A stretch of 64,000 nt of DNA from Narthecium ossifragum (Eukaryota > Streptophyta > Magnoliopsida > Dioscoreales > Nartheciaceae). Position 1 is the stretch's first letter. Every line of letters starts with the position of its first letter. Below the pieces are notes generated by a model that made no database searches, was not told the DNA's origin, and was given only the letters and a program-made list of their open reading frames with translations. The stretch covers positions 7,685,096-7,749,095 of the forward strand of contig OY986969.1 of NCBI GenBank assembly GCA_963920575.1, in the 5' to 3' direction. Position numbers and translations under genes: made by a program. Positions 1 to 64,000 of this stretch are shown piece after piece.

Positions 1-215
1 ACAATCTACCCCTCTAGGCCCATGAGGAGGACTTTCATACATAGTGAATTCCATATCCAAGCCAAATACTTACCAACAACCCATCTAACAAGGTATGGAC
101 ACTTCTTATGTGACTAGCCCATTAGTGGTAGTAGGACCAACAATCTCCTCCTCTAGGCCCATGAAGAGGACTTCCATACATAGTGAATTCCATGCCCAAG
201 CCAATGCTTACCAAG
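1..215. repeat. 139-bp tandem duplication across the copia polypurine tract/LTR junction
   Basis: Bases 1-76 recur at 140-215 with a few mismatches, giving a period of 139 bp. Each unit holds the end of the internal region, the purine tract and roughly the first 60 bp of the 3' LTR. The LTR start TGTTGGTCC is read on the minus strand from base 142, and its continuation at 85-142 matches the outer end of the 5' LTR at 3363-3396 and 3589-3609. Confidence 0.7.
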
Positions 216-958
216 CATCTATGCCCACCAAGTCTTCTACAAAGATTGTGCTTCTCCTTTGTTAGAGCCTTGATCATCACATTTGAAGAATTGTCATCAA
301 TGGAAATCTTCACAAGTCTCAACCATTGCTTCTCCATGATATCACAAATCCAATGATATCTAACATCAATGTGCTTGGTTCTTGAATCGTAGGTTGCATT
401 CTTGCTAAGATCAAGAGCACTTTGGCTATCATAATAGAGCACATACCCCTCTTGCTTCAAGTCCAACTCTTGCAAGAAACCCATCAACCATAGTTGGGCG
501 GCCGCTATGTATTCTGCTTCGGTACTTAAAAGAGCAACACATTTTTTAAGTTTAGATTGACATGACATGGTTCTCCCTCCAAATGTAAACACATAACCCG
601 AAGTAGATCGCCTAGTGTTAACATCCCCAGTCATATCGGAATCAGTATAGCCAACCAAATGTGTTTTTCCACCTCCAAAGCATAGACATATATCGGATGA
701 ACCTTTCATGTATCTCATAATCTATTTCGCCACCGCCCAATGCTTTTTTCCTGGATTTGCAAGAAACCTACTGACCATTCCCACCGCATATGCTACATCT
801 GGCATTGTGCAAACCATAGCATACATCAAACTCCTTACTATAGAAGAATAGGGAACATTCCTCATCTCATCCCTTTCAAGCTCATTTGAGGGACTTTGTC
901 TTGAACTAAGCTTGAAATGACTCGCAAGTGGTGTCCCAACTGGTTTGGCATTCTTCAT
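143..958 (-). pseudogene. copia RNase H and 3' part of RT (broken)
   Basis: The minus-strand translation shows the copia RNase H signature: STEAEYIAA followed by YYDSQSALDLSKN and TKHIDVRYHWI. The part upstream at 722-958 reads as the RT thumb/connection (KPVGTPL and YAVGMVSRFLANPG). A stop at 719-721 separates the two pieces. The reading frame runs into the purine tract and LTR at its end. The enzyme would degrade the RNA strand of the RNA/DNA hybrid during reverse transcription. It is non-functional here because the pol frame is broken several times. Confidence 0.85.
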
Positions 959-1087
959 ATTGAACTTTTAAAGCACCCGTTCAATATACTCCTTTGTGAT
1001 AACCACAACTTCCTTACTTTCCTATCATGCTTAATATCCATGCCCAATATTTTCTTTGCCGGCCCCAAATCCTTCATGTAAGTCTTT

Positions 1088-1697
1088 CTTCAACTTGCAT
1101 ATCTTGCCAACATCTTTGCCAACTAGAAGCATGTCATCCACATAGAGCAATGGGATAACGAAATCCTCATCCCCAAAAGTCGTGATATAGACACAATGAT
1201 CCGCTTTTGTTCCGACTCATCATGAAACTATCAAACTTCTTGTACCATTGTCGAGGGGCTTGCTTCAAGCCATACAAGATTTTCTTGAGTTTACAAACCA
1301 AGTGCTCCTTTCCCTTGACAATAAAGCCTTGAGGTTGTTCCATGTATATATCCTCCTTCAAATCACCATGAAGGAAAGCGGTTTTGATATCTAGTTGCTC
1401 CAACTCTAAGTCTAAACATGCAACAAGACCTAAAAAAATACGAATGGAGGACATTTTCACAACCAATGAGAAAATTTCATCAAAGTCAATACCTTTTTGT
1501 TGTTCAAAGCACTTTACAACGAGGCAAGCTTTATGCTTGACTTTCATCTCATCATCTTGCTTCAAACGGAATACCCATTTGTTCTTCAAAGATTTACGGC
1601 CCTTTGGTAGTTCCACCAAATCATAAGTGTCATTCTTATGCAAAAAATCAATTTCCTCTTGCGTAGCCCATTGCCTTTTTTCTCCTTGTTCATGCAT
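1088..1697 (-). pseudogene. copia reverse transcriptase core (frameshifted)
   Basis: The minus-strand frame starting at 1697 shows the copia RT hallmarks: KNKWVFRLKQ, then QLDIKTAFLHGDL, YMEQPQGF and CKLKKILYGLKQAPRQWY. After a frameshift near 1200 another frame gives the catalytic YVDDMLL motif at about 1118-1147. The first catalytic Asp sits in LDIKTAFL. Copying of element RNA to DNA is the family role. The frameshift and several downstream stops show that the copy is inactive. Confidence 0.85.
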
Positions 1698-1868
1698 CTT
1701 TGCTTCTTAAAAAGTTTCCAACTCTCGACATCACTAAGCATCACATACTCATTAGAAGAGTACTTCTTTGATGGTTGAGGAGCCTTTGTTAATCTTCTTG
1801 TTTCCGGTATTAATTGGTTGTTCATGAGGAGATTGCTCATCTTGATTATCACCAACTTCAAGAAGAGG

Positions 1869-2678
1869 CTATTCACCAATGTCTTCATCTTGGCCTTCTT
1901 GGACATCTCCTGCTTCATCATGAATCACCGAAGGAGAAATAGGCCTCAAATCAACAACATCACCACCATTAGCTTGTGGTTGCTCCACCTCTTCAAGATC
2001 TTCAATAGTTTGATCTACAAGAAAGACAACAACTCGGTTTCTAACCAAATTCTTCTCTTTTGGATGCCAAAATCTATTGCCAAACTCTTCACCTCTATAG
2101 CCCAAGAAAAAACATAACTTTGACTTGTCTTCAAGCTTGGATCTCCTCTTTTGATACATAAACAAAAGCTTTGTAACAAACACTCTCAAGTGCTTGAAAA
2201 AGGCTTCTTTTTCGGTCCAAACCTTTTCCGCATAATCCCCATGCAAAGGCTTTGAATGAGACAGGTTGATTAAGTAGCAAGCTGTCCTCATAGCTTCTCC
2301 CCAAAATGCTTTTGGCAACTTGGCATGTGACAACATATATTGGACCTTCTCACAAATTGTGCGATTCATTCTCTCCTCCACACCATTATGTTGAGGACTA
2401 TAGGCTTCAGGTTTCTCACAACGAATACCATGACTCTTGCCATAGTCTTCAAAGCCACCTCTATATTCTCCACCATTGTCGGTACGGATGCATTTCAACT
2501 TCTTTCTGGTTTTCCTTTCAACATTAGCATGAAAGCTTTTGAAAATACCCAAAACCTCACTTTTGTGTTTCATGACATAAATCCATAGTTTTCTAAAAGT
2601 ATCAACTACAAAAGTAACAAAGTAAGTAGCACTGTCCATGGATTTTACTCCCATGTGACAAACATCGGAATGAACCAA
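1869..2678 (-). pseudogene. copia integrase (broken at its 5' side)
   Basis: The translation shows the DDE integrase core: Asp in VHSDVCHMG, Asp in RTDNGGEYRG, and Glu in HNGVEERMNRT, with the copia spacing. The C-terminal part contains the GYRGEE/FWHPKEKNLVRNR segment usual for copia integrase, followed by an acidic linker towards RT. Upstream at 2680-2800 a frame with DLLYCKELH and [10 protein letters not shown] looks like the pre-integrase zinc domain, cut by a stop before ELVHSD. Integrase would insert the cDNA into host chromosomes. This copy is a remnant. Confidence 0.85.
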
Positions 2679-2886
2679 TTCCTACAAAGTGTTCAGAGCC
2701 GGTACCCAGCGTGTTTGCTTGTCGTTGTCTCCCTCCAATGTAACATGCAATTCCTTGCAATAGAGAAGATCTTGCATCTTCCCCTTCCATGGTATCAAAT
2801 TGCTTCCATTTAGACTTATCATTTTACTTGTATTCACCTCGATTACTCACTTAGAACTTTCATCCGACACATTGTAGGCAACCTCT

Positions 2887-2898
2887 CTCTTGATACCA
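2887..2898 (-). other. copia primer-binding site (initiator Met tRNA type)
   Basis: On the minus strand TGGTATCAAGAG begins two bases after the LTR end (CCCATCA at 2901-2907 on the plus strand). The first eight bases equal the plant initiator-methionine-tRNA primer site TGGTATCAGAGC, the usual copia primer. The last bases have diverged. Confidence 0.8.
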
Positions 2899-2900
2899 CT

Positions 2901-3609
2901 TGATGGGAATATAGACCTTCCAGCACCGAAGTGAGCTACAATAAGAGAATCTACAAGCAAATAGACCAAGCAATTTAGAAAAATGGAGACAATAGCAAAC
3001 CAATAAGAGAAGACCAAGATTTACGTAGAAAAACCACTCTCAACTTGAGAGGGAAAAAACCATGAGACACAAACCGGAATCCACTATCATGAATAAGAGA
3101 GTATAAGAGAGCTTCAACACCAAGAACACAAGAATTGACTCACTTGTATCTTGAACTCCTCCAAAAAAACCCTCCTTGACACTTAGTTGTTCTTCTCCCT
3201 TCTCTAACTACTCTCTTACCTTCTATCCCACCAAGTAGAGACAACACCCTCTACTTAAGTATCTCACATTACATGTGAAGCCACTACACACTACTAACCA
3301 TACAACATGTGTATAAAAAGCCTTATAATAAAAGCCCATGTTCAACACCCATTTATTTACTGAGGTATGAACACTTTTTAGGGGACTAACCCATTATGTT
3401 CCGTTTGGTATGTGGTTAGAAAAAGTGGACTTAAGGGGAATAGAGTTAGAAAAAATGGAGTTAATGAATAGGGGTAGAGAAAAGTAGAGTATAGTGGTAG
3501 GTGGAATGAGAATAAAATAGTAATGATTATTTTTGGTGTTTAGAAAAAAAATCCCGTTATTCTCTTTAACCTGATACCAAACAGGGGCTCAGTGGTAGCA
3601 GGACCAACA
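2901..3609 (-). repeat. 5' LTR of the copia element (with MITE inserted)
   Basis: On the minus strand it runs from TGTTGGTCC (3609) to CCCATCA (2901), so TG...CA, and is followed by the primer-binding site. Without the 192-bp MITE and its 3-bp target duplication the LTR is about 514 bp. The outer end matches the partial 3' LTR at 85-142. A TATA-like stretch (TTTATACACATG on the minus strand) lies near 3311-3320. Confidence 0.8.
3397..3588. mobile_element. Tourist/PIF-Harbinger-like MITE inside the copia LTR
   Basis: The 192-bp insertion has imperfect terminal inverted repeats: TGTTCCGTTTGGTAT at the left, and GCCCCTGTTTGGTAT when the right end is read on the other strand. It is flanked by TTA (3394-3396) and TCA (3589-3591). 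The other LTR copy at 119-130 reads CCATTAGTGG without any insertion, so the empty site is present in the same window and confirms a TTA target. TIR sequence and 3-bp TWA-type duplication fit Tourist-like MITEs. No coding capacity. Confidence 0.75.
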
Positions 3610-3671
3610 TATTTCCACTCTTCTTTATGTAAACTTAGGTTGATACCTTAAAATCAACAGCATCATCACCG

Positions 3672-3695
3672 ATGTGTGTTGATGTCTTTGCATGA
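3672..3695 (+). other. 7-codon upstream ORF overlapping the PPR start codon
   Basis: An ATG at 3672 opens seven codons and stops at a TGA whose first two bases are the TG of the PPR start codon (ATGA overlap at 3692-3695). An even shorter ATG-TAA pair lies near 3628. Because no other in-frame Met precedes the PPR protein (a TGA at 3680-3682 closes the frame), ribosomes scanning from upstream would meet this ORF first if the 5' UTR includes it. The transcription start is not known. Confidence 0.45.
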
Positions 3696-5458
3696 AAGCC
3701 TTCCACCCCATCCAATCTCTCTACACCCAAACACCTCTCCAATACTTCTCTTCCCTTCTAAAAGCACGCATCCACCCAGACCACCTCAAACAAGCCCACG
3801 CTCTCGCCATCACCCACGGCCTCCTCCGTCGCCACTCCTCCCTCCTCACCATCACCGCCCACTCCTACATCTTCCTCGGCCTCCTCGATTCCGCCCACCT
3901 CCTCTTCCTCTCCATCCCCGCCCCGTGCAGCTTCCTCTGGAACGTCCTCATCCGAGCTCACGCCACCCACGGCCAGTTCCACCTCTCCCTCAACCTCTAT
4001 TCCGGCCTCCTCTCCTCCGGCCTCCGCCCGGACAAGTACGCTTTCCCCTTCGCACTCAAGTCCGCCGCCGCGCTCTCCGATATCCACACGGGTAGGCTTC
4101 TCCACCAGCAATCCATTTGCCTCGGATGCAGCAATGACCTCTTCGTCGACGCCGCGGTGGTCGACATGTATTCGAAGTGCGGCGACGCGGGCACCGCTCG
4201 CATGGTGTTCGACCGGATGCCTGACAGAGACTTGGTGTCATGGACTTCGATGATATCTGGGTATGCCAACAATGGCTATGGCATGGAGACGCTGGAGTTC
4301 TTCAATCTAATGCAGCAGTGCGACGTGAGGCCGAACCGCGTTAGTTTGCTTAGCGTCCTCCTCGCCTGTGGCCGGCTTGGTGCGCTGAAAAAGGGAGAGA
4401 GCTTCCATAAATATGCGCTGCAGACCGGTTTTGAGCCTGATATTTTGGTTGCTACCGCCATTGTCGATATGTATGCGAAATGCGGTAGGTTGGATTTGGC
4501 GCGGGTAGTGTTCGACGATGCGGAAGGCAAGGATGTGGTTTGCTGGAGTGCCATGATTGCGAGCTATGGATATCATGGGCTTGGGAAGGATGCAAGTCAT
4601 ATGTTTGATCGGATGATGGAAGCTGGCGTGAGGCCGAACCATGCCACTTTTACTAGCTTACTATCTGCTTGCAGTCATTCCGGGCTGCTAGAAGAAGGCA
4701 AACAGTACTTCCATTCTATGAGCTCGACGCATGGGGTTCGACCGAGGCTGAATCACTATGCGTGCATGGTGGATATCCTCGGTCGTGCAGGGAATTTGCG
4801 CGAAGCTAATGAGCTTATTGAGCAAATGCCCATGCAGCCGGATTCTAGTTTATGGGGTTCTCTGCTTGGTGCCTGCCGGGTTCATGGCGATATAGATTTA
4901 GGGGAAAGAATTGCGGACAAAATCTTCGAGTTGGATCCTGGGCATTCTGGGTATTATGTTCTTCTATCAAACATTTACGCCGCTAAGTCTAGATGGAGAG
5001 ATGTTGAGAGAGTGAGGAAGCTGATGGCAGGTAGGAGAGTCACTAAGGATCAAGGATTCAGTTTGGTTGAATTCAACAATCATGTCTACAAGTTTGGAGT
5101 GGGTGACAGGTCTCATCCTGAGTCGGAAGAGATCTACTCTTACTTGGAAGAGCTAACTGCACGAATGAAACTATTGGGTTATGTTCCTCTCATAGACTTC
5201 GCACTCCATGATGTAGAAGATGAGATGAAGGAAGCGGCACTGTTCTACCACAGCGAAAGACTGGCGACTGCATTTGCATTGATCAATATGAGCCCTGGAA
5301 TTCCGATCAGGATAACGAAGAATATTCGTGTTTGTTTAGATTGTCATAACGCTATAAAGTTTATAAGTAAGATTGAGAACCGAGCGATCATTGTGAGGGA
5401 CATGAATCGATTCCATCACTTTGAGAATGGGTCGTGTTCTTGCAGAGATTACTGGTAA
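3692..5458 (+). CDS. PLS-class pentatricopeptide repeat protein with E/E+ and DYW domains
   Basis: This is an intronless 588-residue protein. Repeats of the P, L and S types run from about residue 30 to 410 (for example VDMYSKCGDAGTARMVFDRM near 157-176 and VDMYAKCGRLDLARVVFDDA near 258-277). They are followed by E and E+ segments and a C-terminal DYW deaminase. The deaminase shows the HSE signature at 520-522, the CLDC zinc pair at 548-551, the second metal site HH...CSC at 575-584, and it ends exactly in DYW. Such proteins bind single organellar RNAs and carry out C-to-U editing in mitochondria or plastids. The N terminus is short and could be an organelle-targeting peptide, but this is not certain. 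The start is fixed by an in-frame TGA 10 bases upstream. The 5' third is extremely C-rich, the 3' half is not. The frame has no break and is probably functional. Its RNA target cannot be told from the sequence. Confidence 0.95.
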   Translation: MKAFHPIQSLYTQTPLQYFSSLLKARIHPDHLKQAHALAITHGLLRRHSSLLTITAHSYIFLGLLDSAHLLFLSIPAPCSFLWNVLIRAHATHGQFHLSLNLYSGLLSSGLRPDKYAFPFALKSAAALSDIHTGRLLHQQSICLGCSNDLFVDAAVVDMYSKCGDAGTARMVFDRMPDRDLVSWTSMISGYANNGYGMETLEFFNLMQQCDVRPNRVSLLSVLLACGRLGALKKGESFHKYALQTGFEPDILVATAIVDMYAKCGRLDLARVVFDDAEGKDVVCWSAMIASYGYHGLGKDASHMFDRMMEAGVRPNHATFTSLLSACSHSGLLEEGKQYFHSMSSTHGVRPRLNHYACMVDILGRAGNLREANELIEQMPMQPDSSLWGSLLGACRVHGDIDLGERIADKIFELDPGHSGYYVLLSNIYAAKSRWRDVERVRKLMAGRRVTKDQGFSLVEFNNHVYKFGVGDRSHPESEEIYSYLEELTARMKLLGYVPLIDFALHDVEDEMKEAALFYHSERLATAFALINMSPGIPIRITKNIRVCLDCHNAIKFISKIENRAIIVRDMNRFHHFENGSCSCRDYW

Positions 5459-5880
5459 TGGAAATGCTGAAGATTTCAAAAGACTATAGTGGCATTGCAA
5501 AAGACACACAGGCTTTATGGTTCTAAATAGGATGATGTGGCTGATGTTTTCGGCAGTTCTCACATGCAAACTGTAGAAAAAAGAACACCCTTGAAGAAAG
5601 GATGGCTGCTAGTATTGTGCACTCAATATTTACAACAAGAATCATTCACAAAAATTAAGATGAGAGAAAAAGGGACAGGAATGTCTTTGATAATAATCAG
5701 CGGTAACTCATACTGTATCACAGGGCCTTCACTTATTACAAATTACAAACGAACACATAAGACTGTCAAAGAGATTATCATATACTCCCTGAAAGAAGAA
5801 CACAAACCCTAGAAAATGAGGACCAGAGCTGTACATGAGCAAGAGGGAAAGATTGTGGATAGACGATTATAATAGACAGA
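5459..5880. other. short convergent intergenic region
   Basis: About 420 bp separate the stop codons of the PPR gene (plus) and the LRR gene (minus), so both 3' UTRs must lie here and may overlap. It is moderately AT-rich. I see no gene, repeat or structured RNA in it. Confidence 0.6.
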
Positions 5881-8800
5881 TCAGCGCTGCTCATCGAGAA
5901 ACGGATCTCTAGGAGACTTCTGTCCATCTCCCAGATATCCTGAGATGCTTCCAGAAACTCCAGAAACCCAACTACTCAGCAATGAGGTGCTTCGTGTCAG
6001 CCAACCAGCCTGAGCTGGTGTGCTTTCTTCCAGCGTGCTTTTCCTCTCTTCTTCTAGCAAAATGTCAAGCAATCGGTTGGCCATGTACTCTTTAACCACT
6101 TCAACCCCTTGGTTCACTATCTCCATTGGTGGAATTACAAGAGGGTTCTGGTCCAAGTTCAGCTTGACTAGTTTCTCAAGTCGACCAAATGTATCAGGGA
6201 GGGCATGAATCTGATTGTTGCTAAGATCGAGTTCCCGGAGGTTGGGCAGATCACCAATAGAGGCAGGAAGCTCCTTCATGTCACTGAAGTTACTGCTCAA
6301 GTTTAAAGTTTCAAGATTTGTCAATCTTCCTATAGCATAGGGAAGTCCGTGGATTTCATTGAAGTGCGCATCCAGAATACGCAGAGATCTCATCTCACAA
6401 ACAGAGGTGGGAAGAGAGCGAAGCTTATTGAGGTGGACCCATAGCTTTTGCAAATTCACCAGCTCGTACCCAATATTTGTTGGCAAATATGCAAGCTCGT
6501 TGAAACTTGCATTTAGCTCCACGAGTGACCTGCGTTTGTGAGAAAAAAAATGCAAGTTAGATATCTGCAAAAAAGTTCAACTAGTTTAGTTTAGTTAGAG
6601 TTCAGGCATGACGGTACCGGCAATTGGAGATGCTATCAGGCAACGCCTTGAGCTTGTTCGCCGATACATCTAGGATCTTCAGATTAAGCAGCAGTCCAAT
6701 GGAATCAGGCAATGAAGCCAAAAGGTTGGAAGCAAGACGAAGTTCTTCTAGATGTTCTAGCCCAGCTATTGAATCTGGAATACTCTGTGATGCAGCAAAA
6801 GTAACCGAAGTATTTCATTTGAAGATATATAGAAGCAAAGGAACAGGATTAGACTCTCTACCAGTTACAGTTATCTAATCAAGTTTGTCATCTGTCTTTG
6901 TCTCTCAAACTCAAATCAGGATTTACTTATATGTTTCTCACTAAGTCAATGCTTATTACGATTAGTTCATAGCAGATGACAATATATGAAAACTTTTAAA
7001 AACTATGCAGTTAAAGCATTTGGGGGAAAAAACCTTAACAATAAAACTTGATTGTACCGTAGGGGACTGAGCATACCCATTATTATAAAACAAACCCTAA
7101 CCTGTGTTAAATAGCATAATATATATATACAACCCTACTGTTGTATAACTTAATTTTAAAAACTGTTATATTCGAGTGTTCAAATCGCATCATAATGCAT
7201 ATCACACACCTGTGCCTGCGTTCAATACCTCCATCTTTTCTCAAGTTTCATCTACTACAAAAGCTCTATAAGCTAGCTTTTCCTATGGAATTTTGTGAAT
7301 CAAGTTAAATAAAGCCAAGAGATTCCCAAGAAAAAAAATCTCTAATCATTATGATCATTGCCTACACAAGTGACATAAAGTCAATGGATGTCCAATTAGC
7401 ACAGCAGAAGATGTGCCATAGTGCTATACATATTTCCAACAACCCTAAGTAACTTGAAGAATCAACTTCCATTGGTTCACTTGTAAAAAGTTTGACTGTA
7501 CTTCCTCTTCTATACAAAAGTTCCATAAAATAACAGCCATATCCTCCTCCAAGTAAAATCTCCAAGATAGACACCCAATGAAAAGAAGTAAATGATGAAG
7601 CTCTTTAAATCTGCCAATAGATCAGAAACGCCACATCAACTATAAAGTTAGAATACCTCTATTAAATCTCTCAATAAGCCAGATTTGCAACATCTATGTA
7701 TTTGCACTAGAAGCCGTCATTATTAGTATTGTACAATAAGTTTATTAGGATAATTCTGTAAAGAATTCCATCTACTATATAAGGGAAGGTGGTTTATCCC
7801 CCCTTTGTCCCAAACTGACAGGGTCCTCTTTGAAGTGCAGAAGATTAAGTATATTCCTTTGTACACAGTATCCATATAGCAAGGTTGACTGTTATTGGCA
7901 TGCAAAGCCAAGAAAAGTATGTACTAAATCCCAAATCTGTAAACAAGCAGAACATGGACTCATCGAGTAATAAAAATATAAAGGAAACAGTCGGTGATAG
8001 ACATAAAAAACCAGCAAATAAACAAAGAAACAAACATGAAAGAGACCATGGACTGTTGTGCCAGTTGGCACACCCCGTGCCCACCGATACATGTCCTGCC
8101 GGTAATTTACTAGCACGATATAGATACTCGGTTTCTATGACTATGCCAAGTACAATTTTCCGACTCAAGGGCCTTAGTGCCATCGACACAGAGTTTGTGC
8201 CGAGTGTGCCGAGTGTTGGCACAATAAATGGTGTCAGCATATGTTGTGTAGGGCAAAGACAGGTGCAATTTGTCGCACTGGCACAGTAATCGATGGTCAA
8301 AACAAAGTGGGATTGAACAAAGAAAGAGTAAAAATATCTCCAAGTCAATTTTGAATAAAGATAAGCTAGAACAATCATCACAAAAGTATCCAAAGACAAG
8401 GTGCCAATGATGACAATTTAATAAGTAGAGCATTATTGCAAGTAACAATGGCTCAACATGAAAGTCAGCAATAAATTGAATAGCAAGGGCAGGGCTGGAT
8501 GTACTTTGAGGTGCTAAGTGCAATGATGTTCCTGCGACACATACAAGCAAGATTATGTTTGCTAAACCTATGAACGTGCCACCATCAAACTTTTGATAAT
8601 GGAAGAAGGGCTGTTCAAGATGCTATCCAGAAAGCATCTGATGAGTCAAATGATGTCAGTCCTGTTTACCTCCTAAATTTCTATACGAACACTAGCTGAA
8701 ATTCTCTCTTCCAAGTTGAAGAACTGACAGATGATTACCTGATGTGGCATAGTATGCATGGTTCATGATAAAAATACATCAGATTTGGTCACTGCTACAG

Positions 8801-11689
8801 GTGATTTCAGATGCAGACAGCAGAAAAAGCGAGGGTTTTTGAAAACTAGGACTTAAAAAGGCATATAGGCGTAGAAGCTTGAGCTCCCCCTAGATCTAAT
8901 ACAAGACTGCATCACTTATCTAGTGTATTCCGACAAAAATGATCAGCATGTTACAAGGGTGTGATTTGTAGCAAACTGAAAGGATCAAGGCTTGAATGTT
9001 GAGCCCAAGACCTCCAACTGATGCCAAAAATATTTACTCCTAGCATATTGACTGAATACACAATGTGCGCTAAAAAGCTATATTGTTACTTTGAAATGGG
9101 GAGACATATAGTAGAAGAGAAAAGAGCTCCAAAACTTCTAATATATGAGTAAAAATTCAACACTTCCCAAACCTGCACATGTTTGATGAAATCTAAGCTA
9201 GTCTACAAGACCGATAAATCCAGAACACAGTAAAGAAATTTACAACATCTTAGTGAATTATAGGGAGTTGATGCAACACTAGGATCACAGCTTGAATTTG
9301 CTGGACCTTATCAGTAAATTTGGACATCTAAGCAAAATCTTGTTTCTTTCAGTTTATTTAATTAGTGACTCAAAATTACAGGCATCAATGGAGGCCGATA
9401 ACCTGATCTATGGTTGCCTCTTATGTCTGAAAGCCAAAGAAATTTCTGTTAGACCCATGGTCTCATACTGGGTTGGTTTCTTCAGTGCAAAAACACACTA
9501 AAAGCGGATATCGACTCCAACCTACATTTATTTACCAAATTTCTATCAAATGTGGATTTCGATTCATGTAAGATCCTACCATGATCCAAACCACAAGCAG
9601 CCCTAAAATCAATAAGTACATTTAACACCAACTTTGGCTGATTGCTATTCGTTTTGGTCAAGACCAACCATAGACAATGGGTTGAGGTTTCAGGTCAGGA
9701 ATCACTTGACAGATGTAACTGAGAGTTCATATAAAACTGGTTTCTAATGACGGAATATGATCCATAATTAACAAGAAACTACAAAAAAAAAAAAACCCTG
9801 TATTATTGCATAACATTATAGTAGAGAAAGAAGTCCTGAATAGGAAAATTACATATGTTTGACACAATTTATGGGCCATACCACGAACACAGGATGTGAT
9901 CAATAGAGAATTGAGGCCAGGCTTGGTTTGCAGTGAGGAATGAAATAGACTGAGGAATGGTGTGATGATGATTGTATTTGGTTGAACAAGGAATGAGAAT
10001 GGGAATGATGGTTTCATATGTTTTGTATGCACTAATAAACATGGAAAAGGAATGGGAATAACGTGTAAATGACCATACTACCCTTGATATATACAACACT
10101 CAATATATGCATATTTAGTCATATATATCTACTAGTGGGCCCCCCATGCCACACTTTATATTTATATACACGTAAAATATGTACATATAGTATATGTAAA
10201 TATATATGTGTGTACATAAAAATATGTGTGCACCAAATCTTCTATTTGTATAGTTTGGTATTTATTTGTTGCGTTGATGGATCCAAGGGTGGAGAAATCA
10301 ATTATGTTAATTGATAAATGATCATATAGATTATTAATATGACTGTAATCAAACGGTGGTGATTTAATTCATCCAAAGATGAAGGTGATTAATTCAATGG
10401 TTCAGATTGACTACATAAGGGTAAATCATGTCATTAGACATCCCATTCCTCATTCAGGCCTGAATGGAATGGGTCACTCTCAGGGGTGGTGGGAGGAATG
10501 GGCCATTCCTTCTCCAGGATGAATGAGGCGATCCATTCCGGCCAGAATGGGCGAACCATGCCTCCTCAGAATGGAAAAAGGCATTCCATTCCGGCCGGAA
10601 TGGGCGAACCAAACGTGCCATGATTTTACGGATCATAGCATGTTAAAGAATAACATGCGGTTGTTGTATAAGAGGCTCGGCATCTGTTGTCATTCCATAA
10701 ACTTTGATTTAAGTGCTTTCATGATTATGTACTTCATAATTGGATGGCAGAAAGGAGCAAAGTATGATCAGATAGAAGGGATTAAGGCAAGATGGCTCTC
10801 GAAATCATAAACATCGAGGACATTACATAGATTGTTATCAAACAATCAATGAAGAAAATCCGAAACATTGTAACAAGTGTAGACTGTAAACCAGATAAAC
10901 ATCTATAAAAAAATTGCAGTCGAGGGAGTAATACGCCAAATGACAAACCTCGAGTTGATTATTGGAAACATCAAGCGAGACCAATCCACGCAGCCTCCCA
11001 AACGCCTCCGGGAGAATCCTCAGCTGTCGACCTGATAGTTCCACCCGCTCCAAGCACTTCCCAGACGCATCATTCAAGATACCAACGACCTCCTCGTTCA
11101 CCTGCGGCTCCTTCTCTAATTCCCCCTCCTTCGCAGATCCCTCACCAGCGGCAGACCCATACATCCGTTCAAGCCTCTCCTCTGCGTCCTTAAGAAGGCA
11201 CTCGTACGCATCGTGCATCTCGTCGAGCTGGATCACCGCCTTGCACGCGATCGTCTCCCTCTGAGCCTTGGCCCGGCACTCCTTCTCCCGCTCGGCCTGA
11301 TCGGCCCGCCACTGCAGGCGGTCGACCTCATCGGGTCGCGGCGCCCGCACAATCTCTTCGAGCTGGTGAGAGAGCTCGGCCTCCACCTCGGCGATGCGGG
11401 CGCGGGCGGCGTCGACTGCCTCGTGGTCGGGGCGATCCCCGAGCGTGCGGAGCACGGAGCGGGTTTGCATGACCTCGGCGACGGAGTTCCCCATGGAGGC
11501 GAGGAGGTCCGGGCGGTCGAGGCCGGGCATCCGCTCCACCAGCTCCACGTCGTCATGGCGGGGGGAGGTTGTGACTGGCGGCTGCTCGATGTCATGGTCG
11601 GCGGCGGAGGGCCGGTTGGAGCCGATCTTGGAGTTGAGGCGGGAGAGGACGTAGGAGAGGATGGGGTGGGACTTGGGATTCGGATCCAT
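5881..11689 (-). CDS. plant intracellular Ras-group-related LRR protein (PIRL1/PIRL9 type)
   Basis: Three exons are joined on the minus strand: exon 1 11689-10949 (247 codons, phase 0, donor GTTTGTC), exon 2 6784-6618 (acceptor CACAG, donor GTACCG) and exon 3 6529-5881 (acceptor ACGCAG). They give a 518-residue protein. The N terminus [18 protein letters not shown] is the conserved PIRL opening. Residues about 95-195 are charged and likely coiled coil. About ten LRRs of the LxxLP-type follow from residue 215, with the exon junctions falling neatly inside repeats (NNQLE joins SIPDSI; NCR joins SLVEL). The tail has the [20 protein letters not shown] helix and a Ser-rich end. PIRLs are plant-specific cytosolic LRR proteins related to animal Ras-binding LRRs. 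Arabidopsis PIRL1 and PIRL9 act redundantly in pollen development. No break is seen. The oddity is the 4.2-kb first intron carrying mobile DNA. Confidence 0.93.
8057..8285. mobile_element. possible small inverted-terminal-repeat element
   Basis: The left end reads TGTGCCAGTTGGCAC and the right end, on the other strand, TGTGCCAGTGCGACA, so about 12 of 15 positions match. The interior is GC-richer than the surrounding intron and repeats TGCCGAGTG. No clear target duplication is visible, so the class is uncertain. Confidence 0.35.
9920..10619. mobile_element. MITE-like element with TTGGTTYGC termini (boundaries approximate)
   Basis: The left end carries GGCTTGGTTTGCAGTGAGG and many GGAATG words. 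The right end, read on the other strand, begins GGCACGTTTGGTTCGCCC and continues into CATTCC words. Such ends with GAATGG-rich subterminal DNA are common in plant MITEs. The right end holds a partial duplication: CATTCCGGCC(A/G)GAATGGGC is present at about 10535-10553 and again at about 10588-10606. The middle contains an AT-rich stretch with TATATGTGTGTA runs. A target duplication is not clear. Confidence 0.4.
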
Positions 11690-11984
11690 TTGGGAAGACG
11701 ATGATGGCGATGAGACAAGGATAGCTTAATTAGATGTTTAGGAGGAGAGTTGGACGTCTGTTGTGGATTAGCGGCAAAATAGAGGAAAAGAGATCGGAGC
11801 GGGGTCATGTGCTATATTGTTGTTTCGGCCGGCTGGCTCGGTCCAAACAAACCGTCTCGGCAGTGATCCGATTCCGGGCTGTAGTTTTCAAATTTTTAAT
11901 TACAATTGATCTCCACGAGAACACAAGTAAGAATTTCAAAATTTTAAGAAAATTTGATAGATGTATCAAATCTAATCTTTGTTG
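11690..11984. other. upstream region of the PIRL gene
   Basis: This 295-bp stretch between the PIRL start codon and the solo LTR must contain the 5' UTR and possibly all of the unaltered proximal promoter. I see no clear TATA box and no other gene. Confidence 0.5.
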
Positions 11985-11989
11985 CATGG

Positions 11990-13185
11990 TGTTAGCCACT
12001 ATAATGGCTAATCAATCAATGATTAACATGTCAGCATAACAAATATGGCCGACAGACTTTCAAACCCAATTGAGCGATATCGCTCAAAGATAAAGATCAT
12101 CGCCCAAAGAGTAAAATTATCAATCAAGAATGATGATCATTTCTACATAAAGAAACCATCAGTCAAAAGCGATGACAATCTAAAAGCAAAAGAATTGTTA
12201 ACTAAGAACGATGATCTTCTTTACACAAGAAGGTTATCGGCCAAAGATAATGACAGGTTATCAGTCAAAAACTTAGTTCATTTAAAGACAAAAGATTATC
12301 AACTGACCGTGATTAAGAAATGGACGAGAAGAAAAACACCAATCAAGAAGGACGGCATTACAACATAGACAAGCTCACCGACCATATGCAACCGTCATCG
12401 GCCATAAGCTTATCGCCCAGACACAACCGTCATCGGCCAGAGCAAAGAATGAAGAAACGAGGAAATATCGGAGAATATGGGACACGCGGCGTATTAAGAG
12501 TGAAAGATGAAAGACGATGGAGAACGTGCTGGACAAAGCAGTTGAACTGCTCTAATATAAATACATTTCTCTTTCACTGTGTAATCTCTCTCGCAAACTA
12601 AACACAGAGCCTGCGCGCCTTGATTTCTTTATTGTTCTTTCAAGATGTTTTCTGTTCATGTAAGTTAATTTAATTCAATAGAATGGCTTCGTTTCTTCAA
12701 TACTTAGTTAATCTTTCCTGCTTAACGTAGTTTAGATTACTATTTTAGATGTATAATTTAGGTTTAGATAGTAATGCTTTCTTCTTTATTTCTTAGAGAG
12801 TTATTTACTGTATTTCTTTAGGTTAATTTAATATTAGAAGCTTTTACTTTCTAGGCTAGATTAAGTTAATCAGTAGATTTAAGTGTGTTTTCTCTTGATT
12901 TAGTTACTTAGGATGATCTTTATCGCTTTCTTTAATTAATTTCGTAATATTAGATAATTTAGACTTTCAATAGATAAGTTTAGATTATTTTAAGTTAATA
13001 TAGATAATTAGTTATTAATCAGATTATTAAATTAGGTCTCATCTTGGTTTCCATTCAACTTAACACCTCTGTTCGAACGTAGTTTGAAGGAGTAGAACTT
13101 AACTATAATCATCTGATTCTTAAGTGTGGAGTAGACTTTGGTCTTGATTATTTGACCGGTCAACGATTAGATTTTTGTTCTAACA
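11990..13185 (+). mobile_element. solo LTR N (1196 bp) with CATGG target duplication
   Basis: The ends TGTTAG and CTAACA form a short inverted repeat of the LTR type. The element is flanked by perfect CATGG copies at 11985-11989 and 13186-13190. A TATA box (TATAAATA) lies at 12556-12563, followed by a typical R-like leader, which sets the plus orientation. Upstream of it, 12050-12330 is filled with degenerate repeats of about 30-60 bp containing CGATGATC, ATCGGCCAAA and ATCAGTCAAA words. There is no internal retrotransposon region on either side, so this is what LTR-LTR recombination leaves. The 107-codon open frame at 12045-12368 is an accident of this repeat array. Confidence 0.85.
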
Positions 13186-13190
13186 CATGG

Positions 13191-13414
13191 ATATTGTTGA
13201 AGCTTAGACTTTAAATCTTGCCAAATTGATAAAATACATCGATGATGAAAGAGGAAAAAATAACCTCTACTCTAGATGCGGAAAAAGATCCAAGTCTTTG
13301 TTTCTCTTCCAGTATACACCACCAAATCTAGCACTGCAGCGGCTGAGGATGGGTGAGGAACCACCGGATCTCGCCAGGAACACGTCGAGGAAAAGTCGTG
13401 GGGCAATGAGGGGG
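13191..13414. other. spacer between two solo LTRs
   Basis: The left part is AT-rich, the right part (from 13330) GC-rich. It continues, across solo LTR F, into 15794-16020, which is also GC-rich and C-rich. No recognisable gene. Confidence 0.4.
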
Positions 13415-13915
13415 TCGGATGTCGCGCCCCGACCAGCGAAAGCCCAACCGGGCCGGGCGACGCGAACCGGAACCTAACAAACGCGGAAAAAGAACGACGA
13501 GGGTTCCCTCTAACCTATTGGTCTCCCTAGCAATTCACCAAAACACCCTCAATTAAATCAACAATTAACAACATCGAACCACAGATTAAAAACTCAAGTG
13601 TTAATATACATATCCTCGGAGAGGGGAAGATTCAAAGTACAACATTACTCCCGTAGGAGACTAACTAACCTAGGGTAAAAGCAGTAAACGATCACCACCT
13701 CTCAAAAGCCACCAGGCGCCGCCGCACCGCCGACCAACTGCCCGGTAGGGGCCAAAGAAGAAGAACCGACGCCTGCACCTGCAAAACGCAGCCCTGGGTA
13801 GGTGTGAGCACTAAGCTCAGTAGGGATCTACACTACGACACACAGAAGGAAGAGGGGAACGCAACAGTGTCGCCCTCAAGTAGGACCTGGGTGTATACAG
13901 GGGCCCCATAACCCC

Positions 13916-14079
13916 ACCGCGTGTCCCTGGTGCCCAGGAGCAGCACACAGTAAGCTCAACAAACACTGGCGACGCGAAAGGTCAGCACAGTGGGACAACC
14001 GCGTGTCCCTGGTGACCAGGAGCAGCACACAGTAAGCTCAACAAACACTGGCAACACGAAAGGTCAGCACAGTGGGACA
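13916..14079. repeat. 82-bp direct tandem repeat in solo LTR F
   Basis: ACCGCGTGTCCCTGGTG at 13916 recurs at 13998, and the following bases through CAGCACAGTGGGACA also repeat with only about four changes. Two adjacent units. Confidence 0.8.
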
Positions 14080-15211
14080 CCGGCTACACCTCAGCATTCG
14101 ACTCAAGGCCGACACGACCTCTACAATCATCAAGCCACAAGTGTACCAGTCATCTAAGCCTTTCATTGAATCGACTGGACACCACAATTCCAACCGGGTC
14201 CAAACTACCCAACCCCGGTCCTAGGGCTAAGTCCGAGCTTCCAGCCTCGGGACGGCGACCCAAAGATCACCCACGCCCTAACCAATGCAACTAATGCACA
14301 ATCAACAATTCATGCTATGACATACACAAACAGGAGATAGGCATGCAACAGTATGTCAAGCATCATATAAGTCTACTGGATCGCTGCAACGGTACCACCA
14401 ACCGCTGCCAGCCGATCCGCAGCGGGTCCCGGCATTACGACGGTACCGCGACCGTCACCTGCGGACTCCTGCAACGGGAAGCAACCCCGAAAACGATGAT
14501 GAACAAAACACAATATAATATTATATTTCGAAATATAATATTATATTCAAAAACACCCAAAGCCTCTACTTAGGGGCTAATTGATCCCGTCGATCCGACA
14601 TCCAAACGACGTCAGATTCAAGATCCAACTTAGCCACCAGTAGGTGTACAAACCAGGATCATCATATCCAAAAATCATAAACATCCAACGGTTGGATTAA
14701 CGGGAAAACGCTAATCAAAAACATGTAATCAACTAACTTAACAATTAATTTCTGCAAGCAGCTCTCCAGCAAACAATTCGAGAAAATATGATACAAGATA
14801 GAATGGAAAGCTAACGAATAGATCTACAACTCTTATGTTTGTGGAAAGCCAGGATCATGTACACGCCGCCCGGAAAACACGCCGCAAGCCGGCTGTTTCT
14901 CAAGAACAGCAGAAAACCATAAATCCGAGACTAATCATCCATAAAACCTACTCAAATCTCAACTGATTAACATGAAACTTAAATCACTAATTCTACAAGG
15001 CATAAGGAAACCAACAAAGCAAGGATCAACAAGATCCAACGGCTAGATCTCAAGAACACCCCAAAAGAACATCAGTAGGTATAACCCTACCTAGCTGCGC
15101 TTTCCTCGGCTGATTCCCCACGATTTGATCACCAACAAGCCTCCAAACTATTTCAGGGATCTTACTCTCGTTGTCACGAATCCAACGAGCCAAAGAACAC
15201 CCAATTTGGTG

Positions 15212-15412
15212 GTCGGAGGAGGGAGAACGGAGGAGAAGAAGCTCGCCGGTGGAGAAGGGAAGAAACAGAGCACCGCGGGAAAGAAGAGAAAGAAGGAAGA
15301 AGAAGAGAATAGAAGGGGGAAGAGGAGGGGAAGAAAAGAGGGGAAAGGGGGAGGGGACATCCGGGAAAGAGGGGGGAAAAGTGAGGGGAGGGGAGGGAAA
15401 GTCCTCCCCCTC
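15212..15412. repeat. 200-bp purine-only-like tract (GA-rich on plus strand)
   Basis: Nearly every base on the plus strand is G or A. In the LTR orientation (minus) this is a pyrimidine-rich segment starting about 60 bp downstream of the TATAAG box, the position of a CT-rich leader. H and G have shorter CT-rich leaders at the same place. Confidence 0.7.
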
Positions 15413-15482
15413 TGACAAGAGAGAGCGACGGCCAACGGCGACCGTCCTCGCGAAGCAGAAAACAAACCGACTTATAAATGAT

Positions 15483-15585
15483 CGATCCTTCCTCAACGAA
15501 GGATCGATCCTTCAAGACGATTCACAAGGCTTTCTAGCACGAAGAGGATCGATCCCTTAGCAAGAGAGGATCGATCCTTTGTGTG
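15483..15585. promoter_or_regulatory. GGATCGATCC palindrome array of LTR F
   Basis: Four to five GATCGATC-centred palindromes lie within 100 bp, directly upstream (on the minus strand) of TTATAAG at about 15473-15479. Spacing between neighbours is roughly 20-50 bp. Confidence 0.7.
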
Positions 15586-15793
15586 CTGAAAGCTAAACTT
15601 GGGCAAGAACTCAAGCCCAAGTCCGGATCTTTCGATCCCGGGTCCACCTAGCCATTCTAAACAAACACTAACACATACAAGGCCAGTGTGTGCACACGCG
15701 AGTGTGGAATAAACCAACAAGGTGCAATTTACCAAATTGCCCTTGCGGTCTATAACTAGCCACAGGGGTAGAGGGACAGGTCCTCACATCGGA

Positions 15794-16019
15794 TCTGGGG
15801 ATTTAGGAGATCATAGTGGTCGGATATATGGCGACCTCTTCCTCCAAGCACCACCGTCGCCGACCTCGTTGGATCCGTCATCTCCACCTCCCATCAGCTC
15901 GATCCAACTCGATGAATGGACTTCCCCCAGCCACCCACGACCTATCCTCCACCAGCGCCGACGACCGCCGGAACTTTCTGAGGCGCGCGAAAGCTTGTCT
16001 TTAGGACAGCTGGCAACCC
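15794..16019. other. GC-rich stretch without a recognised gene
   Basis: C-rich sequence with short open frames on both strands but no protein that I recognise. It is the right flank of the site into which LTR F inserted. Confidence 0.35.
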
Positions 16020-17760
16020 ATGTGTGATCGGTCACTCCTTGGAGCGATCGATCGAATCTGTGTCGGTTGTCTGGATAAGGACGCGGCTAACGTGTTCAGG
16101 TAAGGACGTGAACCGACCTAGTCCAACCGATTGGTTTTAGGACCGATCGATCGGACTCGAGCCTATAAGTAACCCGAGACCCCTCTGTTTTTCCGATTTT
16201 TTCTTCTCCTCTCCTCCTACCTTAGAAATTCTTGTTTAGAGCTTGATCTAATGGCTTGGGAAGCTTTCTAGGGGCTATGGGAAGAGATCTACACCCTCCT
16301 TGGATGGTTTGATTGGGAATCAAACGTGGATTAGCGTAGTTTGATAGGTTTCTTCATTAAACCTTAGATTAGGTGTTCTTCGTGGTTTTATTTGATTGTT
16401 CTTCAATTAAAATATGCTAGTTGATGGTTGGTAGCTTGATTATCACATGATTAAAGTTTGGTAGGATTTGCTTTTGATTTGATATGGATTTAAGCAAGTT
16501 TTCCTTAGGCTATTTTTCGGATTTCCTAGTTTAATTAGAATAGTGGTGTTCTAACATGATTTCCGAGCTGTATCTGAGTTTTTGTTCTGAATAAAAGTTG
16601 TATATCTATGAGTTATCTTTCATTCCCAACTGGTTTCATGATTTTTCGATTTACATACATTGTCTGGTGAATTAAATCGTATGTCTGTGCTGAAACAGGG
16701 CAGTCATCTTAATTAGTGTAATTAAGTGGGTTTTCGTTGTTAAATAGATTTGAGTTTTGGAGGGGATGATCTTAGTGATATTTAGGTGTGATCTGCAAAG
16801 TTTGGTTTGAATCCAACTTATTTTCAAGACGGAGTTTTATTGGGTTTATCAGATCTGAGATTTAACCGAAATTATAGATTTTCATCGATTTGCTTTTATC
16901 CGATCAATCCAACTTTTGGGTATGTGATTCAGGGTATGTCGTTTAGTGTGTATATAAAGTTTGATATCCATCGGACGGCTAGATTGAAAGATAGGATTTT
17001 TCGAGGTTTGTTGTAGAATAAACAGGCCTTAAGTTTGCCATAATCTTTGAATATAATACTATTATATTGCTTTTTGGCTAGTTAGCTGGGGCTGCTTCCC
17101 GTTGCTTGTTTCCTTTGTTAACTGGCTAGTAGCTGGTGGTGTTATCGCTGCAGCAGTTTTCCGACCTTACTTATCTGTTCATCACCCCGGGCCGACAGGG
17201 TGCCGAACCCAGACCATATTTATTATTGGCACATATGTTGCATGCTTATCTACTTTTCTATGTGTGTTCATGGCATGCATTTGATTGTGGATTAGATGCA
17301 TAAGGATAGGGCGTGGGTGATGGGTTGATCGTCGATCTGAGGCTTTCGGGTAACTCGGATTTAGCCTTAGGACCAGGGCTGGGTAGCTTGGTCCAGGTTT
17401 GAATGGTTGTATTCAGTCGAATTCAATGATAGGCCTATATGATTTGAACAAATGTTGATCGATGATTTAGAGGTTGTGTCGGCCTTGAGCCAGGTTCTGA
17501 GGTGTAGCTGGTGTTCGGTTCTCTTGTCTCTTGAGTAGAGGGTGTGCCTACTCAGCGGTGTTGGTTCCCGCCTAACAGTGCCGGTTTTCTGCTTGTGAGA
17601 TGGCAGTGTTGGATTCCTGCCTCGCTGAGGGTGACCCAATATGTGACCAGCTCGGCTAGAAGATCATGACTGGGGCACCTCAGGGACACGCGGTGGGGTT
17701 ATGGTGCTCCTGTGTACACCCAGGCTTTGCTTGAGAGCGACACTGTTGTGTTCCCTGTAC
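16020..17760 (+). mobile_element. truncated LTR G, relative of F/H/I
   Basis: Plus-strand sequence parallels H and I: a GATCGATC palindrome pair, a CCTATAAGTAACC TATA box at about 16162, a CT-rich leader, a GCAAAGTTT...ATCGATTTGC segment shared with I at 52617-52640, GTAGAATAAA shared with H, and GATGGGTTGATCG...CTCGGAT.TAGCC shared with I at 55750-55810. The first 200 bp of the family and everything after GTTCCCTG near 17755 are missing. No target duplication is therefore available. Confidence 0.65.
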
Positions 17761-17799
17761 TTCAAAGCTAATGCCTTTGTCATTGTATTTTAAGCTTTA

Positions 17800-18010
17800 C
17801 TTCAAAGCTAGAAATAGAACACTGAACTCAAATAAAACAAATGTAATGCCTCCCACTTCATGTTAGGGGGTTTTTGCTTAGTTCTTGCTGCAAATAGAAC
17901 GTTGAACTCAAATAGAACAAATGTGTACATTTCCTGCTAAGTTCTTTCATGTTAGCAGGTTCTTCACAAATGTGATGTATACATTTCTTGCTTAGTTCTT
18001 TCATGTCGCA
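17800..18010. repeat. degenerate tandem repeat of about 90-100 bp
   Basis: AATAGAAC-CTGAACTCAAAT...AACAAATGT occurs at about 17812 and 17885. TTGCTTAGTTCTT(T/G) and TTCATGTTAG words recur to 18005. Confidence 0.6.
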
Positions 18011-18519
18011 CTTACTAATTACTAAATGGGATCATTTCATATATTTTGTCCTTTATTTTGGATTCCTATGGCGATTTCATTTGTGGGTTCTATTAGTTTA
18101 CAGCTCTGTGTGGGCTTGATTGATTTAACGAATTGGACCAGTTAATTAAACTTGATGGTATAGTTGAATCATTTAAATGTTTGAATTGATTCTTTGTGGA
18201 AACTTGAATTTTATGTGTTTTTTTTTTGCTTATGAACACTAATGTCTCAAATGTATGATTTGATGGCATTAGCAAAGATACAAGCAGTAAAAATTTACGT
18301 CAATTCTATGTATGTAGATATTAATTAACGTCTTTGAGCTGTTTAACGTGTACTGATTAAGCTGCTATTAATATTTGATTTTATTGATTCACTTTCTAAC
18401 ACTTAGTAGTAGCCTTTTTGCTGCCCTCTGGCAAGTATATTGATTTGTCAACATGCATCAATCACTCTTAAGTTAATATAATCCCCACACATGCCTCTCC
18501 TAAAACACATGAAATGCTT

Positions 18520-18670
18520 GAATGCATTTGGGTGCTTGATGAAAATTGGGGTGCTATCAGAGAGAGGAAGAATAGAGAAGGAAATTGGTGTGCTTGATGA
18601 AATGCATTTGGGTGCTTAATATTGGTGTGCTATCAGAGAGAGGAGAGGGAATCTCTAATGGAATAGAGAA
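18520..18670. repeat. two-unit tandem repeat
   Basis: GAATGCATTTGGGTGCTTGA and GGTGCTATCAGAGAGAGG each occur twice about 75-85 bp apart. Confidence 0.6.
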
Positions 18671-19727
18671 GGAAATGGTATGAAATATATGGTAGCTTCA
18701 TGCTTCATTGAAAAAAAAGAAGTTACTGTGTCATTGCATGCATGATTCTGTGTAAAACTTGAGGCTAATTGCTTATAATTGCATGGATGAACTTATGAAT
18801 GCATAGTTGAGAAAGAAATTTGCATCGCTAGAAATAGTGTTGATAGAGTGGTGGAAAAGTTGAATAAGTTTGGTGAAGTTGATTTGGATTCCGAAATCAC
18901 ATGGCTAAAGGAGTGTTGATAGAGTGTTTCCAGTTCTCAGATTTTGATTGCATGTGCTTATCAATTATTTTATGATATGCGTTGCTTGGCCAAAGAGTAA
19001 GCTTGCATTTATGTCTTTTTTTCTTTTTGCTTTTCTTATCTCTAGCATTTGGCAGTTTTCTGAATTCTGTGTTTACTTTTGGCATTTATGTGTTGCCTGA
19101 TCTTAGTTCAAATCATGATCAGTTTGCTGTCATTCTCGAGTAATTTTTTTTTTATCTTAAAATTGGATACAATTTCTATGTTTAATTTTGGGATTTATGT
19201 GTTGCCGTGATTGGGCTCTTAGTCCAATGATATCTACTTTATTTCTTTGCTTTCTTTTGGATAGGCCAGCATGAGGAAGAAGTATCAGTAATAGTCAAAG
19301 TATCAGGTTCCCTTGCCACAAACTAATTAGTACTTGCGCCTGCATTCTTCTATATGACAATGGGATGCAAATTGTGATGCAAAACAAGCTGTATCGTGTT
19401 AAAAAAAAAACAAGGACTTGGTGGATATCTTTGGCAATACATTGAATGGGATGGACTATTCATCGGCGGGTTTTATTTGATGTTGTTTCAAGGCTTTCAA
19501 AGCCTGCACTTTCTCTCTTTTTTATTTATTCTATAGTAAACATAAAAGCGGTTTATGGAGAAAATATAGCGTGTAGCTATGTTTGATATGTAAAATGCTA
19601 CAAAAGCCATTTGTACTCGATAATTGTTTTGCATTTGTATGCATTGAATCTTATTCCAAGTGCTGGTCTAGCGAGTTGTTGCAGTTGTATTTGATTTTTG
19701 TATTTGAGAAATGTTGTAAAAGTTGTG

Positions 19728-20135
19728 ATTTGTGGGGATAAGGTTTGCCCCGAGGACAATGTTCGCCTCTTTTAATTTTTGTATTTGAAGAATGTTATAG
19801 AATTGTCTTATTTAACTCTCGGTACAGGGTAGGTTTTGCTAAAATTTTCTAAAAGAAATCCTAAATATCCATGTTGTAGGCAGATTATTATGCATTTCTC
19901 TTGCTTCTAGAGTTGGACATGCATACAGTTGGATTATTGTGATTTGTGTTGGATTATGTTGATTTGTGTTGGTTTGTGTGTTTTGCGGGTACAATGTTTG
20001 CCTGGAGACAATGTTTGTTCTTTTTAATTTTTGTATTTGATGAATGTTGCATAGGTGTTTCATTTAGCCTTTGGTACAGGGGAAGTTTTGCCCAAATTTT
20101 TTTTAAAAAAATCTAAATATCCGTGTCGTAGGCAC
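19728..20135 (+). repeat. duplicated Helitron 3' subterminal region
   Basis: A 150-bp block at about 19730-19880 (GACAATGTTCGCCTC through AATATCCATGTTGTAGGCA) is repeated at about 19985-20135 (GACAATGTTTGTTC through AATATCCGTGTCGTAGGCA). Only the second copy continues into the hairpin and CTAG end. Confidence 0.7.
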
Positions 20136-20149
20136 GGGCATTCGCTAGT

Positions 20150-21341
20150 GTACAGATAAATAGTAAAGGAGATAATTCATAAAAAATAATATTCTAGACA
20201 TCACAAACAAGGAAATAAAGAACCAAAATATCTAAGCAGAGCACCAAATTATTCATAATCCACAGTATGGTCCTTCTCATCCACAATCTGTAGCCCGTGG
20301 AGAGATCAAATTCGAAATTAGCGAAGATAAAGAAAAGTGAACACCCGTGAATGCTTGTAATGGTCTAAGGATGGTCTAGGTGGCTTATTATGGTACTGAT
20401 TGACGATCTGTACCCTCGGATCGAAAATATGAGCTTTGGAGCACCTGGATCACGTCCAAGAAGAATCATACGACTGAAAGCTCGTCGGCGATGGATCGAG
20501 GGTGAAACATCATCGCTGAAGGATTTGGAAGGTACATTAAGAATCGTGGTGGCCTAGTGAACTCATCTATGTAGTCTGATTGTGGAATTGAGGCTTTCAG
20601 AATTGAGGCTTCCAGGTTGGAGATCAGAGATGGTCGGCGCGGAGAGGTTGATTGCCGGAATTCGATTCCGCCGATCCAAGCTACAATCACAGTTGGCAAA
20701 GGTTCATAAAGGATCGTGGAAGGCCAAGAAATTGTCCTATGGTGTCTGATTGAAGAATTGAGCTTCCAGACGGTGGCTTGAAGGTGGACTGTGATGGTCG
20801 GTGATGGGTCAGTCGATTCAGGTGATTCCGACCACAAGTCCGGGTTTTGATGGGTGGAAAACGATCGTGGTAGCAAGGGGAAGCTTCTGGAGGTGTTCTG
20901 GGGCAGTGGGCGACCGTGAAGGAAGGTGCTGACGACGGTTGAGGGGCTCACCGGTGTAGGAGGAGATAGAGATGATGGTGAAGAAGGTCATGGGAGAGTC
21001 GGGGGAAGGATGGCGAAGGTGTTGGTGGTGATTTGGAGGTACGGCGAGGTCTGGACGGTAGATATTGGCGGCGGTGGTCGTCGGCTCAGGGATGAGCCGA
21101 TGGAAGCTAAGGCGGAGCCGGGACAATGAACAGTGACGAGAAACAGTGCGGGAGGAGAGAGGAAATCCGGCGGAAGATAAGGAAAAATAGGAAGAAGGTG
21201 GAGAAAAATTCCAGGAACATATGGGGAAAATCCTAAAAGTCAGGGGAAAAATCATAAAAATTAAATAAAATTCTAGAAAGCTAAGGAAAAATTCTAAAAA
21301 CTGGGTTGCCTCCCAAAAAGTGCATAAGTTTACGTCTTTCA
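20150..21341 (-). other. non-coding 3' region of element D
   Basis: In the minus direction it begins with GGGAGGCAACCCAGTTTT, a motif seen after the ORFs of many plant Ty3-type elements, followed by an AT-rich stretch and then about 700 bp of GC-richer sequence. The GC-rich part has loose frames on both strands (minus 20466-20951 and 20818-21342, plus 20926-21129) that resemble no protein I know. It may be captured host sequence, but nothing proves it. Confidence 0.4.
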
Positions 21342-21968
21342 CTAGACTCTTCTGAAACCAAATTTAGGAGGCCGATGATTCCATGTGAAGAAATACATGA
21401 CCCGAATCATGGTGAAGGTATGCAGACATGCTTCAACAAAGAATAAAAAGAAGTTCCTAGCAAACAAAATATGCATAGAACTGTAAATTTTGATACAATC
21501 TTTGAGGAAGGGACGATTGGAATTGGCATGGTCTTCACTCATAACAAGGTTCTCCTCCTCACAAAGTTCAACTAATGAGGATGATATTAAAGGTAGAATC
21601 TCAAACTGAGGCTCTAAACAAGAAATATTGCTAACACCCTCATCCTGATTATGTTTATCACTAATAGGCACATCATCATCATTCAAGTTATCATGTAGAA
21701 GTTTAACTTGAGGTTCCCGACAGGGGGTCTCACTAATATGCTCATCCTCATTATGATCATTGTAAATAGACATATTATCATCATTCAACTCATCATAAAA
21801 AACCGGCAATTTAGCATAACAACCCTCATCATCACTATCATCAAAAAGACTTGCGTCATAAGAATGACCGAAATACATATAAGGCCCAGAATGTAAAACC
21901 GGGTAGAATTCATCAATTTTATTTTCAGCAGCCGGCAAAACATCATCAATAGTATCATGAACTGACAA
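21342..21968 (-). pseudogene. C-terminal half of element D gag-like ORF (split by element A)
   Basis: This 208-codon frame has no own start: it begins right after the AGCAT target duplication of element A and is in phase with the ORF ending at 31466. It is strongly acidic (runs such as DDSDDEGCYAKLP, DELNDDNMSI and DNLNDDDVPI), has two copies of a (D/N)DD.(S/P)I..(D/K)HN.DE motif about 37 residues apart, and ends with a hydrophobic stretch and a basic tail FGFRRV. No known domain is recognised. Together the two halves would make about 421 residues without any internal stop. Confidence 0.6.
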
Positions 21969-21973
21969 AGCAT

Positions 21974-23418
21974 TGATGAATAAATTTTATATCTCGCAAG
22001 TATACGAATCGGTGCAATCAGTATAGTAGCAAGACGAGTATCGTACCCACAGAGATTTGTAGAGATTATTAGAGTAAAACGCTAAAGAACAGAAAAGAAA
22101 GAAAATATGGAAGGGAAAATAAGAAATATGAAGTCTCGAAGATAGATGATCTAATAACGAAATAAGGAAACGATGAAAATATGATGGATGAATACTAAGG
22201 TTCCGATTTCACCATAACATCCTCATTCTATGCATTGAATCAATCAAGTTTCAGTTTAATTCCAAGGGCTCGTTCTTCCGGTATGATGATCCGTTCGGCC
22301 GCGATCTTCACCAAGTACCCTCAATTAACCCTAGCTAATGAACCCATAACTAGGTGTTAATCAAGAATCCATTAAGCTCTGAAGAACAATTATGAACCAA
22401 GAATACTCTTAGCTTGAACCCGGCCTCGACATAAACTCATTCATTCATAGATCCTGCAAGATTAGGGAATGAACTCTCGCCCAATCTCACATAAAACAAT
22501 CTATAATACTCTTATTGGCCAGATAAAGGTATTTAAGATCTCAGTTATAATAATGAATGAAACAAGGAAAATAAACTGATAAAATAATCATGATCCAATA
22601 ACATAGAATGATTCAGTTAGGGCTACATTGGTACCTTAGAGAAGAAACTAGCCACTCATGTTCACCATGAGAGCAACAAAACTAATGGAGAAATAAAGAA
22701 GAAAATAAGAAAAGAAAACCAAGCCTGGAACCCTTCTCCTCGCCTCCAAACGCTGCCAAATAGTCCTCCAAAAGCTCCCTTTTGATAACCCTAAGTATCC
22801 TATTTATAGGCCTCAACTCGGGTTAGATCTAAGTCCATTATACGCTCTCTGTTGATCTGACGGTCGACCGTCAACTGTTCATAATACTTCGGAAGAGCAA
22901 CGGTCGATCTCTGGATCGACCCTGAGAAGTGTTTTCTTCAACAGAGGCTGACGGTCGATGCCACGAATGATGTCACGGTCAACCGTGGGAAGTTTTACAT
23001 GTGACGGTCGATGCGATGGTCGTTCGGAGGAATTTTCGAGCGTAACGGTCGACCGTGAGATTCTGGCGGTCGACCGTCACTATTCATCCAGCCTGCGCAC
23101 TGTTACGAAAAATGTTGTAACTTTCCGTAAAAAACTCGGAATCACGAACCGTAAAATTCTTCTGAATCTAGACTTCAAGAGCTTTCCAACCATATATGGG
23201 ACATCATCTGGTTCTTCATGAACAGGTACAGTTTAATCTTTCAAGTTGATCCATGTAATCTTTTCAGCTTCTTTGCTCATTTTTCCTGCATTTTCCAAAC
23301 AACTTTGTGAAGCAACATATAGATATAAAAATAGTAATAAATATGTTGATTAAGGATAATAATCTAGCAATTGAGATGATTATAAGGCTATTTAGAGTGC
23401 ACTTTCATGCACTCATCA
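21974..23418 (-). repeat. 3' LTR of element A (1445 bp)
   Basis: On the minus strand TGATGAGTGC...TTCATCA. It matches 30001-31465 nearly base for base. A TATA box (minus CTATAAATAGG) lies at about 22797-22808, with the palindrome array at 22855-23085 just upstream in LTR direction. Confidence 0.95.
22855..23085. promoter_or_regulatory. TCGA palindrome array in 3' LTR of element A
   Basis: About seven sites, perfect or degraded, of the ACGGTCGACCGT type: intact at 22860-22871, with degraded forms (ACGGTCAACCGT, ACGGTCGATGC) further on and two more good copies near 23045-23080. The array begins about 50 bp upstream of the LTR TATA box. Confidence 0.75.
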
Positions 23419-24593
23419 CACCCCCCAACCAGCTTATTGCTAGTCTCTAGCAATTTTAAACGCATAAAATATATTAAGCACACCAACGGTTTAAGGATGT
23501 AGACAAGCATCATAAAAGTTCTGCCTTATCAAGTCAATAATGTTGTACACCATACAGAGCACTAAAACTTCTTATACTCATACACATACTACCAACATAT
23601 GAAATCAACTTCTACACTTCAAATATGCTAATCACTATCCAGAAGAACACATGTGACGTGATAAATAAATGTTACGTACAGAAGCAACTTCTACTCACCA
23701 TTAGTCCAAACACGCTACTATTTTCATGACCAATCATCCAACCCTCGCACTTTAAGTACAACATGCTTTTTTTTTTCTTTTTCAACTATCAGACAGTTTG
23801 CCATTTTACGCGAGCACTCTCCGCTTCTTGAGGCGCAGAGACCCGGTTACTTAACAAAACACTGAGTAGTTTTTTTTTTTTTTTTTTTAGCTATTAGTGG
23901 CTCTACCATTTTACGCGAGCTCCCCGCTTCCTGAGGCAAGAACACCCGGTTACTCAGTAGATCACCTAATAAGTGTTAAGGCACAGCTTAATCAAGCTCC
24001 AGAACTTTTTCTGTTTTTTTCTCTGCATGCAATACTCAACACTAGCTAATGCTGAAATCATGGTCTAGATTGACAATAGCATGCTCATTCCTTTGGTGGG
24101 TATAATTACCACTGCACAGAACGTGTTCGTGTGTGACTCACATAATGTTCTACCTTCAGGTTATCACACATGCAATCAATATATAGGTAAATCCATATGA
24201 ATACCGCATGTATAATACGCATAAAAATTTTAACTCATGTACAATTTAACACTATTATACCCACAAGGTAATATGAATAAGGTCATGAATGTCTACACCC
24301 CACAACCTGAAATTAACATTGTCTTCAATGTGTGCATTTAAATATGTAGGAGGTGGCTATCCAAAAATTTCTAGAGAAAGAAGAAACAAGATACTGTAAA
24401 TAAGAAAGAGGTCACCTGATAGAATAGCGAACATCTCCTCAAGGATCCTCAGGGTGGCTGAAATCCTAAACAAAAACAAAAGAGAAAACATAAACCTGAA
24501 AACTGAAACTGAAACTTAAAAACTGGTTACCTTGGTGGGTTGCCTCCCACCCAGCGCTTTATTTAACGTCTAGGCAAGACGTACTGCAAAGCC
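23419..24593 (-). other. non-coding 3' internal region of element A
   Basis: The polypurine tract (minus GGTTGGGGGGTG, 23419-23430) borders the LTR. Between it and pol are two related blocks, 23798-23855 and 23900-23957, each with TTTTACGCGAGC, CCGCTTC(T/C)TGAGGC and ACCCGGTTACT, separated by poly-T. The same pair is present in element B (42943-43090). There is no envelope-like ORF. Confidence 0.7.
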
Positions 24594-27500
24594 TTATGGT
24601 TCAACAAAATTTTCTGCATCCACAACTTCTGATTGTCCTTCCAAATACCGTTTCAAACGGTGCCCATTGACTTTGAATTTGCTTCCACTCCTTTCATTCT
24701 CAATTTCAACAGCACCATAAGGAGATACTTGTGTCACTTTAAAGGGACCCGTCCATCTTGACCTTAATTTACCTGGAAAGAATTTCATTCGTGAGTTATA
24801 AAGTAAAACTTTCATACCTGGTGTAAACTCCTTCCGTTGTATTGCTTTATCATGATAGAGCTTGGTTCTTTCCTTGTAAATCTTAGCATTCTCGTACGCT
24901 TCATTCCGCAGCTCATCCAATTCGTTCAATTGCATCTTTCTCATATCCCCCGCTTCTCTCATGTCAAAATTCAGCTGCTTTATTGCCCAATAGGCCCTAT
25001 ACTCCAATTCCACCGGTAGATGACATGCTTTTCTAAACACAATGCGATAAGGGCTCATACCAATTGGAGTTTTATATGCAGTGCGTTACGCCCAAAGAAT
25101 ATCATTCAATTTCACTGCCCAATCCTTCCTTGTAGTGCCAACAACCCGTTCCAGGATCGTCTTTATTTGCCTATTGCTCACCTCCACTTGGCCCGATGTT
25201 TGAGGGTGATACGGGGTTGCTACCCGATGGGTGATGTTGTACTTCTTCAATAAGGAATCAAATGCTTTATTGCAAAAGTGTGATCCCCCATCACTTATAA
25301 TCGCTCGAGGTGTACCAAACCTTGTAAAAATCATATCTTTCAAGAATCCCACCACGGTCTTGCTGTCATTGTTCCTGGTTGCAATTGCTTCAATCCACTT
25401 AGATACATAATCTACAGCAACAAGAATATACGTGTACCCGTATGATGGAGGAAACGGTCCCATAAAGTCTATGCCCCAAACATCGAACAATTCCACCACC
25501 AGATTATTTGTAAGAGGCATCTCATTCCTTTTGCTTATATTCCCTGACCGTTGACATCTGTCACACTTAGCAACAAAATTAAATGCATCTTTGAATAATG
25601 TAGGCCAAAAGAAACCAGATTGAAGAACTTTGAAAGCAGTTTTCTTACCTCCAAAGTGTCCTCCACACGTTAATTCATGACTAAATTTCAATATATCATC
25701 ATGCTCATATTCTAGAACACAACGCCTTATTATTTGATCAGGACAATGTTTAAATAAATAAGGGTCATCCCAAAAGTAATATCTGACTGTGGACAAAAAT
25801 CTTTTCTTTTCTTGTGAACTTAGATCAGCACGCAGAACATTACTAGCTAGATAGTTAACAATATCCGCATACCAGGGCTCTTTACCATTCACAGAGAAGA
25901 GTTGTTCATCGGAAAAGCATTCTTGGATGGGTTGTAAATCCTTAGGGCCGTCCATGTGTTCCAGTCGTGACAAGTGATCTGCCACTACATTATCGCTCCC
26001 TTTCTTGTCCCTTATTTCCAAATCGAATTCTTGCAGCAGTAGGATCCACCTGATTAACCTTGGCTTGGTATCCTTTTTGGTTAGTAGATATTTCAATGCT
26101 GCATGATCTGAATAAATAATAACTTTAGATCCAATCAAATAAGAGCGAAATTTCTCCAATGCAAAAACAACAGCAAGTAATTCTTTTTCAGTAGTGGAGT
26201 AATTTATTTGAGCATCATTGAGTGTACGACTTGCATAATAAATAGCATGAGAGTCTTTATTTACCCTTTGTCCTAAAACAACCCCTATAGCATAATCAGA
26301 AGCATCGCACATTATTTCAAAGGGCAACGACCAATCAGGAGGCATAATAATTGGTGCAGTAATCAATTTCTCTTTCAAAGTATTGAAAGCATCAAGACAA
26401 GCTTTACTAAACATAAACTCACTATCTTTGGCCAATAAATCACACAAAGGTCGTGCAATTTTAGAAAAATTTCTAATGAATCTGCGATAAAATCCTGCAT
26501 GGCCCAAAAAACTCCGCACACCTTTCACAGAAGTAGGGGGTGGTAATTTCTCAATCAAATCTATTTTTGCTTTATCTACTCCAATACCTTTACTAGAAAT
26601 AGCATGTCCCAACACAATACCTTGCCTTACTATGAAGTGACTCTTCTCCCAGCTCAATGTCAAATTTGTCTCTTCACATCTTTTAAGCACCAAGGTTAGG
26701 TGTGCAAGGCAATTATCAAAAGAATTTCCAAATACAGAAAAATCATCCATGAATACCTCGACAAACCTTTCTATCATGTCGGAGAAAATCGATATCATGC
26801 ATCTTTGAAAGGTGGCAGGTGCATTGCACAATCCGAACGGCATCCTTCTGTATGCGAATGTTCCAAATGGACAGGTGAAAGTTGTTTTATCTTGGTCCTT
26901 TGGGGCGATAGCAATTTGATTATAACCTGAAAATCCATCAAGAAAACAATAAAATGAGTGACCAGCTAAGCGTTCAAGCATTTGATCAATAAAAGGTAAA
27001 GGAAAGTGGTCCTTTTTAGTAGCCGCATTAAGCTTGCGATAATCGATGCAAACACGCCATCCAGTAGTCATCCTCGTGGGTATGAGCTCATTGTTCTCAT
27101 TCTTCACAACTGTTATCCCTGATTTCTTAGGCACCACGTGAACTGGACTTATCCATTTGCTGTCAGAAATAGGATATATCACGCCAACATCGAGCAACTT
27201 AAGGATCTCTTCCCGAACAACGTCTTTCATGTTTGGGTTGAGGCGACGCTGGGCGTCCCGTATAGGTTTGGCATCCTCTTCCAAAATAATGCGGTGCATG
27301 CACATAGTAGGACTTACTCCTTTAATATCTGCAATTGTCCATCCTATTGCAGTTTTATGCTCCCTAAGAACTCTCAACAATTTTTCCTCTTCCAATGGTG
27401 TAATGTCAGAAGCAATAATCACAGGAAGGGTTTCATTCTCACCAAGATATGCATATTTCAAATTATTAGGCAGAGGTTTTAACTCAAGCTTTGGTGGGGA

Positions 27501-29951
27501 AACTATTGATGAAACCATTTTAGAATAAGATTTGTTTAGCATGTCTAACCGGGATTCATCAGGGAAACATGGCTGCAATGCCTCAAGGGCTGCTATAACC
27601 TCCTTTGCTCCCTCGTAATTCTGCAACTCCTCATTTTCGATCGTTAATGCCGCTTCCAAATTTGTCTTCACTTGCTCCTGCATGAAACTAGAAAACACCA
27701 ATGAGTCTAAAACATCTATTGAGAAACAATCAAAAGAGTTTGAAGGATAGGACATAGATTCAAAAACTTTAAATTCAACAGTTTCACCTAAAACTGTCAT
27801 GCTGAGCTTACCATCCTGCACATTTATCATAGTCTTGGCTGTGGCCATAAATGGACGTCCCAACAAAATCGGTAAATTTCTATCATGCAAGGGTGCAGCA
27901 TCCATATCCAATATCACAAAATCAGCAGGGATAATTAATTTATCAACTTGTACTAAGATGTCTTCTACAATGCATAATGGATATTTAATTGAACGATCTG
28001 CAAGTTGTAGAGACATCATAGTAGGTTTTAATTCACCCACACCTAACTGAAGAAAAACAGAGTAAGGCATCAAATTAACACTGGCTCCTAAATCAAGCAT
28101 TGCCTCTCCTATTTTTGTATCACCAACAGTAATAGTAATGTTAAAACTCCCTGGATCCTTAAGCTTGGGTGGAAGCTTCCTTTGTAGAACCGCGCTTACC
28201 GTCTCTGAAACCATCACCTTTTGATGAGGTTCATACTTACGTTTAGAAGTACGTAGTTCCTTGAAGAACTTTGGAAAGGCTGGTATTTTCCTAATCACAT
28301 CAAGCAATGGTAAGTTCACATTAACCTTAGATAGAATATCATAAATTTCAGAATATGACTTATCCATTTGGGCTTTCTTTAGGCGGCGTGGAAACGGAAT
28401 TTGTGGCACATATGGTGGAGGATTGCTGTGATGAACCTCCGGAACTGAATTTGCTCTCTTTTCATGATCAAAAGCTGATGTGGCCGGTGGTGGCCCTTTC
28501 GAGCGTTCCTCCGTTTCAACTTCCTCACTTGCATCATCATTACACTCATCAACAACTTTAGCATTAATCTTATTATCAATAATTTTACCTGAACGAAGAA
28601 CTGTAACTGCTTTCGCTTGCTCAGGTTGGCTTGGGAATTTGCCTGGGACATGGGCTCGTACCGCATCAGCAAGTTGTCCCACTTGAACTTCCAACTTCCC
28701 AACGGATGCTGCAACATTCTTTAGTACCGCATCATGTTGAGCAATGGCTGAATCTTGTTTTTCTATCTTTGAATCTATTTTCTGCATAAAAGCTAACATA
28801 GTCGCTTCCAAAGACGACTTAACAGGTGGGTTAGACTGATTAGCAGTCGGCATACTAGCATTAGCAGTATTTTTCCATGAAAAATTCGGATGCTCCCTCC
28901 AACCAGGATTGTAAGTATTTGCATAAGGGTCAAATCTAGTTCTCGGGTTATAAGCATTCATCAAATTAGCTTGTTCTTGCACATATTCAGGAAATTCACT
29001 ACCAGAAGGACAAGAATCAAACCTATGACCAACAACATTGCAAATTGAACAAACCTCAACGGGTTTTGGTTGTGTGGACATCATCGCGTCTATCTTCTTG
29101 TTAAGGGTTGCAATCTGCCTTGCCATGTCATCATTCTGGTTCAGCTCATAGATGCCTCTCGCCTTATTCCTCATGTCCCTCTACTGCGAGTTTGATCCTA
29201 GCATCTCATAAATTTCGTACGCCTCTGGTGGTGTCCTTTTGAACATCGCTGCACCTGCAGCATTATCTGCCATGGTCTGACAAGAATGATTTAGTCCATC
29301 ATAAAAATATTGCATCTGATTTTCTAAGGAATAGTTATGATGTGGACATTGCATCAAAAGCATCTTAAATCTATCCCATGCTTCATGGAATGGTTCTCCA
29401 TCAGATTACTGAAAATTTGGAATTTGCCTTCTCAAGTTAGTAGTCATGGCATGAGAATAAAATTTACTAACAAACTTATTATAAATTGCATCCCAAGTAG
29501 TTAGTGATCCAGGAGGCAACGACATCAACCATCTCTTCGCTTTATCCTTCAAGGTGTAAGGAAAACATCGCATCCTCAATTGATCTTCAGTAATGCCACA
29601 TAGAGGAAAAGTCTGAATAGTAGCATAATAATTTTTCACAAAAGTTAGTGCATCCTCAGAAGGTAAACCATGAAATTCAGGAAGCATAGAAAAATGTAGA
29701 TTTTTAAGTTCATAATTTCTAGCCTCTGCAGGTAACGCAATGCACGAAGGTGAGGTAGAAATAGTAGGCCTCGCGTACTCCTCCAAAGGACGTAAATTGT
29801 TATTAAGCGCCATCTCCTCTTGTTCCTCCTCTTGAACTCCTAGATCTGATGTGGACATGCTGTCTTTGTTAGATCTTTTCTTCCAACCAATTTGATCTAC
29901 TTTATCGTTCAAGGGCAACAACTTTTCTTTCCGTGATCGGCGACCTTGCAT
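24594..29951 (-). pseudogene. Athila gag-pol of element A, one frame with three premature stops
   Basis: A single frame of 1786 codons runs 29951 to 24594 without frameshift. It is interrupted only by TAA at 29406-29408, TAG at 29181-29183 and TAA at 25086-25088. Gag: capsid-like region with LKDKAKRWLMSLPPGS, and a CCHC knuckle (CSIC...GHRFDSC) at about 29009-29051. Protease: [11 protein letters not shown] at about 28070-28100. RT: the YMDD-box variant FMDDFSVFG at about 26731-26760, after CIDYRKLN and FPLPFIDQ. RNase [11 protein letters not shown] and [11 protein letters not shown]. Integrase: HHCC zinc site at about 25555-25675, then D in GIDFMGP, D in [10 protein letters not shown] in GQVEVSNRQ. 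The tail GPFKVTQV...NGHRLKRYL is the usual Ty3 C-terminal domain. At least two of the stops look like Gln codons changed by C-to-T. Confidence 0.92.
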
Positions 29952-29976
29952 TCACTACAAATAAACTCTAATGAAA

Positions 29977-29994
29977 TCCCCGGCAACGGCGCCA
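29977..29994 (-). other. primer-binding site of element A (Asp-tRNA type)
   Basis: On the minus strand TGGCGCCGTTGCCGGGGA begins six bases after the 5' LTR. This is the primer site of Athila-type elements, complementary to the 3' end of tRNA-Asp. Confidence 0.85.
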
Positions 29995-30000
29995 AAAACT

Positions 30001-31465
30001 TGATGAATAAATTTTATATCTCGCAAGTATACGAATCGGTGCAATCAGTATAGTAGCAAGACGAGTATCGTACCCACAGAGATTTGTAGAGATTATTAAA
30101 GTAAAACGCTAAAGAACAGAAAAGAAAGAAAATATGGAAGGGAAAATAAGAAATATGAAGTCTCGAAGATAGATGATCTAATAACGAAATAAGAAAACGA
30201 TGAAAATATGATGGATGAATACTAAGGTTCCGATTTCACCATAACATCCTGATTCTATGCATTGAATCAATCAAGTTTCAGTTTAATTCCAAGGGCTCGT
30301 TCTTCCTGTATGATGATCCATTCGGCCGCGGTCTTCACCAAGTACCCTCAATTAACCCTAGCTAATGAACCCATAACTAAGTGTTAATCAAGAATCCATT
30401 AAGCTCTGAAGAACAATTATGAACCAAGAATACTCTTAGCTTGAACCCGGCCTCGACATAAACTCATTCATTCATAGATACTGCAAGATTAGGGAATGAA
30501 TTCTCGCCCAATCTCACATAAAACAATCTATAATACTCTTATTGGCCAGATAAAGGTATTTAAGATCTCAGTTATAATAATGAATGAAACAAGGAAAATA
30601 AACTGATAAAATAATCATGATCCAATAACATAGAATGATTCAGTTAGGGCTACATCGGTACCTTAGAGAAGAAACTAGCCACTCATGTTCACCATGTGGG
30701 CAACAAAACTAATGGAGAAATAAAGAAGAAAATAAGAAAAGAAAACCAAGCCTGGAACCCTTCTCCTCGCCTCCAAACGCTGCCAAAAAGTCCTCCAAAA
30801 GCTCCCTTTTGATAACCCTAAGTATCCTATTTATAGGCCTCAACTCGGGTTAGATCTAAGTCCATTATACGCTCTCTGCTGATCTGGTGGTCGACCGTGA
30901 GATCTCACGGTCGACCGTCAACTGTTCATAATACTTCGGAAGAGCAACGGTCGATCTTCGGATCGACCCTGAGAAGTGTTTTCTTCAACAGAGGCTGACG
31001 GTCGATGCCACGGATGATGCCACGGTCGACCATGGGAAGTTTTGCATGTGACGGTCGATGCGACTGTCGTTCAGGGGAATTTTCGAGCGCGACGGTCGAC
31101 CGTGAGATTCTGGCGGTCGACCGTCACTATTCATCCAGCCTGCGCACTGGTACGAAAAATGTTGTAACTTTCCATAAAAAACTCGGAATCACGAACCGTA
31201 AAATTCTTCTGAATCTAGACTTCAAGAGCTTTCCAACCATATATGGCACATCATCTGGTTCTTCATGAACAGGTACAGTTTAATCTTTCAAGTTGATCCA
31301 TGTAATCTTTTCAGCTTCTTTGCTCATTTTTCCAGCATTTTCCAAACAACTTTGTGAAGCAACATATAGATATAAAAATAGTAATAAATATGTTGATTAA
31401 GGATAATAATCTAGCAATTGAGATGATTATAAGGCTATTTAGAGTGCACTTTCATGCACTCATCA
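30001..31465 (-). repeat. 5' LTR of element A (1465 bp)
   Basis: Same ends as the 3' LTR and 20 bp longer because of one additional palindrome unit near 30888-30907. The TATA box lies at about 30828-30838 (minus CTATAAATAGG), with the palindrome array at 30885-31130 directly upstream. Confidence 0.95.
30885..31130. promoter_or_regulatory. TCGA palindrome array in 5' LTR of element A
   Basis: Eight or so GGTCGACC-type sites, with GTGGTCGACCGTGAGATCTC (20 bp) present here and absent from the 3' LTR. Later copies are partly decayed (ACGGTCGATGC, ACGGTCGACCATGG). Confidence 0.75.
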
Positions 31466-32101
31466 AGCATCACAAGCATTATAGCATGCATCAATATCAT
31501 TAGAAAGATAAGCATCACAAGCATCGTCATTATTAACAAGAGGAATAGAATCATTTGCATAATCCTCATTCTCATAATACGAATCAACCATGTGGGCTAG
31601 TTGTTCTATTTGTGTCTTTATTTTGGATATAGATTGAGCATAGGAGGCTCGATCTCTTCCAAGTTTAGCTATACTGGCATCTATGTTCTCAAACTTCACA
31701 TTCATGTTTGCATTCATGGTTGTAAGTGTGCTCATGAGCATGTCAGACTTTGTGTTAGAGGTCACTTGAGGGGCAGGAGGTGATGCATGTGAAGGATATT
31801 GTTGTCCAAAACTAGGTTCAAAATTTTGGGTCGGTGTTTCTATGTTCCATGATTGAAGGTTAGGAGGTCGATAACCTTCGAATTGCCAATTAGGGTATGT
31901 TTGGTTTCTAAAATTCGGATTATAAGTGTATGAATGTGAATTATATGCCGAATTATAAGTGGGTCCATAACCAAAAGGCAAATCATCATTCGACATGGCA
32001 CCCGGTGGCATATAAAAATTGGCCATGCATGTAAAATCATATATCAGAAAGAGAAAAAGAAAACAGAAGATTTGGATGAGAGGAGAAAATCCGGAAAACA
32101 A
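31466..32101 (-). pseudogene. N-terminal half of element D gag-like ORF
   Basis: 212 codons end exactly at the element A target site and continue in phase at 21968. After a short hydrophobic leader the frame has MANFYMPPGAMSNDD, then a Tyr/Asn-rich segment (SAYNSHSYTYNPNFRNQ) and a region with NIDASIAKLGRD...QIEQLAHM. The last resembles the coiled region that follows the capsid in Athila-type gag (compare [12 protein letters not shown] in element A). I infer a reduced gag-like protein of a non-autonomous element. No zinc knuckle is present. The true start may be the internal Met at 32026. Confidence 0.6.
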
Positions 32102-32351
32102 TGATCGAAACGAAAATTTTTGAATTTAGAAAACTTTCCTGATTGCGTAGTTCCGATCGGTCGGTTTGGGGTCCGACCGATCGCTCCAGGGCGCGAGTGA
32201 GATGCTTCCTTCAAGAAAAATCCGTTCCAATGCTGCAAAAATTCCAAAAAATTTGTCAGAAAGTTTCTAAAAAGGGAAAAATAAGAAATATAAAAACCTA
32301 ACTAAGCAAAAAAAACGAGTTAAGAGAAAATCAATTAGTTAACCGTCGAAA

Positions 32352-32369
32352 TCCCCGGCAATGGGGCCA
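32352..32369 (-). other. primer-binding site of element D (Asp-tRNA type)
   Basis: The minus strand reads TGGCCCCATTGCCGGGGA, five bases after the LTR end. It differs at three of 18 positions from the primer site of elements A and B. Confidence 0.75.
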
Positions 32370-32374
32370 AAAAT

Positions 32375-33250
32375 TGTTCGCTTGCAAACGTTGTCGTTAA
32401 ACGTTGCTAACCTCAATCAAAATATAATCCTTATTCTATCACTATCCTACAGGGTAAACAAGTGGTGAAGTCCAGAGTCGATCCACAGGGAAAACGTTGG
32501 AAAGTAAAATCAATTCTCGAAACTGATTCCTAAGTGGAGTAATCAAAAGGTTGGTTGAATTATCTAAAAATTATCTAAGAAAATAAGTAAAGTGATCGGG
32601 ATTTGAACCAAGTTATGAATTACCTAGGGATTACTCAATCCACCCTAGTCACCTTTAATCTTCTTTAGTTATCCTCTTGTTCCCTTCTCTCAACATTATG
32701 GATCATACGGCGACAAGCTCAGATGAATCCCTAAAATAAGATTTATGTTTCTAACGAAATAGCCTATCTTTCTTGGCATTGGTTTTCCTCAATCCTATGA
32801 TTACTTTAAGTTATACTGCTCCTAATGACCTTGGCACAACCTATCCTAGCATAACATAGTCTATCTCAAAAGCAAACCATAAATCACATGAAAACCATCT
32901 CATAAATCTGTATAAACAATCACAGAAAGCTTATACGACTGAAAATACTTCAAAGAAACTATATTCTTTCAAATCTCTAATCATTAAAACCATATTTATG
33001 AGATAATGTTGAGAAGAAGTTTACAATAATCAAACAAAAAAAAATCAAAAGTTACACTAGGGTTTCATGATATCCTTAAGTTTAGAATTAGTTACTCATC
33101 TTCTGGAAAAGATCCATAGGTGTTGGGAAGGAAGCCGTCGATCCCCGTGGAAAGATCTCCATCTTCAAAACCCTAGCCTTCTCCTCCAAAAGTGGTCCAA
33201 AAGATGATGATTTTTGGCTGGAATAACCCCTTTATATATTAGAAACCCTC
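32375..33250 (-). repeat. 5' LTR of element D, part 1 (interrupted by element B)
   Basis: Starts at the primer site with TGTTCGCTTGC on the plus strand (minus end GCAAGCGAACA). A minus-strand TATATAAAGG box lies at 33230-33240. The LTR breaks at CCCTC (33246-33250), the target duplication of element B, and resumes at 44454. Confidence 0.7.
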
Positions 33251-34897
33251 TGATAAGTGCATGAAAGTGCACTCTGAACAACCTTAAAACCATCTCAATT
33301 GCTATATCTTCATCCTTAATCAACTTCTTTAGCACTATTTTTATAGTATATGTTACTTCACATAGTTGCTTGGAAAATGCAGGAAATTGGAGCTGAAAGA
33401 AGCTGAAAAGATTATATGGGTCAAATTCAAATATTACATTGTATCTTTCTAAGAAGAACCAGATGATGTGCCATATACCATTGGAAAGCTCTTGAAGTCT
33501 ACTTTCTGGAGAATTTTACGGTTCATGATTTCGAGTTACGTAGAGGAAGTTACAACATTTTTCGTACAAGTGCGCAGTGCTGAATGAATAGTGACGGTCG
33601 ACCGTCAAATCTCACGGTCGACCGTCGCGCTCAAAAATCCTCACGGTCGACCCTCAAATCCTCACGGTCGACCGTGGAGCCCGAAAATCCTCACGGTCGA
33701 CCGTCAGATACTCACGGTTGACCGTCGCATCGACCGTGACATCGACCGTCAGCCTCTGTCAAGGAAAATACTTCGTAGGGTCGATGCAAAGATCGACCGC
33801 AGCTTGTCAAAATTAATTGTGCACCTCACGGTCGACCGTCAGGGTCTCACGGTCGATGGCCAGATCAGCTAGGGGCCTATAACGGGTTTAAACTTAACCC
33901 GAGTTTGCTAATCTTTGGACCCTATAAATAGGAAAGTTAGGGTAAGCCAAGGGGGACTTCTTGGACGTTTTTGGAGGCTCTTTCTGGACGGTTTCTGAAG
34001 GGAAGAAGATAAAGACATCTCCATCCATGGCCGAGTAATCCGCGAGCATGGCGGACGGATGATCTAACGAGGATTAGGGTTTCTTCTCCAACGATGGTTC
34101 ATGTTTTTAATCTTCATTGTTAAACTCTTTTCTATGTATTGGATCTTCAAATATTATTTTCAGATTATAGATTTCTATGTGGATGATTAATATTATGAAT
34201 CCAGTCATGCTTCTTTCATGATCTTATAATCCCATAGTCTTCTCTTTTGATTCTCCTACTGAGTCTTGCGAGACCTTTGCTATGCATTGCCCGTAGTGAC
34301 AACTGGTATTGTGTATTCTTAGGGATCTGGTAAGACAAGGTTGGGGCTCTATCCCGAGAAATCTTTGCTAAGCATTGCCGATTATGAGAGTTTGTATTGT
34401 GTATTCTTAGAGATCCGGTTAGAAAGAGTTAGGGCTTTGTCCCGATGAACTTTTGCTACGCGTTGCCTGTAGTGACAGCCGGTATCGTGTATTCTTAGGT
34501 TTGGTTGGATGAAGTTAGAACTATAAAAAGGAAGAACTAATCGTAGGAGGAGACATTTATATATTTTGTTAGGTTTATAGTTCCATATCTTCCGGTTAAG
34601 GTGATTGGGATGTGAATCCCTTAACTGAGTATCATATGAACCATTGAGAAGAGAAGAACCTAAATCCGAGTGAAGTGATTCCTGAAGCCTAGCCTCATTC
34701 AAATCTTGATTTCTTTCGTTAACTTTATCTTATCATTACATCTTCCATCTATTTTCTTAACTTTTACGCTCTTGATTGTTTTCGATATATTGTTATTTGT
34801 GTTTCTGGATCTTTCCTGCTTGTCTCTCTGTGGGTTCAACCTCTCTTATGATGTACTGCACCGCGACCGCTGTGCGTGACACATTTGAGCGACATCA
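33251..34897 (+). repeat. 5' LTR of element B (1647 bp)
   Basis: Contains, in order: a U3 block shared with elements A, C and J (GAAGAACCAGATGATGTGCC...GAATTTTACGGTTCATGATT), the palindrome array 33593-33860, a TATA box at about 33922-33930, and a three-fold repeat of about 70-110 bp at about 34270-34505 (GCTATGCATTGCC...GTGTATTCTTAG). Confidence 0.93.
33593..33860. promoter_or_regulatory. ACGGTCGACCGT palindrome array, 5' LTR of element B
   Basis: Six 12-bp palindromes (some with one change) occur in the first 125 bp, with start-to-start spacing alternating near 20-21 and 29 bp. They are followed by half-decayed copies (GCATCGACCGTGACATCGACCGT) and two more at 33835-33860. The array ends about 60 bp before CCTATAAATAGG. 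Confidence 0.8.
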
Positions 34898-34902
34898 AAA
34901 AT

Positions 34903-34920
34903 TGGCGCCGTTGCCGGGGA
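34903..34920 (+). other. primer-binding site of element B
   Basis: TGGCGCCGTTGCCGGGGA follows the 5' LTR by five bases; Asp-tRNA type as in element A. Confidence 0.88.
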
Positions 34921-35142
34921 GACGGTTCAGAAAAGCGCCAGAATCAGATTACAGTGATTGTAGACATCGAAAGCGGTAACTTCGTTCATTTTCTTTAGTT
35001 TTTTTTTTCGGCTTTGATTTTTCTTCTCTATTAGAATTGTTTTCGTTTATTCGGTCTTAGTTAGTAAGTTTAGTTTCAATTATTGTTTTTGCTTATTTTC
35101 TTTAATTGGTTTGCATCTTTTGGATTGCGTGTTTGTTGGTGT

Positions 35143-36183
35143 ATGTCTCGATATAGAGATGAACTAGGCAGATTTGCTAGACGCCCGGAGGGTGATTCTG
35201 AAACTTCTGATAGTGAGACATATATTGCTGATCTCCTTGACGCACGGTCACAAACTTCACATCATACTTTCATTATGGCTGAGCACGAGGAGCAACAAAC
35301 TCCTAGGAGTTTGCAAGAATACTTGCATCCAACACGCACTACTACACCTTCATGCATCATGTTTTCACCTAATGCAGCACATGTTGACTTTAAACCTGGC
35401 ATGATTCAGTTGCTTCCTACCTTTCATGGGTTGGAAAATGAAAATCCATATGTGCACATTAGGGAGTTTGAGGAAGTAGTAGCGACCTTCCATGGCCAAC
35501 CAGGTGCACTAAATATGATCCTACTTAAGTTCTTTCCCTTCTCACTGAAGGATAGAGCGAAGAGTTGGTTATATTCCTTAAGGCCACGATCTATAGGATC
35601 TTGGGCTGAAATGACACAGATATTTTTCAACAAGTATTTCCCACAGCATAAGTCCAATGCACTTAAGAGACAGATTTCTACCTTCGTACAGAAGGATAGC
35701 AAGACTCTGTATCAGGCGTGGGAACGATTTAAAGACATGTTGAATTTATGTCCTCATCATGGATATGAAAGTTGGCGTCTTGTTAGTTATTTTTATGATG
35801 GTTTAACTGTTAGAGAACGCCAATTTGTTGAGATGATGTGTAATGGTGAATTCTTGCAAAAAGATCCTGACGCAGTTATTGAGTATTTGACAAAGCTTAC
35901 TGAGAAAGCTCATACATGGACTGGGCCGAGCGCAACAGATAATACCAGCAGAGCCAGACCACCATCCCAACAACAAGGTGGAGGAGTATATCAGCTACGC
36001 GAGGAAGACGCACTCAAGGCTAAAGTGGAGAGTCTAACAAGGGAGCTGGAGCTGTTAAAGACCAAAGATATGATGGCTGCCCGAACCTCTCCATACAATG
36101 AACCTACGAGGCCGGCTGGGCCGTGTGCGATCTGTCAAGGCGTGGACCACCATATTGATGATTGCCCACCTATGCTGAGATGA
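35143..36183 (+). pseudogene. Athila-type gag of element B (frameshifted at its end)
   Basis: The frame from MSRYRDELGRFARRP shows the retrotransposon gag capsid region: FHGLENENPYVHIREFEEV, then LKFFPFSLKDRAKSWLYSL and FFNKYFPQHKSNALKRQISTF, SYFYDGLT. A coiled segment (ALKAKVESLTRELELLKTK) and a zinc-knuckle-like CAICQGVDHHIDDC end it. The frame is open 60 bases further upstream, but that part is hydrophobic and unlike gag, so the start at 35143 is preferred. The sequence then jumps to another frame at about 36165. Confidence 0.85.
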
Positions 36184-37037
36184 GAGGTGTGTACGACGAG
36201 CATTGCAACGCAGTAGGCGGATTCAGGAGGCCGTACACTCCCTATTCAGAGACGTATAATCCAGGATGGCGAGAGCATCCGAACTTCAGCTGGAAGTCGA
36301 ATGCTCCACAGAGCAACGAGCATCATCAACCGCCACCTAATAAGCCTTTCTCTAACCCTCCTTATAATACATCTGGTTTTCCTAGGCCTACATTTAATGA
36401 CAATTTACAGGAACTGAAATCTATGATTGTGCAGGAATCTAAGGAAAGGAAGGAGGATATTCAAGAGATCAAGAGCCAGATCACAAAGCTGATCAACTCT
36501 TTGAGCGTGCATGAACGAGGGAAGTTCCTAGCTCAACCTCAACAAACGCAGGTATCTAGTGCTGAGCAAAATAATGTGAAGGAGATGAATGTCGTAACTA
36601 CAAGAAGCGGGAAAACAACAATAAGTCCTTCAAAAGAGCCCGCTGAACCTCCTATTGCTGTTGAAGAGGAGGACCGAATTGAGGAGGACCATGTAGAGAC
36701 CGATCATCCAGATGGCCCTACACCAGGTGACTTTCAGGTACGTGTCCCTTTCCCTCAGGCATTGAAATCCACTAAATTTACTATGGAGCCCAACAGCGAG
36801 ATTTTGGAGCATCTTCGGCAAGTTAACGTAAACCTTCCTCTTTTGCATGTTATTAAGCAAATGCCTACATATGCTAAGGTGATTAAAGATTTATGCACTA
36901 TGAAGAGACGACATCATGTAAAGAAAACTACATTTTTAACAGAGCAGGTTAGTGCACTGCTTCAGCACAAGTTCCTCCTAAATATAAGGATCCTGGCTGT
37001 CCTACTGTATCTTGATTCATTGGAGAGCATGAAGTAG
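36162..37037 (+). pseudogene. gag-protease linker of element B
   Basis: The frame [19 protein letters not shown] matches the same segment of element A ([17 protein letters not shown]). It includes a QITKLINSLSVHERGKF coil and VRVPFPQALKSTKF, then NVNLPLLHVIKQMP as in element A. A frameshift near 36975 destroys the run into protease. Confidence 0.8.
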
Positions 37038-37039
37038 GA

Positions 37040-37741
37040 CAAGCTTTATTAGATCTTGGTGCAAGTGTTAATTTGATGCCATATTCTGTTTACTTGCAAC
37101 TTGGTTTAGGACAAATTAAGTCGACATCTGTGGTTTTGCAATTGGCAGATAGATACACGAAGACTCCACGAGGAGTAGTAGAGGATGTGCTTGTTCAAAT
37201 AGATAAATTTTATTATCCTGTTGATTTCTTAGTCTTGGATACTCAGGCTATAGTAACTGCTGATTCTAGGATTTCCATTATCTTAGGTAGACCGTTTCTT
37301 GCTACTGCTAATGCTATAATTAATTGCAGGAATGGTTTAATGAAGTTAACTTTTGGGAATATGACTTTAGAAATTAATGTTTTTAATGTTGCTAAGCAGC
37401 CTGATGAGGATGATGAATGCCAGCAGACTTACCAGATTGATTTGCTCACTGAAGAGGAGTTTGCTACAACTGAAATTAATTCTTTTGAATTAGATTTGGA
37501 TGAAAATGTTGATGTTGACAGTATGTGTAAAAATTTGGAGCATTGTTCTTTTGCAGGTCCATGGAATCCAAAGTTTGAAGCACTGCCAGAAAGGGGACAG
37601 CCACCAACGCCATCAGCAATAAAGCCGCCCAAGCTGGACCTAAAATCGTTACCTCAAGGTTTAAAGCACGCCTATCTTGGTCCAGGTGATACATACCCAG
37701 TTATTATTTCTTCAGCATTAACTGTAGAGCAAGGTGAGTAA
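37040..37741 (+). pseudogene. aspartic protease region of element B
   Basis: After the frameshift the frame reads [21 protein letters not shown]. Asp-Leu-Gly-Ala-Ser is the Athila variant of the retroviral protease active site. ILGRPFLATANAIIN is the conserved C-terminal flap region. It stops at TAA 37739-37741, where the RT frame should continue. The protease would cut the gag-pol polyprotein. Confidence 0.85.
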
Positions 37742-39132
37742 TTACTTAGCGTTTTAAATGAGCATAAATCAGCTATTGGATGGAGTATAGCAAATCTGAA
37801 AGGTATTAGTCCCTTGATATGTTCCCATATGGTTAATCTTGAACAAGGGGTTGTACCTCGTAGGGATCCTCAGCGTAGGTTGAACCCTACAATGAAAGAG
37901 GTAGTAAAAATCGAAGTGTTGAAATTATTAAATGCAGGGATCATCTACCCTATTGCTGATAGCAAATGGGTGAGTCCTACACAGGTTGTGCCAAAAAAAT
38001 CTGATGTCACTGTTGTTGAAAATGAAAGTGGAGACTTTGTCCCCACTAAATTAGTGACAGGATGGCGCATGTGCATAGATTATAGAAAATTGAATGCTAC
38101 CACCCGTAAGGATCACTTTCCATTACCGTTCTTAGATCAGATTTTAGAGAGAGTAGCTGGACATCCTTTTTATTGTTTTCTTGATGGTTATTCTGGATAC
38201 TATCAGATTGAGATTGCTTTAGAAGATCAGGAAAAAACTACTTTTACATGTCCTTTTGGTACTTATGCTTTCCGTAGAATGCCATTTGAATTGTATAATG
38301 TTCCTGCTGCTTTTCAACGATGTATGATGAGTATGTTTGCTGATATGATCGAGGAATGTATGGAAGTGTATATGGATGACTTGACTGTATTTGGTAATAC
38401 TTTTGATGCATGCTTGCATAACTTAAAGAGAGTCTTGGTCGTGTGTGAAGAGAAGCAACTTGTGCTTAATTGGGAAAAGTGTCACTTCATGGTGCCCTCA
38501 GGCATTGTGCTGGGCCACATAGTCTCTTCTAGAGGCATTGAAGTGGACCGATCAAAAATCGATCTCATATCAAATCTTCCTGTGCCAAAGACTGTTAAAG
38601 ATGTTAGATCCTTTCTAGGGCATGCTAGTTTTTACAGGAGGTTCATCCAAAATTTTTCTGCTATTGCTCGTCTTTTATGTAATCTTTTAATAAAGGATAC
38701 CCCTTTTGAGTGGACTATTGATTGTCAGAAGGCTTTTCAAGCCTTGATTGATAAATTGACTTCCGTACCTATTGTGCAACCACCCGATTGGAGCCTTCCT
38801 TTTGAATTAATGTGTGATACAAGTGATTTTGCTGTAGGAGCTGTCTTAGGGCAGCGAAAAGATGGTAAACCTCATGATATTCAATATGCTAGCCGAACCT
38901 TGAATAATGCACAGATGAATTATTCTACCACCGAGAAAGAACTGTTAACTATAGTCTTTGCATTAGACAAGTTTCGTGCTTATTTGATTGGTTCTCCCAT
39001 TACTATTTTCACTGATCATGCCGCGCTTAAGTACCTTCTCACCAAGAAGGATGCTAAAACGCGCCTAATTCGTTGGATATTAATCTTACAGGAATTTGAT
39101 ATTTCTATAAAAGACAAAAAGGGCGTGGAGAA
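37742..39132 (+). pseudogene. reverse transcriptase and RNase H of element B
   Basis: In the same frame as the protease, downstream of the stop: [29 protein letters not shown], and the catalytic YMDDLTVFG at about 38368-38395. RNase H follows with [34 protein letters not shown] and [14 protein letters not shown]. The frame breaks at 39132 inside GVEN, exactly at the insertion of solo LTR C, and continues in phase at 40941 (VVADHLSRL). Confidence 0.88.
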
Positions 39133-40935
39133 TGATGAGTGCATGAAAGTGCACTCTGAACAGTATTATAACCATCTCAATTGCTAGATTATTATCCTTA
39201 ATCAGCATCTTTATTACTATTTTTATATCTATATGTTGCTTCACATGGTTGTTTGGAAAATGCAGGAAATTGGAGCTAAAAGAAGCTGAAAAGAGTATAT
39301 AGAGCAACTTCACAAATTAATCTGTACCTGCTCGTGAAGAACCAGATGATGTACCATATATAGCTGGAAAGCTCTTGAAGTCTAGATTCTGGGGAATTTT
39401 ACGGTTCATGATTCCGAGTTTCCTAGAGGAAGTTACGGCAATTTTAGTACCGATGGCGCAGTCTGGATGGCAGAAAGGAAAATAAGCTGGAAGTCCGAGC
39501 GATCAGCCGATCGATCGGACCTCGCAGAATCGTGACAGAACATGTGTTTTTTAGCTGAACATGGTTCGATCGATCCCTCCATTGCTCCTATGGGGTCCGA
39601 TCGATCCGACACCAATGGTCCGATCGATCGGACTCGGAAAAAGCCAAAAACAACGGATTTTTACTCAACCGATCGATCCAACACTCATAATTCGATCGAT
39701 CGGACTTGGGAATTAAAGGGTGACAGAACATATGCTTTTTAGAGGAGCAGAGTTCGATCGATCCGTCCATCGATCGAACTCGGGAAGAGCCAGAGACGAA
39801 GGATTTTTACGAAATCGATTGATCCGACTCCCTTAGTCCGATCGATCGGACTCGGGCGTAAATAGAAGATTGGAGATTTCAAGAGACCGATCGATCCAAC
39901 ATCCCGAGAAGGATCGATCGGACTTGCCCAGTGACGAAAATCAACGGTTTTGATTAATCCGAGTTTACTAATTCTTGGACCCTATAAATAGGAAACTTAG
40001 GGCTAATCAAGGGGGACTTCTTGGATGTTTTTGGAGGCTTTTTCTGGACGTTCTCCAAGGGAAGAAGATGGAGGAATCTCCATCTATGGCCGAGTAATCC
40101 ACGGGCATGGCGGACGGATGATCTAGCGAGGACTAGGGTTTCTTCTCCAACAATGGCTCATAGTTTTTAATCTTTATTGTTAAATTCTTCTTATGTATTG
40201 GATTTTCACAGATTGCTTTGTGGTTAAACATTATTATAAATCTAGTCATGCTTCTTTTATGATATTGTGATCCCATAGTTATCTCCTTTGATTCTCCTAC
40301 CGAGTCTCGTGAGACCTTTGCTATGCATTGCCCGTAGTGACAGCTGGTATTGTGTATTCTTAGGGATCTGGTTAGATAAGGTTGGGGCTCTATACCGTGA
40401 GATCTTTGCTATGCATTGCCGATTGTGAGAGTTGGTATTGTGTATTCTTAGAGATCCAGTTAGAGTTAGGGCTTTGTCCCGATGAACTTTTGCTGTGCGT
40501 TGCCTGTAGTGACAGCCGGTATTGTGTATTCTTAGGTTTGGTTGGATGAAGTTAGCACTATAAAAAGGAAGAACCAATCGTAGGAAGAGACATTTATATA
40601 TTTTATCAGATTCATAATTCTATATCTTCCGGTTAAGGTGATTGGGATGTGAATCCCTTAACTGAGTATCATATGAACCATTGAGAAGAGAAGAACCTAA
40701 ATCCGAGTGAAGTGATTCCTGAAGCCTAGCCTTATCAAAAGCCTGATATCTTTAGTTAACATTACATTATCATTAATCCTTTGATCTAATTTAATTTAGT
40801 TAGCTTTCTTCATTGTTTTCAATTCATTGTTATTTGTATTTCTGGATCTTTCATGCTTGTCTCTCTGTGGGATTCGACCTCTCTTATGCTGTACTGCACC
40901 GCGACCGCTGTGCGTGACACATTTGAGCGACATCA
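39133..40935 (+). mobile_element. solo LTR C (1803 bp) inside element B pol
   Basis: Begins TGATGAGTGC, ends GCGACATCA, and is flanked by perfect GAGAA copies at 39128-39132 and 40936-40940. Its backbone is the B-type LTR (same U3 block, TATA box at about 39983-39992, same three-fold 70-bp repeat at about 40310-40545), but the palindrome array at 39495-39925 has a different core (GATCGATCGGAC instead of ACGGTCGACCGT). Removing it together with one GAGAA restores the pol reading frame. Confidence 0.93.
39495..39925. promoter_or_regulatory. CGATCGATCGG palindrome array of solo LTR C
   Basis: More than ten GATCGATC-centred sites, mostly as pairs TCGATCGATCC...CGATCGATCGGAC separated by 25-30 bp, with ACTCGGG or ACTTGGG often after the second site. 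The array ends about 60 bp before the TATA box. Confidence 0.8.
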
Positions 40936-40940
40936 GAGAA

Positions 40941-41991
40941 CGTTGTCGCTGATCACCTATCAAGGTTAATGGTGGATGTAGCGGAAAATGAGCCACCAAT
41001 CATGGATGACTTCCCTGATGAGCAACTCTTTTCTGTTGCACGACTGCTCTGGTATGCGCACATTGTTAATTACTTAGCGACATGTGAGATCCCTTCCTTT
41101 TGGAGTGCGCAGGATAAGCGTAGATTTTTTGTTGAGGTAAAGAAATTTTATTGGGATGATCCTTGTCTGTTTAAGTATTGTCCTGACCAGATTATGCGTC
41201 GTTGTGTCCCTGATTATGAAATCGAAAGCATCTTTACATTCTGTCACTCTCATGCATGTGAAGGCCATTTTTCGATGAAAAAGACTGCTACTAAAATTCT
41301 TCAATGTGGTTTTTACTGGCCTACTATGTTTCGTGATGTTAATATTTTCTGCAAATCCTGTGATAGTTGCCTAACAGTAGGAGCTTTATCTAGGAGACAT
41401 ATGATACCTTTGAACCCAATTCAAGCTGTAGAGATTTTTGATTGTTGGGGTATAGACTTTATATGACCCTTTCCTTCTTCTTTTGGCTATTTATATATAT
41501 TGTTGGCTGTGGAATACGTGTCTAAGTGGGTGGAGGCTATCGCATGTAGGAATAATGATCATTCCACTGTCATCAAGTTTCTTAAAGAGCATGTTTTGTC
41601 TAGATTTGGTACTCCTATGGTCATTATTAGTGACCAAGGATCCCATTTTTGTAACCGCTCTTTTGAGACTTTGATGCGCAGGTATGGAGTTACACATAAG
41701 ATTTCCACTGCTTATCATCCACAGACGAATAGCCAAGCTGAATTAGCCAATAGAGAGATAAAGGAAATCCTGGAGAAGACAGTGAGCCCCGACCGAAAGG
41801 ACTGGTCATTGAGGCTATCATATGCGTTGTGGGCATATCGCACTGCCTACAAGACTACCCTGGGGATATCGCCATTTCGCCTAGTTTATGGAAAACCTTG
41901 TCATCTTCCAGTCGAATTAGAATATAAGGCCTATTGGGCTATTAAGTCACTAAATTTTACTTTGGATGTTGCAGGTCAGGAAGACGTTTAA
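40941..41991 (+). pseudogene. integrase of element B (stop in the core)
   Basis: Starts in phase with the RNase H frame after the solo LTR. The HHCC zinc domain is seen as HSHACEGH...CKSCDSC at about 41245-41375. The catalytic core has D in GIDFI, then a TGA at 41464-41466 where Gly is expected, D in IISDQGSHF and E in [16 protein letters not shown]. It ends with [22 protein letters not shown] as in element A, and then a deletion shifts the frame at about 41980. Confidence 0.87.
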
Positions 41992-42232
41992 AGTCGGACA
42001 TCAAGCTTATCTGTATGACACACGCCTGCATCTCCATCCTGGAAAGCTGAGATCACGCTAGACAGGCCCCTTCACCGTTAGAAGAATATTTGAGAATGGG
42101 GCTGTGGAAGTTGAAGACCCGAAGGATGGGAGGCTGTTTACGGTCAATGGACAGCGCTTGAAACAAATTTCAGAGAAAGCGGACCCTGAAGAGCACACCG
42201 TTTCTCTCGTAGACCCTGTCTATGAGGGATGA
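41975..42232 (+). pseudogene. C-terminal domain of element B pol after a deletion
   Basis: In another frame the sequence resumes with [27 protein letters not shown], stop (TAG where Trp is expected), TGPFTVRRIF and VNGQRLKQI. Compared with element A about 35-40 codons (the [16 protein letters not shown] region) are missing. Short GTCAGG-like homology at the junction suggests a microhomology deletion. Confidence 0.75.
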
Positions 42233-43481
42233 TCTTTCTCCTATCTATCATTTCCCTTTTTGATTAGGTTAGGTTACTTTAGTTTGTTTGCTTTCATTCT
42301 CATTTGCTTTTGTTTGCTATTTTATATTTTTAGGATGCTTGGACTTTCGTCTTCCTCGCTTGTGAGATTTTGGCCAGCCATCAATGGGATTGAGATGTCG
42401 GCCACCATAAAGAGCATTGGGCAAGATTTCAGATATTCTGTCAGGTGGCCTCGCTCCTATTTCGATTTCCTATTCTTATTTATGCTATATATGAAAATTT
42501 AGGACAACACCCTTATGCTTATTTACATGATTCGCCCACATTGAGGACAATGTGGATTTCAGGTTGGGGGGTGTAGGCATACATGATCTCATGCATGCAA
42601 CCTTATTGAGTTTAATAGTGTTCAATTGAGTATGTTACTAAAAATTATACATGAGCTGAAATTTTTATGCTTATTATACATATTGCTTTCATATGGATTG
42701 GCCTATACATTGATTGCATGCGTGATAACCTGAAGGTAGAACATTATGTGAGTCACACACAAACACTTTATGTGCAGTGGCGATTATACTCATCAGAAGA
42801 ATGAGCATGCTATTGTCAATTTAGACCATGATTTCAGCATTAGCTCGTATTGAGTATTGCATGCAGAAAAAAAAAAGAAAAAGAAAAAGAAAAAGTTCTG
42901 GAGCTTGATAAAGCTGTTCCTAAACAACTATTAAGTGATCTACTGAGTAACCGGGTGTTCTTGCCTCAGGAAGCGGGGAGCTCGTGTAAAAAGGTAGAAC
43001 CATTTATAGCTATAAAAAAAACTATTAAGTGTTTTGCTAAGTAACCGGGTCTCTGCGTCTCAAGAAGCGGAGAGTGCTCGCGTAAAAACGCAAAATGTCT
43101 GATAGTTGAAGAAAAAAAAGAGAAAGAAAGAGCATGTTGTACTTAAAGTGTGAGGGTTGGATAATTGGTCATGAACATAGTAGTGTGTTTGGACTAATGG
43201 TGGGTAAAAGTTGCTTCTGTACGTAACATTTATTTGTCACGTCACATGTGTTCTTCTGGATGGTGATTAGCATGTTTGATGTGTAGAAGTTGATTTCATG
43301 TGTTGGTAGTATATGTATGAGTATAAGAAGTTTTCATGCTCTGTACTGTATAAAACACTATTGACTTGATAATGTAGAATTTTTATCATGCATGTCTACA
43401 TCCTTGAACCGTTGGTGTGCTTAATTATATTTTTTTACGCTTTGAATTGCTAGAGACTAGCAATAAGCTGGTTGGAGGGTG
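42233..43481 (+). other. non-coding 3' internal region of element B
   Basis: Contains a GAGGACAATGTGGATTTCAGGTTGGGGGGTGT segment near 42543 that looks like an internal copy of a polypurine tract, the conserved duplicated block at 42943-43090 shared with element A, A-rich tracts, and the true polypurine tract GGTTGGAGGGTG (43470-43481) before the LTR. No envelope-like frame. Confidence 0.65.
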
Positions 43482-44448
43482 TGATAAGTGCATGAAAGTG
43501 CACTCTGAACAACCTTAAAACCATCTCAATTGCTATATCTTCACTCTTAATCAATTTCTTTAGCACTATTTTTATAGTATATGTTACTTCACATAGTTGC
43601 TTGGAAAATGCAGGAAATTGGAGCTGAAAGAAGCTGAAAAGGTTATATGGGTCAACTTCAAAGATTAACCTGTATCTTTCTAAGAAGAACCAGATGATGT
43701 TCCATATACTATTGGAAAGCGCCTCAAGTCTACTTTCTGGAGAATTTTACGGTTCATGATTCCGAGTTACGTAGGGGAAGTTACACCATTTTTCGTGGCA
43801 ATGTGCAGTGCTGAATGAATAGTGACAGTCGACCGTCAGATCTCACGGTCGACCGTCGCGCTCAAAAATCCTCACGGTCGACCGTCAAATCCTCACAGTC
43901 GACTGTGGAGCCCGAAAATCCTCACGGTCGACCGTCGCATCGACCGTGGCATCGACCGTCAGCCTCTGTCAAGGAAAATACTTCGCAGGGTCGATGCGAA
44001 GATCGACCGCAGATTGTTAAAATTAATTGTGCACCTCACGGTCGACCGTCAGGGTCTCACGGTCGACCGCCAGATCTGCCAGGGGCGTATAACGGGTTTA
44101 AACTTAACCCGAGTTTGCTAATCTTTGGACCCTATAAATAGGAAAGCTAGGGTAAGCCAAGGGGGACTTCTTGGACGTTTTTGGAGGCTCTTTCTGGACG
44201 GTTTCTGAAGGGAAGAAGATGAAGACATCTCCATCCATGGCCAAGTAATCTGCGGGTTCGACCTCTCTTATGCTGTTATCTTATCATTACATCTTCCATC
44301 TATTTTCTTAACTTTTACGCTCTTGATTGTTTTCGATATATTGTTATCTGTGTTTCTGGATCTTTCCTGCTTGTCTCTCTGTGAGTTCGACCTCTCTTAT
44401 GTTGTACTGCACCACGACCGCTGTGCGTGACACATTTGAGCGACATCA
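43482..44448 (+). repeat. 3' LTR of element B (967 bp, internally rearranged)
   Basis: Ends match the 5' LTR, but 680 bp net are missing between GTAATCTGC (about 44252) and TTATCTTATCATTAC (about 44275). At the junction 22 bp copied from further downstream in the LTR (GGTTCGACCTCTCTTATGC) are inserted. The palindrome array at 43824-44070 is present; the TATA box at about 44131-44140 is retained. Confidence 0.9.
43824..44070. promoter_or_regulatory. ACGGTCGACCGT palindrome array, 3' LTR of element B
   Basis: Same order of units as the 5' LTR array but one unit fewer, and with several decayed sites such as ACAGTCGACTGT, in which the outer CG pairs have become CA and TG. Confidence 0.75.
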
Positions 44449-44453
44449 CCCTC

Positions 44454-44913
44454 CATCCCGGAATTAGGATTTATAATTAAACTTAAACTGTAATTTCCCT
44501 AAATTCTGGGTTTATGACATCATCCGCGCGGCCGATCGGACTCAAAACCGATCCATCGCACCAGTCGGTTTGACTGGGTCTCCACTGCCACGTCATTAAT
44601 TAATTTCAGCTTTTCTCAAATTTCAGCTTTTATAGATCCAACTTTGCTTCACAACTGGCGCCAATGTATATGGAATCTCACAAGGTCTTCAACATGAAAG
44701 TTGTAGCTCTTTAAGTTTTCTTTCATCTCTCAGAAGTTCAGAATATTTGGAGTTTTGTAGAATATCTGGTGATTTATTTCCAAACAGTCGATGAAGCAGT
44801 CTTTTTGCATAATTTACTGATTTTTGGCCGAATTTCTTGTATTTCTTCTCAAATCCTACTTAAACCTGAAATCAAATAATATGATATCAAATACACCTAC
44901 TTTAGTCCTAACA
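44454..44913 (-). repeat. 5' LTR of element D, part 2
   Basis: Continues the LTR interrupted at 33250. On the minus strand it starts TGTTAGGACT at 44913. It includes a weak pair of GATCGG/CCGATCGG sites near 44530-44560, about 110 bp upstream of the TATA box on the other side of element B. Confidence 0.6.
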
Positions 44914-44944
44914 AAGGTAATTTAAGGGGTTTAATTATGAATAA

Positions 44945-45625
44945 TTAGTGACTTATCTGGAACTCCCTGTTCATGAGATGGGAGAATGGTTTGCAACGGC
45001 CCGCTAAGTTGGAGATGAATTTTCGAATATACGCCAATCGACCTTGAAGACTCTTCAACTCATGGAGGTTCCGTGGAGGAGACATCCCTAAGATGGCCTT
45101 GATCTTAAAAGGGTCGACCTCGATTCCCCGTTTGCAGACTATGAAGCCAAGGAGCATTCCTGATGTTACTCCAAATGCACATTTCATGGTATTCATCTTT
45201 AGGTTATGTTGCCTTTGTCTCTCGAAGTCTTCGATTAAGTGTTTGACTTGATCTTGTCTATTTTTTGTCTTTACTACCAGATCATCAATATAGCATTTCA
45301 CGATATCATGGAGGAGATCGTTGAAGATAGCTGTCATAGCACTCTGGTAGTTAGCTCCAGCATTTTTTAACCCAAAGGGCATCACTGTATAGCAAAACAT
45401 TCCTTTTGGGGTGCAGAAGGAAGTAAGCTCTTCATCATCAGGATTCATTTTGATTTGATTATAACCTGAGTACCCGTCCACGAAAGAGAGGATCTCATGT
45501 CCAGTCATCACGTCTACGATGAGCTCGGCTATGGGTAAGGGAAAGTCATCTTTCGGATAGGCTTTGTTTAGATCTCTAAAGTCTATGCAAAGTCTAAGTT
45601 GTCCATTCTTCTTTTTTATGGGCAT
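44945..45625 (-). pseudogene. reverse transcriptase of element E (truncated)
   Basis: Motifs in order: KKNGQLRLCIDFRDLNKAYP, FPLPIAELIVD, DGYSGYNQIKM, VMPFGLKNAGANYQ, the catalytic YIDDLVVK, then HNLKMNTMKCAFGVTSG and LLGFIVCKRGIEVDP. It ends in CKPFSHLMN where the RNase H connection should start. The upstream frame (45626-45765) holds a few more pol codons in another phase. Confidence 0.88.
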
Positions 45626-45765
45626 GATATTGGCTAGCCACCTGGGCTATTTGACCTCCTAAATGAAATTTGCTTTAATAAGCTTGTCTACCTTCGTGAT
45701 GATCTTGGGAATCAACTCTGGTAAAAAATGTCTTTAAGCTTGCTTGATTGGGCAGACGCTTTCCT

Positions 45766-46350
45766 CTATAGAGAGACGATGAACAACCACACTAGGATCC
45801 AAGCCCGGCATCTCCTTGTAGTTCCAAGCAAACACATCTCAATCCTGACGGAGGAAACTAATATATTGCTCCTTTCATCTGACAACATGTGAGCATGGAT
45901 GAATGTTGGACGGTGATCATCTTCTATTCCCAAGTTGATTTCTTCAAGCTCATCAAAGGTTGCTTGACCACCATCTTCAAGTTGAGGAGGCGCCTCTTGA
46001 AGGCCAATGAACTCCGCAGAAGTCATGCAAATTTGATGTCCAAGTCCTGTCTTGTGGAAGGGTAATCCTTCAGCATATCGGATATCCTTCTTTTGATATT
46101 TTGAGAGGAGATCCTCAAAGGGTTGCTTTTGTCCACGACCCCCACACAAACCTTCACCAGAGTTGATATCATATCCCATTTGACACATCATATGTAATGC
46201 TTTTGGGTCAAAAAAAGGTATAGGCAAAGTGGGTCTTGTGTTAGCAGACATCACTGGGGATGCTTGGACAAACTTGATAAATTCGCCATATTTGGTCCCT
46301 CTATTGTCTTCATTTGATTGACTCTCTTCATTAGACGGCGGAAGCTTCAC
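45766..46350 (-). pseudogene. protease-RT linker of element E with G-patch-like motif
   Basis: The translation contains FFDPKALHMMCQMGYDINSGEGLCGGRGQ, the G-patch-like signature (hydrophobic-GY...GEGLG) found between protease and RT in Tat/Ogre elements. Near 45800-45850 a frame change leads to EMPGLDPSVVVHRLSI, the conserved lead-in to RT in this lineage. Confidence 0.75.
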
Positions 46351-46573
46351 ATGTGATTGAACAATTTTGGGGAGGGTACCAGAAAGTCTTGAAGAATGGC
46401 CTTGGAGAGCTTTTCTTCAACGAAATTGAATATGGGATCACCCACCTTCCTCTGGCTACTTGGAATGTAACATTATGTCTTCTTTTTTTGAGCAGGTTTC
46501 TTTCCTTCTTAAACTTCCGTGGTGAACCTTTCAATGAAGCCCATATATGTTGGAGGTGTGGCAACGGGCTTCT

Positions 46574-47023
46574 TCAGTTCCAATGGTGGCTTTTCTTCAA
46601 GTAAAAGTTTGCATCCGCGAAAAATGCTTCTCCTGGTGCGAAGGGTTTTGTGTCGACAAAAACCCTCTTGACATCGCCTTTAGGGGTTTGGTACTTGAAA
46701 CATTGATGAAGTGTTGAAGGAATGACCTTATACTCATGGAGCCAAGGCCTTCCCAACAACATGTTATAGGAGGTGCGGGCATCAATGACATGGTAAACAA
46801 CGCTCGTTGTAAAGATTTGGAATTTTAAGACTAGGCGTATAGAACCAAGGACATGTTGACCAACTTGGTTGAAGCCCTGTACTATGATATTACTAGACGT
46901 CAAGTCTATGAGATCATATCCCAATTTGTTAAGGGTTTTGAGTGGCAAGAGATTTATAGCCGATCCACAATCTAACATTAGACGTGATGTGGGTATGCCA
47001 TTGAGGTCACCGGTTACTAACAA
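46574..47023 (-). pseudogene. aspartic protease of element E
   Basis: LMLDCGSAINLLP carries the D-C/S/T-G-S/A active site. It is followed by IVQGFNQVGQHVLGSIRL and YNMLLGRPWLHEYKVIPSTLHQCFKY, both diagnostic for Tat-lineage protease. The frame is open for 149 codons. Confidence 0.88.
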
Positions 47024-47271
47024 TGGCCTTTTATGAGATTTTGAGCCAAGTAGTAAATCATCTTCAGTGAACTCTATATTGAGACTCTTGACTACTAGAT
47101 TATCATTTTGAGGGATTACAACACGGTAATCATCCGGAAAGGATAAAGCAGTAATAAGAGATTTTCAAAAATCAAGAGAAAGACACATAGCATCATACAC
47201 GCTAAGTAATGCTGGTATTTTCTTGAAATGAGCAATTACATTGTATTTAATTGACTCATTAGAGTTTTACA

Positions 47272-48900
47272 CTACTTGCGTTTCTTGCTCTCTTCCTCTT
47301 GGCTGCGAAGGTTGAGTGATGACCTCGTGGACTTCAGTCTTTTCTTCTTCGGAGAAAGGGATTTCTCGTCATCTTCAAAGACTCCTATTACATGGCATGG
47401 ATAGTCATCCCAAGAGACGTCGGAATTCGGAGCATATGGTGTCCTAGGCCGGAGATCTGTGGAGACCTGGTGAATGAAGCCTTTTATTTCTTCATAATTC
47501 ATCACGTTTGTCAAGATCTTGTCTTGGGGATCAATGCCTCTTTGGTCTCGGCTGCCAGTCTTGAGGAAGCGAAGGTTTTGGAGAGTTGAGTCTAGCTGCT
47601 TTGACTCTCTCCTTGAAGGCTTGCTTCTTTCTCTACTTCTTGCTAATGTAGGGCCTCCGATACCTATCATAGCATGGCCCCTCATCGGAGATTGACTCCT
47701 CGTCGTCAGCCTTGAAAGGACATAATTCATCCAATATAGGCCAACGACTTCCTTCAACATGCTCCAAAACGAGTGTTGTGTACACTTCCGTAGGAACGGA
47801 GGAAGGAATAGGCGTATATATGCCCTATCCTTTGTGGTAAGATGATGTGGGAGTATAGTCCCAGCTTTCATGTGGGGATGTTGAAAGAGTATATTCCTTA
47901 TGTGGTGAGTATGGCTCCGTCATCTATCAACCTTTGAATTTTGTCTTTTAGGACGAAACTGTCTTCCAGTGTGTGGCCCAACATCCTATGGTAGTGGCAA
48001 TATAAGAGCTTGTCGACCTTGTTTACTTCTTGAGGACGTCTTGGCTCTGGAAGTTCTATAAGCCCAAGGTTTTTCAAGCCTTTGAAGATGTCCGAAACTT
48101 CTTCTCGAGAAAACGAATATTCTTTCTCTATTCTTTCCTTGAGGGTATTTGTTTGGGGGGGGGGGGGGGGGTCCGAAGAGAACTCCACGGGTCGAGCCTG
48201 AGCTCTTGGAGTGTAAATCTCATTTGGCCTAGGATTTTGCATAGTGGATGTTTGCAAAACCACTTCTCCCTTAAGAGGAACCTTTCTTTCTTGATACGGT
48301 TGAATATCTTATCCACCATGCTTGTCTTTCTGCCTACATGATGGAGATAGTTTTCAATATATGTGGCTTTAGATGCCAGTTCTTTGAAAGTTAGTGGACG
48401 AACTTCTTGAAGGTAGATCGCCATCTCAGGACGCAAGTTGTTCATGCACATGCACACAGCTTCCATCTCTGTGATGGGTTGTGGACAGTGGATGCTCATA
48501 TTCCTCCATCTGTTGATGAAGTCCGCCGCCTTCTCCTGAGAATTTTGTTCTGTCTGGATGAGCTCTGTGATTCCCACGTTTCTTTGTGTGATGTAGAATC
48601 TTTGAAGGAACACTTCTTGCATCTGCTCTCAGGAAGTGATGGATCCTAGTGGTAATTTACTATACCAGGTGAAAGCCGGCCCAGAGAGAGTTTGCACGAA
48701 CTAGCGAAGCAGGAGGGCACCATTGTGAGCCGTATCTTGGCATGCTACCAAAAAGTGAGCTATGTGCTCGTGTGGAGATCCACTTCCATTGAAGTTGGCG
48801 AATTGTAGTTGCATGTAGTTCAGCGGAAATGGGATTAAGTCTATCTCAGCTGGATATGATTTCATGTAACCTGGCCTCATAGCATACTGATTTTGCATTT
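47272..48900 (-). pseudogene. gag region of element E (several frames)
   Basis: Pieces in order on the minus strand: 48898-48701 (FPLNYMQLQFANFNGSGSPHEHIAHF), 48622-48128 (MQEVFLQRFYITQRNVGITEL, ETADFI-like NRWRNMS, then EMAIYLQEVRPLTFKELASKATYIE), 48263-47898 (ELPEPRRPQEVNKVDKLLYCHYHRMLGHTLEDSFVLKD) and 47871-47272. YCxYHRMLGHTLEDC-like is the gag zinc region of Tat elements. A run of 17 G at 48155-48171 sits at one of the frame breaks. Confidence 0.8.
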
Positions 48901-48978
48901 GAGAGGCCCTTATACTTTCAGTAATTATTCGCTGTGATGCACAGTCTCCAACGACACCATATTTGGTTGTTGATGGCC

Positions 48979-49812
48979 TTACAGAGGCAGCTGCTGATGA
49001 TTATGAGGTGGTTGTTGTTGATGGTTATGCGGAGGTTGTTGTTGATGATTATGCGGAGATTGTTGTTGACGATCATGAGGTGAGGACGTGTTTTCGACAT
49101 GTGAATTGTGTTCGGGAGGGACTTGCGCATTCATGCTGACTATCTCTGCATCCTTTTGTTTCAAAGCGTTCCTCAGTTGCTCGAGTTCCTCTTCCATTGA
49201 GGTGGAAAGAACTTGATAATGCTCAAGTGAAACTTATCTATCTCTTGGAGACTCGAGGAGTGGAGGAAACGTTTGCCCGAACGAAGGCTCAGGAGTTGTC
49301 TCCCTGCTGTGTAGGGAGTGTGTCACACTCCTGGTGTGAGGGCGATGTTGGGGTTTCACAACAACAATGGTGGTCTTGGGCTCCACAACGACAGTGGTGG
49401 CTTTCTTCTTTCTCCTCTTAGGATGGATACTTGAAGAAGTGTCGCTAGTAACATATGTCTCATCATCTTGGATTCCAATGGGCATAGCCGCAAAGACGTC
49501 GAAGGATTTCTCTATGGGAATCTCTTCTATGAGGCCTTGTCTTCTTAATGAAGGGGTCTGAGCTGGGTGAACCCTATGCCAGTTTGTAGGGGAAGCTTTA
49601 GGTACCGATCCAACAATATTCTGTCCTTTTGGTGAAGGAGCTTGAGCAAGATGGGTCCTCCGAGGGGTCGGCAGAGCTTTAGGTATAGCAAGGACGTCCC
49701 ATGCCCCCAACATGGAAAGGTGGATGATAGGCAACGTCTTTCTGCTTCTTCTTCCTCTTCTCGACAAGCTTTGTGGTCTTGAGGGGAAAATACTTTGATT
49801 CGAGGGGATCAA
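48979..49812 (-). pseudogene. N-terminal gag region of element E with HNHQQQPP repeats
   Basis: The frame at 49197-48979 begins MEEELEQLRNALKQKDAEI, a coiled coil. Three to four direct repeats of about 30 bp follow at about 48995-49085, which code for HNHQQQPP. Upstream, 49812-49234 is a Pro/Ser/Arg-rich frame (with PKRRKKK) with no known domain. Likely the low-complexity front part of the element's polyprotein. Confidence 0.55.
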
Positions 49813-50144
49813 TATCTTGCTTGGGATGTGTTGTGCCTCTCGGACTCCTTTTCAACCCGAAGAGCATTCGTCTCACGGTAAATATAGTTGACATAGGTTG
49901 TATGCACATCTTCGATATAGCTCCCGTAGCTAGGGAGCCTAGACTCCCAGTATCTCTGTCGATGCACGTACTCAGTGTAGAGGTACTCCCCGTGCTCCGT
50001 GGCTGTATGGAGGCCGCGCCAAGGCTTTTTGGTATAAGTCTTGTGCGACCTGTTGACCACCCTGGGAGGCACCTGTGGCACAACAGAGGAACATGAGATT
50101 TGAGGGTAATTTTTACCTTTAGGTTCTTCCACACATGGTGTGGA
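49813..50144 (-). pseudogene. possible 5' ORF part of element E
   Basis: A 107-codon frame (50132-49809) rich in Tyr, Arg and Thr with EYLYTEYVHRQRYWES. No similarity recognised. It adjoins the gag front part and stops at the insertion site of solo LTR L. Confidence 0.3.
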
Positions 50145-50149
50145 GATAC

Positions 50150-51157
50150 TGTTCGCCCTAATATTGTTTCGATGATGTCAATATATATTTGATGATAAAA
50201 CATTGGTTTAATATTATTATCCCTTAATTTGGAAAGTAATAAAATCATATTTAATGTGTTTTTGTACTGACGGTCGATGCTACGGACGATGCATGGATCG
50301 ACCGTGGGGGTATGGCGGTTGATGCAAGGAAAGATGTTCTTGGGTAAATAGGCTGACGGTCGATGTGACGATCGATGGACCAATCGACCATGGGCTATGT
50401 GACCTGGCTCAGAGGTGCGACGGTCGAACGAGGTATCGACCCTGAGAGGCGGTTTTCGCAACAGACCCCGACGGACGATGTCACGGTCGATGCGACGGTC
50501 AACCGTGAAGCTTGACGGACGATGTGTGGATCGACCGTGGCTCAAGAAGAACCTGGCGGATGATGTCACGGACGATGCGACGGTCGACCGCCAGCCCAGA
50601 AAAGAGCCGTTGCCGGAGTAGGAAATAGTCGTTGGGAGGCTATTTGGAGGGGTTTGAAGCTCAGCTATAAAAGGAAAAGTGCAGCAAACTTGCCAAGGAC
50701 TTAGAGAGAGCTAAGGGATTATTGTAATCATATTCTAGCAAGTTTCTATCTCTTATTTGTGAGTTAAACCTTTGTAAAACTACTTCAAGTGTGAAGTAGA
50801 CTTTGAGAGAAATATCCTAGAGAGATATTAGAGAGATTGTAAGGTTGTCAAGCACCCGTAAGCTTGGTGGATAAGTTGCCAAGCACCCGGAAGCTTGGTG
50901 GACAACTTGTAAGAGGTCCTGCAAGTAGTGGAACCTTAAGGAGGCCCTTGAGTGAAGTGAACGTAGGCAAGGTTGGCCGAACCACTATAAAAATTCTGAT
51001 GCAATCTCTTTAACTCTCATCTCATATCTCTTGCTTAAATATATTATCTGCTCTTATCTTTATCAAGCATATGATTTAATTAGACTCCTCCTATTTCGAT
51101 TTCCTTAATTGATTTTATCGTATAAAGCCTAAGATAAGCCCTCCTCTTAGAGCTTCA
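50150..51157 (+). mobile_element. solo LTR L (1008 bp) with GATAC target duplication
   Basis: Begins TGTTCGCC and ends GCTTCA; perfect GATAC copies at 50145-50149 and 51158-51162. The array of TCGA palindromes at 50270-50595 lies upstream of a TATA box (CTATAAAAGG, about 50664). The R/U5 part (TTGTAAAACTACTTCAAGTGTGAAGTAGAC and GGTTGGCCGAACCACTATAAAAATTC) resembles plant copia LTRs, so this is probably a Ty1/copia solo LTR in plus orientation. It interrupts the decayed element E. Confidence 0.85.
50270..50595. promoter_or_regulatory. mixed ACGGTCGA/GATCGACCG array of solo LTR L
   Basis: Over ten sites of ACGGTCGATG, GGATCGACCGTGG, ACGATCGATGG and one intact GACGGTCGACCGCC, most with one decayed arm. 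The array ends about 75 bp before the TATA box. Confidence 0.7.
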
Positions 51158-51162
51158 GATAC

Positions 51163-51849
51163 TCTTGGCTGAAAACGCCTTGCCATTGGCTTTCCTTTTT
51201 AGAATGACCAGGGTGAAGCCCTCTTCATCGACTGGGATGATTTGATGAGGAGCTTTCTCCTTATTCTTTTGAGGGGCGGTGGATCTCATGTGGTGATCTC
51301 TTTTCCCCCTTGAGTGGATTTTTTCATTTTCTGGACGTTAGATCCAATCAGGGAATCCTTTGTAGCCTTCTCTTGCTTGTTGCAGGACCTGGTCGTGGAA
51401 GTTCCTAACTTTATCGTAGCAGGCAACCTCGGGGGTGTGAGAGATACAATTGATGACGTTGAGGACATCGGAAGACCGTTGCGCCCCAAAGGGATGTTGA
51501 ACCAAAGGTCGCCAAAGCAAATGTTGAAAGAAGCTCCGTGGAATGCCATGTCATTTGTAGTTGAAGGAAAGCATTGTTACAATGTAGGACTTTTCTTCTC
51601 TCTGTTGTTTTTTAGAAGAATAGAATGTAGGAACTTTAAGAACCGACTCCAAAGATGAGGGGTAGAGTGTTGTCCTACTGGGTGTACCGGATTTTGTTCG
51701 ACAATAAACTCATGATCTCAATGGGGACGAGATGTGATCATTTTATTGTGATCAAAAGTCATTTTTTAGGGTTACTTGGCGTCTAGTCTCCTGGTAAGGA
51801 AATATTCGCCCTGAAGTCTGGATACCTTTTTCTTAAGGCTTTTACTACT
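51163..51849 (-). pseudogene. right-hand remnant of element E
   Basis: A minus frame at 51549-51286 reads AFHGASFNICFGDLWFNIPLGRNG, continuing into a Ser/Thr-rich part. It is probably the upstream ORF of the Tat/Ogre-type element. The sequence ends at the CTGAC target site of solo LTR I. Nothing else is recognised here. Confidence 0.4.
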
Positions 51850-52711
51850 CTGACTGTGAGGACCCGTTTCTCTGACCTGGCTCGACCGCGTGGGTCGACG
51901 GCCATTTTCCCTTGATTTGGTTTCGCGTCGGGTGCGATCAGGTTGATCGTATTGCTCTTGTGACCCAGGGGCAATTTGGTAAATTACGCCCGGTGGTCGA
52001 TTTCACACCCGCGCAACGCACACAAGCCTTGTATTGATGTATATGATTGATTAGTATCTTAAGGGTGCCTTCGATCGAAAGATCGGAGCTCGATCGGGAA
52101 AGATCAAATCGGACGGTCGAGATCAGATCCTGATCTCTACAAATACATGATTTCTTATCTCAATAAATACCTAACTTCTCTCTCTTTCCTTTCTTTTTCT
52201 TCCTCTGCTGTCGTTGTCTCCCTCCCTCGCTCTCTCTCCTACCGGCTGAGCTAGGGCTTGGAGTCGCGATCTTTGAGGAGCGGATCTTGGCGATCGAGCT
52301 TGGGGAATACGTGGAGGAGCTGCCCTACTTGATCAAGTAGGTGTTTCTACCCCGATTGTATGATTGGGTTCTCCTAAAATAGGTTTATTGTGTTTTTGAT
52401 GTAGGAATACTTGGTAGATTGTTGTGTAGCTTAATACATGGGTGTTATAGCATGCTTAGAGTATCTCTACCTCTTGGTTTTCGTATTTTATCGAACGATT
52501 CTCGTATTATCGCCGTTTTGTCAGTTTTCAACCGTTTAGACCTAGATTTGAGATTTAATCATCAAAATTGTGCTTTCTTCATATCAACAGTTTTCCCATC
52601 ATTTGTTACGCGTGTCTGCAAAGTTTCATCGATTTGCAATGAGCTTTGATAGATCAAATCCAACAAATTGGATTTCTGGCACTGTTCGTAGGAACTATGC
52701 ACTAGGCTTGA

Positions 52712-52939
52712 CAGTCGACTGTTGGATCGACCATAAGGTGTTCGCACGCTTATTTTTGGTCTCACAGTCGATCGTCGCATCGACCGTGGCTCACGGTCGA
52801 CTGTCGGATCGCCCGTCGCATCGACCGTGAGATTCTATTCCCTTTTTAGCTTCCCAGGGTCGATGTTCCAATCGACCGTGGCCTTGTGCTCTTTCCTATT
52901 TTTGGTCTCACGACCGACCGTTGGATCGACCGTCGCATC
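52712..52939. promoter_or_regulatory. TCGA palindrome array of LTR I, interrupted by LTR H
   Basis: Sites such as ACAGTCGACTGTTGGATCG, CAGTCGATCGTCGCATCGACC and GGTCGACTGTCGGATCG occur about every 20-30 bp. The array resumes at 55309 with AACCGTGGCTCACGGCCGACC, so H landed inside it. Confidence 0.75.
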
Positions 52940-53152
52940 TGTGATGACCCGTTCTTCTATTTCTGTGGCTCGTCGTTGACCGCAAGGGCAATTTGGTAAA
53001 TTGCGCCTTGTTGGTTTGTTTCACACCCGCGTGTGCACACACAGGCCTTGTTTGGGTGTATGTGTTTGAATAGGATGGTTAGGTGGACCCCGGGATCGAG
53101 AGATCCGAAATTTGGCTTGAACCGGGCCCAATTTCCCTTCCCAGCGCAGGAC

Positions 53153-53255
53153 GGATCGATCCGAACTCCACCTCGGATCGATCCGACTCGCACTAGGGAA
53201 GTGTTGCCGCCAGTGGGACTCGGATCGATCCGAGGTGGAGTTCGGATCGATCCGA
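53153..53255. promoter_or_regulatory. U3 GGATCGATCC array of LTR H
   Basis: Four CGGATCGATCCGA sites arranged as two pairs (26-29 bp apart), ending about 20 bp before TATAAG. Confidence 0.75.
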
Positions 53256-53635
53256 ATCGCACTGAGGCGTCTGTATAAGAACGGATGCCGGGCTTCTTCT
53301 CTTCTTTTTTCCCGATCTCGTCGCGTCCGAGCTCGTTCCCAGCGATTTCTTGGAAGGAGATTGGAAGATCCAAGGCTCTGCTTCGTGGATTGAAGCAGCT
53401 CTTGTGAGGTAGGGTTCCTACCTATGGCATTCGTTGGGTTTGTCTCCTGTTCATCGTCGTTCTCGCCGGATTTCCGTGGTGTTTTGTGTAGATCTTCTTG
53501 CATAAGCGGTGTTTTCCGGTTTTGAAGCCATGAGTAGCTTCGTGAGCTTCGGCACTTCCTACTCACCAAGTTTGGTGATGTTTGGCTCAGCTTTTCGGCC
53601 GTGTCGCCGTCGGAAGCTGGCCGGAGGGCCGGGTG

Positions 53636-53992
53636 GGATCGATCCAAAAGTGTTGGATCAATCCGAGCCTGGGAGTCGGATCGATCCAAGGTGATAGTTG
53701 GATCGATCCCACTTGTCCCAGGAACAGTGCCTGGGGGTGGCACTGCGCGGTTTTCCTTGGTTTTCTTAGCCGGATCGATCCAAGGGATTGTTGGATCGAT
53801 CCCGAGGTTGGTCGGATCGATCCGAATGCCGAGTTGGATCGATCGACCTTGTTTGTTTTCTTTGTTGTTTCCTAGCCGGATCGATCCAAGGACGAGTTGG
53901 ATCGATCCAAGCGCTAGTTGGATCGATCCAAGCGCTAGTTGGATCGATCCAAGGCCAGTTCGGATCGATCCAAAGGTGTTGGATTGATCCAA
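53636..53992. repeat. 21-bp-phased GGATCGATCC array downstream of the LTR H promoter
   Basis: About fourteen GGATCGATCC sites (a few decayed to GGATCAATCC or GGATTGATCC). In the right part the unit GGATCGATCCAAGCGCTAGTT and close variants repeats with a strict 21-bp period. Long open frames over it on both strands are artefacts of this repetition. Confidence 0.85.
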
Positions 53993-56639
53993 CCTGTGCC
54001 AAATCGCATGTTTAAGGCTGTTTTGCCCGCGGGGCTTCGTATGCATGCGATTTTAGCGATTTTGCCCGCGGGGCTTGCTATGATGGTTTTGTTTACCGCT
54101 TTCAAACATGTTTACTAGCATAGTTATAAACTGTTGTGTGTTTACAGCTTTGTAGTTGAACCGGGAGAGTGGTGACTCCTGGGATTGTGTAGAATAAATG
54201 GGCTGAATGTACGCCCTTACTGCTTATGTTTATCTGCATGCCTCTTTATCGCTTTCTGTGGTGAACCGAGGGAGTCATGACCCTCGGGAGTGTTTAGTAT
54301 AAATGGGCTGAAAGTGTGCCCCTGCTTGGTGCTTGCTTTTACTACTTTCTTGTTTATCTGTTTGTTTCCCTGCGTATTATTGGCATGATAGGCTAGTCGT
54401 GGGTGGGGTTTTGTCCCTAGTACTCTAGGATCACATGGTAAGTTGTGGCTAGCGTTACCCCGTCATGGGTTGTCCTGCTTGATATCCAGCATGGGGACGG
54501 GTGTCCTGCATGGGCTGAGGTTCTCCCTGTTGAGACAGGAGAGGTATGCTTGGGTAGGAACCTTGAGGGGGTAACGATGGGACGGGTGAGTTCCCGGTTG
54601 GACTTAACCATTGATCTGGAGTTTGGGGGTTGTATTGACTCTGTGCTTTGAGTGCTGGGAGATGGTTGTCGTAACCTCGATCGTTCCGCCAAGTGTGGAG
54701 GTTCCGCTTGGAGAGGAGTGTCCTACGGGTAGCGTCATGTCCACCCTGTGTCAGGGACTGTCAGAGGTGGACCACCCTTGAGCAGTGGCCATCGGAGGAC
54801 GTACTTTGGACAGGTGCCCTTCAGGTTATTGACGGGATTTATGGGATCCTTGGTAGGCCTCGGTACTTGGCACAGAGTTAGTACGGTTGGCGTCACCTTT
54901 CCTTGTGAGTGTCGTAGAGTAGAACCCTGCTGAGCTTTGGCTCATTCCTACCTGAACCGTATTGTTTGCAGTTGCAGGTACCAGCGCTTCTCCTGTGGGC
55001 CCCCGGTGTTCGTCCTGCGGCAGCGCGTCGCCAGCCGACCATGTATGAGGGCCAGGACGGCTTTGTCTGTGCTTTTGCGGAGACCCCTGAAGATGTAATT
55101 TCTTTTGATAATTGTATATGTAAATTTGTATAACTCTGACAGTTGTAAATATTATTACTTGTATACTTTTAGTTTAGTAATTGTTAGATTACTTTCGCCC
55201 TTTGTTTATTGTATTCTATCTCCGCCTGTTGGGTGTCAGTAGATGTAGGTTCCCCCCCCTTGTGTCCCGGTCCGGGATGGGTTTCCTGGGCCGGGGCGCG
55301 ACAGCATCAACCGTGGCTCACGGCCGACCGTCGGATCGACCGTGAGCCCCTGAATAGGCTTTTCTAGCTTCCTTTGATTGGTTTTTTGTTCATGATAGAT
55401 GCCCAATCATGTTAGGAAGCATGCACGTTATTATCACAGAGTTTTCAATGGATTTTGATTGAGATTCAGAATTGAATCGTGCGTTTACCTTTTTTGGCGA
55501 ATTTGTGGATTGACTCGCATTTAAATACCTAGTTGGATGGTAGACTTAAATGCTTATTGTTGCTTAGCCGTTAGCTAGCTATGAGTGCTAGCTTACGTGG
55601 CATTGTGGAACCTTAGCCCGTTGCCGGCGAATGCCGAGGGCTATTGTATAACTGTTGAACTTATAAATTGATGTTGTGGTATATGGAGACATCTAGGTTA
55701 GATGTTTGCATAGGTTCATGCACTGTATGCATTAGAGGCATGTCAGGATAGGCAGGGCGATGGGTTGATTGCCGATCCTAGGCTCTCATGTAGCTCGGAT
55801 CTAGCCTTAAGACCGTGGCTGGGTAGTAAGATTTAGGACGTGATTGTATCATTGGAATCTTCATGTTATCGAGGATATGATGTAGTTGGCTATAATCATA
55901 TTGTTTTGAGGTTTAGAGGTAGTGTTGTTCCTTCAAGGCCAAGTGCTAAGGATGGTTGTCGATGTCCCTGACATGGTCCGCTTGTAATGGTTTCCTGCTA
56001 GATAAGGGTGATCCTACTAGTTCTGGTTCTTGTTCCTCCCAGCGTGTTGGTTGATGCTCCCAGCGTGGTCGGTTGAGAAGAGTAGTATCCATTGGGGAGT
56101 CGATAGGGGTTGTGGGATCCCGTGCCATTCCTTAGGCTTAGACAGAGAGACATCACAGTTGTTGTTTTCCTCCCTTCAGTGTGCCGTAGAGTAGAACCCT
56201 ACTGAGCTTATCGCTCACTCCTACCCGGACTATGTTTTGCAGGTGCAGGCGCCAGTTCTTCTTCAGTAGAGCCGGTCGGATCAGCGTTTGGTGGCGCGAC
56301 GACTTCCAAGGGTGCTTGAGGTCACCATGGGATGACAGTTGTACTTTCGATGGATTATGTATATTATAGACATCCCTTGAGGTTTCTTTTGGATAAGTGT
56401 ATAATTGTTTCCCTTGGAGGAATTTTGATAAGAACTTGTATCGGATGTTTAAATAGTACAACATGATGTTTCTTTTAATTGAATTATAGCTTTACCCTTG
56501 GAAGTTAAATGTTTCAAATTATCTATGTTTTCCGCTTTGTATCGCGCCAGATTGGAGGTGAATAGAAATAGGAACCCTCACGTCTCGGCCCGGATGGGTT
56601 TTCTGGGTCAGGGTGTGACACTGACATTAGCTGTAGTTT

Positions 56640-57496
56640 TTTTATTACTAAAGTGCCCTTCCAAGATCCCCATCCTATCTTCCCTTCCCAATGTCAGTTC
56701 ATATTCACGAAGACTCAAGTTGGCGGACGAACAGGAGCGACCCGAGCTAATACGGGATGTAGTCAAAGAGGATCTTCTCGGACACGGATCGCTTGGGAGG
56801 AGATCGCTTGGGAGCTTGGGAGGCTAGCGGCATGGATCATCATCGGACTCGTCCCAGGCAGCGATTGGCAAGGCGACAGAGGAGCTTGGGAGGAGTTGGT
56901 ATGTAACTCGAGGGAGGAGATAGAAAGTAACTCGAGCGGAGGAGATGAGGGTGGGCGGTAGATGAGTTTGGGCGGATCTAGCCGGAGGCGACGAAGGAGA
57001 TTGGGGAGGGTGGCGGATGAGCTCGGGGAGGTGGCGGAGGAGATGAGGGCGGGCGGCAGAGGAGATGGAAAGTAACTCAAGCAGAGGAGAGGGAAAGTAA
57101 CTCGATCAGAGGAGCTCGGGGAGATGAGGGCGAGTGGCAACGGCATGGATCGGCATGGAAAGTAACTCGACATGGAAAGTAACTCGGGGAGGTGGCGGAG
57201 GAGAGCTCGGGGAGATGAGGGCAAGGGCGGGTGGCAGCGGCATGGATTGGCATGGATCGCAGAGGAGCTTGGGAGGAACTCGAGCATGGAAAGTAACTCG
57301 GCATGGAAAGTAACTCGGGGAGGTGGCGGACGAGCTCGTGGAGGTGGCGGAGGAGATGAGGGTGGGTGGCGGTGGAGATGGAAGATGGAAACTAACTCGA
57401 GCGGAGGAGATGAGGGCGGGCGACAGAGGAGCTTGGGCGGATCTGGCCGGAGGCGGCGAAGGAGATTGGGGAGGGGTGGCGGACGAGCTCGGACAG
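56640..57496. repeat. GC/purine-rich degenerate repeat region K, left part
   Basis: On the plus strand GGAGGAGATGAGGGCGGGCGGC, GGAAAGTAACTCG and GAGCTTGGG words recur with irregular spacing over 700 bp. The 256-codon Pro/Ser-rich minus frame (56763-57533) is a translation of these repeats. The same words resume at 59647 to about 59800, on the far side of solo LTR J. Origin unknown. Confidence 0.6.
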
Positions 57497-57501
57497 GTGG
57501 C

Positions 57502-59641
57502 TGATAAGACGTGAAAAGTGCACAAATCACCATTTTAACTGGGTCTCGTTAGTCTTCGAGCAATGCTATTTTGATTGTCTTCTCCCCATTTCAGGTATTA
57601 GGACCCTCAGCGAAGATTAGATCAAGTTTAGTGCTAAAATGAACAAATAAAGAATCTGCTAGGAGCAAAGAAGTCAAAGGAGCAAAGGCGGGCCTTCTTT
57701 GACATCAAAACTGTACCTGCTCAGGAAGAACCAAATGATGTGCCATATATGGTTGGAACGTTCTTGAAGTCTAGTTTCTATAGAATTTTATGGTTCGTGA
57801 TTTTGAGTTTCCTAGAGGAAGTTATGGCATTTTTAGTACTAATGGCGCTGTCTGATGACAAAAGAGTAAATAAACAAACAGAAGGATGGATCATCCTCCC
57901 CTAAAGGATCGATCCTTACACTGTAGCAGAGGCAACAAAGAGACATATTTTACATGATCGATCATTCCCTTTTGAATGATCGATCATTCCCTTTTGAATG
58001 ATCGATCATTCCCTTTTGAATGATCGATCATACTCGGGCGCAACCAAATTTTTGGGTTCAAAGGATCGATCTTCACCCCTAAATGATCGATCCTTTGATA
58101 TCAGTTAAGTAAAATCAAAGGCCTAAATTTAAAGGATCGATCATCACTCTCCTTAATGATCGATCATTTATGCACGACAACAATGACAAAGAGCACCAAT
58201 TCAAAGGATCGATCTTTCTTCATGGAATAATCGATTATCCACAGGGCGTGATCAATCACACAAGGGAAGGATCGATCATCTCCTATGTGAATGATCGATC
58301 CTTTACAGACGTTCCTAGCAATTGAAAACAAAGGATCGATCTTCCTACATGGAATGATCGATCATTTGATTGCCAGTGAAGAAAATCAACGGCCAAGATC
58401 TAATCCGGAAGATGGATGTTCCTAAGCTATAAATAAGCATATTCTAGGGTTTTTGGGGGTTGCTCTCTGGTTCCTCTCTTTGGGGGGCTCTCTAGACTCT
58501 CTCTTGGCTGCTTGGAGGCCAAGGAGAGGGAGCACTCTTTATTAGTTTCTTTTTTCTCTTTTTTAACTTTTCTTCTTAAAATGTTTTGGGAGGAAATCCA
58601 TGGCGGAAGAGCTTCATCAACCTTCATCTATGGATCAAACCCTAAAGATAAGTAGCTAAACTTTTTACCATGGGATTCTTATGATGTAACTAGGGTTTCT
58701 ATTAGGGATTCCTAAGATTTAGGGCTTGTATACCTCTTTGAATAGTTTGTATGGATTGATCTTAACTTCTTTATGAACTTGGTTTGATTTTATTATTAGT
58801 GGATGAATGATTTGTTCCTTTATGCCCTAGATCTAGATCTTGAGCATGTAAGGGCTTGAGATTAGAGATTCTCATCAAAACATTCATGCTAGAACCATGA
58901 ATGTGAGGATTTCCTTCTCGAGATTAAGAGTCGTGTGATGCTAGGACCATTACACATAATGTTAGAACCATTATGACCAACTCTTAATCCGTTATTCATC
59001 TTAATTCAAGATTAGGGATTTCATAAGTGCTAGTACCACTATGCTGGTGCTAGAACCACTATGTTAACTTCTAATTCTTGATACATTCTATTTGGCGACC
59101 TCAAGGTGCTAGAACCATCTTGATCTTACACCTAAATTCATATTATACTATTTTCTCGCGATGAATTCATGCTTATCAGAGGATTCATTAGCGGTGATCA
59201 TAACTAATCATTAGGTCACTGACTTTTAGATAATTGCTCTCACCGACAAGGGATCCTAACCGGAACTTATTGAGTGATAGGGAGAACTAGTCATTCATCT
59301 ATCAACCATTAGAAAAACCGTTCAGTTTGGTTAGCTCGTTCTAATCTTAAGAAGATCTGGTAGAATCATAGTTATTGATTAAGAATTCCCTAGTACCTTT
59401 TCTCGTATTTGTCAATCCTTTAGTATAAAGTTGGTTTAATTTCAATTCTGAATTTTTTCTTAACTTATTGGTAGGAATACTTAGATTAAGTTTAGTAGTT
59501 TAATTCCTTTTCAATGCATTCCCTGCGGATTCGACTCGGACTCACTGCTAGCTACCCCTAAAGTAGTTAGTCAGTAGTTTGATTATAAATTTGTAATTTT
59601 GAGCAGACTTGTTAAGCCACGACACTTTTCAAGCGCTATGA
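57502..59641 (+). mobile_element. solo LTR J (2140 bp), related to the Athila-type LTRs
   Basis: Begins TGATAAGACG. Its likely end is CGCTATGA at 59641 (one base from TATCA). Flanks GTGGC (57497-57501) and GTGGT (59642-59646) agree at four of five bases, and joining them recreates the host repeat. The U3 block GAAGAACCAAATGATGTGCC...GTTTCCTAGAGGAAGTTATGG at about 57725-57830 matches LTRs B and C. A GATCGATC array (57895-58370) and a CTATAAATAAG box (about 58427) follow. The tail GGATTCGACTCGGACTCACT is also as in related LTRs. Confidence 0.75.
57895..58370. promoter_or_regulatory. GATCGATC array of solo LTR J
   Basis: About fifteen sites of GGATCGATC or TGATCGATCA type. Near 57955-58030 the 22-bp unit TGATCGATCATTCCCTTTT plus GAA is repeated three times in tandem, with a fourth site after the last unit. 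The array ends about 60 bp before the TATA box. Confidence 0.8.
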
Positions 59642-59646
59642 GTGGT

Positions 59647-60110
59647 GGAGGAGATGAGGGCTGGTGGCGGAGGAGATGGAAAGTAACACGAGGGAGGAGA
59701 TGGAAAGTAACTCGAGCGGAGGAGATGGAAAGTAACTTGATCGTGGCGGAGGAGATTGGGGAGGGTAGCGGAGGAGCTCGGGGAGGTCGGAGATGGGGGC
59801 GGCCCGTGGTCGAGGAAGGAGCTTGGCGAGGTAAGTTGCAGGGCGGCGTTGCTTGACTGCGATATGAATCATGGTTGGCGGCTGCGGAGCTTGGAGATGG
59901 GGGCGGCCTGTGGTCGACGAAGGAGGTTGGGGTGGATCGGAGCATGGCCTGGTGGTGGATCGGGCCATGGTCGACGAAGGTGGTTTGGGTGGATCGGATC
60001 AGGGTGGCATCGTCATGGACGACGACGGGAACGACATCGCAATTGTGACGGACGATGATGGACGGCGACAGACAGCAGGATCGGCGGTGGGGACAAGAAT
60101 GAGGGGGGGG
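59647..60110. repeat. GC/purine-rich repeat region K, right part
   Basis: Resumes the GGAAAGTAACTCGAGCGGAGGAG words directly after solo LTR J, then changes to GGAGATGGGGGCGGCC(T/C)GTGGTCGA and GTGGATCGG repeats (two copies each, about 90 bp apart at 59785 and 59890). Open frames here give no recognisable protein. Confidence 0.55.
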
Positions 60111-60114
60111 AGGA

Positions 60115-60620
60115 TGTCATTGAAGCTATGTAGGGTATCATGGTTTGTAGTAGGAAATTCAGGGTGTATATTTTTCCCGAATTCCTAAAATACCCCATCG
60201 GTGGACAAAATTACCAAAACACCTTTTTGAGGGAAAAATTCCCTTAAACTGGAAGGTTTATGTAGGATATCGTCAAAACCATCTAAGGACCGATGAAAGA
60301 GTTATGGAATATATTAATTTATATGTTTTTATCATAATTCCAAAAATACCCCTGAAAACTATAATTACCAAAATACCCCTCTATGTATGTAGAATGATGT
60401 CAAAATCATAAAGGGTTAGTTTGGAATGTTATGGAGAGTTTAGGTCTATATTTTGACCAAAATATTCAAAATACCCCACAAGGGTGAAAATTATTGAAAC
60501 ACCCTTTGGTTTATGTAGGATGCTATCAAAACCATATAGGACGAATCGAGATGTGTTAGGGTGTTTGACCATATATATTTAGTCAAAATTTCCAAAATGC
60601 CCTTTGTCCTCCCAAATGTC
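60115..60620. repeat. four-unit degenerate tandem repeat of about 120-140 bp
   Basis: Each unit contains GTAGGATRTCNTCAAAACCAT or a variant, then TTAGGGTGT/TTATGG, and ends with AAATACCCC separated by ATTACCAAAA. Units start near 60115, 60260, 60385 and 60515. Confidence 0.65.
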
Positions 60621-61413
60621 CGGAAAGCATGTATATAGCACTTTAAGTATGTTTTGAGTTTAGCTAAGGATATTCGAATATTGTCATGCCTTTGAAAAAT
60701 ATCTAAGGCATGCACACGTGTCAAAGGAAATTTGGAAAATATTACAAATTCCATCTTTAGTGAAAATCGGTGTCAACAACCCCCGAAACGTTTGGGCTAC
60801 CAAGGCTCGGTTCGTTTGACGAAGGGATCATTTTAGGGTGTTCACTCCCAAGCCACTCCCGGGGTGACTTTAATATTAAGAGCAAATAACACCATATTAT
60901 CTTCTAATTTAGAAAATATTCAGTTAAAACTGACTAGGGTCTAACTTTACCCCTCGGTAGGAATGGTGGGCAGCAGCAAAGTGTAAAAGAAGTATTTCTT
61001 ACCCATCTCTCATTCCAATTCCCCATCTGTTACTGTTTGTGTATCTAGAAGCAGCGTAGCAAGACACGGCAGAACCCCGAGAAGATGATGGTATCTTCTG
61101 AACAAGTGCAGGTACAATCCCATCACGTGGCCCAACCCAACTTGCACATAACCCCTTCTCCGGACCGAAAATTAATGTTTACCCCTTCCCCTCCATACAC
61201 AATCCGATCACAAAACAGTAGCAACAGCGCTAGCCGGCTAGCCCACCACCAAAAGGACCACAAAGTAAAAACAAAAGTCCCTGCGCCGAGCCATGACCAC
61301 CACGTACCTTCCTCGCAAGAAGAGAGTAAAGCATTCATTTCCTCTTTGCTCTTGCCTTTAGTCATACTTCTTCTCGAATGCCCCCCCCCTAGCTAGCTCT
61401 CTTCCTTTCTCTA
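60621..61413. other. upstream region of the membrane-protein gene
   Basis: No repeat family or gene recognised in 60621-61080. The 103-codon frame at 61085-61396 ends just before the next gene and looks like 5' UTR or promoter sequence rather than a protein. A CCCCCCCCTAGCTAGC stretch lies 20 bp before the start codon at 61414. Confidence 0.4.
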
Positions 61414-61920
61414 ATGGCGGATGATGGCCAATCTTCTTCTAGAGTGGGCACCTTCTTGATGAAGGCCATGAGCAAGCGGCGGACCTGGCTGGCCCTCTTC
61501 CTGCTGGTCTACGCCGTCCTCCTCTCCTCCTCCTGGAACCTCCTCCTCTCCATCCGCTCCTGGTACAACTCCTCCATCTCCAACTCCTCCTCCTCCTCCT
61601 CTTTTTTTGGTGTCGGCTGGCCGGCGCTGTACGCTTCCGTGCTATACGGCGGCGTGTTCGGGCTGCTGTCCATGGGGGCGGCGCTGGCGGTGGCGGTGCC
61701 GGCCACGGTGGTGACGTGGATCACCGTGCTGGTCCTGCTGGCCTTCGCCGGGAAGCCGCGGGAGGCGCTCGTCGGCGAGGGACGGAGGGTCACCGCCGAC
61801 ATCACCGCCATAGCGTTCAAGATCCTCATCAGGGAGGGCAACGCCATCGCCGCCGTGTGCGCCGCCGTCAGCTTCTTCACCCTTCTTGTGCGAAGGAGAG
61901 GACAGCAAGAAGACCTATAA
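61414..61920 (+). CDS. small plant membrane protein of unknown function
   Basis: A 168-residue single-exon protein beginning MADDGQSSSR. About four hydrophobic segments are visible, near residues 24-47 (WLALFLLVYAVLLSSS), 71-95 (ALYASVLYGGVFGLLSMG), 97-114 (ATVVTWITVLVLLAFAG) and 143-160 (NAIAAVCAAVSFFTLLV). Between the first two is a Ser/Asn-rich loop (52-63), and a basic patch RRR precedes the C terminus. The pattern and the high GC at third positions agree with a real monocot gene. I believe similar unnamed proteins occur across plants, but no function is known to me. The frame is intact from an ATG in reasonable context to TAA. The nearest neighbours are repeats, so context says nothing about its job. 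Confidence 0.8.
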   Translation: MADDGQSSSRVGTFLMKAMSKRRTWLALFLLVYAVLLSSSWNLLLSIRSWYNSSISNSSSSSSFFGVGWPALYASVLYGGVFGLLSMGAALAVAVPATVVTWITVLVLLAFAGKPREALVGEGRRVTADITAIAFKILIREGNAIAAVCAAVSFFTLLVRRRGQQEDL

Positions 61921-62402
61921 TTATATAAAGACAACAGTAGTGGAGCTGATTGATTGATGAGATGATTTCTGGGATGATTTAGCATATTGGTTGACCTCTT
62001 TTTGTTCTTGGAAGGGGTTTTTGGTTCGATGGGCAATATCTTTCATGATTGTAAATTCTTTCTAATTAAATGGATGATAGATCTTAACTTTGTTCCACTA
62101 TTGAGGAAAATTAATGAATTGGTAGTATTCATGCAGCTTTACAAAATTTAAGAGTGATGAGATGGGCATTGGATTGGATTGGATTGGAAGAAGATTTTTG
62201 CACAGGTTCTCTTACTTGAAGTGAGTGCTTATTTATTTATTATTTAAAGGAAATATGTTTGAGGATTCATTGGGAAAGTTCAGGTCTTAATTCTGCAAAA
62301 TCATGTGCAAAGAATGCGGCATTCAATGAGGGATATATACGAAGTGAGGTTCAAAACAGGAGATGCTCTCAAGACATGCAGCGAAGGGGTTTAAGTTGAG
62401 GA
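61921..62402. other. 3' UTR and AT-rich spacer
   Basis: The 3' UTR of the membrane-protein gene must start here. AT-rich, with GGATT repeated three times at 62172-62187. No gene. Confidence 0.4.
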
Positions 62403-62945
62403 TGTTTTAACATTCGTCCATCAGAGGATCAGATTTATCGAGAGGAGAAATAAAAAAATCTTAATTTTTATTAATCATCAAAATTGTATTTACAAACTCT
62501 AAGGTCTCCTTTTATAGGTTAAGGAAAGAACAGAACAACTCAAATATGGACTCAAACATCATTATCCTAATTCAAGTACTAAATCCGAAATTCCAAGAGG
62601 AGAAAACCTACTAGAAATTGGAAATTTGTTAAAAATAAAAAGACCCGAACAAACTGTCTAAAAAGGAAAAGTTTTCACTAAAATTGAATTTTAAGCCAAA
62701 AGAAAAGGAATTTGGAGATTCGGAGGTCAAGGTCATGGAGAGATCTTCGATCTCCGATGATTCTTGACGGGCTCGTCGAGCCGGCCGTTTCGACTGGTCG
62801 CACGCCCCGATCGGCCGTCATCCCATCCGACGGTCGGGGTCGCCCGGAGATCTGAGTCGGACGGATGGGGTCCGAATGCGTCCGGATTGTCTCGGGAGCT
62901 GCTCCGGATCGGACTCGATCAGGTCCGGGCTTGGTCCTGCATCAG
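62403..62945 (-). repeat. possible LTR-like fragment
   Basis: On the minus strand it runs TGATGCAGGACC...AATGTTAAAACA (TG...CA), with a CCTATAAAAGGAGACC TATA box near 62505-62520 and an AATAAAAATT poly-A-like stretch downstream, as in a solo LTR. The flanks GAGGA and GAAGG differ at two of five bases, so the call is tentative. Its GC-rich U3 part contains GATCGG and TCCGAT words. Confidence 0.4.
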
Positions 62946-63159
62946 AAGGTTATGATCCTTATATGATGTTATGATTATAAATGAAACTTTTGTTGTCCTA
63001 CGTGGCGGGAGAATGTCCCAAGTGAAGCCTATATTGCATGATAATCCTTAGTTGATGGGGGTTTAGTGAGAGGGAATTATTGGCTAGGTATTGGGGTGGG
63101 GTTGGTGGTTACCTTGCCAAGTGTCAGGGGCACCACTAGTATATATATATGAGCGTTAA
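62946..63159. other. spacer, nothing recognised
   Basis: Short AT-rich sequence ending in a TATATATATATA run near 63140. No gene or known repeat. Confidence 0.3.
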
Positions 63160-63690
63160 TTTATGTACATGGTGGAAACCATATACATTACACACGCGGC
63201 CCAATCGGTAGTAAGACACCGACTGATTGTTCTAGTCCATCTGTATCTCACTATCGATTGAATGTATCAATGATCGGATCGGTAGTGAGGTACCGATTGG
63301 TTGATCTAATTCATCGGTACTTTCACTACCGATGCAACAGATAAATTAGTCGGTATTTTACTATCGATCACGTGGCATGTGCATTACAAATGCCACGTGG
63401 CCATGTACACAACTTTATTATATATATATGGAAAATGTTTTGTGTACACGGACATCTGGCATGTGTAATGCATATGTTATCTATCGGTAGCCAGATACCC
63501 ATTCTTTCATCTATCCCATCGTCGATTGAATGTACCGGTAGTGAGATACCGATTGTTTGATCTATTCCGGTAGTGAGATGCATATGTCTTCATCCATCCT
63601 ATCGGATAGATGAAAAAATAGGTACTTTGTTACCGATAAATGTCATGTGTATTACACATGTTACATGTTCATGTACACAAAAACAAGACA
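63160..63690. mobile_element. inverted-repeat MITE-like region with ATCGGTA hairpins
   Basis: The left end (ATGTACATGG...TACATTACACAC) and the right end (GTGTATTACACATG...TTCATGTACAC) are inverted copies of each other with gaps. Inside, ATCGGTA...TACCGAT hairpins of about 20 bp recur at least four times. A perfect 10-bp stem, CACGTGGCAT / ATGCCACGTG, lies at 63369-63399. Target duplications were not found, so class and exact ends are uncertain. Confidence 0.5.
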
Positions 63691-64000
63691 CTTGTCACAA
63701 AAGTAGGTTTTAGTGACAAAATTAATTTATTGTTACCAGTATAAATTTTCCTGATATGTTCGTTTTTAGTGCACTACATTTAGGATAGCTCAAACATACA
63801 ATTCCACTTCCACTGCAAGTCTGGAGCAGAATGATAAAATGTAACAAAATATGAACAACAATAGCTCAAATATTCCAACAATCACTCTATGATTTGATGC
63901 TCAACTCGTACTTCCATAACTCAAAACATGAAACAAACCACGGCTAAAGTGATCTACAAATGATTAAACCCTCGTGTGAGATCTCACATTTGAATCTTCT
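63691..64000. other. AT-rich end of window
   Basis: Nothing recognised; AT-rich sequence without coding potential. Confidence 0.3.

What the first reader, a model, noticed from the sequence alone, without database searches (positions are those of the whole stretch)
15483..58370. Arrays of TCGA-centred palindromes sit directly 5' of the TATA box in LTRs of several unrelated retrotransposon families
Seen: arrays of ACGGTCGACCGT, GGATCGATCC or GATCGATCGG lie 10-80 bp upstream of TATA in LTRs A (both), B (both), C, F, G, H, J and L. These include Athila-type, Tekay/Del-like and probable copia LTRs. Established: LTR U3 regions hold promoter and enhancer repeats (for example the Tnt1/Tto1 U3 repeats). 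Inference: a shared host factor, probably a dimer recognising TCGA-centred palindromes, drives or represses many families here, and the families have converged on or exchanged the same site type. I know of no described array of this kind.
Basis: partly seen in the sequence, partly recalled or inferred. Interest (0 to 1): 0.9.

Follow-up and report, generated by a model that had tools for sequence, protein, structure and literature searches.

The report
Swappable palindrome arrays in LTR promoters
In this plant genome, jumping genes of more than one family carry tandem arrays of short TCGA-centred mirror-symmetric DNA sites, often at a nearly fixed distance in front of the promoter, and the families seem to trade these arrays as ready-made blocks, which points to a shared control protein that remains to be found.

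Summary
In a 379-Mb plant assembly, pairs of GATCGATC 12-42 bp apart occur at 94,953 places (140 for the reversed control). GATCGATC lies 50-80 bp 5' of TATAAATA at 7,973 places, but 3' of it at 70; for GGTCGACC the figures are 671 and 10. In 95 of the 100 places listed the gap is 63-65 bp. Of 100 listed pairs, 77 have centres 21-23 bp apart.

In the Athila-like LTRs the array is a cassette: same-class arrays align (22 of 22 comparisons), different-class arrays do not (43 of 44), whatever the flanking modules.

'No described array of this kind' is wrong: Sirevirus 'RM boxes' (PMC2829016) are palindrome arrays just 5' of TATA, and the Vitis one, CGGTCGACCG, equals one class here. New are the Ty3 hosts, the scale, the TATA register and the class cassettes.

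Best reading: upstream activating arrays for an unknown host dimeric factor.

The parts
15480..15578 (-). Array of four GATCGATC units (mostly GGATCGATCC class), centres 22, 45 and 22 bp apart, in the U3 of a Tekay-like LTR; TATAAG directly 3' on the minus strand
16045..16154 (.). Two palindromes, CGATCGATCG and CCGATCGATCGG, just before CCTATAAGTA; LTR family not assigned
21969..23420 (-). 3' LTR of Athila-like element E1; GGTCGACC-class array at 22858-23076, TATAAATA (minus) at 22801
29986..31468 (-). 5' LTR of element E1; array 30889-31123, TATAAATA (minus) at 30828; tRNA-Asp-type primer-binding site at 29994 (minus)
33249..34904 (+). 5' LTR of Athila-like element E2; GGTCGACC-class array 33592-33860, TATAAATA at 33923; Asp-type primer-binding site at 34903
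39133..40936 (+). Solo LTR inserted in E2; CCGATCGATCGG-class array 39507-39920, TATAAATA at 39983
43482..44450 (+). 3' LTR of E2; GGTCGACC-class array 43829-44069, TATAAATA at 44133
50340..50610 (-). Degenerate GGTCGACC-class array in a third repeat family (relatives L009 and, in part, L007) beside a Tat-like pol at 44945-45646; that it is an LTR, and its strand, are inferred
52711..52830 (+). GGTCGACC-class array in a Tekay-like LTR whose parts lie at 51855-52939 and 55441-56557, split by a later insertion
53152..53256 (+). GGATCGATCC-class array of four units (22, 47 and 22 bp apart) in the inserted Tekay-like LTR; TATAAG at 53274
53636..53971 (+). Second GGATCGATCC-class array of the same LTR, downstream of its TATA
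57904..58366 (+). Array mainly of TGATCGATCA class in an Athila-like LTR (shared U3 block at 57708-57873); TATAAATA at 58428

Best explanation
The arrays are upstream activating sequences of LTR promoters. Each 10-16 bp site is a pair of inverted half-sites around TCGA, read by a host DNA-binding protein that works as a dimer. Sites come mostly in pairs about two helical turns apart (21-23 bp), so bound dimers would sit on one face of the helix. The last site is held about 58 or 68 bp 5' of TATA, one helical turn apart, so that the complex can reach the basal machinery. The half-site exists in classes (GATC with A, C, G or T outside it, and CGGTC). A whole array of one class is a cassette that LTR families swap, most likely by template switching during reverse transcription of co-packaged RNAs, while the U3 block before it and the TATA-R-U5 part after it stay. 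Shown here: arrays, spacing, distance to TATA, 5' bias, cassette mosaicism in the Athila-like LTRs, spacer homology of one class between families. Inferred: protein binding, dimer, activation, template switching, advantage of switching class.
For: Sidedness against TATA: 7,973 vs 70 and 671 vs 10. Register: gap 63-65 bp in 95 of 100 listed places, while 11 intervals picked by eye are only 43% identical ungapped and 57% gapped, shuffled 45%. GGTCGACC class on C1: gap 64 in 21, 52-53 in 24, 61 in 2 and 72-74 in 10 of 57 listed places. Site spacing: 22 bp in 54 and 19-23 bp in 88 of 100 listed pairs. The two halves share their majority class in 15 of 17 arrays, 4.5 expected, three by a tie; among perfect palindromes, 225 of 249 within-array pairs of units are alike, 49 expected. 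Cassettes: 22 of 22 same-class array comparisons align (two of them are the two LTRs of one element), 43 of 44 different-class comparisons do not, while 5' blocks stay 76-99% and 3' block types cut across class. GGTCGACC cassette of Athila-like E2 and E1 against Tekay-like L003, and of E2 against L007: 26 of 40, 26 of 46 and 48 of 69 spacer matches; each score exceeds 200 spacer shuffles.
Against: No protein, expression or binding data. Within an array the two halves of one unit match no better than the array's composition predicts (83 seen, 83.0 expected at the first flank base; 89 and 92.1 at the second), so it is half-sites, not each palindrome, that are kept. Longer spacings (49-51 bp) are not whole helical turns, and the best period over nearest spacings is 9.4, not 10.5 bp. 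Tekay-like LTRs have an array downstream of TATA. Class purity is not universal: AGATCGATCA/TGATCGATCT, a mixed form, is at 11,768 places, more than TGATCGATCA at 6,428. Outside the Athila-like set, three different-class array pairs share 35-47 bp matches. CpGs in arrays of inserted copies decay like others (10 of 268 vs 19 of 518), so there is no sign of protection after insertion. Listed places are the first ones of the listing, on C1, and many are relatives, so the fixed register is partly shared ancestry.
Confidence: 0.58

Rival explanations
1. Structure, not a protein site: the palindromes fold in RNA or as DNA cruciforms, feeding small-RNA production or RNA dimerisation, as argued for maize Sirevirus LTR palindromes.
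For: Palindrome-rich LTR regions of maize Sireviruses are small-RNA hotspots (passages of PMC5311732 and PMC10760457). The core of every site here is self-complementary.
Against: A structure should keep complementarity inside a unit or between neighbours, but neither clearly exceeds what the array's own composition gives (within unit 83 vs 83.0; outer 46 vs 43.8 and inner 38 vs 37.2 of 58 pairs). It gives no reason for a fixed distance to TATA or 114-fold sidedness.
Confidence: 0.14
2. Binding sites of a host repressor or heterochromatin factor; the arrays are handles by which the host silences these LTRs.
For: Sites sit where a promoter repressor would act; array CpGs decay as in the rest of the LTR, as expected if methylated.
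Against: Elements under repression should lose the sites; instead arrays are multiplied, kept in register with TATA and replaced by another full array. This is argument, not test.
Confidence: 0.13
3. An element-encoded factor reads the arrays and counters silencing, as VANC proteins do for VANDAL transposons; array class and protein co-evolve.
For: Array turnover by tandem repeats with variant types resembles VANC motif evolution (passages of PMC5735166).
Against: No long reading frame between pol and the 3' LTR of E1 or E2. An element whose long pol frame is 95% identical to that of E1 (L029, 1371 aligned residues) carries a different array class. VANC21 motifs are described as arrayed in one orientation, not as palindromes.
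Confidence: 0.05
4. Neutral tandem-repeat turnover in U3 that happens to involve palindromes and hitchhikes with successful families.
For: Arrays are repetitive and related within classes.
Against: All four outer bases recur with both halves alike at array level, register with TATA holds across intervals only 43% identical ungapped, and the palindrome CGGTCGACCG was reported in LTRs of a Vitis Sirevirus (PMC2829016).
Confidence: 0.1

Closest known systems
Sirevirus RM boxes (Bousios et al. 2010, PMC2829016: sections 9 and 19 and passages incl. the abstract seen)
   Same: Palindromes in many copies (8-32 per element), mostly in the upper half of the LTR, shortly 5' of a conserved TATA. The Vitis RM CGGTCGACCG equals the GGTCGACC class here; the Tnd-1 RM ACAATCGATTGT is TCGA-centred. 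Function unproven there too.
   Different: Reported as specific to Sireviruses (Ty1/copia) and absent from classic elements; here arrays are in Ty3 LTRs (Athila-like, Tekay-like). The GATC-type classes lack the CGG-CCG core. Cassette exchange, 22-bp pairs and a fixed TATA register are not in the parts I saw.
Maize Sirevirus LTR palindromes as small-RNA hotspots (Bousios et al. 2016; not held; seen only as cited in passages of PMC5311732 and PMC10760457)
   Same: Palindrome-rich, highly variable cis-region of the LTR; the second paper finds the same maize palindrome in Helitrons too.
   Different: Their motif has a spacer (CACCGGACNNNGTCCGGTG); no small-RNA data were available for this genome here.
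VANDAL/VANC anti-silencing motif arrays (PMC5735166, passages)
   Same: Short motif types multiplied by tandem repeats and replaced quickly among related elements.
   Different: VANDAL elements with their own VANC gene, motifs in one orientation; no such gene was seen between pol and 3' LTR here.
Tnt1/Tto1 U3 repeats and ONSEN heat-shock elements (recalled, no call)
   Same: Repeated transcription-factor sites in U3 of plant LTRs.
   Different: Each in one element family, other sequences.

Membership tests
Sirevirus RM-box arrays | Palindromic repeat in the LTR, at least eight copies per element | tested here: inconclusive
   Palindromic repeats in every one of 12 Athila-like LTR copies, but 8 or more units of 8 bp or longer in only 7 of the 12 (3 to 15 per copy)
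Sirevirus RM-box arrays | Array a short distance 5' of a TATA box | tested here: met
   Tekay-like LTRs also have an array 3' of TATA
Sirevirus RM-box arrays | CGG-CCG core | tested here: inconclusive
   Met by the CGGTCGACCG class, not by the NGATCGATCN classes; the paper's own Tnd-1 box lacks it too
Sirevirus RM-box arrays | Host element is a Ty1/copia Sirevirus | tested here: not met
   E1: RT, RNase H, then integrase, i.e. Ty3 order, and Asp-type PBS; Tekay-like: Retrotrans_gag
Sirevirus RM-box arrays | Array defines a CpG island | not tested
   No CpG-island call was made
Athila lineage (elements E1, E2) | tRNA-Asp primer-binding site after the 5' LTR | tested here: met
   TGGCGCCGTTGCC at 29994 (-) and 34903 (+); that this marks Athila/Tat is recalled
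Athila lineage (elements E1, E2) | Placement in a reverse-transcriptase tree | not tested
   Name rests on PBS and recall
Tekay/Del-like chromovirus | Ty3 gag after an iMet PBS and a long LTR | tested here: met
   L018: PBS at 4828, PF03732 in 5246-6133; LTR about 2.4-2.6 kb in L018 and L001/L002; that this marks Tekay/Del is recalled
Tekay/Del-like chromovirus | Integrase chromodomain | not tested
   Not searched
VANC-type anti-silencing system | Element-encoded DNA-binding protein | tested here: not met
   No long ORF between pol and the 3' LTR of E1 or E2; other parts not searched exhaustively

The most novel reading that the evidence does not exclude
LTR families of both retrotransposon superfamilies draw on one common stock of interchangeable promoter cassettes, each written in one of about five half-site classes around TCGA. 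Each class is read by its own member of an old, angiosperm-wide family of dimeric host factors (the CGGTCGACCG class recurs in a Vitis Sirevirus), and retrotransposons change control by swapping the cassette rather than by point mutation.
Probability: 0.28. Interest if true: 0.85.

Novelty: new variant of a known kind. Interest (0 to 1): 0.64.

Why it matters
If right, one host factor or factor family controls thousands of retrotransposon promoters in a plant, and the sites to use as bait are known exactly. The cassette pattern would show how LTR promoters change control in blocks across families, and the identity with the Vitis Sirevirus motif would make an old unanswered question (what, if anything, binds Sirevirus RM boxes) testable with well-defined sequences in Ty3 and Ty1 elements alike.

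Tried and rejected
Array-encoded spurious proteins as a way to find the arrays in other species: the frame over window 53021-54052 gave no homologue at E 0.001. Literature search with the palindromes as words: in the rows listed (20 of 182, 9 of 9, 10 of 71) only PMC2829016 and PMC10760457 concern LTR palindromes; of the plant-genome papers I looked into two, where the word is a Hi-C-type junction and a primer.

Sequencing artefact: GATCGATC is also the DpnII ligation junction of proximity-ligation libraries. Rejected, because the words stand in ordered arrays at a fixed distance from TATA, in LTR relatives, and the GGTCGACC class, which is no such junction, behaves alike.

Helical phasing of all spacings: not supported as a whole. 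Protection of array CpGs: not seen. Palindrome pairing inside units or between neighbours beyond array composition: not seen; the raw flank symmetry of 59%, 63%, 42% and 48% at the first four flank positions is thus an array-level property, and the reading that outer flanks mirror each other is superseded. Copia: L026 has a copia gag and an iMet PBS near an array, but the array also has a TATA 69 bp away on the other strand and the copia side matches repeats that lack the array, so I do not count it. A spacer word ACAGAG/CTCTGT is in 13 of 27 arrays (17 seen, 2.6 expected), but many arrays are relatives, so it stays a lead. My notebook says 'each array uses ONE flank base' and counts L026 as copia; both were later weakened as told here.

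Counts dropped or partial: one search used 57 of the 100 listed places (those on C1). One search used 11 strings picked by eye from 100 to be diverse. One search used 12 LTR copies, one search used 23 arrays, one search used 27, one search used 15, one search used the 17 arrays with three or more GATCGATC. Genome counts for AGATCGATCT, GGATCGATCC, CGATCGATCG and plain GATCGATC were asked for and never answered.
Full report
What was checked. The window holds 55 TCGA-centred perfect palindromes of 10 bp or more among 129 of all centres, and 39 among 57 of 12 bp or more. The window lies in a 379.4-Mb assembly whose 13 long contigs add to 375.3 Mb. A PPR frame finds relatives of like length at 65-71% identity in monocots and other angiosperms and none closer in the 120 rows listed, so the plant is not identified.

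Is it more than chance, and is it outside the window? Yes. ACGGTCGACCGT is at 12,621 places, 10 for the same word read backwards. Two GATCGATC with a gap of 4-34 bp are at 94,953 places, 140 for the reversed pattern. In 15 stretches of 10 kb placed at round coordinates, 69 TCGA palindromes stand against 9.2 expected, 60 of them clustered. ATAT and TATA centres are more frequent in that sample (102, 91). Of 15 arrays of three or more units in these stretches, I assign 11 to two LTR families (6 Athila-like, 5 Tekay-like; two of the five, L017 2519-2745 and L023 1562-1764, by their place downstream of a Tekay-like U3) and leave 4 unassigned.

Place in the promoter. GATCGATC stands 50-80 bp 5' of TATAAATA at 7,973 places and 3' of it, at the same distance, at 70. 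GGTCGACC: 671 and 10. The 3'-side counts are near their reversed controls, 34 and 19. Among the first 100 places listed the gap is 63-65 bp in 95. For GGTCGACC, 57 listed places on C1 show 64 (21), 52-53 (24), 61 (2) and 72-74 (10): two registers about one helical turn apart, the 72-74 class being mostly the unit 20 bp further upstream. Eleven intervals picked for diversity share only 43% of bases ungapped, or 57% with gaps against 45% after shuffling, yet keep 63-65 bp. Shared descent contributes, so this is a strong hint of a spacing rule rather than a proof.

Internal order. Of 100 listed pairs, 54 have centres 22 bp apart and 88 lie in 19-23 bp, out of an allowed 12-42. Many arrays alternate 22 with 42-51 bp. 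Periodicity at 10.5 bp is not the best fit over all spacings, so only the 22-bp pairs can be called in phase.

What is kept: half-sites. The base outside GATCGATC may be any of the four. Both halves favour the same one in 15 of 17 arrays (three by a tie), 4.5 expected; but inside an array the two halves of a unit agree no more than its composition predicts, 83 against 83.0. The same holds for neighbouring units, 46 against 43.8 and 38 against 37.2. This is what a protein reading half-sites would leave, and not what a hairpin or cruciform would leave. Class purity is high among perfect palindromes in the sample (225 of 249 unit pairs, 49 expected) but not a law: the mixed form AGATCGATCA/TGATCGATCT is at 11,768 places, TGATCGATCA at 6,428.

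Cassettes. Twelve Athila-like LTR copies share a U3 block (76-99% over 113-341 bp) before the array. After the array come four types of TATA-R-U5 part that align with each other over at most 123 bp. Array class cuts across these: GGTCGACC with two types, CCGATCGATCGG with three, TGATCGATCA with two. Same-class arrays align in 22 of 22 comparisons (71-94%; two are the LTR pairs of one element), different-class arrays in 1 of 44, over 27 bp. In a wider set of 23 arrays three different-class pairs share 35-47 bp. So E1 and L029, with 95% identical pol frames, have unlike arrays between matching flanks. Between families, the GGTCGACC arrays of Athila-like E2 and E1 match the Tekay-like L003, and E2 matches L007 (linked by partial matches to the third repeat family), in spacers too: 26 of 40, 26 of 46 and 48 of 69; each score tops 200 spacer shuffles. 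Exchange explains this better than convergence. Template switching in mixed particles is the likeliest route, by inference.

Families. E1 has RT, RNase H and integrase matches in Ty3 order, E2 a Retrotrans_gag match, both an Asp-type primer-binding site; calling them Athila is recall. Tekay-like LTRs start TGTGAGGGCCC in L001 and L003 and run about 2.4-2.6 kb; in L018 the LTR is followed by an iMet site and a Ty3 gag. A third repeat family lies at window 50149-51157 beside a Tat-like pol. Copia is not shown: the array of L026 may belong to an unassigned LTR on the other strand.

After insertion. In four LTR pairs, CpG transitions hit arrays and other sequence alike, 10 of 268 and 19 of 518. 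Single copies are thus not visibly protected; selection, if any, acts on active lineages.

Compared with what is known. Bousios et al. 2010 (PMC2829016; sections 9 and 19 and passages seen) describe RM boxes in Sirevirus LTRs: palindromic, many copies, shortly before TATA. The Vitis box is CGGTCGACCG and the Tnd-1 box ACAATCGATTGT. [quoted passage not shown] The present arrays are the same kind of thing in Ty3 LTRs. A later maize study, seen only as cited, ties such palindromes to small RNAs. In the rows listed by nine answered paper searches I saw no report of such arrays in Athila or Tekay elements; the lists were cut, most entries were not opened, and subscription papers are mostly not held.

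Mechanism and verdict. The register before TATA, strong sidedness, half-site conservation and replacement by equivalent arrays fit an upstream activating array for a host dimeric factor. Activation is inferred: repression is not excluded by any test here.

Noticed in passing
29333-29438 (+) and 35659-35765 (-): Both Athila-like elements match Rfam snoR71 (RF00097, 45 and 53 bits) on the strand opposite to the element, in or near the gag region; either the family was seeded from such elements or a snoRNA-like piece is there.
   Followed up: no
51855-52939 and 55441-56557: One Tekay-like LTR split by a later insertion that carries another Tekay-like LTR with a different palindrome class.
   Followed up: partly
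53274-53640; L003 1077-1440: Tekay-like LTRs have an array downstream of the promoter, after a GTAGG...CTAC stretch that looks like a splice-donor context; a 5'UTR intron with its own array is possible.
   Followed up: no
interval between array and TATA, listing: Many listed intervals keep a stretch like CAGATCTAATCCGA between array and TATA, a possible second promoter element; not counted.
   Followed up: no
L026 5195-5474: One array is flanked by TATA-like boxes pointing away from it on both sides, 68 and 69 bp off; either a divergent promoter or two abutting LTRs.
   Followed up: partly
27 arrays: Spacer word ACAGAG/CTCTGT in 13 of 27 arrays, 17 copies against 2.6 expected.
   Followed up: no
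whole genome: GATCGATC equals the DpnII ligation junction of proximity-ligation libraries, so tools that trim reads at this word would cut true sequence in this genome at very many places.
   Followed up: no
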